53,525 nt of DNA. It comes from Chloroflexota bacterium. GTDB lineage: Bacteria > Chloroflexota > Chloroflexia > Thermobaculales > Thermobaculaceae. Under the pieces are notes generated by a model, which made no database searches, was not told the DNA's origin, and was given only the letters and a program-made list of their open reading frames with translations. The DNA is taken from positions 1 through 53,525 of the forward strand of contig CADDYR010000001.1 of the NCBI GenBank assembly GCA_902810765.1, written 5' to 3'. The translations under genes were made by a program, and so were the position numbers. Shown here one piece after another: positions 1 to 53,525 of this stretch. Position 1 is the first letter of the stretch. The number at the start of each line of letters is the position of its first letter.

Positions 1-118
1 CTGCCGGATGCGGTGACCGGCGAGGCGTTGGCACAGGCGATGGGGCCTTATGCCCGCGCCAGCATGTTGCTGTATATGCTGGCGCTGGAATATGACCTGG
101 GCATTCGCCCGGCGCTGC
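1..118. other. Segment not matching the adjacent Sua5 gene (possible junction)
   Basis: The first ~118 bases read as an open frame (frame 1) that does not resemble the Sua5 family. The Sua5 signature begins abruptly in frame 2 at the Trp-Pro-Gly-Ala-Leu-Thr motif. The segment is either a fragment of another gene fused here by rearrangement or an assembly join at the contig end. I do not recognise the frame-1 peptide. Confidence 0.45.
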
Positions 119-490
119 TGGCCGGGAGCGCTCACGATGGTGCTGCGCGGCCTCCCCAAGGTGGCCGAGGCGCTGGGCTCGCGCGACGGCACGATCGGCA
201 TCCGTGTGCCCGACCACGCCGAGCTGCGGGAGCTGATCGCGCTCTCGGGCGGCGCGCTCGCGATCACCAGCGCGAACCGGTCCGGCGGCCCCGACTCGGT
301 GACCGCGGAGGAGGTCGAGGGGCAGATAGGCGACGGGGTCGAGCTGATCCTGGACGGCGGGAGATGCAGTGGCGGCACGCCGAGCACGGTCGTGAACCTC
401 ACGACGGACCCTCCTAAGATCGTCCGAAGCGGCCCTCTGGACGCCGTCGTGGCCCAACTGCTGGAGGCGGCCGGAGAGGGGTGGAGATGA
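119..490 (+). CDS. tsaC: Sua5/YciO/YrdC threonylcarbamoyl-AMP synthase, C-terminal part
   Basis: This is the C-terminal ~123 residues of a Sua5/YrdC-family protein, which makes threonylcarbamoyl-AMP from threonine, bicarbonate and ATP for the t6A37 modification of ANN-decoding tRNAs. Visible family motifs are WPGALTMVL at the break, GIRVPDH, the AITSANRSG loop, LILDGG and STVVNLT near the end. The usual N-terminal half with the KxR nucleotide-binding residues is absent; what precedes position ~119 is in another frame and unrelated. The stop codon overlaps the RNase PH start as ATGA, so the two genes form an operon. It is either truncated by the window or contig edge or a real 5' deletion. Confidence 0.8.
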   Translation, partial: WPGALTMVLRGLPKVAEALGSRDGTIGIRVPDHAELRELIALSGGALAITSANRSGGPDSVTAEEVEGQIGDGVELILDGGRCSGGTPSTVVNLTTDPPKIVRSGPLDAVVAQLLEAAGEGWR

Positions 491-1209
491 TACAGTCGGC
501 GAGAACGGACGGCAGGGCGAACGACGAGCTGAGGCCGTGCATCATCGAGCCCGATGCCCTGGCGTTCGCCGAGGGCTCGGCGCTGATCTCGTGCGGACGC
601 ACGAAGGTGCTCTGCGCAGCCTCCGTTCAGGACGGGGTGCCCCGGTTCCTCGAGGGCACCGACCGTGGCTGGCTCACCGCGGAGTACTCGATGCTGCCGC
701 GCGCGACGCTCACCCGCTCTCCCCGCGAGGTGAGCCGCGGGCACCCGAGCGGCCGCACGCAGGAGATCTCGAGGCTCATAGGCAGGTCGCTGCGCGCCGC
801 GGTGAGCCTCTCGGAGATCGGCGCGGTCACGATCATAATCGACTGCGACGTGCTGCAGGCCGACGGCGGCACGCGCACCGCGAGCATCACCGGTGGCTAC
901 GTCGCGGTGGCGCTGGCGCTCAGGCGGCTCTTCCCCGAGAGCTACCGCGACCTCCTGACCCCGGTCGCGGCGGTGAGCGTCGGGGTGGTCGGCGGGATGC
1001 CGATGCTGGACCTCGACTACTCGGAGGACTCGTCGGCGGACGCGGACGTGAACGTGGTCCGGAACGCGCGCGGCGAGTACATCGAGGTCCAGTCCACGGC
1101 GGAGCGGGTGGGCTTCGATCGCGAGGCCCTTGGTCGCCTGCTGGACCTGGCCGACGCCGGGATCGAGCGCCTGCTGCGCATCCAGGAGGGTAGCCTGGCC
1201 TCCCGCTAG
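487..1209 (+). CDS. rph: Ribonuclease PH
   Basis: A phosphorolytic 3'-5' exoribonuclease that trims the 3' ends of tRNA precursors, using phosphate and releasing nucleoside diphosphates. The 240-residue length is normal for the family. Recognisable features are the RTDGR start, GRTKVLCAASV, the GWLTAEYSMLPRAT block, the GRTQEISRLIGRSLRA phosphate/RNA-binding segment, IDCDVLQADGGTRTASI and VGVVGGMPMLDLDYSED with its acidic metal ligands. I chose the ATG at 487, which overlaps the upstream tsaC stop (ATGA) and has a GGAG-rich stretch just upstream; the GTG at 481 is an alternative. The gene ends convergently with dedA, overlapping it by 4 bases. Confidence 0.95.
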   Translation: MIQSARTDGRANDELRPCIIEPDALAFAEGSALISCGRTKVLCAASVQDGVPRFLEGTDRGWLTAEYSMLPRATLTRSPREVSRGHPSGRTQEISRLIGRSLRAAVSLSEIGAVTIIIDCDVLQADGGTRTASITGGYVAVALALRRLFPESYRDLLTPVAAVSVGVVGGMPMLDLDYSEDSSADADVNVVRNARGEYIEVQSTAERVGFDREALGRLLDLADAGIERLLRIQEGSLASR

Positions 1210-1904
1210 GGCGTCGTCTCGGTGGGCTCGTGTCCGCGATCCCCCCTTCGGCGGCCGAGGTAGTCCTCGAGCGGGCCCGGCAGCTCCCGCTCGGCCTGCT
1301 CCTCCAGCCGCTTCTCGTTCTTGCGCAGGAAGAGCACCAACACGACGAACGCGGCGACCACGAGCACGCCCGTGACCAGGCGGTACGTGCCCTCCAGCCT
1401 CTGGAACGTGTCGCCCAGCAGGAAGCCGCCAGCACCGTAGATCGCCGCCCACGTGATCCCCCCCGCGGCGTTGAAGGCGAAGAAGCGCCGCCAGGGCATG
1501 TGGTTGGTGCCCGCCAGGAACGCGGCCCAGGTGCGCAGGATCGAGACGAACCTCCCGAAGAACACCACCTTCCCGCCGTGCCGCCTGAACAGGTAGAAGC
1601 CGAGCTTCAGCTTCCGGTCGTCGAGCCGCACGTACCGGCCATACCTGTGCAGCAGCCTGTAGCCCCCCTCGCTGCCGATCCAGTACCCGAAGTTGTCGCC
1701 TATGATGGCTCCGGCGGCCGCGGCGACGACGACGAGCGCTATGTTCAGGTGGCCGGTGGTGCCCGCGTAGATCGCTGCGGCGAGCAGGGCCGTCTCGCCC
1801 GGGAAGGGCACGCCCGTGCTCTCGATCATCACGAACACGAGCACGACCCAGTAGCCGTAGGTCGCGAGCAGGCGCGAGAGGTCGTGGGGCACAGGATCCA
1901 TCAT
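1206..1904 (-). CDS. DedA family membrane protein
   Basis: A 232-residue DedA/SNARE-associated (VTT domain) membrane protein. Relatives act at the cytoplasmic membrane in lipid-carrier flipping (undecaprenyl phosphate, phosphatidylethanolamine) and in maintaining the proton motive force. Several hydrophobic helices are visible. Family features include the re-entrant region ESTGVPFPGETAL, GAIIGDNFGYWIG, the FGRFVSILRTWAAFLAGTNHMPWRRF block with conserved Arg residues, and a last helix before a charged, Arg/Glu-rich C-terminus. It is convergent with rph. The substrate cannot be told from the sequence. Confidence 0.88.
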   Translation of the reverse strand: MMDPVPHDLSRLLATYGYWVVLVFVMIESTGVPFPGETALLAAAIYAGTTGHLNIALVVVAAAAGAIIGDNFGYWIGSEGGYRLLHRYGRYVRLDDRKLKLGFYLFRRHGGKVVFFGRFVSILRTWAAFLAGTNHMPWRRFFAFNAAGGITWAAIYGAGGFLLGDTFQRLEGTYRLVTGVLVVAAFVVLVLFLRKNEKRLEEQAERELPGPLEDYLGRRRGDRGHEPTETTP

Positions 1905-1933
1905 CCCTTAATTATGCCCCGCCTCGCCCGCCT

Positions 1934-2713
1934 TCAGAGGTCATCCGCGTGGGCGAGGAAGTGGCACAGGTCCTCGAACACGAAGTCGGGCCGGATCTCC
2001 CCCGTCTCCGCCTCCTCGCGGGTCGAGACTCCGGTGAGCAGCAACACGGTCTTCAATCCGAGACGTTGTCCCGCGAGAATGTCCGTGTCCAGCCTGTCGC
2101 CGAGCACGACCACCTCGCCGTTCTCGGGCATCGTCCTGAGCGCCATCTCGTAGATCGCGGGTTCGGGCTTGCCGATCACCGTCGGCCTGATGCCGGTGAC
2201 GAGCGTGATCACCGCCTGGATGGCCCCGGCGCCGGGGGTGATGCCCTGCTCGGTGGGGAAGGTGGTGTCCGGGTTGGTCGCGATGAACTGGGCGCCGCGC
2301 TGGACCGCGAAGCAGGCGGCGGTGAGCTTCTGGTAGGTCAGGTCGAAGTCGCTGCCAGCGACGAGCCACTCCGGCGAGTACCAATCGGGCCGGAAGCCGA
2401 GCGCCGGGTCGAAGATGGCCTGAAGCAGCCCCGGCCCTCCGAGCACCTGCACTCTGGCGCCCTTCCCGGCACGCTCGTGGAGCCATCGCGCGGTCGCGAG
2501 CGCGGAGGTGGTGATGTGGTCGGGCGGGACGGCGAGGCCGAATCCCCGTAGCTGAGCGGCCACCTCGTCCGGGGGGCGCGTGGAGTTGTTCGTGACGAGG
2601 GAGTAGGAGTGGCCTCGTGCCTCGATCCACTCGAAGAGCTCGCGCACTCCCGGCAGCGCGCGCCTGCCCCTGTACAGCACGCCGTCGAGGTCGATCAGTA
2701 GTCGCAATGCCAT
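1934..2713 (-). CDS. HAD-superfamily hydrolase, subfamily IIA (NagD-like phosphatase)
   Basis: A 259-residue cytoplasmic HAD phosphatase. Motif I is the LLIDLDGVLYRG segment with the nucleophile Asp and its Asp partner; motif II is SLVTNNST; a Lys lies in VIGKPEPAIYE; motif III is VVLGDRLDTDILAG. The C2-type cap between motifs II and III contains the FIATNPDTTFPT segment typical of the NagD/4-nitrophenylphosphatase group. The ATG at 2713 gives MALRLLIDLDGV, the usual start for this family; the in-frame codons further upstream encode an unlikely extension. The physiological substrate is unknown. Confidence 0.9.
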   Translation of the reverse strand: MALRLLIDLDGVLYRGRRALPGVRELFEWIEARGHSYSLVTNNSTRPPDEVAAQLRGFGLAVPPDHITTSALATARWLHERAGKGARVQVLGGPGLLQAIFDPALGFRPDWYSPEWLVAGSDFDLTYQKLTAACFAVQRGAQFIATNPDTTFPTEQGITPGAGAIQAVITLVTGIRPTVIGKPEPAIYEMALRTMPENGEVVVLGDRLDTDILAGQRLGLKTVLLLTGVSTREEAETGEIRPDFVFEDLCHFLAHADDL

Positions 2714-2879
2714 CGCTCCGTGTCGTGAGTGCTGGTCAATCATATCACCGGAGTCGTGCTGAGCGCGACGCCGTCGCTTCCGGTCGTGAGGGTGGGCATC
2801 GCACGGCGGGTGATCGCCGCCTCTGCCGATGCGACAACCACCATGCGCGGGTCGTTCTCGATCATAGGGACGGCGACGC

Positions 2880-2908
2880 TTGGGGAGCGAGCGTGGGGCC
2901 TGTATAAT
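2880..2908 (+). promoter_or_regulatory. Promoter of tRNA-Arg
   Basis: TTGGGG at 2880-2885 and a consensus TATAAT at 2903-2908 are separated by exactly 17 bases and lie 17 bases upstream of the mature tRNA 5' end, a classic sigma-70 arrangement. This supports the tRNA having its own promoter. Confidence 0.75.
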
Positions 2909-2925
2909 GGTGGGAGTGGAGCCGA

Positions 2926-3002
2926 GCGCCAGTAGCTCAGTTGGACAGAGCGGCTGCCTTCTAAGCAGCGGGTCGGGGGTTCGAGTCCCTCCTGGCGTGC
3001 CA
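2926..3002 (+). tRNA. tRNA-Arg (anticodon TCT)
   Basis: A full cloverleaf of 77 nt with encoded CCA. The acceptor arm GCGCCAG pairs with CTGGCGT, the D arm is GCTC/GAGC, the anticodon stem is GCTGC/GCAGC with loop CTTCTAA (anticodon TCT), and the T arm is GGGGG/CCCTC around TTCGAGT. It reads AGA codons. It stands at the border between core genes and the defence island, so its 3' half is a candidate integration site. I found no second copy of its 3' end in the window. Confidence 0.95.
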
Positions 3003-3392
3003 CTGTAACTTCAGATATTTCCTGGCTTTTATCCAACACCTGCCCCTCCAGTTTTCGCCTCATGGGGCTCTTTGGTCCCATTTTGGTCCCACCAGATTCT
3101 TCGAGGCGGAGTGCGACCAGGTACGGCAGCTCGCAGGGACGCGAGGCTTCGATCCTCATCATGAGATTCGGGTGCCACCAGCCATGTGGGGCGTGGAGTA
3201 TGAGGGACGCGTGTACCGGCTGGGGGACCATGAGCTCACCGGGACAATGCGCTGCCTCAGTCACGCGGTGGCTCAGGGACAGTGCCCGTAGGATAACACC
3301 GAGTAGCGGTATATCTGGAGGAGGTTCGCACCGAAATGTTCTCGATCAGAGTCAAGGATGAACCAACAGGCAAGCGGGATCACAAGCGGGGA
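3003..3392. other. Intergenic region at the edge of the defence island
   Basis: No convincing gene. The tract directly after the tRNA includes two closely spaced TTTGGTCCCA-like repeats (around 3070-3090) and later a near-tandem CAAGCGGGATCA repeat around 3373-3398. The minus-strand open frame across the tRNA is an antisense-tRNA artefact. The region may hold the left attachment site of the integrative element, but I cannot delimit it. Confidence 0.4.
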
Positions 3393-3827
3393 TCAATCGT
3401 TGGCGAGGCATCGCTCCCAGACTATCAGAGCCTGCCTATGGCCACCCTCCGTCTCATTGTGTTGAAACCCAATGCGCTGGTAGAAGGCATTGGCCTCGAG
3501 GCCATCAGGGCATTTCAAACGAATCTGCCTGCACCCAGCCCCCGCGGCGCGCCTGCCCACCTCCTCGACCAGCGCTCGCCCTAGCCCCTTTCGCCGCTCA
3601 CTCTCGGCTACCACGAGGTGGTAAATAGTGACGATCCCATCCCGTCGTTGGTAGTACTGGCAGAAGCCCAGGATATCCTCGCCCTGCACGATCGCGAGCA
3701 CCTCTTCACGCTCGATGGAGCGAAGCAGCGCGGTGCGATGCACAAAGCCCAAATACCTTCTGTTACCGTCCGCAAGGGCTTTGAGAGCGGCCAGATGCTC
3801 GAGGGTCGCCACCAGGTACTTAGCCAC
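3393..3827 (-). CDS. GNAT family N-acetyltransferase, last gene of the defence operon
   Basis: A 144-residue single-domain GNAT protein. The acetyl-CoA-binding motif A is visible as VVAESERRKGLGRALVEEVG (Arg/Gln-x-x-Gly-x-Gly/Ala-type loop), preceded by the IYHLVV beta strand and followed by LKCPDGLEANAFYQRIGF, the usual motif B ending. It overlaps the upstream ATPase gene by 8 bases, so it is co-transcribed and translationally coupled with the operon. The substrate is not evident; it could modify a small molecule, a base or a protein. Its position at the 3' end of a DpdA-containing operon makes a role in nucleobase tailoring or toxicity conceivable, but this is speculation. Confidence 0.8.
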   Translation of the reverse strand: MAKYLVATLEHLAALKALADGNRRYLGFVHRTALLRSIEREEVLAIVQGEDILGFCQYYQRRDGIVTIYHLVVAESERRKGLGRALVEEVGRRAAGAGCRQIRLKCPDGLEANAFYQRIGFQHNETEGGHRQALIVWERCLAND

Positions 3828-6800
3828 CGCTACGTGACTCGCGCACCTTTACGTACACGGCCACCCAGCCCTTCCCATACAGCCCCTCCAGGTCGTGCCA
3901 GACACCCTCACTTCCCGAGGCTGACCGCACTGCCTGCAGTAGCTGTCCCAAATCGACCGAGTCGCCGTCCATCTGGATGCCCTGCAGCGCTTCCAGCAAT
4001 TGGGTCTCGCTGGAAGTGAGCTGGACCTCACCCACGGCTCTATCTATCACATCGAACCCGGTCTTGAATGGGGGCAGTGACGTCAAGGGACCACTCAGGC
4101 GGTTCAGAAGGCACACCAGCGCCCCGGACTCACTTGCGTCGGCAATGACCGATCGATCGGCGGCTCTCCCTCTCAGCTCATCAAGCTCGCGGGACACTGC
4201 CTCCACTTCCACCAGCAATGCCTCGGTGTCGCCTCTCAGCCCAGTGTGCGAGCCGGCCACGTACGCGAGGTCTGGAGAGACGAGAATCTGACGCAGGCGC
4301 TCCATCCATCTCTCCAGCTGCTCCCGTACTCGGGTTATAGTTCTGAGGATATCCTCTGACACCTCGCGTGTCAGCAGTTCAGTCGAGCTGGCGGGGCTAG
4401 CTGGGTTGTACTCAGCGCTGAAGGCCAAGTCGAGCGGACGCTTGAGGTACTCGTGCAGCAGCTCAGCGTAGCGCTGCTTGAGCTGGTCGAACGCCTGCTG
4501 CTTCGCCACCTGGCTCTCGTGAACCATCGACTCGAGGCGCTCGACCTCGCCCTCCCAGCTCTGTGAGCTCACGAGTGCCGCAAGCTTCCGGCTGCTCAGC
4601 TCCCCGGAGATCCGTGCGCCGAGGGCCGTAAGCGGAGCCGTGTCCTCGTTCAGCCTCTCCACCTCCCTTGAGAGCGCCGACAAGCGGCCGAGAGCACGTC
4701 GAGCGCGCACCAGCTGGATGCACTGAGTCTCCGTGGCGTTCGCGTTTGCGCGAAGCTGCGTGGCCACCTTGCTGAGATTCCGCGAGCGCTCCAGCCCCTC
4801 TCGGAGCTGCGCGGGCCCCAGCTCGCCCCGGAGCTCGGCAAGGGCGTCGAGCGCCGCATTGCGAAGGTCCGACTGCTCGCTCCGCAGCCTCTCGGCCTCC
4901 GCCAGCAGCTGCTTGCGGGCAGTCTCGAGGTGGGGCCCGAAGAACTCTCGCGGCACCGGTTCCGACAGCTTGTAATTGGCCACCGGGTCCGGCAGCCGTA
5001 GCTCCGCCAGGGCGCGAATCTCCTCCCGCAGCTCGGCGGCACGGGCCTCCATGAACTCGTCGAGCCGCTTCCCGTACTGTCGCAGTGTGCTGCGCAGTCG
5101 ATGAATCACCGCCGCGTCCAGCTGCTCCGGGCGCTCTCGGAGCTGCCGCTGCATCTTCCGCGTGTTCTCGGCCTGGCTGCGCAGCATGAGGTCATCCGGA
5201 TAGGCGGCCAGCAGAGGGTTCAGCCGCTCTAGGTGCGCCTCTATCTGCTCCCGGAGCACGTTGAGCGGCACCTCGGCCGTCGGCACCTCCTGAATCTCGG
5301 TCCTGCCGCTAACGGTCTCGGCAAGCTCGCGCCGTTCGAGGAGGTCAATGACAGCGTCGATCTCCGCTGACCTATAGCCCTGTGCGTACGCTACCTCGTA
5401 CAGTCTCCGAATAGGCAGCACGTGCACCTCGAGCTCCTGCCCCAGGTGACGCACGCGCCGTGGCTCGCCCCCGGCCATCAGCTCCATGAACTGCGTCTCG
5501 AGCGGGTGCAGCGTGAACTTGACGGTCCCAACCCCCTGTCCACGGAAGGGCACCTCCTCGTGAATCAGGTCGGGAAACGTACTAATGAAGGAGTCGAGGC
5601 CGGTGTTGGTCCGGTGGAAGAGCTCGGCCACGTCGCGCTTCGTGCCCTCGTAGCCCTCCTTGCCCTGCTTCTCCTCTCTGCTCTGTAGGTGGTCCAGCGC
5701 CAGGTAGTAGTCCTTGAGCGCGAGCTGCCAGCCCTTCTGAAGCATGAGCGTCCGGTACGTAGGGAAGCGCAGCTCGCACGCCCGGCGGAAGGCCTGCTCC
5801 ACGATGCGCTCGCGCGCCGCGTTCAGCCCCTGCCCCAGCTCGGCGCTGAGCAGCTCCTCCAGCGCGTGGTCGAACAGGAGCGGCTCGAACACCAGCTCGA
5901 CCTCGCGGTCCATGTCCTTCGGGATGAGGTGCTGCTCGCGCTTCTCCTCGAGATACTGATGCAGGCCCAGCATCATGAACGGCGTGACCTTCCAGGGGCT
6001 CATCACAGGCTGGAGCTGCGCTTTGAGGTCGCTGTAGAACTCGTCGGAGCTGCGGTGAAAGAAGTTGAGGCGGAGCCGGACCACGCCATCGCTTCTCACC
6101 TCGATGCCACCCGGCAGGTCACGACGCTCCCGGTCCTCCATGTCCAGATGCCGCTCCAGCGACACGTCGAAGACCACGTCGGCATCTGGTCCTCCCTTCG
6201 ACTGCTCCGTGTCGCGGGCGAGCCGGACGAGCACACGGCGGTCGGGATACCGCTTCGCCGTAGAGTTGAAGCTCCCCTCGAGGAGCACTCCCGCGCTCTG
6301 GTCCCGCCGTCGCTCCAGCCGCTCCAGGACCTTCCATTGAGGGGAGGGGAACAGCCGCGCGACCACGAGGTCGAGCAAGCCCTGCTCGGCCCGCTGGAAC
6401 GCCCGGTCGGACTGCTCGACGTAGTTACGGCTGAACTCACGGAGGGTCTGCTGCAGCCAGTCGGAGGGACGCGCATTCGCGGGCTCCAGTCCGAGCAGCG
6501 TGTAGCCGCGGGGCACGGGATTGCCCTGGTCGTCGCGGCCTCCGCCCAGCTCGATGACGACCTCGCCCCTGCGCAGGCGGATCAGCTCGTCGGCCTCCCG
6601 CCAAAGCCCCGCCGCGTGGAGCACATCCTCCGAGGCGCCGTAGGTGGGGAAGGCTCCGAGCAGCTTCACGAGCTCGCGCCCCCTCGGAAGGGCGGCTGCG
6701 GCCGGATCGCCAAGGTGACCCTGCACCACCTGCTGCAGCTTGCCGTCCCCGTCGAACGCAATCTCATTCTGGAGGAAGCCGTCCACCACCCCGACAGGTC

Positions 6801-7860
6801 CAAGAGGCTCAACCTGAGGGCAATCAAGATAGCGCTGCGCCATGTGCTTGAAGCCTGCGATCACGGTTCTTGGCCCGCTCGCGAGGTCGTCCCGCGCCGC
6901 TATCTCCCCGAGGCTGGCCAGCCCCTCCGCCGTGACGACCCGCTGCTCCTCCGCCTCGAAGTCGAACTCTCGCGCCAGCTGCTGCCAGAGGCGCGCCGCG
7001 AAGTGCCGGTCGTAGATGCTGCGCAGGTCGAGCGCGAGGCGGTCCATCTTGAGGCGCTGCACGAGGTCGCCACGCTGGTCGTTGATGACGCCGAGCTCCT
7101 TGGAGGGGATGCTGAATATGAGCCCGACCTTCAGCACGCCCTTGCGCGTGACCATGCCCTCCACGATGTTGTGAAGCGGAGCGATAGGATCCTCGCGGCC
7201 CGCTTTGATGGAGGGCTCGACGTACTGCTGCACCTCATCGGGAAAGAGCACCAGCCCGTCGAAGCCCGCCTGCTGGGCGAGCGCGCTGACGCGGGAGAAG
7301 AACTCGAGGTAGTCCTTCGAGGTGAGCTTGAGGGTGTATCTGCCCTCGGCAAAGAGCTGTCGAAGGCGCTCGAGCATGACCGCATCTCCCCCGGCGTCGC
7401 TCTCTATGCTCCGGTCGGTCGCCGCGTGGTAGATCTGCTCCAGCTCCCCGACGCAGCCCGGTACCGAGCGACTTAGCTCGTAGCGCGCCCAGCCGTACGT
7501 GGCCCGAATGAGGTCGCTGAGCTCGCCCAGCTGGAAGGGGGGCACGGCCAGCAGGTTGGCCTGGCGGCAGCGCTGCCACATGTACAGCGCCGTGCTCGTC
7601 TTGCCGTACCCAAAGTCTGCCGTGATGTAGCCCTTCGGCGCGGCTGCATTCTTCACGAGGGTGATGAGCCTCTGCTCATACTCCGAGATAGATACCTCGT
7701 CCTCGGTCGAGCCGCTTGCACGGCCGAATGGCACGTACGAGCGCACGTGTCGTGTGAAGCTCTGATCCATCATCTCGGGAGCCTCGAGCAGCCGGTCTGC
7801 CGTCGGCGTACCGACCACCGGCTCCTTGTCGAGCACTACTCGCAAACCCTCGAGTGCCAT
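3820..7860 (-). CDS. Large P-loop ATPase with coiled-coil tail (DpdH- or BrxC/PglY-like)
   Basis: A 1346-residue cytoplasmic protein. A P-loop (ADFGYGKTST, residues ~81-90) and a Walker B strand ending in Asp-Glu (LVLFPDEVQQY, residues ~203-213) mark an N-terminal AAA+/STAND-type ATPase. The pattern 'hhhh-x-DE-x-x-x-Y' resembles BREX BrxC/PglY and other giant defence ATPases. The middle is globular. From about residue 850 the sequence is rich in Glu/Arg/Leu heptads and probably forms long coiled coils. It follows the 273-aa gene by 14 bases and overlaps the GNAT gene by 8. In known Dpd islands a large ATPase (DpdH) occupies a similar place, so I suspect equivalence but cannot verify it. A mechano-ATPase role in restriction is inferred. 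Confidence 0.7.
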   Translation of the reverse strand: MALEGLRVVLDKEPVVGTPTADRLLEAPEMMDQSFTRHVRSYVPFGRASGSTEDEVSISEYEQRLITLVKNAAAPKGYITADFGYGKTSTALYMWQRCRQANLLAVPPFQLGELSDLIRATYGWARYELSRSVPGCVGELEQIYHAATDRSIESDAGGDAVMLERLRQLFAEGRYTLKLTSKDYLEFFSRVSALAQQAGFDGLVLFPDEVQQYVEPSIKAGREDPIAPLHNIVEGMVTRKGVLKVGLIFSIPSKELGVINDQRGDLVQRLKMDRLALDLRSIYDRHFAARLWQQLAREFDFEAEEQRVVTAEGLASLGEIAARDDLASGPRTVIAGFKHMAQRYLDCPQVEPLGPVGVVDGFLQNEIAFDGDGKLQQVVQGHLGDPAAAALPRGRELVKLLGAFPTYGASEDVLHAAGLWREADELIRLRRGEVVIELGGGRDDQGNPVPRGYTLLGLEPANARPSDWLQQTLREFSRNYVEQSDRAFQRAEQGLLDLVVARLFPSPQWKVLERLERRRDQSAGVLLEGSFNSTAKRYPDRRVLVRLARDTEQSKGGPDADVVFDVSLERHLDMEDRERRDLPGGIEVRSDGVVRLRLNFFHRSSDEFYSDLKAQLQPVMSPWKVTPFMMLGLHQYLEEKREQHLIPKDMDREVELVFEPLLFDHALEELLSAELGQGLNAARERIVEQAFRRACELRFPTYRTLMLQKGWQLALKDYYLALDHLQSREEKQGKEGYEGTKRDVAELFHRTNTGLDSFISTFPDLIHEEVPFRGQGVGTVKFTLHPLETQFMELMAGGEPRRVRHLGQELEVHVLPIRRLYEVAYAQGYRSAEIDAVIDLLERRELAETVSGRTEIQEVPTAEVPLNVLREQIEAHLERLNPLLAAYPDDLMLRSQAENTRKMQRQLRERPEQLDAAVIHRLRSTLRQYGKRLDEFMEARAAELREEIRALAELRLPDPVANYKLSEPVPREFFGPHLETARKQLLAEAERLRSEQSDLRNAALDALAELRGELGPAQLREGLERSRNLSKVATQLRANANATETQCIQLVRARRALGRLSALSREVERLNEDTAPLTALGARISGELSSRKLAALVSSQSWEGEVERLESMVHESQVAKQQAFDQLKQRYAELLHEYLKRPLDLAFSAEYNPASPASSTELLTREVSEDILRTITRVREQLERWMERLRQILVSPDLAYVAGSHTGLRGDTEALLVEVEAVSRELDELRGRAADRSVIADASESGALVCLLNRLSGPLTSLPPFKTGFDVIDRAVGEVQLTSSETQLLEALQGIQMDGDSVDLGQLLQAVRSASGSEGVWHDLEGLYGKGWVAVYVKVRESRSGG

Positions 7861-7874
7861 CCTTCAGTTACCTC

Positions 7875-8696
7875 CTAATCCAAGAGCAGCTCGACCGTCG
7901 GGTACTCCCGAAGGCGGATGAAGCGGCCGTAGGAGCCGGTGCGCGTGCCGGCTTCAGCAAGGTGGGGAAACGCCGCTAGCGCTTGATCCAGCCGACGGTC
8001 CAGGACGGACGGCTCGAGCAGGCACAGGCGAGCAACGGCCTCTCGACGCTCAGGCGTCAGCAAGAGATCAGTGTTGAGCTGGGCGCTGCTCTCGCGTGCT
8101 ACGTGGCCGACCGCCAGCAGCACCAGTTCTCGGGAGCAGAGGTCGCGGCGATGAAAGCAGTCGTTCTCCAGCACGGGCGGGGTGAGGGGCTCCAGCCACT
8201 TGCGTAGGCCCAGCACGCTCTTGGTGCTGAACGCGGGCCGAGCACCCTCAAACTTCGCCTCTGCGAGCGAGAGCACATCCGCCACCAACTGCTTCCGATT
8301 AGCAGCATCGAGCACGATCTGTCCTTCTGCCCACAGGTGGTCACAGAACACTCGGTATGCCCAGGACACTCCGAGGTCAGGTCTGGCCGACCAGGCAGAG
8401 TACAGGAGGAAGTGCAGCACATCGGCGGCCACATCCGGCCTGAGCCGGTAGAGCGACTGCCCGAGCACCGAAAGCTTTATGCCACTGGCTCCATCCTCGA
8501 GAATCCCCAGCAGTCGCGCCATTGATAGCGGCTCCGTCCGATCCGTGAACGCGTACCGCTCGCGGATCGCGCTCAAGAGCTCCGCGTACGACCCGAACGC
8601 CTCGCGGCCACTCTGCGACATTGCCTCGACGATGGTCCGCATATGCTCGCTGCTGCGGACTGGGTCGAGGTGCAGCGTTACGTGTTCCGTAGCCAT
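7875..8696 (-). CDS. Conserved-looking protein of unknown function, defence operon
   Basis: I do not recognise this 273-residue protein. It is soluble and mostly helical, with no signal peptide or membrane segment. Notable parts are an N-terminal His-containing stretch (ATEHVTLHLDP), a central aromatic-rich segment (HFLLYSAWSARPDLGVSWAY) and a C-terminal region with several Arg/Leu helices ending in VELLLD. The start overlaps the end of the TGT-like gene by 19 bases and the ATPase gene follows after 14 bases, so the product is made with both and is a candidate partner of the ATPase. By position it could correspond to DpdG of Dpd islands; this is a positional guess only. Confidence 0.6.
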   Translation of the reverse strand: MATEHVTLHLDPVRSSEHMRTIVEAMSQSGREAFGSYAELLSAIRERYAFTDRTEPLSMARLLGILEDGASGIKLSVLGQSLYRLRPDVAADVLHFLLYSAWSARPDLGVSWAYRVFCDHLWAEGQIVLDAANRKQLVADVLSLAEAKFEGARPAFSTKSVLGLRKWLEPLTPPVLENDCFHRRDLCSRELVLLAVGHVARESSAQLNTDLLLTPERREAVARLCLLEPSVLDRRLDQALAAFPHLAEAGTRTGSYGRFIRLREYPTVELLLD

Positions 8697-9760
8697 CGCA
8701 CCCCTTCCTGTTGATACTTGGGAGAGCCGCCCTCGTAGATAGCATCAATCCGCTCGTACTGCCCGTCGTTGAGTATCTGGACGGACTCGTGCAGTGAGAT
8801 GAGGTTATGAGCCGCCCGGTGCCACTTGCTCTCGGCCAAACGCTCCCAGCTCTCGCAGTACGGACACGAGTGCCCCGTGAGCACCTTGAGCTCCTGCAAG
8901 TCCTCCCAGAGGATGCCTCGCTGCAACTCGGACTCGGCGCTCCGGTAAGTAATATTGTACGCTCTTTGAAACGGCAGCGTGACCTGCCCGAAGCCGGCGG
9001 CTTTCAGCCACGCCGAGGAGTCGAAGCTCGTCGCCCCGAGTCCCGCGATCATAGCGACGAGCGCCGGCACGCCGAGTCCGAAGAAGTGGACTGGCACGCC
9101 GTGCTTGCCCGCCTCCCTTACAACCCAACTCGCGACCTTCGTGGAGTCAGCGTGTGCCAGATTCACCCCGTCCTGCTTGCCGAACGTGCCGAAGCTGCCG
9201 AAACCGACCGTGCGCGCGCCCATTGCCAGGTACTCCGAGAGACAGTAGTCGGCCTGCTCGAGGGTGTGGCCGTGCACTACAGGCATGGCTCGCTCCTGCA
9301 GCTTCGAGGGCAGCTCCTCGAAGAACATCCGGCTCCATTGGGCTGTCTGTCGAACCTTCGTCCAGACCTGCTCAGGCGTCTCGCGAGAGGTCGGGACGTT
9401 GTCCGGCAGCACGTACACGTCTGCCCAGGGCTGTTCCTGGTACAGCCGCAGCAGTCGCATGTACAACTCCTCATATGCGAGCTTCCCGACCTGGACGTAG
9501 TAGCCGCCGCTGTCGAAGCACACGGTCGCCCCGCGCGTCGCGCTGAGGTCCCTGATGAAGGACAGAGTTGGCGGGCCGAGCTGTAGAGGCGTGACCAGCA
9601 GGCGACCCAGCGGGTCCGTCGCGAACGGGCCAGCGTCCTCGAGCAGGCGGAGCATTCGCCGGAACACGCTCGGGCCATCCGTCACCGCCGCGTAGTAGCG
9701 CAAGGGAGTGGCACCGGAAGGTCTGGTGGTAGTAGAGCCGTCGGTAACAGTCTCGGTCAA
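8678..9760 (-). CDS. TGT/DpdA-like transglycosylase (putative DNA 7-deazaguanine insertion)
   Basis: A 360-residue protein of the tRNA-guanine transglycosylase fold, closest in motif style to archaeal TGT and DpdA. DpdA exchanges guanine in DNA for preQ0. Asp83 in CFDSGGYYV matches the TGT base-binding Asp. Asp247 in ATSFDSSAWLKAAGFG sits where the nucleophilic Asp lies and lacks the bacterial FDC-x-x-PTR tRNA-binding motif. The zinc site reads His297-x-Cys299-x2-Cys302 with His318 downstream, so the first Cys of the usual CxCxxC is replaced by His. Its start overlaps the sigma-like gene (ATGA). A DNA target is inferred from operon company (helicases, ATPase); an RNA target is not excluded. 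Confidence 0.8.
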   Translation of the reverse strand: MTETVTDGSTTTRPSGATPLRYYAAVTDGPSVFRRMLRLLEDAGPFATDPLGRLLVTPLQLGPPTLSFIRDLSATRGATVCFDSGGYYVQVGKLAYEELYMRLLRLYQEQPWADVYVLPDNVPTSRETPEQVWTKVRQTAQWSRMFFEELPSKLQERAMPVVHGHTLEQADYCLSEYLAMGARTVGFGSFGTFGKQDGVNLAHADSTKVASWVVREAGKHGVPVHFFGLGVPALVAMIAGLGATSFDSSAWLKAAGFGQVTLPFQRAYNITYRSAESELQRGILWEDLQELKVLTGHSCPYCESWERLAESKWHRAAHNLISLHESVQILNDGQYERIDAIYEGGSPKYQQEGVRWLRNT

Positions 9761-11556
9761 GAAACTTTGCCTTCTACTTGCGTAGTCTGCGGAGTCTTAT
9801 ATGACTCGGGTAGAACGTTCACGCGGTACCACTCATTGGTCAAGGTCTTTACTCGATCCGCCAACGCCTCGGCATCACTCCGGGTCAGATTCAGGTCAGT
9901 GAGCGTGCGGTCCAAGGTTCCGGGTCTGCGCTCCGGCTGCAGGAACATCGCGGCGACGGCTAGCCTTTCTCTCCCTTCCGGGAACGAGGGCAACACTTTC
10001 GATACGAGGGCAGGCGAGAGTACAGGTAGGCGGACGCGGTCATCCCGAGGTGATCGCTCAATCAGCCCGGACAGTACTCGGCTCCAACCCGGACGGCGTA
10101 GCTTCTTGATGGCCTTGTCCTCGATCTGGCGGATGCGCTCCCTCGTGACTCCAAGGCGCGCACCGACCTCCTCCAACGTGTACTCACGCTCTCTCACCAA
10201 CCCGAACCGTAGCTCCAGCACCTCACGCTCCCGCGGTGAGAGCATGGAGAGTACAGCCTCAATCGCCTTTCTAAATGCAAGGAGGTCGAGCGCCTTGGAG
10301 ATGTCCTCGCCCTCAGCAGCCGGCATCCCCGTGGCGGCTTGCGCAAACTGGTCCGAGGAATCCAGCGAGACAACCGGCTGAGCTACCTGCAACAGGTGCT
10401 CCACGCGAGGTAGCGCCCAACCGAGGCTGCTTGCGAGCTGCAGAGCGGAAGGTTCGTGTCCCGTTCGGTCTTTGAGTTGCTGACGTGCGGCATCGAGGGC
10501 CCGGACCTCCTCCCACACGTGAACAGGCAAGCGGATCGACCGCGAGTCGTCCGCAAGAGACCGAGTCACCTTCTGCCACACCCAGTTCGCAGCATATCTC
10601 ATGAACCGGGGAGTTTTCCCGACGTCGTACTTCACGACCGCCCGGAACAGGCCCTCCACACCCTCCTGAAACAGGTCCTCGAGGTCGAGGTCCCGCCCGA
10701 GGTACGGTCGGATCACCCTCGCGACCAGCCACAGGTTGTCCAGCACGAGCGCCTCTCGCGCCGCTAGAGCCTCAGGTGACCAGAACCTTGTGTCCTCACC
10801 TACGCGCTCGACCTCGGCTGCCGTGATCGCGCAGTAGTGCTCCTCCTCCGCACGAGCAAGTACATGGCGCGCCCAGGCGTCAACCAGAAGCTTGCGCTCG
10901 GTGCTCGACAAGTGAACGCCCTCATAGCCGAGCCGCCGGAGCGCCCATGCCTGATCCAGCTCACCCCGAAGGAGACTTCCAAAGCGACGCTTCGCAATCT
11001 CGATGGTCGCGAGCGGCCTGGTCTTACCTGGACTGCCAACACAGCTCGGCAGCACCGGAACGCCGCTGCGGCGCACGAAGTCGTACACCTCGCGCAGGTG
11101 AGGGTCGCTGTTCTGCAGCGCCTGCACGGAGTACGCCAGGTTGCCAAGCGTGAGCCTGCCGTTGCGCTCGATGGCCATCTGTAGGCACGGCAGCACGACC
11201 CAGCGCAATCGCTGCCCAAGCTCCAGGTAGCCCAGGGGTTGCTCGCGGTAGTCCAACCCCTGCGGCTCGTCGTCTTCCTGGATGTCGAGGTCGTCCTCCT
11301 CGAGAATCTCCTCTATCTCATACTCATCATCGCGTACCAGGTCATCGGACTCCTCACGCAGCTCGTGGGGAGTATCATTCCAGTCGATCTGTGGCGGCTC
11401 GTCGATCTCGACGGTTGGCAGGACGGGCTCGGAAGTGGCTGGTGCCGGGTTCGTGAGAGCTGCTGGCGTCGCCGTCTGAGCCTGCGGTGTCGGTACCGCA
11501 TTCGCCGCCACGCGGTCGCCCCAGAGGAAGCTTTCCAGGTCAAAGTCAGCCTGCAT
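9757..11556 (-). CDS. Sigma-70 family protein with extra N-terminal domain, in the defence operon
   Basis: A 599-residue protein with an almost complete group-1/2-like sigma core: region 2 at ~265-340 (DLEDLFQEGVEGLFRAVVKY, then FMRYAANWVWQKVTRSL), region 3 at ~343-400, and region 4 at ~428-488 (LSPREREVLELRFGL, then the helix-turn-helix EEVGARLGVTRERIRQIE). The first ~100 residues are disordered and very acidic (66-100); ~105-260 is an unrecognised helical domain, and ~110 residues follow region 4. A strong AAGGAGGA site precedes the ATG. It is coupled to the TGT-like gene by ATGA. It may direct RNA polymerase to operon promoters, or act as a DNA-melting or recruitment factor; sigma factors are unusual inside defence operons. 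Confidence 0.88.
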   Translation of the reverse strand: MQADFDLESFLWGDRVAANAVPTPQAQTATPAALTNPAPATSEPVLPTVEIDEPPQIDWNDTPHELREESDDLVRDDEYEIEEILEEDDLDIQEDDEPQGLDYREQPLGYLELGQRLRWVVLPCLQMAIERNGRLTLGNLAYSVQALQNSDPHLREVYDFVRRSGVPVLPSCVGSPGKTRPLATIEIAKRRFGSLLRGELDQAWALRRLGYEGVHLSSTERKLLVDAWARHVLARAEEEHYCAITAAEVERVGEDTRFWSPEALAAREALVLDNLWLVARVIRPYLGRDLDLEDLFQEGVEGLFRAVVKYDVGKTPRFMRYAANWVWQKVTRSLADDSRSIRLPVHVWEEVRALDAARQQLKDRTGHEPSALQLASSLGWALPRVEHLLQVAQPVVSLDSSDQFAQAATGMPAAEGEDISKALDLLAFRKAIEAVLSMLSPREREVLELRFGLVREREYTLEEVGARLGVTRERIRQIEDKAIKKLRRPGWSRVLSGLIERSPRDDRVRLPVLSPALVSKVLPSFPEGRERLAVAAMFLQPERRPGTLDRTLTDLNLTRSDAEALADRVKTLTNEWYRVNVLPESYKTPQTTQVEGKVS

Positions 11557-11599
11557 CCATTCCTCCTTCCGCGCCTGCCCGCATTTCAGCTTGGGGGAA

Positions 11600-11612
11600 G
11601 TCTACAATAGAC
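11600..11612. promoter_or_regulatory. Short perfect dyad between SNF2 and sigma-like genes
   Basis: GTCTA-CAA-TAGAC is a perfect 5-bp dyad with a 3-bp centre in the only sizeable gap (60 bp) between the SNF2 and sigma-like genes. It could be an operator or part of an internal promoter for the sigma-like gene, or a chance palindrome. Confidence 0.3.
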
Positions 11613-11616
11613 CTCT

Positions 11617-14600
11617 TCATCCCTCAACCCTCGAGGCCTGTAGCTGCTGGATGCTGAACGTCGAGGATACCATCCCGAACGGCATGCCGTCGCTCGGAAG
11701 TCCGCCGAGAGGGTCTGGAATCGCCTGGTACGAGACGACCCGGTCCCCGTCCACCTCGACTATCGCCAACACGTAGTCCGCGCGCTTGTTCCTGGCCACT
11801 AGCTGTTCGTTACGGGTCAGCGTGATGGTATCAACTCCCACCGCCCGGCCTTTCACCTCGACGAACCGGCTCTTGCCCGTATCGCGATGCGCCGACTCGA
11901 GGTCGTAGCCACGGCGTTCCCCGCTCACATCGCGCGGCTCGTAGCCGGCCTCTCGCTCACGCAGCATCACCTCGCGCATCGCCACCAGCTCGAGTCGCTG
12001 CAGGGCTTCAGGGTCGGGCTCCTGATGGTCTTTCCCTAGGCGATCCGCCGGGACTACGAGCATACCCGCGAGCACCTGCGGAGGCGGGCACTGGACTATC
12101 ACCTCCCGCTTCAGCGCCTCCAGTCGCCACTTGCGCCTTTCCGTGAGCTCCGCCGCCTTATCTCGGGCGTTGTCAACGGCTACCTTCGGAACCGTGCCCT
12201 CGCGGTACTGGCGGTCGAGCTCATCCGCTCGCTTGTCCCAATGGAGCACGAGCTGCGAGAGCCGGTCGTCCACCGCCTGGAGAACCTTGCGCGCTCGCTC
12301 CTCACGCTCCTGTCGCACTCGCTCCAGCTGCTCCTCGGCCAGGTGGACGATGGCGTAGTCCTGCACCGCCTCGAGGTCAACTCTGCGCACCCATTCCGCG
12401 CTCGCGAGCGCCTGCGCCTCGTGTACCTCATCCGGCTCGAGGGGGCGATAGTCCAGGTACGGCGCGGCGCCCGCGCGGACGGCTTTCCCCTCGGCGCCGA
12501 GCTCGACGAAGTGCAGCTCGGAGGAGAGGGTATCCCCATCGTCGTCGGTGACGTCCGTGCGGACCATGAAGAGGAGACGGGGCTCGCCCGTCGCCGACGG
12601 ATCCACCAGAACGGCCCCTTCGGTCATCAGCCCCCCCCACCGCTCCAGTACCAGCCCGAGCGTTGCCTCGAGCAGCGGGTGCCCAGGCCCGATGAACTTC
12701 GCCTCCGTCAGTCCCTCGACCTCGGCAAGCTCCTTGTCGAAGCAGACGCGAGTGTAGCTGGTGGGCAAGGTACAGGAGCGCCCGAAGCGTTGAGCGCGGC
12801 GACGAATCTCCGGCGGCACGTTGCTTATCCGGTAGCGACCGGGCTCCCGCTCGGTAATGCTGCCTCCGAGTCGGGTGAACGCCTCCGCGAAGAAGGACGC
12901 GATGAAGTGGGGCACCAGACGGTTCGTGGCGCCGCGGTCTCGCTCCTCGGCCAGCTCCGTGACCTGCGCGGGATCCATTATCTCGCGAACCAGCCGGTAC
13001 TCCTCGAGCAGGCGGCGGTACTCCTCGAGGTCCGCCAGGTTGGCGACTACCTCCTCCAGTCTCGCCCTCTGCGCTGGGTCGTCCCCATAGCGTATGGCGT
13101 CTAGCATGAGCTCGCGCAGCGGCCGGTCGGTGAACACCTCGCCCAGGACATCGAAGACGGTGTCCCCGAGCGCCTTGCGGGCCTCCTCCAGCTTCGCCAG
13201 TAGCCGGTCGTACACCTCGCCCTCCCGGGTGTTGTACGCCAGCAGGTTCCAGTTATGGCAGACCTCCTTCTGGCCAAACCGGTGGATGCGACCGAAGCGC
13301 TGCTCCAGCCGGTTCGGGTTCCACGGCAGGTCGTAGTTGACCATGAGGTGCGCCCTTTGGAGGTTGATGCCCTCTCCGGAGGCATCCGTCGCCACGAGCA
13401 CGAGCGACTCCTCCCTGTGCAGGAACTCGTTCTGCGCGTCGCGCCGGGCATCGCGGCTCATCCCTCCGTGAATGGTCACCACGGCGTCATCTCGGCCCAG
13501 GTAGTCGCGGATCCGCTCCGCCAGGTAGTGGAGCGTGTCCCGATGCTCGGTGAAGACGACGAGCTTGCGGCGGGACCCGTCGGCCTTGTACATCTCGGGC
13601 GTCTCCTCGAGCAGCGTGCGCATCTCTTGCCACTTGCTGTCCTCGCCCGAGGCGCGAACTCTCTCGGCCAGCGCTTCGAGCCGAGCGAGCTGCTCGAGCT
13701 CGAACTCGAGCTCGGCAATCGTGCGCGAGGCCGACGCGCGATCGACTATCTCCTCGGCTTCATCCTCAGGGCTCTCCTCGAGGTCCGTTTCTAGCTCGTC
13801 GGGCTCGACCCGACCATAGCCGCTAGCGAGATCCAGCTTCTCCAGCCGCTTCCGACGCTCCTCCTCGAGCGTGCGCTCCAGCCGCCTACGACGCCGAGCG
13901 AGCGACTGGTAGATGGCCTCGGGCGAGGATGCGAGGCGGCGCTGAAGGGTCGTGAGCGCGAACCCGACGACCGTCCGGCGCTGTCGGCCCTGCCCGCCCT
14001 CGGCCGCAATGAGGTCGGCCCGGTTCATCTCCTGCCGGACGTACTCCGTCATCTCCTCGTAGAGCTGAAGCTCAAGCGGGGAGAGCGCGTACCCGACGGT
14101 ATAGGCGCGCCGCTCCGGGAACAGCCGACACCCGCCGAAATCCACGAGGTCTTCCTTCATCATCCGGCGCATGACGTCCTGCACGTCCTGCGGCTGCAGC
14201 TTCTCCTGAAAGCGGACCTCGAAGCGGTCGGGGTCCAAGAGCTGCATGAACATCTGGAAGTCGATCTCCTTGCCGCGGTGCGGTGTGGCCGTCAGCATCA
14301 GGAAATGCCGGGAGCGCGCGCTGAGCAGCTTGCCGAGCTTGTAGCGGGCGGTCTCCCTCACTTTGTTCGTGCCGGGCTGCATGGTCGCGCTCATCTTGTG
14401 CGCCTCGTCGACCACGACCAGGTCCCAGTCCACCTGGGACAGCCGCTCCAGCTGCTCCTCCTGCTTGAGGAGGTCGATCCGCGCGATCACGAGGTTACGC
14501 TCCGCGAACACGTTGACCGCCGCGGACTCGATCTCATGGCGTCCGACGATGTCGAAGTGCAGCCCGAACTTCTCGAGGAGCTCGTCCTGCCACTGCACCT

Positions 14601-15621
14601 CGAGCGAGGCGGGCACCACGATGACGCACCGTTCGAGGTCTCCCCGAAGGATGAGCTCCTTGATGAAGAGGCCCGTCATGATGGTCTTGCCGGCACCCGG
14701 ATCGTCGGCCAGCAGGAAACGGAGCGGCTGGCGCTGGAGCATCGTCTCGTACACCGCGGAGATCTGGTGAGGCAGTGGCTCAATCCACGACACCGAGACC
14801 GCGAGCTGAGGGTCGAACAGGTGGGCCAGCCGGATGCGCTCCGCCTCGAGCGCGAGGCGACAGAGGGCGCCATCGGCCGTGTACGTCCAAGCACCACCAC
14901 CCTCGACGACTTCGAGCGAGGGCTCGCTCGAGCGATACAGCACGCGGGTTCCAGGCTTACCCGTGACTACGTCCTCGTAGGTCAGCCTTACCGCCGTACC
15001 CCCGATCATCCTGGCGCTCAGGACTCGTACGGGTCCGTCCTGGCTCACGCCGAGGACGACAGCGCCCTCGGTCAGGTCCTCGAGCCGCGCTCCCGCGGCC
15101 GAGCTCGTCCTCAGCGGCTTGGTCAAAGCAGGAAACTCCTCGAGCACTTCCAGGTCAAACGGTTGGTAGATCCGCGAGCGCTCGCGGAGGCGGGACAGGC
15201 TCTCGACGTGCACGTAGCCGTCCCGGGGGTCGAGCTTGAGCCCAGCGCCACTCTCCGCAACGCGGTAGTTGTGGATGAGGTGGGCGACCGCGTGGGCGTA
15301 CAGCCCGACCTGCTCCCCCACGGGCAGGCGGGAGTCGAGCGCGAGCAGCCAAGAATCGGGCGGCTCCCCGTGGGGCACGAGCGCGGCATCGAACCTACCC
15401 GCGGGCGGAACCCGATACGCGGGGCAGGCTCCGGGGCCCAGGGCACGCGACAGGCTCGCAGCGTCGAGGCCATCCACCAGGAGCAGCTTGGCAGGCAGCA
15501 AGGCGTGGCCGAGAGAGCGCGCCCGCTCGCGGCAGCGGCGGTGGAGAGCCTGCACGCCGCCGGAACGTGGAGTCCAGGACGCGAGCAGCGAGAGCAGCCG
15601 CTCCACGGTGTCAGCTGCCAT
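11617..15621 (-). CDS. SNF2-type helicase with IrrE-like N-terminus and DUF3883-type C-terminus (DpdE/DrmD-like)
   Basis: A 1334-residue SF2 helicase of the SNF2/RapA class. N-terminal ~75-170 contains a zincin-like segment (YAHAVAHLIHNY, ~108-119) that recurs in the adjacent HsdR. Motif I is LLADDPGAGKT, motif II VVVDEAHKMS, motif III LMLTATPHRGK; the C-terminal helicase lobe has TDASGEGINLQRA and QRFGRIHRFGQ. The last ~100 residues carry GYDLES and RFVEVKGRA, the D...ExK pattern of DUF3883/PD-(D/E)XK-like domains. The start at ATG 15621 lies 5 bases after the preceding stop; the open frame extends further upstream only as a shadow of that gene. SNF2 proteins occur in Dpd (DpdE) and DISARM (DrmD); which is nearer needs a profile search. 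Confidence 0.85.
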   Translation of the reverse strand: MAADTVERLLSLLASWTPRSGGVQALHRRCRERARSLGHALLPAKLLLVDGLDAASLSRALGPGACPAYRVPPAGRFDAALVPHGEPPDSWLLALDSRLPVGEQVGLYAHAVAHLIHNYRVAESGAGLKLDPRDGYVHVESLSRLRERSRIYQPFDLEVLEEFPALTKPLRTSSAAGARLEDLTEGAVVLGVSQDGPVRVLSARMIGGTAVRLTYEDVVTGKPGTRVLYRSSEPSLEVVEGGGAWTYTADGALCRLALEAERIRLAHLFDPQLAVSVSWIEPLPHQISAVYETMLQRQPLRFLLADDPGAGKTIMTGLFIKELILRGDLERCVIVVPASLEVQWQDELLEKFGLHFDIVGRHEIESAAVNVFAERNLVIARIDLLKQEEQLERLSQVDWDLVVVDEAHKMSATMQPGTNKVRETARYKLGKLLSARSRHFLMLTATPHRGKEIDFQMFMQLLDPDRFEVRFQEKLQPQDVQDVMRRMMKEDLVDFGGCRLFPERRAYTVGYALSPLELQLYEEMTEYVRQEMNRADLIAAEGGQGRQRRTVVGFALTTLQRRLASSPEAIYQSLARRRRRLERTLEEERRKRLEKLDLASGYGRVEPDELETDLEESPEDEAEEIVDRASASRTIAELEFELEQLARLEALAERVRASGEDSKWQEMRTLLEETPEMYKADGSRRKLVVFTEHRDTLHYLAERIRDYLGRDDAVVTIHGGMSRDARRDAQNEFLHREESLVLVATDASGEGINLQRAHLMVNYDLPWNPNRLEQRFGRIHRFGQKEVCHNWNLLAYNTREGEVYDRLLAKLEEARKALGDTVFDVLGEVFTDRPLRELMLDAIRYGDDPAQRARLEEVVANLADLEEYRRLLEEYRLVREIMDPAQVTELAEERDRGATNRLVPHFIASFFAEAFTRLGGSITEREPGRYRISNVPPEIRRRAQRFGRSCTLPTSYTRVCFDKELAEVEGLTEAKFIGPGHPLLEATLGLVLERWGGLMTEGAVLVDPSATGEPRLLFMVRTDVTDDDGDTLSSELHFVELGAEGKAVRAGAAPYLDYRPLEPDEVHEAQALASAEWVRRVDLEAVQDYAIVHLAEEQLERVRQEREERARKVLQAVDDRLSQLVLHWDKRADELDRQYREGTVPKVAVDNARDKAAELTERRKWRLEALKREVIVQCPPPQVLAGMLVVPADRLGKDHQEPDPEALQRLELVAMREVMLREREAGYEPRDVSGERRGYDLESAHRDTGKSRFVEVKGRAVGVDTITLTRNEQLVARNKRADYVLAIVEVDGDRVVSYQAIPDPLGGLPSDGMPFGMVSSTFSIQQLQASRVEG

Positions 15622-15626
15622 CGTCT

Positions 15627-17072
15627 CTATCTCGGGCCCCCTGCTTCCAGCCGTCGGAGCAGCTCCTGGAGCCTCTGGCGGACGCTGGCCGACGTCGTGG
15701 CCAGGTCGGGCGCTGACTCCACCTCCGCGCGACGGATGACTCGCCTCAGCCTGCGCCGACCGCCCTCCGGATCGGGGGAAGAGTACCAGCGGCCGTCCCC
15801 GTGTACGAAGCCGCCGGCGTAGAGGGCCGAGCGGATGGAGCCGCGATGCACCGTGTGTCCCTGCCGCTCGCGAACGGACTCGACGACCTCCCGGAACGTA
15901 AGGCCATCGGGCGCGCCAGAAAGGATGGCCTGGATGGACTGCCGGTAGGATTCGCCAAGGCCGCCGCGGAGCTCCGCCAGCACCTCCACGTCGACCAGTC
16001 GCGTCTCCTCCTCCTGCACGGCCTCGTCCCGACCGATGATGGAGAAGACGAGGACGTCCGGCGCCCACTGCACGCGGAGCAGGTCGCCCGCCTCGCACCA
16101 GGCGAGCTTATCCGCGAGGTCGGCGCCGTAGAGCAGGTTCGCGCTCCGGTCGAGCCAGACCCACAGCCGGTCGTTATCGGCGTACCATCGCCCGCGCAGC
16201 GCGGTAACGTCCCCCTCGCCCGGCCGGCGCGATGGGTATATCGAGCGCACGGCCTTCGGGACTCGGAGGACGCCCTCATTGATGTGTGTAGTGCGCAGGG
16301 GCACGGTCCAGGCGGCCACTTGCTTGGCGTTGGGACCTTCGGTTTCGATGCGCGCGACCGGCGGCTCCGGCTGCTCCACGTACACGACCTCGACATCCTG
16401 CGAGTCTCTCCCGATGGCGAGCACCCGGAAGCGCGACGGGCGAGCGTGCTCGGGGACGGTATGAGCCAGCGCCCAGTAGTCGTATCCCACCCGACGGATC
16501 CCATCCCAGCTCGCGAGCCACGCCTGCACCAGCCGCCAATCCTCGTCGTTCCCTCCATCCCAGCCCAGCGACTCCAGCATCCCCGATATCTGTCGGACGG
16601 TCAGCGGCTGGGCTCCCTCCTCGAGCCACAGCGTCGTGAGCTCGGCCGCCAGCTCGTCCAGGCGCGACCGCTCCTCGGGCGCGAGTTCGACCTCGACCTC
16701 GCGGTCGGCAGATCGGAGCGTGCCGTTCCGATCCATCTGGAAGCGAGGGTCCACGGGACAGAACACGTAGTGGACTCCGTCCTCGGCCTCGAGCTCGGCA
16801 AGCTTGGCGTCTACATCCCGGCCGTCCCACGTCCCCTGATTGAGCGCGTCGAGCAGGCGATCGTTCCCAAGCACCTGCTCCGCGAGCCTCCACTGTCGAG
16901 GATGCTTTGCATCCCGCTCTCGCGCCAGCACAAATCGTGAGTCGACGTGAATGGGGAGCTCGATACCCAGCTCCCAGACAGCGCTGAGCGCCTCATCCTC
17001 CGTGAACGTCCGGCGCGTAGGCCGCAGACGCTCCACTGCCTCCTCGAGCAGGTGTCCAACCTCGGTCTCCAT
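15627..17072 (-). CDS. Unknown protein with predicted winged-helix ends, defence operon
   Basis: A 481-residue soluble protein that I cannot assign. The N-terminal ~120 residues look like a winged helix (TFTEDEALSAVWELGIEL, then RQWRLAEQVLGNDRLLDAL). A second possible winged helix lies at ~385-440 (GLTFREVVESVRERQGHTVH, GSIRSALYAGGFVH), ending in DGRWYSS. The middle has beta-rich segments (VEVVYVEQPEP, GRWYADNDRLWVWLDRS). Its ATG overlaps the stop of the exonuclease-helicase fusion (TGATG) and the SNF2 gene starts 5 bases after its stop, so it probably works with those two as a DNA-binding or adaptor subunit. Dpd/DISARM counterparts are unknown to me. Confidence 0.6.
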   Translation of the reverse strand: METEVGHLLEEAVERLRPTRRTFTEDEALSAVWELGIELPIHVDSRFVLARERDAKHPRQWRLAEQVLGNDRLLDALNQGTWDGRDVDAKLAELEAEDGVHYVFCPVDPRFQMDRNGTLRSADREVEVELAPEERSRLDELAAELTTLWLEEGAQPLTVRQISGMLESLGWDGGNDEDWRLVQAWLASWDGIRRVGYDYWALAHTVPEHARPSRFRVLAIGRDSQDVEVVYVEQPEPPVARIETEGPNAKQVAAWTVPLRTTHINEGVLRVPKAVRSIYPSRRPGEGDVTALRGRWYADNDRLWVWLDRSANLLYGADLADKLAWCEAGDLLRVQWAPDVLVFSIIGRDEAVQEEETRLVDVEVLAELRGGLGESYRQSIQAILSGAPDGLTFREVVESVRERQGHTVHRGSIRSALYAGGFVHGDGRWYSSPDPEGGRRRLRRVIRRAEVESAPDLATTSASVRQRLQELLRRLEAGGPR

Positions 17073-20000
17073 CACGCCGCCAGCTCCGGGAACTCCGGCA
17101 GCTCGATGCCGCCCGCCAGCGCGTCTCGCCCCTTCTCGGTGAGCCTGACGGCCTGATACGTCTCGTCCCGGTTGCGCATCGGCCTCTCCTCGAGCGCGAG
17201 AAAGCCTGCCTCGATGAGGACCTCGATCGTGCGCCGCAGCCGGTCTCGCGTCGTGGCTCCTTCCAGGACGCCGAAGTGGTCGGAGGCTCGTGCACTCGGA
17301 GTGAGCTGATAGCCGTCACCCACGAGCATATTTACGAACGTGCGGCTGCTGTAGATACGGTTGTGCTGGAGCACCGCCGAGAGCACCGCGAGCCGCGGGT
17401 CCACCTTCAGCGGCTCCCCGTACAGGCGCACGCCCGGGTCCCAGGGCAGCTGCTCGTTCGTGGGGCTGCACAGGTCGCACCGGCCGCAGAGCGGAGCATC
17501 ATCACGGCCCGTGAGGTAGTTGACCAGGAAGGCGCTCCGGCACCGGCTCCCACCGGGCCTCAGTCTCGCGTAGTCGAGCATGTCCTGTAGCCGCTCCTCG
17601 AACATCCCGTAGCGGGCGCCGAACCTGGATTCGAGGTCTTTGACGCGGTCGGGAGTGAGGTCCGCCGGGTCAACCTGGAGCGTGATACCGCGCCGGTACG
17701 GACGGTACAGTACCAGATCGCGCTGGCTCAGGTGAACGAGCAGCGGCTCGAGGCTGCGCGGGTCGAGGCCGGTCTCTCGGTACACCTGAGCCGCGAGGTA
17801 CTTCCGCTGCACGTCGCGTTCGGCGCCTAGGGCGTCGAATAGCAGCCGAGCCGGACCCCGATCTGAGGAGGGCAGCTGCCCCAGAATCTCATCAGGATGC
17901 GCGTTCAGGAGTATGGTGCCCTCGAGGGTACAGTCCGCGCCCCGCTGGAGCAAACCCTCGGCCTCGAATGAGTAGAGGAGCATGCGCCCCTCTGTCGGCT
18001 CCACCCCAGCCAGCTCCGATACCTCGTCGGGGTCACAGAGGATGTAGCCATCGGGGAGTCGAGCCGCGTTGATGTGTTCGGAGTTGACCGACGACAGGGC
18101 CCGAGCGTACTCCGTGAGGACGCTGTTCTGGAGGACGCCCTGCTGCGCTATGAAGCGGAGGGTGCGCTGCGTCTGGGAGTTGTACAGCAGGATGGCGTAA
18201 GCCGGCTTACCATCGCGGCCCGCCCGGCCAGACTCCTGTGTGTAAGCCTCGAGACTCGCCGGGTGGTCATAGTGGAGCACGAAGCGGATCTCGGCCTTGT
18301 CGACGCCCATCCCGAACGCGGTCGTAGCGACGACCACCTCCAGCTCACCCTGCATGAACTGCTCCTGCACCTGGTGGCGCTCGGGCGTGGACATCCCGCC
18401 GTGATACGCCTGTGCCGCGATGTTGTACGCGCGGAGGAGACTGGCCAGCTGTGTCGCTGTCTTGCGCGTGGCGACGTACACAATGCCCGCTCCACCCTGC
18501 TCCTCGTTGCGCACAAGCTGGTGCACGATGCTCGCGGTCAGCTTGTCCCGATCCTCACGCTTTTGAACCTCGTACACCCGGTACATCAGATTGGGGCGAA
18601 CGAAGCTGCCGCTGTAGGTGAACAGCTCGCGCTGTCGGCCCATCCGCAGCTTTTCGACGATTTCCCTCTGTACGGCTTGGGTCGCAGTAGCGGTGAGGGC
18701 CTGAATGGGCAAATCGTCCGGCAGGAGCTGCGCGATCTCCAGAAAGTCGGGGCGGAAGTCGTGCCCCCACGTCGAGATGCAGTGCGCCTCGTCTACGACG
18801 AGCTGAGTCAGTTGGACGCTATCGAGGACGGCCCGGAACCTGGGGTCGCGGAGGCGCTCGGGGGAGACGTACAGGAGCTTGAGACGACCTGCCACAGCGT
18901 CACGCAGCACCTGCTCCTGACTGGCGGCGTCCATTCCGGATACGAGCGCCGCGACGCACTCGAGACCCGGCACCTCGCGCAGCTTCTCGACCTGGTCACG
19001 GATGAGCGCAATGAGCGGGGAGATGACGAGCGTGAGTCCGGGCCGGATGAGCGCGGGCAGCTGGAACGTGCGGCTCTTGCCCGCACCCGTCGGCAGGAGG
19101 GCCAGCACGTCCTTTCCTGCGAGGACCGCCCGCATTATCTCTTCCTGACCGGGGCGGAAGCCCGAGTGCCCCCAGATGGCCTGCTGTACGGTCAGGAGAC
19201 GGGGCCGGGCGACGGAGTCGTAGTCTTCATCCGACAGCACCGGCGTCGGGAGCTGATTCTCCTGAAGGATGCGGGCGATCTCGGCCGATTCCGGCTCGGG
19301 CAGATCCTCCTCGCTGAACGGGAGGCCCATCCACTCCGCCACGTGGCGGAAGAGATCGACATCGGAGTCGTAGCGGACCGTCGGCTCGGGCAGCGAGCGC
19401 AGGACCTCCGCCCGGTACAGTGAGTTGCGCAGCCGCTTGTCGAGGAGGATGACAGCCCCCCGGTCCTCGGGGGAGCGCACCAGGCGACCAAAGCCCTGCT
19501 TGAGCACTATGATCATCTTCGGGAGCAGGTAGTCGTAGAACGGGTTGTGGCCAGCCTGCTCAACCGCCGACATGCGGGCCGCTTCGACGGGGTCCCCGAT
19601 GCTGGGGTACGGCAGCTTCTCGAGGAAGACGTAGGATAGGGACTCGCCCGGCACGTCCACTCCCTCCCAGAGGGAGCGCGAGCCGAGCAGCGAGCTGGCC
19701 GGGGTTTCCCTGAACTCCTGAATCAGTCGCTGCAAGCCACTGCGCCCCTGACACAGCACGGGGAACCCCTCCTCGATGAGGCGGGAGGCGAGCTGCTCGT
19801 ACACGAAGTCGCGCCGGCTGTTGGCCGTGAAGAGCACGAGGGAGCGACCATGAAAGTACGGGATGAAGCGGGCGAGGAGGCCCGCGACGGCCTCCGGGAA
19901 CTTGCGCTTCAGGTCGCTGTCACGTGGAGCGGGCAGGTCGTTGGGCAGCTCGAGGAGCGCAAGCGAGTGGTAGTCGAACGCGTGAGGCAGAGCACACTCG

Positions 20001-22450
20001 ATGAGCCGCTTGTCCGGCGCTTTGTCCGCGATGCGGCCACGCTCCAGACCTATCCTTCCGAGGAAGAACTCGAAGCCCTGGCCGTAGACGGTCAGCGTGG
20101 CGGAGGTGCAGATGCCCGCGTCGAGCCGCGACCAGAGTCCGTCCCAGAGCTTGGGCCCGACGTTCACGGGCACTCCGCGCAGGGCCACCGGCGCTCGTGA
20201 AGGCTCCCCGTCGCGCGATGCCGGTAGCTTGCCCAGCTCGATCATCCGCACGTGCGTTGTTCCCTCAGCAAATGACCAGAACCAGCCATAAGTTTCGTAA
20301 ATGGCCTTGAGGTCCCCGACGACGCGGCGGAGATGTCGGATCACCCTCCTGGCTCGGCGCCCTGCAGCTTCGCTCCCGCGCGGGCCTGCCTCGTTGCCTC
20401 GATGGTGCAGCTGGACCAGGCTGTCAGACAGCCCCTGCAAAGCGCCGCGGAACGTATCCACGGCAGTCCGCAGGTCCGGCCCACCCGCAGCCTGGAACAC
20501 ACCCCGGTCGATCGCGATGCGCACACCGTAGCGATCGAGATCAGCGCGATTGACCACGGTCTTGTTGACTACGTACTTGCGGAGCTGCGTGGCGAGCGCG
20601 TCGAGCGCCCCCGTCACCCGGTCCACGGCCTCACGTACTGCCACGACAGTCTCGTCGTCGCGGTCGAGCCCGAAGGCCGCCCTCGCGTCGGCCAGCAGTC
20701 CTCGTGACCGTGGGGCGACTATTCCGCGCAGCAGCCTGCGCAGCTCCGTCTCCTCCACGCGCTGCTCCAGAGCGTTGGTAGCAGCATCTTCGAGCGTGTG
20801 CGCCTCGTCGAACACCAACCGGGTCGCGAATGGCTCCTCGTCATCCGCGCTTCCGAGGTAGCTGGTCAGCAGGAGCGCGTGATTCACGACGATGATGTCC
20901 GCCCGCTCTGCATTAGCCCGCGCCCGGGTGTAGAACTCCTGCAATGGCCCGGCCGGGGGATCGTCTCTGCCTGAACGAACGGTAGAGAGCATGGCGAACA
21001 CCGCCCCGTCGGCCTCCAGATACTCATCCAGTGAGCGTGGGATATAGGCCAGCTCCTCCAGGTTGCCGTGAGCGCTCTCAGCGGCGAAGCGCACGAGCAG
21101 CCCGAGCGTCCAGGCAGTCGGGCGCAAGAGGTGCGCGGCCTCGAACGCCTCGAGCAGTTCGTCGGCCAGGCGCGCCACCGAGATGTAGTTGGCCCGACCC
21201 TGGAGCTGCGCGTATCTGAGGCCCGGCAGCAGCTCCTGCACGAACGGCAGCTCACGTCTCACGAGCTGGTCCTGAAGCACCTTCGTGTACGTCGAGACCG
21301 CGACGGGCGAGCTGGTGGCCAGGGCGTCCACGGCGGAGGGGATGAGATAGCCGAGGCTCTTGCCGGTACCCGTGCACGCTTCGATGACGCCGTAGCCTCC
21401 GGTTTCGAGCAGGTCGCGAACCTCGCCCGCCATCTGGAGCTGAGCCTCACGCCGGCTGCGGCCCCTCTCCTCCGCGCGCCGGAACACCGCCTCGACCGAC
21501 TCCCGTGAGCTGGCTGCGTGCCTCTCCTCAAGCAGCGGAGTGATGTTCCGCGCTAAGTGGGCGCTGATGGATTGGGCGGATACGATCGCGTGTGGCGGCT
21601 CGAGCAGGTACGACCAGGGGTCACCGGCTCGGCGCAGCAGCTCGTACACCGCCGCGCCGGTCTCGGTATCACGCAGCTCGCGGCCCAGGCCCTGGATGAT
21701 GCTTCCGAGCATCGCGACATCCACCGCCGCGTCGTGAGCACCTGCACGTGCGCATCCGAACCTCTCTGCAAGCGACTCCACGCGGTGCTCGGAAGCAAGC
21801 GGCAGCAGCACGCGGGACAGGGGCAGCGTGTCGAGGACGAGCCACGTGGACGGTAGCGTAATGCCGAGTCGCTGAGAGACCGCCTCAAGGAGCGGACCAT
21901 CGTAGCTGGCGCCGTTGTGCGCGATGACGGGCAGGTCGCCCACGAACGCGAGGAACTGCGGCAGGACCTTCTGAGCACAGCCCGCGCTCGCCACGTCCTC
22001 GTTCGTGATCCTGGTCAGCTCCTCGATCTCGGCGGGAATGGGCCTCGTCGGGCGAACGAGCTCGTCGAAGGTCGCTACGCAGCGCCCGTCTACCCACCGC
22101 TCGGCGGCTATCTGGATGATCTCGTTGCCGGGCAGTCTCGGATCCTGCCCCAATGCTTCCAGGTCGAAGACCACGTAACAGCCCCGCTGCAGGTGGGGAT
22201 ACTCGAGTGTCGGAGTCTGTACCTCATTGGGCTCGGGGTGCTCGATGACAGTGCGGAGCTGCCAGCGTCCGCCAACCTCGCTGAACCGGTGCGGCAGCTC
22301 ACGGAGCACCTGTGCCACGCGCGGCGCAGGTAGCCTCTGGCCGACTTGCCGACTGACCCCCGCGGTGAGGGCCTCGAGAGTCATCCCGTCCGGCTCTGTC
22401 CTGAGCGCCTGCGCCGCGGCTTCCGCCACACGCTGTTGCATCGCGTTCAT
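17072..22450 (-). CDS. Giant fusion: winged helix + DEDDh exonuclease + DinG/XPD helicase + RecQ helicase
   Basis: A 1792-residue, four-part protein. Residues 1-66 look like a winged helix. Residues 92-260 are a DnaQ-type 3'-5' exonuclease with FDLEA (Asp96, Glu98), AHNGASYD (Asp184) and AHDAAVD (His239, Asp244). Residues ~340-1010 are a DinG/XPD helicase with ACTGTGKS (~359-365), DEAH (548-551), [10 protein letters not shown] and [15 protein letters not shown]; the four Fe-S cysteines of DinG/XPD are missing (NYIS at ~421). Residues ~1085-1560 are Rec[34 protein letters not shown], and the zinc Cys set 1637/1655/1658/1661. A winged helix closes the protein. The RBS AGGAG lies 9 bases before the ATG. 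Exo-DinG proteins exist; fusion to RecQ is unusual. Probably DNA resection or degradation. Confidence 0.9.
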
Positions 22451-22454
22451 GCGG

Positions 22455-22640
22455 TCAGCTCTCCTCTGGCAGGTTCAACAGGAGCCGCAGGGTGCGGAAG
22501 AAGTCGTCGCGAGCCGCCCGCACGTCCGCTTCGGGATACTCCTCGCTCGCGGCTGCGCGTATCAGGGCATCCATCAGCGTCTCACCCAGTTCGAGCACCT
22601 CGGCTGCGATCTCCTGCCTTTGGTCTACGGGCGGCCTCAT
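22455..22640 (-). CDS. Small helical protein, probable first gene of the defence operon
   Basis: A 61-residue acidic helical protein beginning [14 protein letters not shown] and ending NLPEES. The frame is open further upstream (to 22778), but that extension is Cys/Pro-rich and unlike protein from this genome, so I prefer the ATG at 22640, preceded by GGAAGAG. It ends 4 bases before the giant exonuclease-helicase gene, which suggests translational coupling. Its function is unknown; a regulator, inhibitor or small subunit is possible. Confidence 0.5.
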
Positions 22641-22797
22641 CAGCTCTTCCACCCAAGAATAGGGACGCAACGAAGGGCAAGAAGCGCAGGCTGCCAGCGT
22701 GAGCAGCCAGGGGGCGATACATGCGGGAAATCGGCATTCCAGCCCCGTGCGGTAGAACGCGCTACATCCACTTTGCAAATGTCCAGAGCAACGTGAA

Positions 22798-22813
22798 CGG
22801 GCACCTGTGCCCG
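22798..22813. promoter_or_regulatory. Palindrome downstream of the operon promoter
   Basis: CGGGCAC-CT-GTGCCCG is a perfect 7-bp dyad with a 2-bp centre, ~50 bp downstream of the candidate -10 box. The placement suits an operator, or a 5' UTR hairpin controlling the defence operon. Confidence 0.4.
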
Positions 22814-22863
22814 ATCCTTCCTACGTCTACACGGAGAGTATTAGCAAACTTCACCCGCGGATG

Positions 22864-22892
22864 TCTATAGCCCGATTGGCATGCGTCCACAA
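22864..22892 (-). promoter_or_regulatory. Candidate promoter of the defence operon
   Basis: Read on the minus strand, TTGTGG (22892-22887) and TATAGA (22869-22864) are separated by exactly 17 bases. Transcription would begin near 22857 and give a 5' leader of ~215 nt before the small first gene. Only this one sigma-70-like pair is well formed in the gap; whether the operon's own sigma-like protein uses it cannot be judged. Confidence 0.5.
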
Positions 22893-23116
22893 GGGAACGT
22901 CACAAAGTGTACAGGGAACTCGCGACAGCTAGATTGTCATCGCGCTGGCTGATTAGATTTCCTGTAGTGAGGCCCACCTTCCCGTCTGGGTCGCGCTCCT
23001 ATTCGGCCCTTTCATAGGATGAAGAGGACACCTGCCCCGGCAGCCCGGAGCTCTCCTCTGCTGATGATTATTGGAACTTCGGGGTGGGAACAAGCACGGT
23101 GGATCTCAGAGGCAGC

Positions 23117-24304
23117 TTATAGCTCCCCGCGAAACGCCCTGTCGAGCACGGAGGGCAGCATTGCATCGAGCTCCGCCTGCGTCTCGGCCTGCAGTGCTTT
23201 CACCGCGCGCACCTTCGCCTGCAACCCGTCTAGGTACTGAACAAGGCGGTGCTGCTCGTTGATCCCAATCTGCGTCGGAAACGGAATACCCATGACATCG
23301 GCCTGAGAGATCTTACGCATGCTAGGACTCGTTCCCTTTGCCACCGTACCGATGTAGTCACGAACCCTTGGACCCATCAACCAGTAATGTACGAACCTAA
23401 TTGAAGCTTGAGCCTCGTCAACCACCAGCTTCATCATTAGATCGGGGTAAATACAAGGCTCGGGCCGCCCGTCATAGATAGCGGCGTGACCAACAAGGTC
23501 TGGAGTGTTGCTGCGGGTAATGAGTAGATCTCCGGTCTTCAACCAGTAATGAGCGTCCGCCGTCGTTGGTTCAGCGGTCCTCTTGAACTCATTCCCTCGA
23601 TACTGGTAGCCACTTACTGCGCTTAGAGTCAGTACAGGCGTACCTGCCGATGCCTCGTCACACGGGGGCGACCAACCGTTCCGAGGTCGCTCGATCAGAA
23701 CCTCACCCAAGACTCCGGCTGGAACACCCACCACCATCCTCTGAACTACCGACGCAACCAGCGCACGAGCCGCCTCTCCCGCCTGCTGTCGGAGGGCCCG
23801 CGCCTCCTCAATCTTACCCGCGAGTTCCTTAATGCGCGCCGCCAAGTGCCGCTGCTCATCGATGGTAGGGATGGGAACGGGGATGGGTAACAAACGATTG
23901 GCCCTGAGCTCAGTCTTAATGCCGCCCGGCACATACGCAGACATCAACTCCCTGAACATGTCACTTCGGAGGAGCCACCAAAGATAGCGGAGGTCTGCCT
24001 TGTCGTCATCAACCCGATAGGTGCTGTAGTGGATGGTGGCGGCCAAGTCTGTATTGTGCTCCCTGCCATACATCCCAACAGCACCCTTGGCCGCATTGAT
24101 ACCAGAAACGACTAGATCGCCTGGTTTGATGAGTATCATTCCCGTCCTGGTCTCACCACCCTGCCTCAGCTGAATCACACCATCGTTGAATCCGATCTTG
24201 TCGACTATTGCTATTTCGCCGTTCTTGAGGGCATTCTCATCCGGCGTCTCACGGCGTTCGGTCAGTACCTCGCTGAGAGGCAGTATCGGATACGCACTGC
24301 TCAT
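23117..24304 (-). CDS. hsdS: Type I restriction-modification specificity subunit HsdS
   Basis: A 395-residue specificity subunit that recognises the bipartite DNA target of the type I enzyme. Two target-recognition domains are seen, each followed by the typical conserved region and a long helix: PIPVPIPTIDEQRHLAARI plus the helix EEARALRQQAGEAA around residues 150-190, and IPFPTQIGINEQHRLVQYLD plus KVRAVKALQAETQAELDAML at the C-terminus. The ATG at 24304 overlaps the hsdM stop (ATGA). The long upstream frame read through hsdM is spurious. Base composition is lower in GC than in the neighbours, which is common for exchangeable HsdS genes. Confidence 0.92.
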   Translation of the reverse strand: MSSAYPILPLSEVLTERRETPDENALKNGEIAIVDKIGFNDGVIQLRQGGETRTGMILIKPGDLVVSGINAAKGAVGMYGREHNTDLAATIHYSTYRVDDDKADLRYLWWLLRSDMFRELMSAYVPGGIKTELRANRLLPIPVPIPTIDEQRHLAARIKELAGKIEEARALRQQAGEAARALVASVVQRMVVGVPAGVLGEVLIERPRNGWSPPCDEASAGTPVLTLSAVSGYQYRGNEFKRTAEPTTADAHYWLKTGDLLITRSNTPDLVGHAAIYDGRPEPCIYPDLMMKLVVDEAQASIRFVHYWLMGPRVRDYIGTVAKGTSPSMRKISQADVMGIPFPTQIGINEQHRLVQYLDGLQAKVRAVKALQAETQAELDAMLPSVLDRAFRGEL

Positions 24305-25797
24305 CGAGGTGCTCCCGCTAGCGCCTGCTGAATCTCCCGCATCAGCTCGGCTATGCGCTGCTCCTTCTCGAGGGTGCTCGCGGCCAGCTGCTCCGGTGGC
24401 AGGTGCTCCAAGGGCTCGGCTGCGTTCGGGTTCTTGAGGTCCAGGTTGTAGCCGTTCTCCCGCAGCCGCTCCACCGGCACGCACCACGCGCGCTCGTTCT
24501 CCTGTCGGTCGTTCCACCACTCCTGGACGGGCGCGAACTCCTCGTACTGTAGCGGCTTCGTCTTCGTGTACTGCTTCCGGCCCTCCGGCAGCGGCAGATC
24601 GTAGTACCAAACCTCGCGCGTAGGCTCGCCGGACTCGAAGAACAGCAGGTTCGTCGGAATGCTCGTGTACGGCGCGAACACGCCGTTGGGGAGGCGGACT
24701 ATCGTGTGCAGATTGAACCGCGTGAGCAGCCGCTCCTTCACCGCCGTTTCCACTCCCTCCGCGAACAGGAAGCCGTTGGGCAGGACGATGGCGCAGCGGG
24801 CGCCCGTTCGCTTCAACTTCTCCATCACGTACACCACAAACAGCGTCGCGGTTTCCGCTGTGCGCGCCCAGAACGGGAAATTGCTGAGTATTCCCCGCTC
24901 CTCCTCCCCACCGAAGGGAGGATTCGTCGCAATCACGTCCACCCTCTCCTCGTCGCGGATTTGTGTCACGTTCGTGGAGAGCGTGTTCTGCTCGTACAGC
25001 CGAGGCTCCTCGACGCCGTGCAGCATCATGTTCATCACCGCCAGCAAGTACGGCAGCGGCTTCTTCTCTATGCCGACCAGGCTCTCCTGCAGCCGCTCCC
25101 GGTCGTGGGGATTGCGCACATCGCGCTTCATGTGCTCGTGCGCCTCGACGAGGAAGCCCGCCGTCCCGCAAGCCGGATCGAGCACCGTCTCGCCGAGCCT
25201 GGGGTCCAGCCGGTCTATCATGAAGCGGATGACGGGGCGCGGGGTGTAGAACTCACCCGAGGAACCCGCGGCGTCGCGCATCTCGCTCAGCATGCGCTCA
25301 TAGAACACGGCGGCCATGTGGACGTCGTCCGAGGAGTTGAGGTTGATGGTGTCTAGCTTGTCCACGACCTCGCGGAGGATGTAGCCCGAGCGGACGCGGT
25401 TGTAGATGCCCTGGAACACTCGACCCACCACGGAGCGCAGGTACTGCTGACGGGCGCCGGAGAGCGTGGCGAGGTGCGGGAAGAGCTGATCGTTCACGAA
25501 CGAGATGAGCTCGTCCCCGGTGCGCTGGCTCGTGAGGTCATCGGGGCTCACCCAGTCGTGCCAGCGGTACGGAGGGTCGATGACGGGCTCGTACTCGTCA
25601 TACTCCTCCTCGCGCGCCCAGTCATAATCGTCCACGGCCTTCAGGAAGAGCATCCACGTCAGCTGCTCGAGGCGGTCCGTCTCGCCCGAGAGTCCCGCGT
25701 CCTTCCGCAGCTGGTCACGCACCGATTTGATGGTGCTGTCGAACTGCTGCCTGCTCGTGAGCGGCTGCGCCTGCTTCCTCGTTTGTCCTCGCGGCAT
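24301..25797 (-). CDS. hsdM: Type I restriction-modification methyltransferase subunit HsdM
   Basis: An N6-adenine DNA methyltransferase of 498 residues. An N-terminal HsdM bundle (FDSTIKSVRDQLRKDAGLSG) is followed by the catalytic domain with the SAM-binding motif I VLDPACGTAGFLVEA, the catalytic motif IV ATNPPFGGEEE and GEFYTPRPVIRFM. The C-terminus has a coiled coil that binds HsdS. I prefer ATG 25797, which has AAAGGA upstream; GTG 25815, overlapping the hsdR stop as GTGA, is the alternative. All catalytic motifs are intact, so methylation is likely functional. Confidence 0.93.
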   Translation of the reverse strand: MPRGQTRKQAQPLTSRQQFDSTIKSVRDQLRKDAGLSGETDRLEQLTWMLFLKAVDDYDWAREEEYDEYEPVIDPPYRWHDWVSPDDLTSQRTGDELISFVNDQLFPHLATLSGARQQYLRSVVGRVFQGIYNRVRSGYILREVVDKLDTINLNSSDDVHMAAVFYERMLSEMRDAAGSSGEFYTPRPVIRFMIDRLDPRLGETVLDPACGTAGFLVEAHEHMKRDVRNPHDRERLQESLVGIEKKPLPYLLAVMNMMLHGVEEPRLYEQNTLSTNVTQIRDEERVDVIATNPPFGGEEERGILSNFPFWARTAETATLFVVYVMEKLKRTGARCAIVLPNGFLFAEGVETAVKERLLTRFNLHTIVRLPNGVFAPYTSIPTNLLFFESGEPTREVWYYDLPLPEGRKQYTKTKPLQYEEFAPVQEWWNDRQENERAWCVPVERLRENGYNLDLKNPNAAEPLEHLPPEQLAASTLEKEQRIAELMREIQQALAGAPR

Positions 25798-25811
25798 TCT
25801 CCGTCCTTTCG

Positions 25812-28800
25812 TCACGCCGAGTACAGCAGCTGCTGCATCTCGCCGAGTGCTTCCCTGACCTTCTTTCCCCCGCCGAAGCGGCTCGCCAGCTCCACGAACG
25901 TCCCCTCTTCCGACAGCGGCGGCACCTTCAGCAGGTTGGTGTTGCCAACCTCCTCAGTCTCGCCACTCACGTACTTATCGAGGATTGCATCCAGGATACG
26001 ACGGGCCGTGGGCTCGTATCGCTCGAAGAACTCGGGGTGCTCCTGCCGCAGCCTGCGCGCGTACTCGCTACGGGTATGAGCGGGCAGGCCGAAGGCGGCG
26101 TGGAGCAGCAGGTCTAGCGGGTCGGCCTCGGGCTGGTGCAGCGCCTCGGCCAATGTTGGTATGTCCACGCCCTCCGCGTACAGTCGCTCGAGAAGCTCCT
26201 CGCGCTGTTCGGGGTGCAGCCACCGCGCCCGTAGCTCGGTCGGGCTCTCAGCCACGCCTCGCAGCGCGGCCCGCGTGTAGTCCCGATACGAGAGCGCGCG
26301 CAGGGTCTTACCGTCTGGCCCCAGATCGTACACCACCTCGCCCCGCACAGAGAGCACGTGCCGGTCCCCGTGCCGCACGACCTCCTCTGGCGGGGCTGGC
26401 TCGACCTCCGGCTCCGCGGGCTGCTCCACTCGCTCTGTCGTCGGTTGCTGGCCCGCGGGCACCGGCTCGACCCGCTCATCAATCGCTACCCCGGGTACGA
26501 CGTCAACGACCGGCCCGACAGGCTCAACACAGCCAGTGGCACCGAGCGCGTCCTCAGTCACTGGCTCGCTTTCCGGCGGGGGCAATCCGGGCTCATACTC
26601 ACCGTGAGGCTCGTCGACTGTTACCTCCGCCGCGGTATCTGGGTCAGGCGTGTATTCGACGGGTTGCACGACCTCTACGTCCACGACCTCTGGATAACCG
26701 TCGAAGCCTGGATCGAAGAACAGCTTCGTCGCACCCGAGTAGTCGAGGATGGTGAACCAGGCCTTGTCGGGCTCGTGGAGACGGGTACCCCTTCCGATGA
26801 TCTGTTTGAACTCAACCATTGACCCTACGGGACGCGCGAGGACGATGTTCTTGCAGGTCGGCACGTCCACGCCGGTACTGAGGAGCCGTGAGGTGGTGAC
26901 GACGACGGGCGTCGGCTCGTCGGGAGTCGCGAACCTGCCGAGCGCTCGCCGCCCCTCGAGCCCTTCCTCCGCGACGATGCGCTCCACGTAGTCGGGGTGT
27001 CTCTCGACCAGCTCCGACAGCTCCCGCTCGAGGGCGAATCGCATGAGGTCGGCGTGCGCCTGGTCTACGCAGAAGACAATCGTCTTCGCCATCGGGTCAG
27101 TCTCGCGCAGGTACTCCGCGAGGTGATGGGCTATGACGTCGGTCTGTTCCCGCAGCGTGCGCTCGTCCAGATCCTCGGCGGTCGCGCCCGGCACGTCGGC
27201 GACCTCGGCCCCGAGGAGCACCCTGCGGACGCGGTACGGAGCGAGGAAGCCGTCGGTGATACCGTCGCGCAGCGAGTACTCCACGATTGGATTTCCGAAG
27301 TACGAGTAGGTCTGGATGTTCTCATCCTGCTTCGGGGTGGCGGTCAGGCCCACCTGGATCGCGCCGGAGAAGTACTCGAGAATCTCCCGCCAGTTCGACT
27401 CGTCCTGCGCACTGCCTCGATGGCACTCGTCCACGATGACCAGGTCGAAGAAGTCGCGCGGGTAGTCTCGAAACAGTCCTCGGCGGACCTCGGACTGAGC
27501 AATCGCCTGGTAGGTGGCGAAGATGACGTCGCGGGCGGTGTTCGCGACTCCACGGATGCGCCAGCGCGCGTCGCTCAGAGGGCCGAACTCGTTGTCCATG
27601 GCCTGACTGAGCAGGTAGTCACGGTCCGTGAGGAAGAGCACCTTGCGGAATGCTCCGGTCCGCTTCAGTTTCCAGACCAGCTGGAAGGCGACCTTCGTCT
27701 TCCCCGTCCCGGTTGCAAGCGTGATGAGAATCCTCGGCGAACACAGCCTGCGCTTGGCTTGGAGGGCCGCGACGACCGCGTGGTTGATGGCGGCTTCCTG
27801 GTAGTAGCGCGGGTGAGCGCCGGAGCCGTACGGGTACTCGATGGTACGGCGGGCCTGCGCATCCTCGAGGCCGAGACCGCTGAGCCATCGCTGCTCGAGC
27901 TCGGCGGGCGGGGGCACGTCTTGGATGAGCGTGACTCGCGGCTCGGGGCAGCGGCAGTCGTACTCGCGAACGGTCTCGCCAGGACCCACGAGGTACGCGA
28001 ACGGCACGTGCAGGCGGGCGCGCGCTAGCTCCACAAGGCGGCGCTCCGCTTCGGCGGCGTCCTCGTCCGCCCTGAGCAGCTGGACTGCGGCGATAGGCAC
28101 GGATGCCTCCACGCGGAGCAGCGCGTCAACTTTCAGGCCGGGGCCGCGGCGAACCGTCGAGCCGGTCACGTACACGCGCCCCGGCGTGAGCACATAGGGG
28201 AGCTCAAGGAGCCTCCGCGGCCAGCCCGACTGAACGAGGCGGCTCCGGAGCTCGGAGAGCTCGGTGCCGGAAGCGGCAGGAAGCTCGGACTGCGGACCGA
28301 GAAGCTGGGCGAGCGTCGGGTAGGTCTCGAGCACGCGCCGATCCACCGGCTGCGGCGTGAGGTCGAGCTGCCGAAGCTCCGCGACGGTGTCGGCGTGTGC
28401 GTAGCCATCCCTGGGGTCGAGGAGCGGCAGCTGGCCGAGACGACAAGCCTCCCGGTTGAGGAGCAGGTGCCCGACGGCGTGGCCGTACAGAGCGACCTGG
28501 TCGGGCAGAGGTAGCTCGGCCCCTACAGCGAGCAGCCATCTGTCTCCGACCGGAACGAGTGCCGCATCGAATCCACCCGCGAGCTTTCGTCTGAACTCGA
28601 CTGCGCCGCTCGGCTCGCGCCAGCGCACCCGTCGCAGCTCCTCGACAAGCCGAGAAGCATCCAGGTGTGGCACGAGGATGAGTCGTGCAGGGACCAGCTC
28701 GTGGTCACCAGGACTGACAGCAGCCGCTACCTGGGTGTGCAGGTCAGCCAGTGACGCTCCCCGCTCGGCACCTCTCCAGCCTGCAATGAGGCTCTGCAGT

Positions 28801-28904
28801 CGAAGCTGCACATCGAGCGCTCGGTCGGTGTCGATCGATGTCACCAGTTGCCATTCTCCGTCGAGAGCAAGGAGGGTCAAGAAAGCTACCGGGTGAATGT
28901 CCAA
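25812..28904 (-). CDS. hsdR: Type I restriction subunit HsdR with IrrE-like N-terminus and degenerate nuclease motif
   Basis: A 1030-residue EcoEI-type R subunit. Residues ~110-200 hold an extra domain (YGHAVGHLLLN, 140-150) almost identical in pattern to that of the SNF2 helicase. It is followed by the HsdR_N region where the usual D...ExK reads KVDALL...VQLLRA, so the ExK pair is missing. The translocase motifs are intact: ATGTGKTKVAFQL, VIVDECHRGS, GLTATPKQDE, TTSRLLSTGVDVP and QIIGRGTRL. A Pro/Glu-rich linker precedes the EcoEI_R C-terminal domain (IPTLAEALHQPEADPLDLLL). The frame opens with TTG at 28904; GTG within QLVTSID is another possible start, so the exact start is uncertain. Translocation seems possible, cleavage doubtful. 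Confidence 0.88.
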   Translation of the reverse strand: MDIHPVAFLTLLALDGEWQLVTSIDTDRALDVQLRLQSLIAGWRGAERGASLADLHTQVAAAVSPGDHELVPARLILVPHLDASRLVEELRRVRWREPSGAVEFRRKLAGGFDAALVPVGDRWLLAVGAELPLPDQVALYGHAVGHLLLNREACRLGQLPLLDPRDGYAHADTVAELRQLDLTPQPVDRRVLETYPTLAQLLGPQSELPAASGTELSELRSRLVQSGWPRRLLELPYVLTPGRVYVTGSTVRRGPGLKVDALLRVEASVPIAAVQLLRADEDAAEAERRLVELARARLHVPFAYLVGPGETVREYDCRCPEPRVTLIQDVPPPAELEQRWLSGLGLEDAQARRTIEYPYGSGAHPRYYQEAAINHAVVAALQAKRRLCSPRILITLATGTGKTKVAFQLVWKLKRTGAFRKVLFLTDRDYLLSQAMDNEFGPLSDARWRIRGVANTARDVIFATYQAIAQSEVRRGLFRDYPRDFFDLVIVDECHRGSAQDESNWREILEYFSGAIQVGLTATPKQDENIQTYSYFGNPIVEYSLRDGITDGFLAPYRVRRVLLGAEVADVPGATAEDLDERTLREQTDVIAHHLAEYLRETDPMAKTIVFCVDQAHADLMRFALERELSELVERHPDYVERIVAEEGLEGRRALGRFATPDEPTPVVVTTSRLLSTGVDVPTCKNIVLARPVGSMVEFKQIIGRGTRLHEPDKAWFTILDYSGATKLFFDPGFDGYPEVVDVEVVQPVEYTPDPDTAAEVTVDEPHGEYEPGLPPPESEPVTEDALGATGCVEPVGPVVDVVPGVAIDERVEPVPAGQQPTTERVEQPAEPEVEPAPPEEVVRHGDRHVLSVRGEVVYDLGPDGKTLRALSYRDYTRAALRGVAESPTELRARWLHPEQREELLERLYAEGVDIPTLAEALHQPEADPLDLLLHAAFGLPAHTRSEYARRLRQEHPEFFERYEPTARRILDAILDKYVSGETEEVGNTNLLKVPPLSEEGTFVELASRFGGGKKVREALGEMQQLLYSA

Positions 28905-29255
28905 AGGATAGCAGAAGGTCTGGGAGACGGCTACCCTGAACCCTTAGGCCGATACGGAGACTAGATAGTGGTTAGAGCGCGGCCTCAGTCGCCAACTGCA
29001 TCTCAACAGATATGCGACGGCTACGCGCAGTGTTCGGCCACACTTGCCATCATATTCCCATCGCTTGAGTAATAAGTGAGCAACGCCGTCCCTCACGACC
29101 ATCGTTCGCAGCCGGTTGGCTGTTGAATACACCCTCGCCCTCGAGGGCTGGGCTCCTCCACTCAAGATGGCCCGATGCTGACACTGAGAGCGAGGGATCT
29201 TGTACCCAGTTGCGTCTCATCCATACATCGGGAAGTCTGGCCGCCTGCCCGCCAC
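28905..29255. other. Intergenic region between hsdR and integrase
   Basis: No gene seen. It contains the 12-bp palindrome GCCCTCGAGGGC at 29137-29148 and should hold the hsd promoter, though no well-spaced -35/-10 pair stands out. The 3' flank of an integrase is a common place for an attachment site; I found no direct repeat of the tRNA-Arg 3' end here. Confidence 0.5.
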
Positions 29256-30359
29256 TCATCCGAGCAGCGCGTCCATCTTGTCCGCCGCGTCCTGGTCCAT
29301 CGAGGGCAGCACGTGCGAGTACGTGCCGAGCGTGAGGCTGATCTGGGAATGTCCCAGCCGCTCCTGCACGACCTTGATCGGCACGCCTTGCAGGAGCATG
29401 AGCGTGGCCGCCGTGTGCCGCAGATCATGGAAGCGGATATCGGGCAGCCCCGCGCGCCGCAGCAGCGCCTTGTACTCCCTGAACATGTTCCGGGCTATCA
29501 GCGGCCGCCCCGTGTGGGTGGCGAACACGAGATCGTTGTCCTCGTACTCGGGACCTTTGATGAGGCGGGCCTCGTTCTGCCGCATCCTGTGCTCCCGGAG
29601 CGCCCTTACCGCATACACGGGGAGCTGCATGCTCCGTCGCGTGCTGTCGCTCTTCGGCTCCACCAACCGCCTGCGAGGACCCAGCTGGCGCTGCACGACG
29701 AGCCTGCGGGCATCGAGGTCGATATCCCCCCACTGCAGCCCGAGCAGCTCCCCCTCCCGCAGGCTCGTGGCCACGGCCAGCGCTATGAGCGCCTCCCAGC
29801 GGGTGCCCCTCGCGGTCTCGAGCAGCCCGCGCACCTGCTCCGGCGTGAGCGGCTGGAACTCGTACTTCTTCGGAGTCGGCGGGTGCACGACGCTCGCGAC
29901 GTTGCGCGATACGTAGTTCCACTCTAGAGCCACGTTGAGCGCGTTGTGCAGCACCCGGTGGGTGCGCTGCACGGTGTTGCGGGAGAGTCCCCGCGCCTGC
30001 ATGTCGGCGTGCAGCTTCTGCACGTGGCCCGGCTGGAGAGCGCTGAGCTTGAGATGACCCAGGGCCGGCACGACGTGCAGACGGGTAAGCTGCTCATAGC
30101 TCCGATATGTAGTGTCGCGTACGCCCGGCCTGGCGACGTCTTCCAGCCACCGCTCCATGTACTGCTTCACCGTCAGGCGCTCGGTGGGCGGGAGTATGCC
30201 CTTGTCCGCGTTGCTGAGCAACTCCCGCCGCCTGCGCTGCACTTCGCGTATGGACTGGCCGGTGATCGACACTCGCCGGTCGCCGATCCGCACCCGCGTC
30301 CTGTAGCTGTCTCCGCGCTTCTCGATCTTCGCCTCGCCGCTGCGACTCTTCTCCGCCAT
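29256..30359 (-). CDS. int: Tyrosine recombinase / phage-type integrase
   Basis: A 367-residue site-specific recombinase with an N-terminal AP2-like arm-binding domain, a SAM-like core-binding domain (LTVKQYMERWLEDV, RPGVRDTTYRSYEQL) and a C-terminal catalytic domain. Catalytic residues are visible: Arg in TSLREGELLGLQWGDID, Lys in VEPKSDSTRR, His-x-x-Arg in FHDLRHTAATL, His in ERLGHSQISLTLGTYSH and the Tyr in the same block. All are intact, so it should be active. It belongs with the excisionase-like gene 240 bp upstream and defines this region as an integrative element. Confidence 0.95.
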   Translation of the reverse strand: MAEKSRSGEAKIEKRGDSYRTRVRIGDRRVSITGQSIREVQRRRRELLSNADKGILPPTERLTVKQYMERWLEDVARPGVRDTTYRSYEQLTRLHVVPALGHLKLSALQPGHVQKLHADMQARGLSRNTVQRTHRVLHNALNVALEWNYVSRNVASVVHPPTPKKYEFQPLTPEQVRGLLETARGTRWEALIALAVATSLREGELLGLQWGDIDLDARRLVVQRQLGPRRRLVEPKSDSTRRSMQLPVYAVRALREHRMRQNEARLIKGPEYEDNDLVFATHTGRPLIARNMFREYKALLRRAGLPDIRFHDLRHTAATLMLLQGVPIKVVQERLGHSQISLTLGTYSHVLPSMDQDAADKMDALLG

Positions 30360-30600
30360 CACCCTGCCCTCCTCAGGACCTGCCTCGCGCTCACCCTCAG
30401 CCCGAACCTTGGCACGCCGTCCGCTCCGACAGGCGCATGCGCTGAACCTGACCCAAGTCTACTGCAACACGAGTGTCGAGGGTTAGGTACCGCTCCCGTC
30501 GGGAGTGCAGGGCCGGGAGGCGACGTATCCGCCGCTCTGATGTCCCTGGCAGCGCCCCTTGGTACCCGGATACGAGACACAGTGCATATCGCATAGCCGC

Positions 30601-30858
30601 TCACTTGCGGACGGAGGACACACTGCGGGGTGCGCCGCCTCGACGTTCCGCTTCGTTCGTGAAGCCATGCGGCTCGACGAGGTCCGGCGTCCAGCGCTCC
30701 GCGACGTCGCGGTGGATGTGGATGGAGCGCCCCAGCCTGCGGTGAGGCACGACGCCCTCCGCGATCAGCTGATACAGCTTGTTCCGACCCAGGCGCATGA
30801 TGTCGGCGGCCTCGGCAACGGTGAGCCAGATGGGTAGTGCCTCACCTTTACGTCCCAT
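30601..30858 (-). CDS. Excisionase-like helix-turn-helix protein
   Basis: An 85-residue DNA-binding protein of the MerR-like excisionase (helix_turn_helix_17) type. The core is LTVAEAADIMRLGRNKLYQL followed by the wing HRRLGRSIHIHRDVAERW. ATG 30858 has a strong GGAGGGAG ribosome site. It lies directly upstream of the integrase in the same orientation and probably controls excision direction or replication. Confidence 0.88.
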   Translation of the reverse strand: MGRKGEALPIWLTVAEAADIMRLGRNKLYQLIAEGVVPHRRLGRSIHIHRDVAERWTPDLVEPHGFTNEAERRGGAPRSVSSVRK

Positions 30859-31585
30859 TGTTACTCCCTCCATCTCGAGGTCTCGATCTCGATGCCAGGC
30901 TGCCATATCGGCGCATCCACTATCGGTGGCGTATTGTCGGTCAGGTTGGACTCCATTCGTATCGTTGCTCCTTCTTCGCTGCGAATCGAAATACGATGGT
31001 CGTGCGTGAGCTGATCTTCATGCACGGGTCTGAGCCCCTGGGCGTAGTGAAGTCACGAGAGCCAGGTAACGGGTATCCGTGAGGTGCCGGAGATAATGGC
31101 GGAAGTCGGTAAAGGGGCGGATAACTATCCAAAGTAGCATCTCCCGCTGGCAGAGGCCGACTGACAGAAGGAGTCTTCCAAGCGAGACAGTTGAGAGGGA
31201 GGTCAGGGTTTGCTGCCGGAGGGTGATCCTACGAGTCGGAGCAGAGAAGCCCCAGGAGCGCCAATAGACACAGTCGCCGACTAGCAATCGAGGAAGCAGA
31301 GATCGGGGAGCAGCTGGGATCGGGTGCGAGAGCTGAATGGATGATGTATATAGGGTAATTAAGGGTATAACTCCCCCCATCCCGCCAACCCGCACGCACT
31401 CATCGGCTCGGCCGGCGCTTTCCCCCGGAATTCCTGGCACTTCCATCGGGACAGCCCATTTGCAACAGCTTGCAAGCATCGGAGTCCTGTGGTTTCGGCA
31501 CCACTCCGAAACCGCGGCGTGCAGCACCGGACGGACGCCTGTTGCAAACAGTGCTCGGTCAATCAGCCCGAGCCGAATCACGTCG
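30859..31585. other. Non-coding stretch with hairpin and TTGCAA motifs
   Basis: About 730 bp with no convincing gene; the minus-strand frame at 31018-31662 has no recognisable content. It includes the hairpin at 31491-31513 and TTGCAA-type motifs at 31459-31466 (TTTGCAAC), 31469-31476 (CTTGCAAG) and ~31542. It lies between the replication-relaxation and excisionase genes and may carry the element's origin or transfer site. Confidence 0.45.
31491..31513. repeat. Perfect inverted repeat GGTTTCGG/CCGAAACC
   Basis: An 8-bp perfect stem with the 7-nt loop CACCACT. It sits between TTGCAA motifs 73 bases downstream of the replication-relaxation stop codon, and could be a terminator without a U tract or a nick/origin site. 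Confidence 0.6.
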
Positions 31586-32515
31586 TTAGCGGAGCAGCCA
31601 GCTCGCATACTCCCTCCTGCGCTCCCTGAGCTCCCGGTAATCGACTGCCGTGCACACCTCATCCAGCCCCCCGGCTGGACCGACCGCCAAAGCCTCCTCC
31701 AGCTCCGCCCAGTCCAGTCCGTACCTGAGCTCGCCCGCCGCGAACGCCCGCATATGCAGCCTCAGCACCTGCCGCCTCACCTCGGTGCTCGTGAACACGA
31801 CCGTCAGGTACACCCGGTAGCTGGAGCCCTTGAGGCGCCTCCGATAGCTGCTCATTGCCCGGTGCCTAGCGTGCTTGGTCCTGATATGCTCCGGCTTCGT
31901 CGTGCCCTCCACCTCCACGCACCACAGCTCCTCCTCGCTCCGATGGCAGAAGTCCGGCACGAGGAGAGCGGGAGCGTCCCTGCCGGTGCGATAGCGGATG
32001 GCCGACCGCGTCTCCCAGCCCTCCCGATCCAGCCAGCCGTAGCGCACCGCCAGGCGCAGGCGCGCCAGGTCGTGGGCGTCCTGCCCCGGTTTCGCCGCCA
32101 CCTTGTGCTTCAGCAGACCGCCCTTCGTCACCTCCCCCTCGTCCAGCGCGACCGTGGGCGCCTGGATGTAACTGTCGGGGCCAAGCCCCAGGTGGCGGGT
32201 GAGCACCCCGGCGCCGAGCCGCGTGAGGAAGTAGATGTCCGGCTCCCTGCCGCCTCTGCCGTGGATGCGCCCCTGCAGGCAGCCGAGCACGCCCAGCCGC
32301 TGGAGGTACTGGAGGTCGCGGAGGGCCGTGTCCTCGCTCGTGTGCCAGTACCTGCTGTAGCAGGGTGACGTCCACTTCTTGAGCCGTGCGAAGCTCGCCA
32401 GAAGCTCTACGGCCCGGACATCGCCGCGCAGGCATAGCAGGCTCTCGTGGGGCTCCCTGACCAGTCGTGGGCTGAGTCGTGCCTGCGCGCCCGCCGGCTG
32501 CCCGAGCTCGCTCAC
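31586..32515 (-). CDS. Replication-relaxation family protein
   Basis: A 309-residue protein matching the replication-relaxation winged-helix family found in actinobacterial/Chloroflexota plasmids and integrative elements. The N-terminal region has the winged helix (RYWHTSEDTALRDLQYLQRL, RGGREPDIYFLTRLGAGV). The C-terminal half contains FCHRSEEELWCVEVEGTT and VYLTVVFTSTEVRRQVLRL. I chose GTG 32515, preceded by AGGAG 10 bases upstream; the longer open frame starting at 32905 is a shadow of the broken upstream gene. It presumably serves replication or transfer of the element carrying the integrase. Confidence 0.78.
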   Translation of the reverse strand: MSELGQPAGAQARLSPRLVREPHESLLCLRGDVRAVELLASFARLKKWTSPCYSRYWHTSEDTALRDLQYLQRLGVLGCLQGRIHGRGGREPDIYFLTRLGAGVLTRHLGLGPDSYIQAPTVALDEGEVTKGGLLKHKVAAKPGQDAHDLARLRLAVRYGWLDREGWETRSAIRYRTGRDAPALLVPDFCHRSEEELWCVEVEGTTKPEHIRTKHARHRAMSSYRRRLKGSSYRVYLTVVFTSTEVRRQVLRLHMRAFAAGELRYGLDWAELEEALAVGPAGGLDEVCTAVDYRELRERRREYASWLLR

Positions 32516-32526
32516 CTGCCCCGCTC

Positions 32527-33137
32527 CTATGGCAGCGGGCGGGGATACGGCCGGTGGTGGCGACCAGGGGGCGTCTCGGGTATGTTCTCGTCGAGGTACG
32601 GACCGCTGAGCTGGGCGCGCAGGCGGGCGTACAGCACCGCCTCCGCCTGCTTCCTCAGCCGCTCCTCGAGGGGAAGCTTCCAGTCCGCCAGGTCGGTGCG
32701 CCACTTGTAGTCGCACTACTCGTGGTGGCAGTCGGGCGCCTTGGGGGGCCTCCGCCAGCTTACACCGGCCATGCCCAGGAACACCTGGACGCGAGCCAGA
32801 CTCAGGCGGCGCACGAACTCGCTCACGAGCCACGCGCCATTCGGCAGCTCCTCGTAGTACCGATAGCAGTGCTGATCTTGGGGATCCGTGAGGACCGAGC
32901 GCCAAAGGCCTCCAGAAAGGCGTAGAGCTGAGGGCAGGGCGGCCGCGATGATCGAAACGCGAGGTACCACTCGACCGGCAGGATGCCCCTCTCCGTCCAT
33001 GTGCTGAGTCTGTAGCACCGAATACCGTGCACGTCGTCTGCCGTGCTGTTGGCCGACGGTTTCATCCTGTCCCGCCCCTCATCCGCTCTCCAGCTGCTCA
33101 GTGTCCGCCGTACGTCCGTCCGATCCTTCTCTTCCAT
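32527..33137 (-). pseudogene. Broken partner gene upstream of the replication-relaxation gene
   Basis: Coding-like sequence is split by one frameshift near 32890 and one in-frame TAG at 32716-32718. It begins MEEKDRTDVRRTLSSWR, continues through EWYLAFRSS and YAFLEAFG, shifts frame into DPQDQHCYRYYEELPNGAWL, passes the TAG after APDCHHE, and resumes as CDYKWRTDLADWKLPLEERL until a stop 12 bases before the replication-relaxation start. The reconstructed ~200-aa product is unknown; being directly upstream of that gene, it was probably its operon partner. Confidence 0.6.
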
Positions 33138-34025
33138 GGTCTTTCTCCTCTCCCATGCTGCCGTGTTTGCCGGAGCGGGTCTCTAGGATCTCGGGAGCTG
33201 TGGGAGGCCGGTGAGACGCTCATGCACAGATCAGCTTCCTTCCATCCCGGGTCGCACACTCCGGTCACAGCATACGGACGCGGTGTTACACGCAAGTTGC
33301 ACGGGGATTGCAAGCGCGCCGCGGGACCGGCAGAATGTTGCAAACGGCCAGGGAAATGTTGGAAGCGTATTGCAAACGGCCCTGGTCAGCTCCGCTAGCA
33401 CGATCAGGAGCCACCTCTGCCTCTCAGGAGCGGTGCCCGCTCTTCGTATCCCTCCGCAGTGTTGGCCCCGTTGTCACCGGCACGCTTGTACGTCCGTCTC
33501 CTCCCCGAAGCTGCAGCGGTATCTGCCGAGAGCCGAGCTGCCCGGCCTCGACCGCATCCGAGGTCGATGATCACCCGCGAACGGCACTACCCCTCTCCGC
33601 GCCGGGTCGGCTACCGCGGCCGCCGCCTTCAGGCAGACAGCTGCGTGGGAGTTGCACGGGAAGGGCAAGTCGTCCCGGACGGTTCTGTCAGCATCGAGGT
33701 CTATTCGGATCGGATCGCGGATGGGAGAGAACCGCCCGGCGACGAATACGTGCAGCACCTCCTTGACGGAGTGAGGACGCTCGGCGGCGGACGAGGTCGG
33801 AGGGTGAGCAGCGCCCGAGAGTCGTGGCGCAGATCCCGGTGCATAGGGACGGCGGCGCGCAGGTGGTAGACCGGCACCCGCAGACGCAGGACCGCGATGT
33901 CCGGAGTACCCAACGGCGCCGGGATCGCCGGCGGGACGGATGCGGCCGCATCCGCCGGCACAGGCTATGATCGGCCTTGCGAGCGGGCTCTCTGCTCGGC
34001 GACGGGCGTAGCGTAACATGGCCTT
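33138..34025. other. Long intergenic region with iteron-like repeats
   Basis: About 890 bp with no gene I can support; the open frames on both strands (33459-33869 +, 33474-34541 -) are Arg/Pro-rich and lack family features. The left part holds the TTGCAA repeats listed separately. Confidence 0.5.
33295..33385. repeat. Iteron-like TTGCAA repeats
   Basis: TTGCAAACGGCC occurs at 33338-33349 and 33370-33381 (32 bp apart), with a related ATTGCAAGC at 33307 (30 bp before) and AGTTGCAC at 33295. The near-30-bp spacing, about three helical turns, suits a replication-initiator or repressor binding array. Similar motifs recur at 31459-31550 on the other side of the replication-relaxation gene. Confidence 0.5.
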
Positions 34026-34535
34026 ATGAGCACGGTCTGGGTCACGGCAGACCACCACTTCTCCCACGCCCGTATCATTGAGTACTGCGCGCGCCCCTTC
34101 TCGAGCGTCGAGGAGATGGACGCCGAGCTGATCCGGCGGTGGAACGAAGCCGTCCGTCCCGACGATCTGGTGGTGCACCTCGGCGACTTCGCCCTGGCAT
34201 CCGTGGAGCGCATCCAGGAGCTGGTGGCGCAGCTGAACGGTCACAAAGTTATCGTCCTGGGCAACCACGACCGCTCGGTGACGGCGATGCGGCGTCTCGG
34301 TTTCGATGAGGCCTACCGGGAATACGAGGTGAGAGGCATCCCGTGCGTCCACGACCCGGAGCATGCACGGCCGGGGGAGATCACGCTCTGTGGCCACGTC
34401 CACAATCGGTGGGGCGAGCTGCGCCGGACCGACGGCGCGCTGCTGATAAACGTAGGCGTGGATGTCCGAAGCTTCCGCCCCGTATCCCTCGAAGATAGCC
34501 TCCGACCGCCCTCCTCTATGTCCTCGTCTCCCTGA
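34026..34535 (+). CDS. Calcineurin-like metallophosphoesterase (YfcE/MJ0037 type)
   Basis: A 169-residue single-domain phosphoesterase. All five motifs are present: the metal-binding start VTADHHFSH (Asp-His in place of D-x-H), VVHLGDFALA, VLGNHDRSV, and the paired histidines CGHVHNRW; a further His lies in CVHDPE. Members of this short group (often named 'metallophosphoesterase' in phage and bacteria) hydrolyse phosphodiesters with two metal ions. The ATG at 34026 starts directly at the catalytic strand. The ribosome site is weak. No operon partner. Confidence 0.9.
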   Translation: MSTVWVTADHHFSHARIIEYCARPFSSVEEMDAELIRRWNEAVRPDDLVVHLGDFALASVERIQELVAQLNGHKVIVLGNHDRSVTAMRRLGFDEAYREYEVRGIPCVHDPEHARPGEITLCGHVHNRWGELRRTDGALLINVGVDVRSFRPVSLEDSLRPPSSMSSSP

Positions 34536-34661
34536 GGCCACTTAGAGCGCCGAACAACACCGCGGCGCAAGTAGGCGAGGAAGCAGGATGGTTGCAAGCC
34601 ACAGGATCGAGTCGAAGGAGCGCCCAGCGCGCCACCGGCTGCCCCGAAGGCGGTGAACGCC

Positions 34662-35102
34662 CTAGAAGAGCTCCTCGGCAAGAGCCACGATGATGCCCGC
34701 GGGACCTCGCACGTAGCAGAGCCTGTACAAGTCCTCGTACTGGACCACCTCGCCTACGAGCTCGGCGCCGCCCTCGCGCAATCGTGCGACGGTGTCGTCG
34801 AGGCTCTCGACCGTGAACATGACGCTCCGCAGCCCCAGCGCGTTCGGCGGTGCGATCAAGGGTTCGATCTCGACCAGTTCCGGATTGCGAAACTTCGTCA
34901 GCTCGAGCCGCCCGTGCCCATCCGGGGTCAGCATCATCACGATGTCGACCCGGACACCCTCGAGCCCGTTGACGCGGTCCACCCACGCGCCCTCGACCGC
35001 CGCCTCGCCTTCGATCGTCATGCCGAGCGCGGTGAAGAAGGCGACAGCGGCTCTAAGGTCGTCTACGACGACGCTTACGTGGTCTAGTCTCTTGATCGTC
35101 AC
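34662..35102 (-). CDS. VOC (glyoxalase/bleomycin-resistance) family protein
   Basis: A 146-residue protein with two beta-alpha-beta-beta-beta modules. The first runs KRLDHVSVVVDDLRAAVAFF to RLELTKF; the second runs LRSVMFTVESLDDTVARL to YVRGPAGIIVALAEEL. Metal ligands of the family are present as His in LDHVSV and Glu in RLELTKF, with Glu at the end of the last strand. The start is taken as GTG 35102, which gives the usual V-x-I-K-R-LDHV N-terminus. Substrate unknown. Confidence 0.88.
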   Translation of the reverse strand: MTIKRLDHVSVVVDDLRAAVAFFTALGMTIEGEAAVEGAWVDRVNGLEGVRVDIVMMLTPDGHGRLELTKFRNPELVEIEPLIAPPNALGLRSVMFTVESLDDTVARLREGGAELVGEVVQYEDLYRLCYVRGPAGIIVALAEELF

Positions 35103-35129
35103 GTCCCCAGTATGGCAGAGGTCGTGTGC

Positions 35130-35256
35130 GGCGGTCCAGGCCGACCGGTCCGACACTCCGGGGCCGTCCGCCCTTGGGCTTCGGCGGGAGCAGCGGCGCT
35201 ATCCGCTCCCACAACTCATCGGGCAACAGCTCCTTCGCCACGGCACCCTCCTCCAT
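35130..35256 (-). pseudogene. 5' remnant of an IS5-family transposase
   Basis: The minus-strand peptide AKELLPDELWERIAPLLPP followed by KPKGGRPR is the N-terminus of an IS5-group (ISL2/IS1031-like) transposase. It stops matching after GGRPR, just before the VOC gene, so only ~40 codons remain. Confidence 0.7.
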
Positions 35257-35315
35257 CGGCTCCTACGGGACAGGTGGCGCTAGAACGACGACCATAAGTG
35301 ACCCGGCCCCGACTA

Positions 35316-36170
35316 GGGTGTGTCTGCAAAGGAGTAGTCTGGAGGTATGAGCGGAGGGGATTTGACCGACGAGCAGTGGGAGCGGCTCGAGCCATTGCTG
35401 CCGCCCCAGAAAGCTAAGACAGGCAGACCCTCGCACCGATCATCGCAGAATGATCAATGGGATGTTGTGGATAGCTAGGACAGGTGCTCCCTGGAGGGAC
35501 CTACCCGAACGTTACGGCAAGTGGCAGACGGTATCGAGCAGGTTCTATCGTTGGAGGCAGGCAGGGATCTGGATCGGATCCTCGAAGCACTGCAGCAACA
35601 AGCCGACGGTGAGGGGAAACTTGACTGGGCAGTGCAATGCAATATGTAGATTCAACGGTGGCGAGAGCTCATCGACACTCAGCCGGGGCAAAAGGGGGGA
35701 GGCTGGAACCGAGGCGTTGGGTCGTAGTCAGGGAGGCTTGAGCACCAAGGTTCATCTGAGAGCCGAAGGGAGTGGCAAGCCGATGAGGATAGTGATCACT
35801 CCCGGGCAGAGGCACGAAACCGTAGCCTTGTAGCAACTGATGGCAGGGGAGGTGAAGCGAGCAGGGAGGGGTCGTCCCAAGCAGAGACCAGGCAGGATGG
35901 TTGGAGACAAAGGTTACAGTAGTGGTCATATCAGAGGGTATCTGAGAAGGCGAGGTATCAGAATCACTACCCCACACAAGAGGAATGAACAGCACAGGGG
36001 ACCTTTCGACAAGCAGATTTACAAGCAGCGCAATCGGGTGGTGAGGCTGATCAACCGCCTCAAGCCGTTTGGGAGGGTGGCCACCAAATACGAGAAACGA
36101 GGGGCAAACTACTTGGCTATGCTCACTCTCGCCTCTATCACCCTCTGGTCATGACTTTGCAGACATGCCC
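35316..36170 (+). mobile_element. IS5-family insertion sequence, 855 bp
   Basis: Bounded by 16-bp terminal inverted repeats GGGTGTGTCTGCAAAG (35316-35331) and CTTTGCAGACATGCCC (36155-36170), with two mismatches between ends. TA flanks both ends, fitting the short target duplication of the IS427/IS1031 groups. The transposase inside is broken. Confidence 0.88.
35347..36154 (+). pseudogene. IS5-family transposase, frameshifted
   Basis: The reading frame begins at MSGGDLTDEQWERLEPLLPP, breaks soon after TGRPSHR, continues in another frame with WIARTGAPWRDLPERYGKWQ, loses homology around 35590-35700, resumes with GGLSTKVHLRAEGSGKPM, meets a TAG near 35831 and finishes with VGDKGYSSGHIRGYLRRRGI and the YEKRGANYLAMLTLASI end. 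At least three lesions make it inactive; its ends could still be mobilised by a related transposase. Confidence 0.85.
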
Positions 36171-36198
36171 TAATCGGCGTCCGACATCCCGATGTCCG

Positions 36199-36522
36199 TC
36201 AGGATTCGGCCTCTCCCACACGCACGAACGGCTCGAGGAAGCTGTGCACCTTCTCCATCGTGATGCCCCGCCGCTGATCAACCCCGAGAGGGTGTCGGTC
36301 GGAGACCACCCGAAAGAGCGGGCGCTGGTTGTCCGAGTGCAGGTGCACGCTCACCTCGAGCCCGCAGCTTCCCGGGTAGGCCGGCACCCCTCCCGACAAC
36401 CATCCCCGGAGCGGAGGCTCCTCCTCGACCCCATCCTTCTCCCACAGCTCCAAGTACCGATGAAAGTCGTCTTCCGATACCTGCACCCATACGCCCCATT
36501 GGCACCCTGCGCCATCCCCCAC
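36199..36522 (-). pseudogene. DUF2199 protein, N-terminally truncated
   Basis: The 107-residue frame begins WGVWVQVSEDDFHRYLELWE and continues with GWLSGGVPAYPG and HPLGVDQRRGITMEKV, the C-terminal two-thirds of the DUF2199 family. The usual N-terminal part with its Cys/His residues is replaced by the mannosyltransferase remnant. Probably non-functional. Confidence 0.65.
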
Positions 36523-36700
36523 TCCGCCACAGCCTCAGGAGCACTACAGCCACCGTCAGGCAGCCGAACGGGAGGGCGGGCAGGAAGTGGTACAGAAACG
36601 CGGTGCGGGGCACGAGCATCCAGGGCAGAAGCCTGTCGAGAGCACGGGCAGGCCAGGGGAGGTTGCCGAGTGTAGGAGGGACGTCGGCACCCATCCGCGC
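36523..36700 (-). pseudogene. Remnant of a protein O-mannosyltransferase (PMT) gene
   Basis: The minus-strand peptide LLPWMLVPRTAFLYHFLPA followed by LPFGCLTVAVVLLRLW matches the C-terminal membrane region of PMT-family glycosyltransferases, where PR-x-x-F-x-YHFLPA is characteristic. Only ~55 codons survive, joined directly to the DUF2199 fragment. Confidence 0.6.
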
Positions 36701-36781
36701 TGCAGTTGTGGCGCGAGACATTGACCACCACCGACGCCAGGTACTGATCGCAGAAGTGCCGGCCTGCCTCCCTCGGCCGGA

Positions 36782-39652
36782 TCAGGCGGATGAGACGGCG
36801 TACCTTGTAGGCGCGAGTCCCAACTCGGAGGCGCGGGTGGCCAGTTGGGTACGCGTGTGCAGGTCCAGCTTGTCCAGCGCGCGCTGCATGTGGTTGGCCG
36901 CAGTCTTCTCCGTGATCACCAGCGCCTCCGCGATCTGGCGGTTAGACAGCCCCTGAGCCGCAAGACACGCCACCTCACGCTCGCGTGGGGTGAGCGCTGA
37001 TGCCCTACGTCGGACAGGGGCTGCCGGCGGGATCCTGTCTGTACCCCCTCCCCAGCGCCAAGTCTACGGCCTGCTCCAAGCTCAGCGTGCGACTAGAGAC
37101 GCTGTGGCGGATGGCTCTCTCGCTGCGTGCTACGGCCTGCTCCAAGCTCAGCGTGCGACCCTCCGCCCTGGCACGGTCGTAGTCGGAGCTGCCCAGGCTA
37201 CGCCGCGCCCGCGCCACCCATCGCTCACAGTCGATACGATTTGCCGGCCAGACCTGGGCGCCTAGCGCCGCCTCACCTGCCCCGAGCAGGCGTGCCGCGT
37301 CGACTGCTCGCCCCTCGGCCGCCGCGACCGCTCCCAGACCCATCATGCACTCGGCCATGCCGCGCGACCCTCCGATCCGCTGATACTGCGCCAGCGCCTC
37401 CGTGAATCACGCCTCTGCCCTCGCATGCTCACCGGTCGCGAGCGCCACGTAGCCGAGGTTATGCACCAGGCTGGGCTGCGAGCCTAGTCCCAGTGCGGCA
37501 AACTCTGACATGCTCTCCTCGTACAGCTGCCCGGAACGTGTATACGCACCTCTCACCCTCTCGACGTCGCCCAGCTCGTTGAGCCCCACGGCCAAGCTCC
37601 AGGTGTCACCCGTACGTCTGGCCACCTGGATGGCTTCGTTCAACCGCTCGCTGGCCGTGATCAGGTCCCCGGCTCTGAGAGCTCGTCGTGCCAGCGCCTC
37701 CAGGCCCCGGCACTCTCCCCACGTGTGGCCGATTCTACGCGCCTCCTCGAGCGCGGCCTCCGGGCTCACCTCCGGCACTCCCTCCAACGGGACGCCGTAC
37801 TCCCCGAGCAGGTATGTGAGTCCGTGCCCCCAAGCACCAGCTCCTCGTCACCGAGCGTCTCGGCGAGCGCCAGGTACTCATTCATCCAGGCATGCACGGT
37901 GCTAAGGTCGCCCGAGGGTCGGTTGGAGGCCACGTCACCCTGGAAGACGGATAGCTCGACGGCGTGGGCGAGGAGCATTCCTCGCTCACGCGTGGGCACC
38001 TTCTCTGGGAGCGCCAGCACCCTCTTCATCCAGTCGAGTCCCTCGCTCCATTGACCGTGCAAGAGCCAGGACAACGCGAGGGAGCACGCCAGGCCTACCG
38101 CGAGCTCCGTCTCCTCGCGCTCCAGCGCCCAGCCGAGTGCCGCCCGCACGTTGTCCTGCTCGTGCTCGCGCTCGACCCACCACAGCCACCAACCTTGCTC
38201 CGGCCTCCGGAAGGCTTGCTCGGCTCGCTGGGCGCACTTCGCCATCCACCTCGCGTGCCGCTCTCGTATGGCCTCGAGCTCACCACGCTCGGCCAGGCGC
38301 TGCTGCCCGTAGGCGCGGAGAGTTTCCAGCAGCCGGTAGCGGGTCGCCTCGACCTCCCTGAGCGGCTCCATCACTACGAGCGAACGATCCACGAGTCGGG
38401 AGAGGAGGTCCAGCACCTTGGCAGCCTCGACATCGTCCCCTGCACACACGGCCTCCGCCGCCTCAAGTGTGAAGCCTCCCGCGAACACCGATACCTGCTC
38501 GAAGAGGCGGCGCTCGGCCTCCGTGAGCAGGTTGTAGCTCCACTCGACCGTCGCGCGGAGCGTCTGTTGGCGACGTGGTGCCGTGCGGCTCGCACGACTG
38601 AGCAGGCGGAACCGATCGTGGAGGCGATCCAAGATCTCCTCGGGGGTGAGGAAGCACACCTGCGCGGCGGCCAACTCTAGCGCCAGCGGGATAGCATCGA
38701 GCCGCCGGCACAGCTCGAGTACGGCCGGTGCGTTACGCTCGCTCAGGACGAAGCCGGGCCGGGCAGCGCGGGTACGCTCGACGAAGAGCTCCACCGCCTC
38801 AGAGCTTGCCAGGTCCTTCACAGCCACGTCCCCCTCCGGCAATGCGAGCGAGGGGACGCGCCATGCAACCTCGCCCGTGACCCCGAGCGGCTCGCGGCTC
38901 GTGGCCAGGATGCGCAGGTCGGGGCAGGCCAGCAACAGGGACTCGGCGAGGGACGCACAGGCATCCAGCAGGTGCTCGCAGTTATCCAGAACCAGTAGAA
39001 CCCGCCCGTACCCAAGGGCAGTGACAAGGGTCGCGAGCAGCGTTCGGCCCGGCTCCTCGCGCACTCCTACCGCCTGCGCAACCGCCGGTGTTACGAGCGT
39101 GGGATCGGTCAGCGCCGCCAGCTCGACCAGCCATACCGCGTCGAAACTGTTCCCTAATACCCCGTGAGCCAGGCGCAGAGCGAGCCGAGTCTTGCCCACC
39201 CCACCTGTACCCGTCAGCGTGAGCAGGCGGGTGGTGTCGAGGAGGCGGCCCAGCTCGGTGAGCTCCCGCTCGCGTCCCAGGAAGGAGCTGAGCTCGGCGG
39301 GCAGGTTGTGTTGGCGGCCGAGGGCCAGACGGCGAGCAACCGGTCTGTCGTCGACTGTAGCGTGAAGCCTGGCACCGACCTCTACCAGCCGCGCCAGCGT
39401 CAACTCAGTAGATCGTCCCAAGTACGCCTTGCGCAGCCGTCCGTCCTGTCGTCGGTAGGCGTACCAGTACCAGTTGCCGCGCTGCAGCTCCCGGCGAGCG
39501 GTGAAGCGGAGCTCTCCGTGCTCGAACCGAAACGCCCTGCTGCCGGGCTGATCGAGCCAGCGCACCCACTCACTGCTGCCCACGGCCAGGCTCCGCTCCG
39601 GCCCGCCAGTAGTCAGTACACCTTGCCGAACTCGCGCTTCGGTGCGCACCAT
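36782..39652 (-). pseudogene. NB-ARC ATPase LuxR-type transcriptional regulator, broken
   Basis: A large regulator (~950 codons) starting at ATG 39652 with an excellent GGAGGAAGG ribosome site. Intact through the NB-ARC region: NLPAELSSFLGRERELTELG, P-loop LTGTGGVGKTRLAL, VLLVLDNCEHLLDA, ILATSREPLG and IPLALELAAA. It then has a frameshift near 37800, a TGA at 37407 inside the TPR-like helices and another frameshift near 37005, before the LuxR helix-turn-helix ALTPREREVACLAAQGLSN / RQIAEALVITEKTAANHM. A 66-bp in-frame duplication sits near 37100. The N-terminal ~650 residues could still be made as an ATPase without a DNA-binding domain. Confidence 0.85.
37065..37159. repeat. 29-bp direct repeat, 66-bp period
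   Basis: The 29-bp block beginning TACGGCCTGCTCCAAGCTC occurs at 37065-37093 and 37131-37159. The 66-bp offset keeps the reading frame and duplicates the TLSLEQAV motif in the regulator pseudogene. Confidence 0.85.
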
Positions 39653-39822
39653 ACCTTCCTCCTGCGGTGAGTATAGCATCGGTTTAGGTAACTCGCGGCC
39701 CATAGGTAACTGAGCTGAGAGCGCTGGAATGGGTGACAAGTTGGGCACTTCTGCTCACGACGAGCCGAATGCCCGACTTTAGACTTAGGGATGACGGACT
39801 CGACAACCAGGAGGAGGCTGAG

Positions 39823-40341
39823 ATGATCAAGGTCGAACAGAGCATCGTCATCAATCGTCCCGTTGAGGAAGTCTTCGCCTTCGTCGCCGATCAAACAAAC
39901 GCCCCGAGGTGGCAGTCGGGGCTGATGGAAGTGCGGCGAACCACGGCTGGTCCGCCGGGGATCGGCACGCGACATACGTTTGTGCGTAGGTTCGTGGGCC
40001 GGAGACTCGAGGCAAGCAACGAGTACACCGCGTACGAGCCGAACACGATGGTTGCCTTCAAGAGCATCTCGGACCCGATGGACTTCGCCGCGGGCTACCC
40101 TACCACACCGACGGAGGGAGGCACCGAGCTCAGCGGCTGGATCGAGATGCAGCCTAAAGGCTTCGCCGGGCTCACCGAGCCGTTGATCGCCGCCAGCCTG
40201 CGGCGAGATGTACAGGCGGCTCTTGTCACCCTGAAGAAGCTGCTCGAAGAGGGCGAACGTCCTGTCACCAGCCGGTCTCTGCCGAAGCGGGCCGATGAGG
40301 TAGAGATCGGGATGCCGGAATCAGGCCGAAGGAGGAAATGA
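39823..40341 (+). CDS. SRPBCC (START-like) domain protein
   Basis: A 172-residue polyketide-cyclase/dehydrase-like protein. The ATG at 39823 follows AGGAGG closely and gives the typical N-terminus MIKVEQSIVINRPVEEVFAF. The helix-grip fold is seen in VADQTNAPRWQSGL, the alternating beta strands up to TELSGWIEMQP, and the long C-terminal helix SLRRDVQAALVTLKKLLEEG. Such proteins bind hydrophobic ligands. It overlaps the next gene, forming a two-gene operon. Confidence 0.88.
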   Translation: MIKVEQSIVINRPVEEVFAFVADQTNAPRWQSGLMEVRRTTAGPPGIGTRHTFVRRFVGRRLEASNEYTAYEPNTMVAFKSISDPMDFAAGYPTTPTEGGTELSGWIEMQPKGFAGLTEPLIAASLRRDVQAALVTLKKLLEEGERPVTSRSLPKRADEVEIGMPESGRRRK

Positions 40342-40640
40342 TGGCCACGAGCATGTATGGAGTCATCGGTACCTGGAAGATGGCCGAGGGTCGCTGGGAG
40401 GAGCAAGCGCTGCACGAGCAGGTCGTGCCGATGGTGCGGCAGGTCCCGGGCTTCATCGCGGGCTACTGGCTGGGCAATCGAGGTGAGGATAAGACGTATA
40501 CCCTGATTGTGTTGGAGGACGAGGAGTCGGCCCAGCGCTTCAAAGCCCTCGTCGAGAGCGACCCCACGAACCGGGAGCAGGCCGGAGTGAGCCTGGAGTC
40601 ACTCATCGTGGCCGAAGTCGTGGCCGAGGCGCATAGCTGA
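40341..40640 (+). CDS. Small dimeric alpha-beta barrel (ABM-like) protein
   Basis: A 99-residue protein with the ferredoxin-like pattern of antibiotic-biosynthesis-monooxygenase/YdhR relatives: MYGVIGTWKMAEGRWEEQAL, VRQVPGFIAGYWLGN, TYTLIVLEDEESAQRFKALV and VAEVVAEAHS. Two ATGs are adjacent (40338, 40341); the second is better spaced from AGGAGG, and either overlaps the SRPBCC stop. Function is unknown; probably stress- or quinone-related. Confidence 0.75.
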   Translation: MATSMYGVIGTWKMAEGRWEEQALHEQVVPMVRQVPGFIAGYWLGNRGEDKTYTLIVLEDEESAQRFKALVESDPTNREQAGVSLESLIVAEVVAEAHS

Positions 40641-40761
40641 CGACCGATCGCGGCCCCCGGATAGACGCGCTCCCATGAGGCGCGCATCACGCGAGTAGCT
40701 CGCGCCCACAAGCAGCGGCGGACCGCTCGGGGCGCATCTAGCAATAGGAGGATGATCGAAA

Positions 40762-41685
40762 GTGGGAAAGTTGAGGCATCTCTTCATTATCCTGGTCCTG
40801 GCCCTCGGTGTGGCGCTTCCGGCCGGCATCGCTGCCGCGGCGAGTGCGCTCCCCAACGGCTTAACGGCGAAGATCGTCGCGGTCTCGGGCCAGACGATCG
40901 GCGGGGACATCGACGCAACCGGCTACGATGTGGGGATATATGTCGGGCCGGGCGTCCACGGCGTCAGTATAGTCGGCGCGACGGTCAGCGGGGCTAATGA
41001 TCAGGGCATCCTCGTGCAAGACACCTCGGGCGTCCTGATCAGAAGCAGCACAATCACGGGCAACGCGATCGATCCGTTCTCGATCGAAGAAGTCAAGGGC
41101 ATCGCTCTGGTGGGGACTACAGGCGTCGCGGTCCGCGGCAACACGGTACAAGGGAACCGCTACGGCGGCATCGGCGTCTATGACGACGGCCCGAACCACC
41201 CGTGGTCCCCGGAAGCCATCTCCGCCCCGCGCGCGAGCACGGGCAACCTCGTCTCCGCCAAGAACCCGGGTGGCGGCGTCTCCGACAACGTCGTTACCCG
41301 CAACACCATCTCCGGGGGCCTCGGCGGCATTATCGTCGCCGGGGGCGGTTACGGACCGGTCAGACTGACGAACAATGTCGTCTCGCACAACGTGCTAACG
41401 GACAATCTCATACCGTGCATCTCGCTGCACGCCTTCGGCCCTGGTGTGATCACGGGCACCCACCTAATCGGTAACGTGCTGTCGAACAACGGCACGGGGG
41501 AGTTGTCCAGGGAGACGACCGGGATCGAGATCTTCGCGATACCGGGCGTCGGCACCATCTCCAAGACGCAGGTGCTCCAGGAGACGGTCACCGGCGACTA
41601 CTACGGTGTCTACCACGTCGGCGATACGGGCACGCACGTGGCCCAATTGACGACCGGGGGTGCGACGGTCGCGGTCGGACCGTAG
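40762..41685 (+). CDS. Secreted right-handed beta-helix protein
   Basis: A 307-residue exported protein. A signal peptide (MGKLRHLFIILVLALGVALP, cleavage after AAA around residue 27) precedes parallel beta-helix (PbH1) repeats with Asn ladders: GATVSGANDQGILVQDTSG, SSTITGNAID, GNTVQGNRYGGIGVYDDG, NTISGGLGGIIVAG, NNVVSHNVLTDNLI and GNVLSNNG. The start is GTG 40762 with an AGGAGG further upstream. Such folds bind or cleave polysaccharides, but I see no catalytic motif of a known lyase. Confidence 0.85.
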   Translation: MGKLRHLFIILVLALGVALPAGIAAAASALPNGLTAKIVAVSGQTIGGDIDATGYDVGIYVGPGVHGVSIVGATVSGANDQGILVQDTSGVLIRSSTITGNAIDPFSIEEVKGIALVGTTGVAVRGNTVQGNRYGGIGVYDDGPNHPWSPEAISAPRASTGNLVSAKNPGGGVSDNVVTRNTISGGLGGIIVAGGGYGPVRLTNNVVSHNVLTDNLIPCISLHAFGPGVITGTHLIGNVLSNNGTGELSRETTGIEIFAIPGVGTISKTQVLQETVTGDYYGVYHVGDTGTHVAQLTTGGATVAVGP

Positions 41686-41837
41686 TTGCCGATAGCTTAG
41701 TTTCAGTTTCTGGTGCGGAGAGCAGTCCTCAACGGGTGGCCGGCCGCAAGAGTGGCGGGATCAAACCGGCCGACAACGCCGCGAATGCCCTCCGCACTGG
41801 AAAGCTGATCGTCGAGCCGTAAGAAAGGGGAATCGCA

Positions 41838-42257
41838 ATGGCCACAGAGTCGGATCGCTCCACGGCGTTGACGCGCTGCCTGCGGCTCAATGCGTTGGCG
41901 CTGGCTTTCAGTCTGGCGCACGTGATCGCCGACTATGCCATCCTCTCCGCTCAGGCTGGGGGCGACGCCTTGGCCCTGCCCTGGTATCTCGTGCTCGCGG
42001 GCGCGGCCTACGGGTGGTGGGGCTGGTCCATGGCGCAGGTGGGTGCTGGCGGCCGCATCGGTCTCTATAGCCTCCTGGTTCTCTCGGGACTATGGGCTGG
42101 ACTCCTCAATGGCGGTTCGTTGGTGTTCACGTCGCCCACGATCGTCCTGGCGGACGTCATCCACTTCGGCTCGTTGCTGTTCGGCATCGGCGGGGCGTAC
42201 GCGACCTGGCGTGTCCTGCGCTCCGGCCGCGTAGATCGCGCCGCCTCCATTGAGTGA
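41838..42257 (+). CDS. Small integral membrane protein
   Basis: A 139-residue protein with about four hydrophobic segments: LNALALAFSLAHVIADYAIL, LPWYLVLAGAAYGWWGW, IGLYSLLVLSGLWAGLLNGG and VIHFGSLLFGIGGAYATW. AAGAAAGGGG precedes the ATG. I do not recognise the family; the tryptophan-rich second helix and the HVIADY motif are the notable features. It stands alone between the beta-helix and cupin genes. Confidence 0.7.
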   Translation: MATESDRSTALTRCLRLNALALAFSLAHVIADYAILSAQAGGDALALPWYLVLAGAAYGWWGWSMAQVGAGGRIGLYSLLVLSGLWAGLLNGGSLVFTSPTIVLADVIHFGSLLFGIGGAYATWRVLRSGRVDRAASIE

Positions 42258-42445
42258 GCGGGGAGCCGTCATCTTATTCGCGGGTACCGGGACGGAGCAG
42301 ACTCAGTAGCGGACGGATCTAAGCACGGAGGAGCCAGCCCGCCGAGGTGAAGCAGGGGGCGAATCGTACCTGTGATCGGGCGCAGGCCGAGGTCATTGGG
42401 GCCTGTGATTTGGCAAGCAGAACCGGAGCTGGAAGGAAGGTGGGC

Positions 42446-43054
42446 ATGTTACCGAATAGTCGACAGACTGAGCCTAGCGAGGCCGTTCGGACGATCCACG
42501 ACCCGACGACGGGCGAGACGATCACGTTCATCGAGACAGCGGAGGAATCCGGGGGAGAGCGAGCGGTCATGCGGCTGGAGCTCGCGCCGGGCACCGTCGT
42601 GCCACCGCACGCCCATCCGTTCGAGGAGTCCTTCGAGTGTCTGGACGGGCAGCTGAGCTTCCGTCTGAACGGGCGCGTCGTGGAGCTGCGGCCAGGCGAC
42701 ATGGTCACGGCGCCTCGTGACGTGGTCCACGGCCTGAGCAATCCCTCTCAGGCGCCGGTGGTCCTCCGCGTCCTCGGGAGGCCCGGCCCAATCGCCGAAT
42801 ACAGCGTGCGGATCAAGTTCCTGCTGTCGCGCGACGGGTACCTGCCGACGGGCGGCGGGCCACCCAGGCAGCTCCTCATCGGCGCAGTGGTGCTGCATCG
42901 TGCCGGGATGTACTTCCCGCCGCTGCCCAGGTGGCTCTTCCGCAGCCTCATCGTCGCGCTGGCGGCGCTGGGTCGCTGGCGGGGACGAGAGCGGTTCCTG
43001 CTCCGTCGCCATCCCGAGTACGACCGCTTCCTGGCAACAGTGGGCAAGAAGTGA
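42446..43054 (+). CDS. Cupin domain protein with C-terminal amphipathic region
   Basis: A 202-residue protein. Residues ~35-120 form a cupin: motif 1 is PPHAHPFEESFECLDGQL (His-x-His, Glu) and motif 2 is PGDMVTAPRDVVHGLSN (Pro-Gly-Asp and His). The final ~80 residues contain a hydrophobic segment (WLFRSLIVALAALGRWRG) that may touch the membrane. ATG 42446 is preceded by GGAAGGAAGG. The enzyme activity is not deducible; metal binding is likely. Confidence 0.85.
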   Translation: MLPNSRQTEPSEAVRTIHDPTTGETITFIETAEESGGERAVMRLELAPGTVVPPHAHPFEESFECLDGQLSFRLNGRVVELRPGDMVTAPRDVVHGLSNPSQAPVVLRVLGRPGPIAEYSVRIKFLLSRDGYLPTGGGPPRQLLIGAVVLHRAGMYFPPLPRWLFRSLIVALAALGRWRGRERFLLRRHPEYDRFLATVGKK

Positions 43055-43133
43055 TCCTGCCAAAGCACGCTGGTAATGCGCTGACTGATTGGACTAACCC
43101 TCCCCAGTAAGTCAAGAAATGAGGAGATGCACG

Positions 43134-43586
43134 ATGCAAGACCCTGTACAACAACCCAAGCCGTACCTCCGTCGATTGGGCTCGGATCCCAGCTACTGGA
43201 GCATGCACCTGCTCCAGACCTGGCTGGTCGGAGGCAAGGAGACCAGCGGACGTGTCACGTTGGGCGAGGGGCTCGCCCGCAAGGGTACCGAGCCACCTCC
43301 CCACACTCACACGCGGGAGGACGAGGCGTACTACATACTGGAGGGCGAGCTGACCTTCTACGTCGGCGGGCAGACCCTCGAGGCCGCACCGGGGGATTTC
43401 GTCTGGCTGCCGCGCGGGATCGAGCACACCTTCGAGCTGAAGACGTCGCAGGGAAGGGCGCTGGTGATGTTCACTCCAGCGGGGCTCGAGGAGGCGTTCA
43501 AACAGCTCGGTGAGCCCGCTCAGAGCGCCAGCCTGCCCCCACCTTCGGAGGAACCGCCCGACGTGGAGCAGATGCTGAGCAAATGA
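43134..43586 (+). CDS. Cupin domain protein
   Basis: A 150-residue single cupin. The metal-binding motif 1 is PPPHTHTREDEAYYILEGEL and motif 2 is PGDFVWLPRGIEHTFEL; both are complete. The start at ATG 43134 follows GAGGAG; an ATG at 43119 is possible but lies within that site. It is similar in layout to the cupin just upstream, suggesting an old duplication or related roles in small-molecule oxidation or binding. Confidence 0.88.
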   Translation: MQDPVQQPKPYLRRLGSDPSYWSMHLLQTWLVGGKETSGRVTLGEGLARKGTEPPPHTHTREDEAYYILEGELTFYVGGQTLEAAPGDFVWLPRGIEHTFELKTSQGRALVMFTPAGLEEAFKQLGEPAQSASLPPPSEEPPDVEQMLSK

Positions 43587-43607
43587 GGCTTATGAGAAGA
43601 TACGCGG

Positions 43608-43712
43608 ATGAAGACGTACTCTGTAGACCTACGGCGACGGATAGTAGAAGCAGTGGAACGGGGAGTGCCGAGAGCCGAGGTGGCACCGGCCTTACCCCGA
43701 TTTGGTGGACAG
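43608..43712 (+). pseudogene. N-terminal remnant of an IS630-family transposase
   Basis: MKTYSVDLRRRIVEAVERG followed by VPRAEVAPALPRFGG is the typical start of an IS630 transposase helix-turn-helix. Similarity ends after about 34 codons at the IS3 remnant on the other strand. Confidence 0.75.
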
Positions 43713-43733
43713 GTAAGCTCTAAGCAGCTTCGC

Positions 43734-44217
43734 TCATCGATGTATTAATTCGAAGATAGCAGCTCTCGCCTCCTCTCTCGTTGCCCATACCCTCCGTTCT
43801 ACCAGCTCGCGCTTGAGCGTCGAGACGAAGCTCTCGGCCATCGCGTTGTCGTGGACCTCTCCTACGCTACCCATACCTGGCAGTATCCCTGTCTCTAGGA
43901 GGGTGTGACTGAACCCGAGCGAGGTGTATTGCGAGGCGTGATCCGAATGGTGGATCAGCCCTTCCCTCGGAGAGAGTCTCTGTGAGTGTGTAAAAGGGAG
44001 GGATGGTTGCGAGTCGGCCATCGTTTAGAGCCTCAACTGCCGCCCTCTGCTCTGTTGTTCGGCATTCGGGTCGCATCAACAGCAATCTCAAGGCTCGACG
44101 TGGAGTGAGTCCGGGCGGGGCTGGCCCCAGGGGAGCGCCTGCCGACTGCTGCTTACGCAGATGAGCCATGTAGCGGGAGACGTTGCGAGATGATCCGGGA
44201 TAGCCTAGCTCCACCAT
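43734..44217 (-). pseudogene. IS3 orfB C-terminus joined to an ISL3 transposase fragment
   Basis: Read on the minus strand, the upstream half (44217 to ~44000) has SSRNVSRYMAHLRKQQ and GLTPRRALRLLLMRPE, typical of ISL3-family transposases. The downstream half (to 43734) has the IS3 rve motifs LIHHSDHASQYTS, SVGEVHDNAMAESFVSTLK and VWATREEARAAIFELI, but stops without the conserved HS end. Two elements have been fused by deletion. Confidence 0.75.
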
Positions 44218-44281
44218 CTCACGCCACAGACGAGATCGCTCTGCCTCCGGTCGAGAGAATATCCTCCTGTTGTTCCTCTTT

Positions 44282-44440
44282 TCATCCAGCCGTCACGGCT
44301 GCGGTCTCGGTCCGGATGTGGCTCTCGACGCCGCGCTCGGGCACGGAAGGCCCCACGAGCACCAGTGGCACGCGTGTCCTCAGCAGCACCCCTCTCGCGA
44401 CGCTGCCCAGGCCCCTCGTGGTCATCATCACGAGCGACAC
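44282..44440 (-). pseudogene. C-terminal fragment of a universal stress protein
   Basis: The minus-strand peptide VSLVMMTTRGLGSVARGVLL followed by RTRVPLVLVGPS is the UspA end with the ATP-binding G-x9-G-type segment degraded. It lies upstream of, and in opposite orientation to, an intact tandem Usp gene. Confidence 0.55.
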
Positions 44441-44597
44441 ACCTCCGGACGGTCCAATGCCACCCGTAGGGATAGGGCGTCCGGGTGCACCTGCTATCCT
44501 CCGGCGCCCCGGCAAACCACCCGACCAGGGGACGCCGTCGAACCATCATGGGCGCTACGATCGAGATGGATCGAACTACCAATTTGGAGGTCACAAG

Positions 44598-45512
44598 GTG
44601 GAGAAGAGAGAAGACCGCCCATACCAACCGCGGAGGATCCTGGTCCCGCTCGATGGCTCGGAGCTGTCGGAGAGGGCTCTGCCCTACGCGAAGATGCTCG
44701 CGGCATCACTCGGCTCACAGATCGTCCTGCTGTGCGCGATCCCTCACGGGGAGCACAGGGACGGGACGATCACCGAAGGCACAGCGGAGGATCAGGAAGC
44801 CACCGACCGCTACCTCGAGGCGCGCGTCGTGGAGCTGGCGCGAGCGGGCGTGGCCGCTGAGGCGCGAGCACCTGTGGGCGATCCCGCAGAGTGGATCATC
44901 GAGGAAGCATCGTCCGGTGGCGTGGGGCTGATGGCGATGGCGACGCACGGGCGCTCGGGACTGGGCAGGTGGGTGTACGGCAGCGTCGCAGAGGCGGTGC
45001 TCGCGCACGCTCCTGTGCCCGTGATGCTCGTGCGGGCCTGGTCTCACGGAGTCGAGACGCCGGTGCTCGGCAGAGGTGCGAGCGTGCTCGTGCCCCTTGA
45101 CGGCTCCCGCCGCTCGGAGCAGGCGCTGCCTGTGGCACAGGGGCTTGCCGACGCGCTCGAGGGAGAGCTCGTGCTGATGCGCGCCTACATGCCCGTCGTG
45201 GTGCCCGCGGCTGGCCGGGTCGGGTACGCGCTCACGCCGGTGCCCTCCGGGGATGTGCAGACCGCGGCAGTCAGGGCGGAGGCCCAGAGCTACCTTGAGA
45301 GCGTAGCTCCTTCCGGGTCGAAGATGAGGTGCGAGGCCCGAATGGGGCTGGCCTCGGACGCGATCCTCGAGGCAGCCAGAGAGCACGAGGCGGCGCTCGT
45401 AGTGATGGCGACTCACGGCCGAACGGGAGTCGCACGCGCGGTGCTGGGCAGCGTCGCGGACGCGGTCCTGAGAGGGGGAGACAGGCCCCTCGTCCTCGTG
45501 CGAGCCGGATGA
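44598..45512 (+). CDS. Tandem universal stress protein (two UspA domains)
   Basis: A 304-residue cytoplasmic protein with two complete UspA domains. Each begins with a strand and switch region (RRILVPLDGSELSERALPYA; SVLVPLDGSRRSEQALPVAQ) and ends with the ATP-binding loop G-x2-G-x9-G-S (MATHGRSGLGRWVYGSVAEA; MATHGRTGVARAVLGSVADA). Both nucleotide loops are intact, so ATP binding is expected. The start is GTG 44598 with GGAGG eight bases upstream; the long upstream extension has no Usp content. Role: stress survival under energy limitation, by family knowledge. Confidence 0.92.
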   Translation: MEKREDRPYQPRRILVPLDGSELSERALPYAKMLAASLGSQIVLLCAIPHGEHRDGTITEGTAEDQEATDRYLEARVVELARAGVAAEARAPVGDPAEWIIEEASSGGVGLMAMATHGRSGLGRWVYGSVAEAVLAHAPVPVMLVRAWSHGVETPVLGRGASVLVPLDGSRRSEQALPVAQGLADALEGELVLMRAYMPVVVPAAGRVGYALTPVPSGDVQTAAVRAEAQSYLESVAPSGSKMRCEARMGLASDAILEAAREHEAALVVMATHGRTGVARAVLGSVADAVLRGGDRPLVLVRAG

Positions 45513-45539
45513 TAAGACGGGCGTGGAAGGAGAGCGGTG

Positions 45540-46109
45540 ATGGAGATCAGCTATCGAAGAGGGCTTGCGGGCGTGCTGCTCGTGCTCGCGGGATTGCTGC
45601 TCGCACTGCGCAGCCTGCACGCGCTGGAGCTCGGGCCGGATAGCGCCGCCGCGGTGATCTTGGCGGTCGCCGGCACCGCCCTCCTGCTCGCCTCGGGCGA
45701 CAAGGGCAGGTGGCTCACGTCGCCGGGCGTGGCGCTGCTCGTGCTGTCGGCCGTGATGTGGGCGGGGGAGGTGTGGCCCGATCTGCTGAGCACCGAGCCC
45801 GTGGCGAGCGCTGCTGGCGTCGTGGCGGGTCTGTGGGGGCTCTACGTCACCCTGCGGACGGGTTACTGGATGGCCCTGCCCGTCACCGCGGCGATCCTCC
45901 TGGCGATCGCGGCGACGCCACAGGCTTTGGTCTCGCCGGGCATCGCGAGCGCCGTCTTTCTGTTCGCTCTGGCTGCAGTGTTCATCCTGGCGTTCGCCCT
46001 GTCAGCGCCCACCGGCCGCGCCCCGCGCTATCTCTACCCGGCGGGCGTGCTCGTATCTCTCGGCTGCGCGGCCCTGCTGGGCATCGGCTGGGCTGCGGGC
46101 TCTATCTGA
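45540..46109 (+). CDS. Hydrophobic membrane protein of unknown function
   Basis: A 189-residue protein with about six predicted membrane helices (GVLLVLAGLLLALRSLHALE, AAAVILAVAGTALLLASG, VALLVLSAVMWAGEVWP, AAGVVAGLWGLYVTL, LPVTAAILLAIAAT, VFLFALAAVFILAFALSA). I choose ATG 45540, seven bases from AGGAG; GTG 45537 is the alternative. It follows the Usp gene by 27 bases and may be its operon partner. Not recognised. Confidence 0.7.
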   Translation: MEISYRRGLAGVLLVLAGLLLALRSLHALELGPDSAAAVILAVAGTALLLASGDKGRWLTSPGVALLVLSAVMWAGEVWPDLLSTEPVASAAGVVAGLWGLYVTLRTGYWMALPVTAAILLAIAATPQALVSPGIASAVFLFALAAVFILAFALSAPTGRAPRYLYPAGVLVSLGCAALLGIGWAAGSI

Positions 46110-46278
46110 TCCACTGCGCTCTCGGCCGGCAGAGTCCGCGAACCGCATCGGCGGGCGCCGGAGAGCTGCGGCGCGCCCGGGGCGCAAGGCCGTAAACCCA
46201 CTCCCGCCGGCAAGGACGGGGGGCACAGACTCCTCCCTCTTCGGCGTTGCAGGGGCCTCGAGCTGCCGGTCGCGGACG

Positions 46279-47226
46279 CTAACCCACGACCGCGACGCCG
46301 ATCAGCCGTCCGATCAGGTACGTTACGGCCGCGGCGAGGAAGCCGAACAGCACCTGCCGGGAGCCGGAGTACAGCACGCTCCGTCCCGTCATCAGCGTGA
46401 TCGCCGCCCCTATCGTGAACAGCGCCAGCGCGCTCAGCGCCGCGCTCACAACGACGGCGACCGCCCCCGGCAGGAAGACGAACGGCAGGACGGGCACGAT
46501 CGCACCGAGCGCGAACAGGAGGAACGAGGTAGCGCTCGCCTCCCAGGCGGAGCCCTCAGATCCTCGGGATCGATGCCCAACTCCTCCCACGACAGCATGT
46601 CGAGCGCGCTCCGCACATCCGCCATCAGGCGTGCCGCCAGCGCCTGCGGCTCCGAGAGCCCCTTCGCCTGGTAAATCAAGCAGAGCTCCTCTTCCTCCTC
46701 GCCCGGCAGTGCCTCGAGCTCCTCGGCCTCTATGCCGATCTGCCGCTGGTAGAGCTCGCGCGAGCTCTACCCCGAGATCCACTCGCCCAGAGCCATCGAG
46801 CCGGCCCCGGCTAGCAGGCCCGCGAGCCCCGTGATCAGGATGGAGTAGGTGCTCAGCTCGGCTCCCGCCACCCCCATTACCAGGCTGAAGTTGGACAGGA
46901 GCCCGTCGTTCGCGCCGAGCACGGCCGCCCTGAGCGCGTTGCCGCTGGACGCGCGATGTCTCCCCTCCAGCTGGGATATCGCCCCTCCTTCGAGTCCTCG
47001 CCCAGTAGCGCCGGCCACCGCGCCCAGCAAGCGCGCGTGCGAGCGCTCGTCCTCAGACAAGCCCGAGCCGCGAGCCTCCGGCTGCGAATCGTAGCCGAGC
47101 ACGTCCGCTCGCTCCAGCGCCGCGACCGTCGGCAGGATGAACTGTGGCTCCAACCACCTGCCGAGCAGTATCATGAGCCGCGTTCGCTATTCGACGCCCG
47201 AGCGTTTGCCTGTACCTCGCTGCCAT
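46279..47226 (-). pseudogene. Ferritin-like/VIT1 (CCC1-type) iron transporter, frameshifted
   Basis: The gene starts at ATG 47226 behind AGGAGG and originally coded for a ferritin-like domain plus a VIT1 membrane domain (MbfA/erythrin-vacuolar type). Visible pieces are YRQTLGRRIANAA, DSQPEARGSGLSEDERSHAR, the VIT1 signature SGNALRAAVLGANDGLLSNF, SMALGEWISG, then a TAG at the end of the first frame, LIYQAKGLSEPQALAARLM in another frame, and a last part FALGAIVPVLPFVFLPG to the end. At least three frame breaks make it non-functional; such proteins export or store iron. Confidence 0.78.
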
Positions 47227-47851
47227 CGTGCGCCTCCTGTCATCAGCCACGTGCATCCGATCTTCGTGTCGTCGGCACTGCGTACAGCATATAGCGAGGC
47301 CGCCGCGGGCCACAACACCCGATGGAGGGGGCTCGACTACCCGGACGGTGAGCCGGGGCGACCTCGTTTGGCACACGGGCTGCGTACAACTGCATCGAGT
47401 CCGGGTAGGCTTAGTGCAACCGCACGATACCTCCACGTGCTGAAGCAGCGGCGCGAGGGCGCCGCTCGCGCGACGAGCGAGGCAGCGCACTCGCGGCCGG
47501 GCGGGATGAGGTATGGATCATATCCTGCCTCCTCCGATTTCAGAGCACGAGAAAGGCACAGGGAAGCTTTCCTGTGCCTAAGACGCCCATAGTATTCGGT
47601 TGACGGCGGACGGCTCCGCCGCCCCGATCATATCAGGTTGTCGCGGCCCTTCGACAGTTGGGCAGGTGTGCTGGCCTTCCTGCCCGTCGCTCCGCCCCCT
47701 GGAAAGTGCGGGAGCCGCGGCTCGAGGACAGCTCCACAGGACCGAAGAGCGCTCAGAACCAACGTCTTTGCGTGTATTCAGTGCGAACACGCGTTGCGCG
47801 CATTGTCCTGGCGGCTCTCGGGATATAGAATCTGCTCTGAGAAGCAGCCCT
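47227..47851. other. Intergenic region, mostly without signals
   Basis: About 620 bp before the PAS gene. The open frames (47053-47490 -, 47600-48229 +) upstream of the PAS start have no recognisable content. It contains one hairpin at 47554-47579. Confidence 0.5.
47554..47579. terminator. Hairpin AGGCACAGG/CCTGTGCCT
   Basis: A 9-bp perfect stem with an 8-nt loop (GAAGCTTT). It has no T tract, so it may be a factor-independent but weak terminator or an IS end remnant. Confidence 0.4.
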
Positions 47852-48229
47852 ATGTCAATGGATGAGGGCGGCGGCTCAACCGCCTTATCTCTTTCCAACG
47901 GCACCCCCGAGCCGGATGTCGTAAGCGAGCTGGCTCAGGCCCAGATTCTTCGCTCGGTAGACCTGCTCGACGCGATCTTTCAGAGCCTGGCGGATGGAGT
48001 CGCGGTGCTGGACAAGAACGGCCGCGTCGTCTACGCCAACGATGCTGCGGCCCACGCCATGGGGTATCCGTCCGTCGCGACCCTTGTGCACGCGCCCCAG
48101 CCGGTAGACCTGGAGAGTTACGAGATCCTTGACGAGGACGGCAGGCCCGTCGAGATGGAGCGGCTGCCGAGCCGACAGGTGCTCCAGTGGGCTTCCTATG
48201 TGTGCGGACTCTACCCTTCGCACCTATAG
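47852..48229 (+). CDS. Short PAS-domain protein (likely truncated sensor)
   Basis: A 125-residue frame with one PAS domain: LLDAIFQSLADGVAVLDKNG, VVYANDAAAHAMGYPS, and the connecting helix EDGRPVEMERLPSRQVLQ. PAS domains normally precede a kinase, cyclase or regulator module; here the protein ends at YPSHL directly before a 14-bp hairpin. ATG 47852 lacks a clear ribosome site. Either a truncated sensor gene or a stand-alone PAS protein; I favour truncation. Confidence 0.6.
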   Translation: MSMDEGGGSTALSLSNGTPEPDVVSELAQAQILRSVDLLDAIFQSLADGVAVLDKNGRVVYANDAAAHAMGYPSVATLVHAPQPVDLESYEILDEDGRPVEMERLPSRQVLQWASYVCGLYPSHL

Positions 48230-48232
48230 GCG

Positions 48233-48266
48233 AGTCCCAGAGCCGATGAAGCTCGGCTCTGGGACT
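48233..48266. terminator. Strong 14-bp hairpin after the PAS gene
   Basis: AGTCCCAGAGCCGA and its exact complement enclose a 6-nt loop TGAAGC, directly downstream of the PAS stop codon and 17 bp beyond the end of the convergent secreted-protein gene. It probably terminates both genes. Confidence 0.75.
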
Positions 48267-48282
48267 TGGTAGAGCTGCCTTC

Positions 48283-48777
48283 TCAGCCGCAGCCCATCAC
48301 TTTCTGGAACATCTTCTGCACGTTCTGGTTCCAGTTGCCGTGGATCACCACGTGCGGCGAGAAGCTCGAGCCGTCCGAGCCCGTGCCTCGTATCGAGAGT
48401 GTGAAGGTGAAAGCGCCATCACCACTCGCGTTCACCGAGCCCCCGTCCCAGAATGTGAAGGTGCCGCTGTAGGAGGGACCGACGCCGTTGGTGGGCACCG
48501 CGCTGAAGCTCCCTGTCTGGGTCTCCGTGAGCGAGTAGTTCACGCCCTCATCGGTGCTGGGATCGTAGGCCCCACCCGGTCTCACCGTCACGTGCTCGAC
48601 TCCATTGTAGGTGAGGGTGATGTCGTAGAGCTGGGGCGAGCAGAAGAGGGTGTCGGTGAACGACTCCGTCTGATCCTTGTAGGTCTGGGTGTAGGTGGTG
48701 GCAGCGGCGTGCGCTGGGACGATGCCGATACACACGGCCGACACGAGCGCGAGCGCTGCGAGCAGACGACGAACCAT
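48283..48777 (-). CDS. Secreted beta-rich protein of unknown function
   Basis: A 164-residue exported protein. The signal peptide MVRRLLAALALVSAVCIGIV ends at AHA-A (residue ~24). The mature part is Thr/Ser/Gly-rich with alternating strands (YTQTYKDQTESFTDTLFC, YDITLTYNGVEHVTV, PSYSGTFTFWDGGSVN) and two Cys (one near the end, MGCG) that could form a disulfide. A ribosome site AAGGAGGAA precedes the ATG. Family not recognised. Confidence 0.75.
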   Translation of the reverse strand: MVRRLLAALALVSAVCIGIVPAHAAATTYTQTYKDQTESFTDTLFCSPQLYDITLTYNGVEHVTVRPGGAYDPSTDEGVNYSLTETQTGSFSAVPTNGVGPSYSGTFTFWDGGSVNASGDGAFTFTLSIRGTGSDGSSFSPHVVIHGNWNQNVQKMFQKVMGCG

Positions 48778-49051
48778 AGCAGTTTCCTCCTTTTGAGTCT
48801 GAGCCCGTCGTGTCCGACCTCTCAGGGGTTACCCTGATTGGATTACGGCCAAGCCTACACCCCGCGTGTTAGCTCAGTGTTAGCGGAGCGTGGAGATAAC
48901 GTGGAGATATGGTTGAGGCGGACCGGAGATGAGTACGGCCTCTCCCAGACTTCCTGAATCCACCGGCTCAACCTGCGGGCGAGCGGAGCCGAGCTCCGGC
49001 CCTCAACCTAGGCGTGCCCTCACCCAGCGCGAGGTTGTCGACACCTGTTGG

Positions 49052-50071
49052 CTACCCAGCACCGATGCAAGCGAGCCACGCCCCCAACTGACGCGCATCG
49101 ACGACTCGACAGCGTAAGCCCACGTACCCGTCGGGGCGGACCGCCACCAATCCGGTGCCGGGCTCGCTCGTCAGCCTATGGGCCGTGACCTGCGGGCCCA
49201 GGTCCAGAGCCTCGAGGTCGCAGGCGTCGCGCTCGAGGAGCACGTGTACTCCTGGGCGGGCAATCAGGGTGTGCAGCCTGACACGCAGTCCGCCGGAGGT
49301 GACGGTCGAGTCGGGCAGCCGGTGCCCGGCGCCGGGCCAGCCGCGCAGCCCCGGCGCTCCTTACACCGATATGAGGCTGTCGGGGTGAGCCACGCGCAGG
49401 TGGGAGATCCAGCGAACTGCCTCAGCAACCAGCCGTCGGCGGCCGATTAGGACCGGTACCACCGGGGCACCGAGCGGGGCCATCACGCCGCGGAGCAGCG
49501 AGGGCAGCGGGCCGGCGGAGGCCTCCGCCCAGAAGGCGACGTGCGTCATAGCGAGCACCCGGCGCGCCGCCGGCCGTAGCTCTAGATCGTAGGAGGCAAG
49601 GACGAAGTCGTAATCTCTCTGCTCGATCCCCGCTCGCGACCTGAGGGTTGCACGCGCGCAGGTCACCCCCTCCCTCACTTCGATCAACTCGACGCCTCGC
49701 TCCACATAGACCCCTCGGTCCGCGAGCGCTTGCGAGAGCACCGTCTCGACGTCCATCTGCCGCACGAGCGATAGGTGCGGGAACGCCGTGTCGGACAGCT
49801 CGAGCTCGGCCACCCCGACTGGGACCATGCGGGATCCCAGGTGCAGGGGGACCTCGGGGGCCACATCCGCCCGGGCCAGCAACGACTCTGTGACAGCGAG
49901 CGGTCGCAGCACCTCCAATGTGCGGGGGTGCAGAATGAGCGCGCGGGACGGCCGGAACATCTCAGGGCGCCGCTCGACGATGCGGACACGGGCGCCGTGG
50001 TCGTGCGCCTGCAGCGCCAGCGCCAGACCGGTCGGACCGGCATCCACCACCAGCACCTCCGCTGCCGGCAT
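49052..50071 (-). pseudogene. FAD-dependent monooxygenase (PheA/TfdB type), broken
   Basis: It starts with the FAD dinucleotide-binding motif VLVVDAGPTGLALALQAHDH and RVRIVERRPEMFRPSRALIL. The region that should hold the GDAAH-type second FAD motif is deleted after DYDFVLAS. The frame then reads AHPDSLISV, meets an in-frame TAA at 49361-49363, and continues with GAPGLRGWPGAGHRLPDST to the family C-terminus PDGYVGLRCRVVDARQLGAW. Deletion plus stop make it non-functional. Confidence 0.78.
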
Positions 50072-50130
50072 CACACTACCTCGCTGGGCCGCCACCACGC
50101 CTCGGCGGCATCCGGCATCGGGTCGAGCAC

Positions 50131-50290
50131 CTATGGGGAAGCGAGCAGTGTGTCGCGTCGTAGCCCGGGCAGCACCCTGTAGCGGATGGAGCGCGGATCG
50201 CAGCCCAGCGCGAGCACCCACCACAGGCAGTGGGCGTAGTGCTCGGCGTGCTCGGGGCCGTCCCATTCGTAGAGGCCGCGATACACGCCG
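50131..50290 (-). pseudogene. C-terminal fragment of an unidentified gene
   Basis: The minus-strand peptide YRGLYEWDGPEHAEHYAHC followed by LWWVLALGCDPRSIRYRVLP and GLRRDTLLASP has coding character, but upstream it stops where the IS5 remnant on the other strand begins (~50290). A gene truncated by an insertion. Family unknown to me. Confidence 0.5.
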
Positions 50291-50662
50291 TGTTGGTCGT
50301 TGTGCTCAGTGGCGCCAACACCCACGACTCGATGGTCTTCCAGGAGCTGTTGGACGCCGTGGAGCCGATCAAGCGCCCTAGCGGCAGGCCAACCCGGCAA
50401 GCTGCACGCCGACAAGGCGTACGACGACCGCAAGTGCAGGCAGACACTCAGAAGCCGTGGCGTTCGGTGTCGGATAGCTCGCAAGGGCATCGTCAGCCAG
50501 AGGCTGGGGCGGTACAGGTGGGTGGTGGAGAGAACCCTTGCGTGGCTTAGCAGGTACCGCAGGCTCGCGATCCGCTATGAGCGTCGTGATGACATCCACG
50601 AGGCATTCCTCCATCTAGGCTGTGCACTCATATGTCTCGGCTACCTCAATTACAGGTTTTGA
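50290..50662 (+). pseudogene. C-terminal half of an IS5-family transposase
   Basis: Plus-strand homology begins with LSGANTHDSMVFQELLDAVEP, shifts frame, and continues with KLHADKAYDDRKCRQTLRS, RGVRCRIARKGI, GRYRWVVERTLAWLSRYRRL and IRYERRDDIHEAFLHLGCAL. The DDE Glu region (VVERT) is present, but the N-terminus is missing. The 5' remnant at 35.1-35.3 kb has the matching N-terminal style. Confidence 0.78.
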
Positions 50663-50738
50663 AACGCACTCTAAATGCTGCCTCGATACTCCCTACCGCC
50701 GCTCGGCGCACTACTCCCACCACCCGGCGTTGCTGGTA

Positions 50739-51025
50739 CTACTTGACCGCCTGTCCCAAGAGCAGTCCCGGCTTGGTTACCAACCGGGGCCTGCCTCGCC
50801 TGCCAGTCCTGAGTGGCCGCCTCCACGCCCTCTCGTGTGCCTCTCGGAGCGATGCCGTGCTGTCGCGTCCCTCGAACAGACCCGGTAGCCCCTCCAGCGC
50901 CTGCGCCTTCCAGTTGTGCAGCACGTTCGGATGCACCCCGTGCTCCGAGGCTAGCTGTGAGATGCTCTGGTGTTCCCGCAGCATCTCGCGCACCACCTGC
51001 GCCTTGAACGTCGTGTATGATGCTT
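50739..51025 (-). pseudogene. IS3-family OrfA (HTH) remnant
   Basis: The minus-strand frame SYTTFKAQVVREMLREHQS followed by ISQLASEHGVHPNVLHNWK is an IS3 OrfA helix-turn-helix. No start codon survives in a good place (a TAG lies just upstream) and no OrfB follows, so it is a remnant. Confidence 0.7.
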
Positions 51026-51054
51026 CCTCATACCGCTCAGTCTACACCCTCAAG

Positions 51055-52262
51055 ATGCCCTTCTCACCGTCCAAATTCCGGCGTCCACTACAGACCATGC
51101 GCCACATGCTCAATGCATTAGCCACGGTTGCGCCCGATTGGTTAGTGGCACACGCCCAGCCCGAATGGGTGGAGCGCTACGAACGTCGCGCCGAGGATGA
51201 CTCGGATCCCGTCCAAGCAAGAGGAGCGTCAGGCACTGGCGGAGGCTATCGGCACCGACGGAGCGAGGCTGCTGGGGGCGATCCACTCGGCTGATGCACC
51301 CGGCTGGCTCAGGGGGATGTCCGCAGTCGAGACTCTCAGGCGAGTGTGGATGCGAAATTACTATCAGGCTGAGGACGGTATCCGATGGAGGACCCGCGAG
51401 GAGGGCATACCTCCCTCCTTGCTCTTTCTGAGCTCGCCCTATGACCCGGACGGCCATTACGCGAGGGAGCGCACGACCTCGTAGGGGGGATACAAGGTGC
51501 ATCTCACCGAGACCCGCGATGAGGACAAGCCTGTGCTCATCACGCACGTTGAGACCGCCCCGGCCCCAATCGACGACGGTGATGTGACCCCACACGTACA
51601 TCGGGGGCTCGAGGAGCGGGAGCTGTCGCCGGGTATTCACGTGGTGGACACAGCGTATCTGGACGCGGAGCTGATGGTTAGGAGCAAGCGGGAGCGTGGT
51701 GTGGAGCTGATCGGTCCTGCTGGCCCCGACGCGAAGTGGCAGGCTACGGAAGGCGAGGGCTTCGACGCTCAGAGTTTCGCGATCGACTGGGAGCACGAGT
51801 GCGCCACCCAAGGGACACAGGAGCATCAACTGGACACCGGCGGTGGACAAGCGCACGAATCAGGTGATCAAGGTCAAGTTCTCGACGAAGGATTGCAAAG
51901 CTTGCTCTAGTCGTCAGTCGTGTATCCATTCAGCGAGAAAGTACCCGAGGAGAACGATCACCATCCGCACCAGCGAGGAGTACGAGGCGCTCAAGGCGAG
52001 GAGAGAGTACGTCGAGACGCCGGAGTACACGCGAGAGTACGCCAAGCGAGCGGGCATCGAGGGCACCATCTCAAGGGGAATGCGGATGATGGGCTTGCGT
52101 CGCTCACGCTTTGTGGTCTTGGCGAAGGTGCATCTGAGCCATGTACTGGCAGCAGCGGGGGTGAACCTGTTGAGGGTGGCGGAATGGTTCAGCGAGCAGC
52201 CGAAGGCCAAGACCCGGACCTCACCTTTCACCAGACTAATAGCACCTCCCACACCCTGCTAG
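51055..52262 (+). pseudogene. IS1182-family transposase, frameshifted
   Basis: A nearly complete but broken IS1182 transposase. Segments in order are TMRHMLNALATVAPDWLVAH, PGWLRGMSAVETLRRVWMRN, SSPYDPDGHYARERTTS (stop), GGYKVHLTETRDEDKPVLIT, IHVVDTAYLDAELMV, then after another frame break VIKVKFSTKDCKACSSRQSC, YPRRTITIRTSEEYEALKA and GTISRGMRMMGLRRSRFVVL. At least three frame changes and one stop are present. Confidence 0.85.
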
Positions 52263-52355
52263 CCAATTCGCCAGCAGTATCAAAGGAGCGTAAGAGCCAA
52301 AAGATGCTGCAGATAGCTAGGGAAGTCACACCCGGAGGTGATGACCGCGACAAAT

Positions 52356-52392
52356 GGCGATGGGGCAACACCTAAGGTGTTGCCCCATCGCC
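52356..52392. terminator. 18-bp bidirectional hairpin
   Basis: GGCGATGGGGCAACACCT is followed by one base and its exact reverse complement. It lies between the convergent IS1182 remnant and the small secreted-protein gene and most likely ends transcription from both sides. Confidence 0.75.
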
Positions 52393-52409
52393 CACTCCCG
52401 GATGCTCAG

Positions 52410-52643
52410 CTAGCCACCGTGGCCGCAGGGCGTCACGAACGCGGTCCCTGGAACGGCGGCGTGCGCCGGTGTGGTAGTCCCTGTCCCCGTGGTCGCTGGG
52501 ATGCGATTATGGGCATTCATGGTGCCCGCATTACAGGCGGCCGCCGGGAGCATCTGGGTGTGAGACACATCGGCCAGCGCTGGCGCTGCCGGCAGGGCCA
52601 GCAGAGCACCTGTGAAGGTCACAACGAGAAGCAGCCTACGCAT
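52410..52643 (-). CDS. Small secreted protein
   Basis: A 77-residue exported peptide. The signal peptide MRRLLLVVTFTGALLALPA ends at ALA-D (residue ~25); the ~52-residue mature part is Ala/Thr-rich with two Cys (ACNAG, TPCGHGG) that may form a disulfide. ATG 52643 follows GAAGGGAGAAC. No family recognised. Confidence 0.6.
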   Translation of the reverse strand: MRRLLLVVTFTGALLALPAAPALADVSHTQMLPAAACNAGTMNAHNRIPATTGTGTTTPAHAAVPGTAFVTPCGHGG

Positions 52644-53003
52644 CGTGTTCTCCCTTCTTTCCATGCCAATGGCGCTACTGTCCATCGTGCTCTCCTGTCT
52701 TGGTACTGGTATCACCTCCTTTGCTCAGCGATGCGGCACTATCCAGGCACTCATCGCTTGACCGCCGCTTGGAGGCTAGAGAGAGGCGTCCCCGCCTCCC
52801 AGCCTCTCCGGGCTGTCTGTGGCCGACTGCCGGCCGAACTGCAATAAGCATGCCGTGCCCCACTGGACGGGGAGCCCTTACTTAATCGTCCTGACGCGCC
52901 GGAGGGCGTGGCGCGGGCCCCCGCGAGAAGGAGCAGGGCGAGGACCCCCGGCCGGGATCGGCAGCCGTCATTGAGGGGCCTCGCGCCGATGTGCCCATCA
53001 CGG
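52644..53003. other. Intergenic region without recognised content
   Basis: About 360 bp. The overlapping open frames (52675-52863 -, 52882-53433 -) are compositional shadows or fragments without family features. A further AGGTGATACC-type ribosome-like stretch near 52710 precedes no convincing start. Confidence 0.4.
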
Positions 53004-53525
53004 CTATGCGTCCCTGACTTCGGCGATGCGCTTCCAGCCCAGGAAGTACCGCTCGATCAGGGCATCGAGGCTGTAGCGCCGTGGACCGATGCAGGAGTCG
53101 ATCGCCCAGAGCGCCGCAAACACCGTCACATAGATGATGGAAGTGCCGATGTCGGTGTAGGCTTCCCGGCTTACGTTGCCGAAGCCCTCCGGCACCGCCC
53201 AGATCCCAAAAGACCAGAGCGCGCCAACGAGGTAGATGGACTTGCGCGCGAAGCCAAGGATCAAGGCGGCGGCGATGACCGTCTCGATGATCGCCGAGGC
53301 AATCGCCAGCGAGTGGGCGTAGGGTTGGAGCGTCGTCTGCCAGAAATGATACCAGGGCCCCAGCCAGCTGGGCTGACTGTCGGCTCCGCCCCGCACAATC
53401 TTCATGAAGGTATGCTGAAACTCCGGCTGCCACTTGAACCAGGCGTCGATGGCCCAGATGAGCCCGAAGGCGATCGGCACCAACCAGGTGGCGGGGTGAG
53501 CCGATCTGCTCCGCTGTACTCCCCC
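53004..53525 (-). CDS. DoxX-like membrane protein, 5' end beyond the window
   Basis: The frame is open to the right edge; coding character (RSRSAHPATWLVPIAFGLIW) continues upstream of the first GTG at 53483, so the start is probably outside. About four hydrophobic segments are visible (PIAFGLIWAIDAWFKW, LAIASAIIETVIAAALILG, SIYLVGALWSFGIWAVPEG, SIIYVTVFAALWAIDSC), in the pattern of DoxX/DoxD-type quinol-linked membrane proteins. The assignment rests on the FGLIW-x-IDA-x-FKW motif and the helix layout. Confidence 0.65.
   Translation of the reverse strand, partial: GGVQRSRSAHPATWLVPIAFGLIWAIDAWFKWQPEFQHTFMKIVRGGADSQPSWLGPWYHFWQTTLQPYAHSLAIASAIIETVIAAALILGFARKSIYLVGALWSFGIWAVPEGFGNVSREAYTDIGTSIIYVTVFAALWAIDSCIGPRRYSLDALIERYFLGWKRIAEVRDA

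Follow-up and report, generated by a model that had tools for sequence, protein, structure and literature searches.

The locus described here, within a window of 53,525 nucleotides (the whole stretch of DNA analysed), is a composite island of two abutting cassettes, a type I restriction-modification (R-M)-linked cassette A and a TGT-containing module B, with an SNF2-nuclease between them. Module B is a shared mobile part whose partners change from locus to locus and which is not tied to one effector. The reading that we favour, by a little over even confidence, is that module B would be a mobile, swappable self-marking module that inserts a 7-deazaguanine in the cell's own DNA, with unmarked DNA being attacked by a neighbouring helicase-nuclease.

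The source genome (3.98 Mb over 384 contigs) belongs to the same class as Chloroflexus islandicus. From 28904 to 3393 on the minus strand, the genes run in the order HsdR, HsdM, HsdS, U107, DnaQ-DinG-RecQ, U482, SNF2, sigma-70-like, TGT, U273, ATPase, and GNAT. The initial annotation had described nine same-strand genes with overlaps, and the nine ORFs from U107 to GNAT (22778 to 3393, all on the minus strand) are indeed present as described, with four overlapping junctions of 4–19 bp, namely 17075/17072 (4 bp), 9760/9757 (4 bp), 8696/8678 (19 bp), and 3827/3820 (8 bp). Its domain assignments (TGT, SNF2, exonuclease-DinG-RecQ, sigma-70, GNAT, and P-loop ATPase) were also borne out by Pfam matches and, for the ATPase, by a GYGKTS/DE motif. 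The type I R-M genes (28904 to 23117), immediately upstream of the nine ORFs and outside the boundaries drawn at that time, belong to the picture as well. The features of the island are the following:

2926–3002, plus strand: tRNA-Arg (TCT), found by ARAGORN, with core genes beyond it
3393–3827, minus strand: GNAT acetyltransferase of module B (Pfam Acetyltransf_1, 52 bits)
3820–7860, minus strand: BrxC-like P-loop ATPase of module B, 1346 aa (conserved GYGKTS and DE; relative in Haloplanus)
7875–8696, minus strand: U273 of module B, 273 aa, in a constant place between TGT and ATPase
8678–9760, minus strand: TGT-like base-exchange enzyme of module B (Pfam TGT, TGT fold matches, catalytic and zinc residues)
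9757–11556, minus strand: sigma-70-like protein of module B with an N-terminal extension of ~260 aa (Sigma70 regions 2, 3, and 4 above the Pfam cut-off)
11617–15621, minus strand: HmaA-like SNF2 helicase with a C-terminal NOV_C nuclease-like domain (PADLOC HmaA, Pfam NOV_C)
15627–17075, minus strand: U482 of cassette A, 482 aa, located 3' of the DnaQ-DinG-RecQ fusion in three other genomes
17072–22450, minus strand: DnaQ-DinG-RecQ fusion of cassette A (Pfam domains; fusions in G081, G303, and G330)
22455–22778, minus strand: U107, a small ORF with no Pfam or NCBIfam match
23117–24310, minus strand: HsdS-like specificity subunit of cassette A, start approximate (homology to a Methylase_S protein of G330)
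24301–25815, minus strand: HsdM of cassette A (N6_Mtase, 226 bits; HsdM_N)
25812–28904, minus strand: HsdR of cassette A (ResIII, EcoEI_R_C)
29256–30362, minus strand: tyrosine integrase on the far side of the island (Phage_integrase, 105.5 bits)

The locus looks like a mobile defence island, with the tRNA-Arg, likely the island border, and core genes (RNase PH, VTT domain, HAD) on one side and the tyrosine integrase on the other; att repeats for a tRNA-Arg island were sought and none was found. Past the integrase, at 37766–39748 of the window, lies a gene for a 660-aa protein with AAA_22/NB-ARC-type ATPase matches and no PADLOC match.

In cassette A, HsdR and HsdM were confirmed by Pfam and HsdS was recognised by homology alone (25% identity to the G330 protein). 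The fusion joins RNase_T, Helicase_C_2, and DEAD/Helicase_C domains (Pfam), and fusions 54–58% identical to the window copy were found in G081, G303, and G330 (54–56% in G081 and G330); U482 was searched for in 301 genomes of the phylum. In the Chloroflexota genomes G081 and G330, the type I R-M genes are followed by the fusion and U482 in the same order as in the window, with no TGT, sigma, or SNF2 gene behind them, and in G303 the fusion and U482 pair stands at a contig end. Since the pair follows type I R-M genes without a TGT in G081 and G330, it is best assigned to the type I R-M-linked cassette A, and we reject it as part of the TGT system.

The SNF2 protein between the cassettes starts most likely at the ATG at 15621, directly after the U482 stop, contains SNF2, Helicase_C, and NOV_C domains (Pfam; NOV_C with 64.8 bits), and scores 1309 bits against the PADLOC HmaA model; relatives from this family occur in 54 out of 251 genomes. 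It also bears an extra N-terminal domain of ~190 aa, which is 40% identical to the N-terminus of the HsdR of the same island and is covered by none of the listed HmaA relatives. The same N-terminal domain is also present in the HsdR of G081 and G330. The domain common to HsdR and SNF2 is possibly a common docking domain, and our guess is that the SNF2-NOV_C protein is a candidate effector serving either cassette A or module B.

Module B consists of the sigma-70-like, TGT, U273, BrxC-like ATPase, and GNAT genes. When 158 genomes of the class were searched with a profile, five carriers of the module came up, including the window, so module B is rare. Chloroflexus islandicus, Chloroflexales MAG.66, and a Chloroflexaceae MAG each have a TGT relative with genes for U273 and the ATPase behind it, and in G010 (JANXYP010000017.1) the order sigma-TGT-U273-U273' runs up to the contig end. 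When 72,556 plasmids were queried separately with TGT, U273, and ATPase, the same two records were recovered each time with the three genes adjacent, the cyanobacterial Oscillatoria nigro-viridis pOSC7112.01 and the haloarchaeal Haloplanus HW8-1. An IMG/VR contig (L116/L122) carries on one strand a GNAT-TGT fusion, U273, the ATPase, and UvrD-like, DruF-like, and DruL-like proteins. In these searches, a single TGT query matched nothing in the genome or viral contigs and alignment queries did; the phage collection gave no module TGT match. The recurrence of TGT, U273, and ATPase together in other genomes indicates that their association is not due to chance.

The neighbours of this module change. 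Druantia genes adjoin it in five loci (the three Chloroflexales loci, Oscillatoria, and L122), with the neighbouring DruE scoring 1570–1592 bits where tested (C. islandicus, the Chloroflexaceae MAG, and Oscillatoria) and DruF- or DruL-like proteins also present. In Haloplanus, the neighbours are queC, queE, queD, a HerA-type ATPase, a GNAT, and a PD-(D/E)XK protein. Every other complete module B locus lacks DnaQ-DinG-RecQ and U482, and a Pfam scan revealed no obvious nuclease of the module's own. U273 and ATPase occur without a TGT in G374, beside a NERD-kinase protein and a HerA_C-domain protein, and in G362, where a sigma gene is present and the ATPase is shortened; therefore, the U273-ATPase pair is not devoted to the TGT. 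The G374 locus (L035:3571-18998), which we regard as a module relative lacking a TGT, encodes a PglW-like NERD-kinase protein of 1426 aa, a 552-aa protein, and a HerA_C-domain protein of 1854 aa. In C. islandicus, a second ATPase-U273 pair without a TGT adjoins the TGT module (L011:2870-7750); the window ATPase is closer to this TGT-less pair (E 1e-173) than to the TGT-linked ATPase, and MAG.66 holds a remnant similar to the same pair. A locus on the Haloarcula sinaiiensis plasmid pHsi139 (L082:5960-14452) groups queE, queD, an EVE-domain protein, a TGT, and a BREX-type ATPase; it was not counted as a module member, given that its 293-aa protein is no clear U273 and that, in the tree, its TGT does not join those of the module, and we regard it as a related but different TGT defence-like set.

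The window TGT scores 32.8 bits against Pfam TGT (cut-off 26.3), with its homologues beginning at about residue 19 of the ORF. All 50 listed fold matches of its AF2 model (mean pLDDT 74.6) are TGT crystal structures with a probability of 1.00, and phmmer against PDB sequences gave nothing useful. When the module TGTs are aligned with the host's own TGT and those of other bacteria, D83, D120, G188, and D247 are seen to be kept, and also a zinc site, H297-x-C299-xx-C302...H318, in which the first Cys is replaced by His; these match the catalytic, base-recognition, and nucleophile residues established for TGTs. In a tree, seven module TGTs group together (92/80), apart from the housekeeping TGTs (99/98). 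Further divergent TGT-like proteins from Chloroflexota (L018, L008, and L024) fall outside both groups and may be more DNA-modifying TGTs. The host genome encodes QueC, QueF, and a separate housekeeping TGT, and with QueC and QueF, it should have both preQ0 and preQ1 at its disposal.

The ATPase has a conserved P-loop GYGKTS and DE motif in the alignment. Its Haloplanus relative (E 3e-59) scores 27.3 bits against Pfam BrxC_BrxD (cut-off 22.2), whereas the window protein itself reaches 14.5 bits; neither PADLOC nor DUF499 matched the latter. U273 lies always between TGT and ATPase in the module loci, and its AF2 model (pLDDT 88.6) has no meaningful PDB match, so we do not claim it as BrxA; it has no Pfam match, and a profile comparison with DUF4007 gave a probability of 2.9% (P 0.016). 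U273 is possibly a DUF4007/BrxA-like DNA-binding protein. The window GNAT shares 39% identity with the corresponding half of the Oscillatoria fusion and 36–37% with the Chloroflexales GNATs; to the Haloplanus GNAT, its similarity is distant only. Two loci (Oscillatoria and L116/L122) have GNAT-TGT gene fusions and several others have the two genes adjacent, and for this reason the GNAT is likely coupled functionally to the TGT; that it acetylates the preQ1 amine is a guess. The gene for a full sigma-like protein stands before the TGT gene in both the window and G010, and before U273 in G362; sigma region 4 was also recognised (47 bits) within one DruF-like protein linked to Druantia. In the three full proteins, the first W of the region 2.3 WW pair, conserved in the host's other sigmas, is replaced, with the second W and the following Gln kept. 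The plain reading is that the sigma-like protein is a regulator, and it is speculation that it opens DNA for base exchange.

Another IMG/VR contig (3300006054_000001) carries GNAT and TGT genes that overlap by 4 bp and lie immediately upstream of the gene for a DNA polymerase processivity factor (sliding clamp), with a helicase and an exonuclease nearby and no U273 or ATPase within the 15 kb read. The viral TGT frame breaks near the C-terminus, with the zinc motif in another frame, which is either a real break or a sequence error. A viral SAVED-domain protein (L118:3195-3956; Pfam SAVED, 55.5 bits) overlaps the start of the viral GNAT gene, and a stand-alone SAVED of this kind in a virus might soak up cyclic oligonucleotide signals as a decoy or sponge.

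Compared with known systems, Dpd islands also combine a TGT-fold enzyme with helicases and a host preQ0 supply, but the window TGT lies outside the DpdA family: it scores 13.6 bits against NCBIfam DpdA (cut-off 200), and PF23859 has no match in its own genome. The "DpdA-type" label of the initial annotation is thus rejected in its strict sense. A DpdA-model match in G035 is a poor yardstick, as its relatives on plasmids carry annotations of the phosphoadenosine phosphosulfate reductase family and its tree branch is very long. DpdB, DpdC, and DpdK, already reported as missing, have no match among the operon proteins, and the SNF2 and RecQ parts reach 186 and 215 bits against DpdE and DpdF (cut-offs 500 and 550), scores that we read as generic helicase similarity; the proposal that the locus is not one described Dpd subtype therefore stands. 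Hma and the type-1 BREX-related (BR) systems share an HmaA-like SNF2 with a C-terminal nuclease-like domain and a nearby BrxC-like ATPase, but the window lacks the DUF499 ATPase (HmaC) and HmaB, has a TGT in place of the methyltransferase, and has the extra N-terminal domain in its SNF2; the only methyltransferase seen is the HsdM of the type I cassette, not adjacent to SNF2. With Druantia (PADLOC type II/IV models), the likeness is the DruE/DruF/DruL-like genes adjoining module B in the five other loci, and DruE is absent from the best PADLOC matches of the eight scanned operon proteins of the window. The MZA system has a defence-linked sigma-70 protein (MzaA sigma factor, an NCBIfam name), alike in the sigma core alone, and no other MZA component matched. 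Phage DpdA modification (PMC6884629) likewise involves a virus with a TGT homologue among DNA replication genes, but in the viral case described above, the TGT belongs to the module-B family and has a GNAT as its partner.

If module B works in self-marking, its TGT would replace guanine with a 7-deazaguanine from the host queuosine pathway (preQ0 or preQ1) within the cell's own DNA, and the GNAT would probably finish the mark, e.g., through acetylation of the preQ1 aminomethyl group. Binding and scanning of DNA would fall to U273 and the BrxC-like ATPase, which would decide the site of the mark or detect its absence, the sigma-like protein would drive the operon or give promoter-like sequence recognition, and a neighbouring helicase-nuclease would attack unmarked DNA. 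The candidate attackers here would be the HmaA-like SNF2-NOV_C protein and the type I R-M/DnaQ-DinG-RecQ cassette, and elsewhere DruE or the HerA/PD-(D/E)XK proteins. This model draws on the que genes beside the module in Haloplanus and QueC and QueF in the host, on the recurrence of the module in Chloroflexota, in one cyanobacterial and one haloarchaeal plasmid, and in an IMG/VR contig, on the TGT fold with its kept catalytic and zinc residues, and on the GNAT-TGT fusions in two loci together with the viral pair beside a polymerase clamp. A bolder version, to which we give little credence, is that GNAT and TGT make an undescribed N-acylated 7-deazaguanine (e.g., N-acetyl-preQ1) as the self-mark of interchangeable Druantia-, HerA-, and SNF2/type I-linked defences, that a virus has copied this mark as a two-gene shield, and that the sites of exchange are chosen or opened with the help of the sigma-like protein.

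Other explanations have to be weighed against this self-marking model. The TGT substrate could be tRNA, with TGT and GNAT serving, for instance, in an infection-triggered translation switch, since tRNA is the classical substrate of TGTs and aminoacyl-tRNA is acetylated by some GNAT toxins; nevertheless, we think this rather improbable, given that the module partners are DNA helicases, nucleases, and BREX-type ATPases, that the host has a separate housekeeping TGT, and that the viral copy lies among DNA replication genes. The lack of an obvious nuclease in module B would suit a TGT acting as a weapon that excises or exchanges guanines in invading DNA, an idea hard to reconcile with a virus that itself carries the GNAT-TGT pair and with deazaguanine synthesis genes accompanying the module in Haloplanus, and to which we give scant probability. 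Phage DpdA proteins put 7-deazaguanines into phage DNA (PMC6884629), and a part in marking therefore suits the viral GNAT and TGT better than action as a weapon or on tRNA. The tight same-strand packing with overlaps, together with the N-terminal domain common to SNF2 and HsdR as a hint of cross-talk in the island, would favour all nine genes being one new system, as initially annotated; this is very unlikely because the fusion and U482 occur with type I R-M without a TGT and neither of them accompanies module B in any other complete locus. What holds of the annotated gene set is the recurrence of TGT-U273-ATPase together, and also the membership of sigma and GNAT, seen in the sigma gene before the TGT in G010 and in GNATs fused or adjacent to module TGTs; however, the nine genes fall into two separately occurring cassettes.

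Closest in published components are the BREX-Related Capture (BRC) systems, a subset of whose loci was described in January 2026 with GNAT and TGT alongside BrxC-like ATPase components (Rakesh and Krishnan 2026, PMC12839542). GNAT and TGT are shared with the window, whose ATPase may correspond to the BrxC-like (DUF6079) ATPase of BRC and whose U273 is perhaps the BRC DUF4007 protein. The Haloplanus HerA/que locus, which has TGT, U273, and ATPase in common with the window besides its HerA and GNAT, is close to published BRC systems. The window could therefore be a rearranged BRC system that lost HerA and PglZ, a possibility to which we assign a small share. Against it, the article states HerA/FtsK to be universal in BRC, but the scanned window proteins have no HerA/FtsK or PglZ domain; compared with BRC as described there, the window also lacks a separate STAND NTPase, has a sigma-like protein, and adjoins SNF2 and type I R-M genes, and Druantia genes are the commoner neighbours of module B. 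Of the initial claim of a new TGT-centred defence or modification set, it stands that the set is built on a TGT and is not a Dpd subtype, but its novelty is reduced by GNAT, TGT, and BrxC-like ATPase having already appeared together for BRC in that paper. In the literature searched, where subscription journals are little covered, no paper was found with "Druantia" and "transglycosylase" together, and in the same literature, taken without the BRC supplements, we found no description of the sigma component, the viral GNAT and TGT pair, or the HmaA/type I context; overlap with published work is possible on all these points, the Druantia pairing included.

If the self-marking model is true, 7-deazaguanine marking would not belong to Dpd islands as such but would be a module that can be plugged in, with the same TGT-centred set serving Druantia, HerA-type, and SNF2/type I-type machinery. 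It would also provide a testable self-mark for systems with unclear self/non-self discrimination, and the viral GNAT and TGT would represent the corresponding counter-defence and could lead the way to a new DNA base.

Follow-up and report, generated by a model that had tools for sequence, protein, structure and literature searches.

A putative zincin-like N-terminal domain with a substituted catalytic glutamate is shared by an SNF2 helicase and a type I-derived HsdR in Chloroflexota

Introduction

Type I restriction enzymes assign DNA pulling and DNA cutting to the same subunit. Among described proteins, the closest to those considered here are the EcoAI/FtnUII-family HsdR subunits (NF046051), the SNF2 helicase HmaA, with DrmD and DpdE as further relatives, DinG helicases bearing a 3′–5′ exonuclease domain, RecQ helicases and, for a single domain, the zincin metalloproteases CapP and PprI (IrrE; M78, ImmA/IrrE type). 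One report describes PprI as sensing ssDNA and CapP as activated by it (PMC10904395). Herein, we compare these proteins with those encoded in a stretch of 53,525 nucleotides (hereafter, the window) from a Chloroflexota bacterium (contig CADDYR010000001.1, assembly GCA_902810765.1).

Results

A domain common to SNF2 and HsdR

The SNF2 helicase and the HsdR of the window (Table 1) had homologous N-termini. BLASTP of these regions aligned SNF2 residues 2-183 with HsdR residues 29-219 at 40% identity over 194 columns (107 bits, E = 7e-32), and their Smith-Waterman score was 298, whereas 500 shuffles averaged 39 and never exceeded 79. The motifs FDAALVP, WLLA, QVxLYxHAVxHL, and LDPRDGY occurred in the same order in both, as a preliminary description of this DNA had reported. 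That description placed the similarity at SNF2 residues ~75-170 and HsdR residues ~108-200, which captured homologous sequence but was too short, the common domain comprising about 175-190 aa; similarly, its span of 15100-28575 approximated both copies but ended before the HsdR copy did, at 28820. It had also recognized an HExxH motif that lost its Glu, and we found His-Ala-Val-x-His (HAVxH) at the HExxH position in all five domain sequences available, with Ala in place of the catalytic Glu. Three His (110, 114, and 138 in SNF2 numbering) were invariant across the five, and each sequence had D/E two residues past the third. The SNF2 copy was 43% identical to the HsdR copy of the window and 31-34% identical to the Ktedonobacterial copies, five sequences being too few to settle the order of events in the history of the domain. 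The domain is unlikely to have been copied recently from one gene to the other at the DNA level, because the protein copies are only ~40% identical.

Table 1. Positions of the cassette genes, the adjoining SNF2 gene, and their relevant domains and motifs in the window.
Feature	Position	Strand	Basis
SNF2 helicase, 1334 aa, ATG at 15621, HmaA-like body from ~residue 178, C-terminal NOV_C	11617..15621	-	PADLOC, Pfam
SNF2 zincin-like N-terminal domain (residues 2-175; HAVAH 15280-15294)	15097..15618	-	BLASTP, own-genome profile search, AF2, fold matches
p482, cassette gene 5, 482 aa, weak HTH/HARE-HTH matches	15627..17075	-	Pfam, orthologues
DEDDh exonuclease + DinG-type helicase + RecQ helicase, cassette gene 4, one 1792-aa chain	17072..22450	-	Pfam RNase_T, Helicase_C_2, DEAD, Helicase_C
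HsdS, cassette gene 3, Met at 24304	23117..24304	-	Weak Methylase_S, NCBIfam type I S subunit
HsdM, cassette gene 2	24301..25815	-	N6_Mtase 1.2e-66, HsdM_N
HsdR, cassette gene 1, EcoAI family, 1030 aa from TTG, degenerate nuclease site	25812..28904	-	NF046051
HsdR lost nuclease motif, Q275-L276-L277 for family E-A-K	28074..28082	-	HsdR family comparison
HsdR zincin-like N-terminal domain (residues 29-205; HAVGH 28467-28481)	28290..28820	-	BLASTP, motif, profile, AF2, fold matches

A profile built from the five copies recovered exactly two in the window's own genome, both located in one same-strand gene run. Seven of 400 Chloroflexota genomes passed E 0.01. In three of them (G011, G039, and G089; best E = 6.9e-4) the matches were short fragments, in frames that were unrelated or contained stops, and were discounted as chance, which leaves the domain in four of the 400. 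It was not found in the viral contigs, phages, or plasmids searched. The profile search covered Chloroflexota, and the scan beyond this phylum used two short peptide patterns that are blind to distant copies and to those with other wording of the motifs, so that the true spread may be wider.

Fold and family of the domain

The AF2 model of the SNF2 domain copy (pLDDT 85.2) had CapP as its top fold match (Z = 6.2, 126 aligned, rmsd 4.1), with further zincin matches to PprI-ssDNA (Z = 5.0), IrrE (Z = 4.8), and Spartan (Z = 4.8), and the model of the HsdR copy matched CapP (Z = 6.0) and IrrE (Z = 5.0). Foldseek with the domain model returned best E-values of 0.5 in the PDB and 0.018 in a viral library. 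At the sequence level, the domain profile aligned to M78 relatives with His on His in register (E = 7.6e-4, 26 columns, 25% probability), scoring 29.0, while none of 40 column shuffles scored above 17.4; masking the two His removed this similarity. The M78 profile used here comprised 13 pieces retained by eye out of the 20 M78-type pieces found. One of the five domain members matched a putative metallopeptidase domain in Pfam (E = 0.0051), none of them matched Pfam M78 (PF06114) at E up to 5, a PDB profile search with the domain produced chance rows only (HNF4 nuclear receptor first, E = 0.27), and searches of PADLOC and PHROGs produced weak rows only.

From the models, we favor a zincin metalloprotease fold (as in CapP, PprI/IrrE, and Spartan) in which HExxH has changed to HAVxH. 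CapP and PprI were the best structural matches, with the HxxxH helix in register; the domain differs from them in having Ala for the catalytic Glu and in lacking both the GAF-like part and a Pfam M78 match. The resemblance to ImmA/IrrE-type proteins proposed in the preliminary description is thus favored by the fold matches, but in sequence it is weak and disappears with the His masked; the family assignment depends on a middling-Z fold match and a two-His motif.

HsdR and the loss of its nuclease motif

HsdR matched NF046051 at 695.4 bits (curated cut-off 550), the model starting at residue 221, with a clean junction to the preceding domain. The carriers share with EcoAI/FtnUII-family HsdR a full-length model match, the motor motifs, and HsdM and HsdS partners, but differ in an extra ~205-aa N-terminal domain and in the loss of E-x-K and the following Q/Y. 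Specifically, the nuclease E-x-K was absent from all four domain-bearing HsdRs (Q-L-L in the window; H-V-Q, H-V-Q, and H-F-Q in the others), as were the subsequent Q/Y positions, whereas all 23 readable domain-less relatives kept E-A-K. These 23 derive from 28 loci after removal of the window (L067), the Dictyobacter carrier (L078), and three loci in which the HsdR reading stopped short of the nuclease region (L073, L075, and L080), and supersede the 13 from an earlier, stricter filter; the rows for the other three carriers were taken from L015-L017. The loss of the nuclease site was a point that the preliminary description missed. By its sequence, the system appears to be derived from type I enzymes without being one of the usual cutting kind.

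The N-terminal domain was not found in the 23 readable relatives outside the carrier group, and other family members matched from approximately model position 1, which rules out a domain universal in EcoAI-type HsdR. Universality had been raised beforehand as an explanation that would undo the proposed connection between the two proteins, and it fails here as it does for the 29 SNF2 relatives treated below.

An HmaA-like SNF2 helicase with an added head

SNF2-rel_dom, Helicase_C, and NOV_C were the Pfam domains identified in the SNF2 protein, and its NOV_C domain carries FVEVK, an intact-looking E-x-K. The body matched PADLOC HmaA (PDLC00659) from the HmaA start over nearly the whole length (1309.7 bits, profile positions 3-1165 of 1176), beginning at residue 189 of the frame that opens 10 codons ahead of the SNF2 ATG. 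This ATG lies 5 bp past the p482 stop. No ATG, GTG, or TTG codon was present at the ancestral start (residues 166-192), and therefore the fusion, which likewise has a clean junction, must be translated from upstream. Relatives of this SNF2 protein were present in 77 of the 400 genomes, and in contrast to the window protein, those at all 29 loci fetched began at the body and had no such domain (best E = 0.85), ruling out a domain universal in HmaA/SNF2. A second paralogue, elsewhere in the same genome, matched the window SNF2 from residue 178 on, past the domain. Other Hma components were not seen among the best 25 PADLOC matches for each of eight window proteins (HsdM and HsdS being outside this set).

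A conserved five-gene cassette

The domain-bearing HsdR, HsdM, HsdS, the DEDDh-exonuclease/DinG/RecQ fusion, and p482 constituted a conserved cassette (Table 1 gives the gene order in the window). Dictyobacter and Tengunoibacter had it as well as the window, and a Ktedonobacteraceae MAG had pieces of it. HsdS matched the NCBIfam type I S subunit model at 5.9e-19, under its curated cut-off, and in the window HsdS and the fusion gene lay 666 bp apart. Orthologues of the fusion protein were 55-59% identical and their catalytic motifs were conserved, those of the exonuclease in all three readable copies and those of the helicase in four of four. The two helicase cores, and the DEDDh exonuclease with its motifs, resemble known DinG-exonuclease and RecQ helicases, but the window protein fuses all of these in one chain and is tied to a type I RM cassette. 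A literature search on HsdR with DinG and RecQ found no system of that kind among titles and the beginnings of abstracts. The p482 orthologues from three Ktedonobacterial genomes were 38-40% identical, and some members had a weak Pfam HTH match. This protein was present in five of the 400 genomes, four of which were the four domain carriers, and was not found in the plasmids or viral contigs searched.

In the stretches read beside the Dictyobacter and Tengunoibacter cassettes there was no SNF2 relative, and for this reason SNF2 looks like an addition to the cassette. The earlier view of two different defence systems placed side by side is probably wrong, in that the domain is tied to the HsdR-HsdM-HsdS-ExoDinGRecQ-p482 cassette. 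Genes of STAND-WD40 or CHAT-like type adjoin the Ktedonobacterial cassettes. Upstream in the window, an ATPase, p273, and a TGT-like gene are unlikely to belong to the same system, because this trio occurs without an adjoining SNF2 or cassette in two other genomes.

Discussion

We tentatively propose, at somewhat less than an even chance, that a dead-zincin docking or regulatory head links a type I motor deprived of its nuclease, together with SNF2 in this genome, to a shared effector assembly. The shared domain would be a catalytically dead zincin of IrrE/CapP-like fold and the head of a five-gene type I-derived system with a putative role in defence. HsdM and HsdS would recognize and methylate a DNA site, and HsdR, keeping its motor and having presumably lost its own nuclease, would translocate the complex on unmodified DNA without cutting. 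The head would then bind a cassette partner, the first candidates being p482, with its possible HTH, and the exonuclease-helicase fusion, and by this binding DNA would be handed over to the exonuclease of the fusion. The HmaA-like SNF2 would have gained the same head at the end of the cassette, supplying a second motor on the same partner; a common partner of the two heads, as suggested earlier, is a plausible inference. Intact motifs alone do not establish that the exonuclease would replace the HsdR nuclease. Nuclease loss and domain gain, seen in just four carriers of one phylum, may represent one historical event. Weighing against the mechanism are the absence of an adjoining SNF2 from both complete cassettes beyond the window, the gap between HsdS and the fusion gene, and the middling fold Z.

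An unlikely alternative is a role for the domain in sensing DNA damage or ssDNA, as in PprI or CapP; it would bind ssDNA exposed by the motors and gate their ATPase without proteolysis. CapP, PprI/IrrE, and Spartan lead the fold matches, both host proteins are DNA motors, and ssDNA sensing by PprI and ssDNA activation of CapP are described in the report cited above (PMC10904395). However, the domain has D/E at the position of Arg85 and A/G at that of Phe88, two ssDNA-contact residues of PprI described there, which lie 7 and 4 residues, respectively, ahead of the first His, and the GAF-like part, without which PprI failed to bind ssDNA according to the same report (PMC10904395), is absent. The preliminary description's term "sensor-like" is unsupported given these substitutions.

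We also consider it improbable that structural or autoinhibitory heads were fused independently, with no common partner, and that SNF2 and the cassette are separate and adjacent by chance in an island. The breadth of the SNF2 body across Chloroflexota, the domain-less state of its fetched loci, and the Ktedonobacterial cassettes without an adjoining SNF2 are consistent with such a history, but the genome's only two copies of the domain occur in one same-strand run, just 5 bp lie between p482 and the SNF2 start, and the paralogue elsewhere matches only after the domain. Very unlikely is a domain that binds metal through the three invariant His and retains some activity as a hydrolase or protease, a different acid acting as base; the D/E beyond the third His in all five sequences could provide this acid, but the HExxH Glu is Ala in every one. 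Least credible, and based purely on analogy, is a head acting as decoy or guard toward metalloproteins that counter restriction. One such protein, ArdC, is reported to bind ssDNA, to contain a metalloprotease domain, and to overcome hsdRMS (PMC7213743).

Returning to the docking head, we can envisage, doubtfully, that type I-derived defence machines form a modular class. Their HsdR would have lost its nuclease and received a dead-protease socket, uncoupling target recognition and translocation from DNA destruction. The exchangeable effectors would be the exonuclease-DinG-RecQ fusion in every carrier and the socket-bearing SNF2 here; the STAND-WD40 or CHAT-like genes by the Ktedonobacterial cassettes might be others.

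A clade in which recognition, methylation, and pulling were kept while the cutting site was lost and a dead-protease head gained would show how type I machinery can be re-wired to outside effectors, and its occurrence on SNF2, an unrelated motor, provides a direct handle on the presumed shared partner. Dead zincins, associated with the control of repressors (DdrO, CapH), would thereby gain a further role, that of docking modules of DNA motors.

A shared N-terminal domain on the SNF2 helicase and HsdR

The proposal that the HmaA-like SNF2 helicase and the EcoAI-family HsdR have an N-terminal domain in common was confirmed by pairwise alignment, in which SNF2 residues 2-183 matched HsdR residues 29-219 (194 columns, 40% identity, E 7e-32). 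The pair had a Smith-Waterman score of 298, whereas 500 shuffles reached 79 at most. The motifs named in the preliminary description were found in both proteins in the order it gave, and its homology held, while the shared stretch proved about twice as long as it had stated.

The canonical portions of both proteins start downstream of this domain. Specifically, the EcoAI-family HsdR model matched from HsdR residue 221 (model position 13), and the PADLOC HmaA model from residue 189 (model position 3) of a frame opening 10 codons before the SNF2 ATG. Among SNF2 relatives in other Chloroflexota, the body alignment began near the protein's own start in all 29 fetched, typically with 'MARLEELxxGxxVxGIL'. 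The domain profile matched none of the 77 ORFs of these relatives (best E 0.85), and the domain was absent from the longer upstream open frames (98-232 codons) of four of them. At the position of the ancestral start, the window SNF2 reads GGA GCG CGG, and there is no start-like codon between its residues 166 and 192; the ancestral start is therefore gone and the domain must be translated within the protein. A second SNF2 paralogue in the same genome, 55% identical to the window SNF2 and with one in-frame TAG, matched from window-SNF2 residue 178, past the domain.

Convincing domain copies (E 2.1e-21 to 1.4e-17) occurred in four of 400 Chloroflexota genomes, with three weaker genomes set aside. 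These were the window's own genome, which has exactly two copies and was the only one of 158 in its class identified by the profile search, and three Ktedonobacterial genomes out of the 47 in that class (Dictyobacter arantiisoli, a Ktedonobacteraceae MAG, and Tengunoibacter tsumagoiensis), all three with the domain on HsdR. Viral contigs, phages, and plasmids yielded no copy.

Locations of features in the window and in related loci
Feature	Location	Strand	Remark
ATPase/273-aa/TGT-like trio	window 3820-9760	-	
Sigma-70-like protein	window 9757-11556	-	599 aa; between SNF2 and TGT-like gene
SNF2 helicase	window 11617-15621	-	ATG 5 bp past p482 stop
HsdS-fusion gene gap	window 22451-23116		666 bp; far above other gaps in gene run
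HsdR	window 25812-28904	-	
Second SNF2 paralogue	G000:C110:7660-10980 (window's genome)		
nSTAND1 NTPase with WD40 repeats	L126:9511-13710 (Tengunoibacter locus)		1400 aa; after p482
Stretch upstream of cassette	L015:1993-9539 (Dictyobacter locus)		

Fold and family of the domain

AlphaFold2 models, built on a five-sequence alignment, were fairly confident (SNF2 copy, pLDDT 85.2, pTM 0.83; HsdR domain with nuclease region, pLDDT 81.8, pTM 0.59). The top solved-structure match to the SNF2 copy was CapP (Z 6.2, 126 aligned, rmsd 4.1), followed by PprI with ssDNA (Z 5.0), IrrE (Z 4.8), and Spartan (Z 4.8). Further matches included the zincin-type metalloproteases selecase, YbeY, BlaR1, and anthrax lethal factor, alongside some unrelated folds. 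The HsdR copy independently matched CapP (Z 6.0) and IrrE (Z 5.0), and Foldseek by itself returned no significant match for the domain. Against Chloroflexota M78 proteases, the domain profile placed HAVxH over HExxH (E 7.6e-4, probability 25%, 26 columns), scoring 29.0 versus at most 17.4 in 40 shuffles, a signal lost when the two His were masked. One of five domain members matched DUF2201_N, a putative metallopeptidase domain (Pfam, E 0.0051).

A zincin fold is likely, not proven. Of the earlier idea of an IrrE-type HExxH domain deprived of its Glu, the substitution stands, with Ala at the catalytic position in all five sequences, and the fold is likely from the CapP and IrrE matches, while the Pfam M78 model did not match. 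Metal binding without catalysis is possible, because three His (SNF2 110, 114, 138) are invariant.

The five-gene cassette

Past the domain, HsdR has the usual nuclease fold (nearest solved structure 3h1t, a putative HsdR, Z 14.3). At all 23 readable loci, domain-less relatives have E-A-K then Q-A-x-x-Y. In the four carriers, the E-A-K position reads Q-L-L, H-V-Q, H-V-Q, and H-F-Q, and they have likewise lost the Q and Y of the second motif, whereas the Walker A motif of the motor is retained. Judged by these residues, the nuclease is probably inactive in all four. The carriers look like one lineage, so nuclease loss and the domain should be treated as a single correlated event rather than as four.

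In the window, HsdR is followed by HsdM, HsdS, a 1792-aa DEDDh-exonuclease/DinG/RecQ fusion, and the 482-aa p482. Dictyobacter and Tengunoibacter have the identical five genes in identical order, with the domain-bearing HsdR first, and the MAG has the fusion gene and p482 on a separate contig. Fusion relatives share 55-59% identity with the window copy. The exonuclease motifs are kept in all three copies containing them, and helicase and Zn-binding motifs in all four. p482, with weak HTH-type Pfam matches only, was present in five of 400 Chloroflexota genomes, including all four carriers; the fifth has a fragment and lacks the remaining cassette.

No relative of the window SNF2 was found near the Ktedonobacterial cassettes in the stretches read, where short matches to the SNF2 query were the fusion-gene helicase motifs and the HsdR domain itself. 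There, p482 is followed by biosynthetic-looking genes or a STAND-WD40 protein. The Dictyobacter upstream stretch encodes a MoxR-type ATPase and a weakly CHAT-like protein, together with a 647-aa protein that matched nothing in Pfam and an HsdM carrying a ResIII-like N-terminal fusion.

Elsewhere in the window, the trio comprises a 1346-aa ATPase that weakly matched BrxC/BrxD, a protein of 273 aa, and a TGT-like protein (PF01702, E 5.2e-8). It also occurs in two other Chloroflexota genomes, away from SNF2 and the cassette, one with two copies each of the ATPase and 273-aa genes, and looks like a separate TGT-linked system. The sigma-70-like protein best matched MzaA/RpoD-type models, under equivalog cut-offs.

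Putative function

In the best-supported reading, the domain would be a docking or control head of the cassette, docking being the main claim for its putative function. HsdR would act as a recognition-and-translocation device with no working nuclease, destruction of DNA would be handed to the exonuclease-helicase fusion, and SNF2 would have been recruited into the assembly by acquiring the same head. PMC10904395 gives the targets of PprI and CapP as DdrO and CapH, a repressor and a transcription factor; by analogy, p482, if an HTH protein, may be a natural first candidate partner of the head.

For the sensor-like domain suggested previously, a sensor role via ssDNA binding is less likely, since the domain lacks Arg85 and Phe88 of PprI as well as the GAF-like domain that PprI requires (PMC10904395). 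Among papers listed for HsdR with IrrE, HsdR with DinG and RecQ, and inactive-nuclease HsdR, with few subscription papers covered, no title or abstract opening described the present arrangement. The shared domain is real and more informative than the preliminary description had it, and the cassette is best filed as a variant form of a type I restriction-derived system with a shared, probable dead-zincin head.

Follow-up and report, generated by a model that had tools for sequence, protein, structure and literature searches.

A DEDDh exonuclease-DinG-RecQ fusion protein in a conserved, probably Type I restriction-derived gene cassette of Chloroflexota

A stretch of 53,525 nucleotides from a Chloroflexota bacterium (GenBank assembly GCA_902810765.1, contig CADDYR010000001.1, positions 1 to 53,525; here called the window) encodes a protein of 1792 residues in which a DEDDh exonuclease, a DinG-type helicase core and a RecQ helicase are joined in a single frame. 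The gene for this fusion is the fifth in a conserved six-gene cassette that also contains hsdR, hsdM and hsdS of a Type I restriction-modification system. The fusion is suggested as the destroyer of DNA because the cutting site of HsdR itself looks broken, and it is an evenly balanced proposition that the fusion serves, in trans, as the effector that destroys DNA in a defence cassette derived from Type I restriction. The triple-fusion architecture is already known, and the cassette setting appears to be undescribed. The relevant features of the window are:

11617..15621, minus strand: HmaA/DrmD-like helicase with NOV_C domain, adjacent to the conserved core and outside it
15627..17075, minus strand: 482-aa partner protein with a predicted B3-like domain (residues 252-350) and a predicted winged helix (366-436)
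17072..22450, minus strand: fusion protein, 1792 aa, with winged helix, DEDDh exonuclease, FeS-less DinG, RecQ, zinc site and RQC-like winged helix
17102..17653, minus strand: RecQ zinc site and RQC-like winged helix of the fusion, residues 1600-1783 (weak Pfam matches)
18131..19195, minus strand: RecQ helicase core, residues 1086-1440
19328..21454, minus strand: XPD/DinG helicase core, residues 333-1041, FeS cysteines missing
21686..22177, minus strand: DEDDh exonuclease domain, residues 92-255 (RNase_T, 9e-20)
22241..22450, minus strand: putative N-terminal winged helix, residues 1-70, matching in type the winged helix at the C-terminus of the 482-aa protein
22455..22640, minus strand: conserved small open reading frame, 61 aa, with its end 4 nt short of the start codon of the fusion
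23117..24304, minus strand: hsdS specificity subunit, 395 aa (PRK09737, 6e-19; from the translation)
24301..25815, minus strand: hsdM N6-adenine methyltransferase, NPPF motif intact (N6_Mtase, 1e-66)
25812..28904, minus strand: hsdR-like gene, with N-terminal zincin-like domain (1-215), degenerate PD-(D/E)XK nuclease, intact translocase motifs and EcoEI_R_C
28260..28904, minus strand: N-terminal IrrE/CapP-like domain of HsdR, with HExxH replaced by HAVGH, a putative pseudo-peptidase

The fusion gene runs from an ATG at 22450 to a TGA at 17072 with no internal stops, and a GAGGAG motif lies upstream of the start codon. The first-pass annotation had the coordinates, the length and the lack of stops right; the strand had to be corrected to minus, the plus strand across 17072-22450 containing many stops. 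It had also raised the possibility of an assembly error joining two genes near codon 1070, and had called for a search for proteins with the same domain order. That search, across 400 genomes of the phylum, recovered three proteins with 55-59% identity to the window protein, from Dictyobacter arantiisoli Uno17, Tengunoibacter tsumagoiensis Uno3 and a Ktedonobacteraceae metagenome-assembled genome (MAG). Two of the three are full length (1842 and 1854 aa) and the third is cut by a contig end; the Tengunoibacter gene sits within a contig of 5.3 Mb. The occurrence of proteins this similar in genomes independent of one another, the two full-length ones among them, excludes both chance and assembly error, and the join near codon 1070, present in all three genomes (isolates included), is biological. 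The scan of the genome collection used two peptide patterns, so that relatives in genomes beyond the phylum sample may have escaped it. A phage collection gave matches to the RecQ part of the fusion only.

Family searches and a residue check bear out the domain order, and the intact catalytic motifs of all three modules, that had been read from the translation. Pfam and NCBIfam models place RNase_T at residues 93-248, a weak DEAD_2 match at 507-570, Helicase_C_2 at 864-1022 (4e-39), DEAD at 1099-1261 (8e-34) and Helicase_C at 1308-1414 (6e-23), with RecQ_Zn_bind (1619-1661) and RQC (1689-1783) both under the Pfam cut-off. The DinG model PRK08074 spans residues 92-1041 and the RecQ match spans 1088-1438; the RecQ model TIGR00614 scores 356 bits against a cut-off of 219.8. 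The exonuclease residues D96, E98, D184, H239 and D244 are all present and are invariant in alignment A1. Both Walker A/B sets and both motif VI arginine segments are intact: the DinG module carries CTGTGKS (from C359), DEAH at 548 and QGFGR at 985, and the RecQ module carries PTGAGKS at 1120, DEAHC at 1220 and its arginine segment at 1405. The zinc cysteines C1637, C1655, C1658 and C1661 are invariant across eight fusions. At the N-terminus, the one comparison with the predicted winged helix of the partner (hhalign probability 90%, E 1.7e-6) suggests a further winged helix.

One feature not picked up in the first reading is the loss of the FeS cluster from the DinG module. The four cluster cysteines that characterize FeS-containing XPD/DinG helicases are gone, with no cysteine at all between residues 359 and 781. 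The DinG enzymes of Bacillus subtilis and Staphylococcus aureus are likewise FeS-less and act as 3'-5' exonucleases, and in a recent study the B. subtilis enzyme lacked robust 5'-3' helicase activity (PMC12525004). By analogy with B. subtilis DinG, the DinG part of the fusion may unwind DNA poorly because the cluster is absent, and bidirectional unwinding by the fusion is therefore not claimed. The Bacillus and Staphylococcus proteins resemble the fusion in joining a DEDD exonuclease to an FeS-less XPD/DinG core, but have no RecQ, winged helix or restriction operon.

The genes next to the fusion give it a context that the first-pass annotation had missed when it described a single-polypeptide unwinding and degradation machine: all the modules do lie in one frame, but the protein belongs to a conserved six-gene Type I set. 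The order hsdR, hsdM, hsdS, a small open reading frame, the fusion and a protein of about 500 aa is common to the window, Dictyobacter and Tengunoibacter; conservation is judged from three complete loci, along with one in which the fusion and HsdR are on separate contigs. The small open reading frame encodes 61, 67 and about 86 aa across the three loci, with homologues at the same place in loci L022 and L023. The gene for the protein of about 500 aa is followed by PKS genes in Dictyobacter and by a gene for an unrelated WD40-type protein in Tengunoibacter, and the conserved unit therefore ends there. Only 3 of 29 genomes in the Dictyobacter family have this gene, a patchiness that fits a mobile defence unit. 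The Dictyobacter hsdS region (5935-7200, plus strand of L022) is broken by stops; either the fusion there may operate with no specificity subunit, or the cassette may be decaying. No paper describing a Type I system that has a RecQ or DinG partner was found in the literature searched, in which subscription journals were thinly covered.

The hsdR, hsdM and hsdS genes resemble those of EcoAI/FtnUII-type systems in their translocase and methyltransferase motifs, with HsdR scoring 695 bits on the EcoAI/FtnUII model against a cut-off of 550. The window set differs from that type in three respects, namely the loss of the HsdR nuclease glutamate and lysine, the addition of a zincin-like N-terminal domain and the presence of three more genes. 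Residues 221-746 of HsdR align to the Vibrio vulnificus HsdR structure 3h1t, whose PD-(D/E)XK catalytic segment PIAVVEAK reads PIAAVQLL in the window protein, TAALHVQ in Dictyobacter, LAAVHFQ in Tengunoibacter and IAVVHVQ in the MAG. The catalytic E and K are gone from all four proteins and the helicase motifs are intact, so that HsdR, judged by its sequence, has lost the nuclease motif typical of Type I enzymes. About 215 extra residues precede this region, and their predicted model (pLDDT 77) aligns best, among solved structures, to CapP (7t5t, Z 6.2) and PprI/IrrE (Z 5.2) with VIA-align. Foldseek with this model returned no significant match, and Pfam gave a single, weak hit to a metallopeptidase in one of the members. 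The HExxH position reads HAVxH in every member seen, and the domain is likely a zincin-like fold without the catalytic glutamate. Within the phylum sample it occurs in exactly 4 of 400 genomes, the same four that carry this fusion subfamily.

The last gene of the cassette overlaps the fusion gene at a TGATG/GTGA stop-start junction. Its 482-aa product has no family match, and its predicted model is poor overall (pLDDT 60), so that only two local fold matches were used. Residues 252-350 match B3 DNA-binding domains at Z of about 9, with LlaJI.R1, a restriction protein, among them at Z 8.9, and residues 366-436 of the model match winged helices. In LlaJI, the B3 domain is responsible for site-specific DNA binding (PMC7680126).

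The reading that best accommodates these results is that recognition and destruction have been separated within a Type I system. HsdMS would mark self DNA through adenine methylation, and on unmarked DNA the HsdR complex would translocate and stall, unable to cut. The fusion would be recruited by its own winged helix together with the B3/winged-helix partner, or would start from free ends where linear DNA enters the cell. Its RecQ module would unwind 3'-to-5' and its DEDDh domain would digest the 3'-ended strand, with the FeS-less DinG core probably acting less as a strong helicase than as an ATP-driven clamp or exonuclease regulator. Single-stranded DNA or a partner protein may be what the degenerate zincin domain of HsdR senses. 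The more specific proposal, a distinct Type I-derived defence in which a nuclease-dead, sensor-equipped HsdR translocates and a separate fusion guided by the B3/winged-helix protein destroys, is put forward with slightly more reserve than the effector role itself. The sequences provide the base for these proposals: a conserved cassette order, intact methyltransferase, specificity and HsdR translocase motifs (apart from the broken HsdS of Dictyobacter), a lost HsdR nuclease motif, and a fusion in which the DEDDh exonuclease is intact and two ATPase motors are present; the mechanism of the cassette as a whole is what we infer. Also in favour of the effector role are the stop-start overlap of fusion and partner genes, the confinement of the HsdR N-terminal domain to genomes with this fusion subfamily, the LlaJI.R1 match of the partner, the patchy distribution and the neighbouring defence genes. 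One point that counts against the effector role is that an exonuclease requires a DNA end, which a first cut would have to supply.

A second such point comes from more distant fusions. The first-pass annotation had implied that the triple fusion was new, but a DnaQ-DinG-RecQ fusion on the megaplasmid of Thermus thermophilus HB27 was reported by Omelchenko et al. in 2005 (PMC1274311), and proteins of about 1650-1660 residues with the identical module order are found on other Thermus and Meiothermus megaplasmids. The window fusion is 30-33% identical to these Thermus-type proteins over the full length (alignments A1 and A2). The HB27 protein (TT_RS10770, on pTT27; about 31% identity) shares the order of DEDDh exonuclease, DinG, RecQ and zinc site, but has no N-terminal winged helix and keeps the FeS cysteines (330, 396, 400 and 406) that the window fusion lacks. 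A further, more distant triple fusion of 1775 aa occurs in a genome of the same class (G069), with an N-terminal extension that aligns to the winged helix. It is directly adjoined by a gene for a 2174-aa ATPase that matches TmtA of PADLOC (6401-12925, minus strand of L009). In trees of the individual modules, all fusions group together at 90/91 for DinG and 59/44 for RecQ, neither value reaching the strong threshold; a single origin of the triple fusion is consistent with these trees and is not proven by them.

Since the related fusions in Thermus and G069 occur without hsdRMS, restriction is not the sole partner, and the fusion may be a reusable effector coupled to various sensing modules. 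The 515-aa partner in Thermus and the 482-aa partner in the window show no homology by hhalign, and the two modules therefore differ. These other settings, ahead of three unrelated genes near CRISPR loci in Thermus and beside the Tiamat (TmtA)-like ATPase in G069, lend themselves to the account that the fusion acts on its own in defence or repair, as a helicase-exonuclease degrading foreign or damaged DNA, and only happens to accompany an ordinary Type I system, the operon being a chance gathering of island genes. This account is a less probable contender, however, given that the gene order is conserved in different genera, that the fusion co-occurs strictly with the modified HsdR domain and that the HsdR nuclease motif is lost in all four proteins.

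Helicases and a nuclease are combined in one machine in WRN and RecBCD, which are comparable by analogy, their domain order and nuclease family differing from those of the fusion. The RecQ-exonuclease combination of WRN could be cited in favour of a housekeeping DNA-repair factor, devoted to RecBCD- or WRN-like end resection or to fork processing. FeS-less DinG exonucleases do work at stalled forks (PMC12525004), and the Thermus protein was listed among strain differences tied to thermophily (PMC1274311). Such a role is nevertheless unlikely, as the fusion subfamily is sporadic (4 of 400 phylum genomes) and sits among restriction genes, and distinct genes for DinG and RecQ-like proteins are retained in the genome. 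It is more improbable still that HsdR cuts through an unrecognised active site and that the fusion merely clears the fragments, as RecBCD does after Type I cleavage: HsdR is well conserved in its translocase and EcoEI_R_C parts, and Type I cleavage products are normally broken down by host exonucleases, but none of the four proteins retains either the E or the K that the PD-(D/E)XK motif needs for catalysis.

Type I restriction is usually regarded as a closed HsdRMS machine. If the effector role of the fusion is correct, recognition and destruction in restriction can be split and re-plugged, and the triple fusion, a curiosity of Thermus thermophilus HB27 in 2005, gains a testable role in two cultured Ktedonobacteria. 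The cassette context is judged worth testing.

The genes around the cassette are defence genes. The helicase gene next to it gives a near full-length HmaA match, with no HmaB or HmaC match seen; beyond the HmaA model, its product has a zincin-like N-domain as in HsdR, at 40% identity. Membership of the fusion in a Dpd system was rejected, as its resemblance to DpdF is limited to the RecQ core and, at 215 bits, is far under the NCBI cut-off of 550. The DpdA model did not match the TGT-like protein encoded nearby, and no preQ0 genes were seen in the cluster. The defence genes lie between a tRNA-Arg(TCT) gene (2926-3002, plus strand) and a tyrosine integrase-like gene (29256-30362, minus strand), an arrangement like that of an integrated island; the tRNA-Arg has no att repeat longer than 11 nt elsewhere in the window. 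Inside the island, a gene at 9757-11556 (minus strand) encodes a Sigma-70-like protein with a long N-terminal extension, whose top family match is MzaA, far under the cut-off. Beside it, genes for the TGT-like protein, a 273-aa protein and a 1346-aa FGYGKT-ATPase form a three-gene unit (3820-9760, minus strand). Genes for a TGT-like protein and for proteins of about 273 and about 1230 aa lie side by side again in two other genomes, G051 and G053 (L036 and L037), and the G051 set adjoins Druantia DruE/DruF-like genes.
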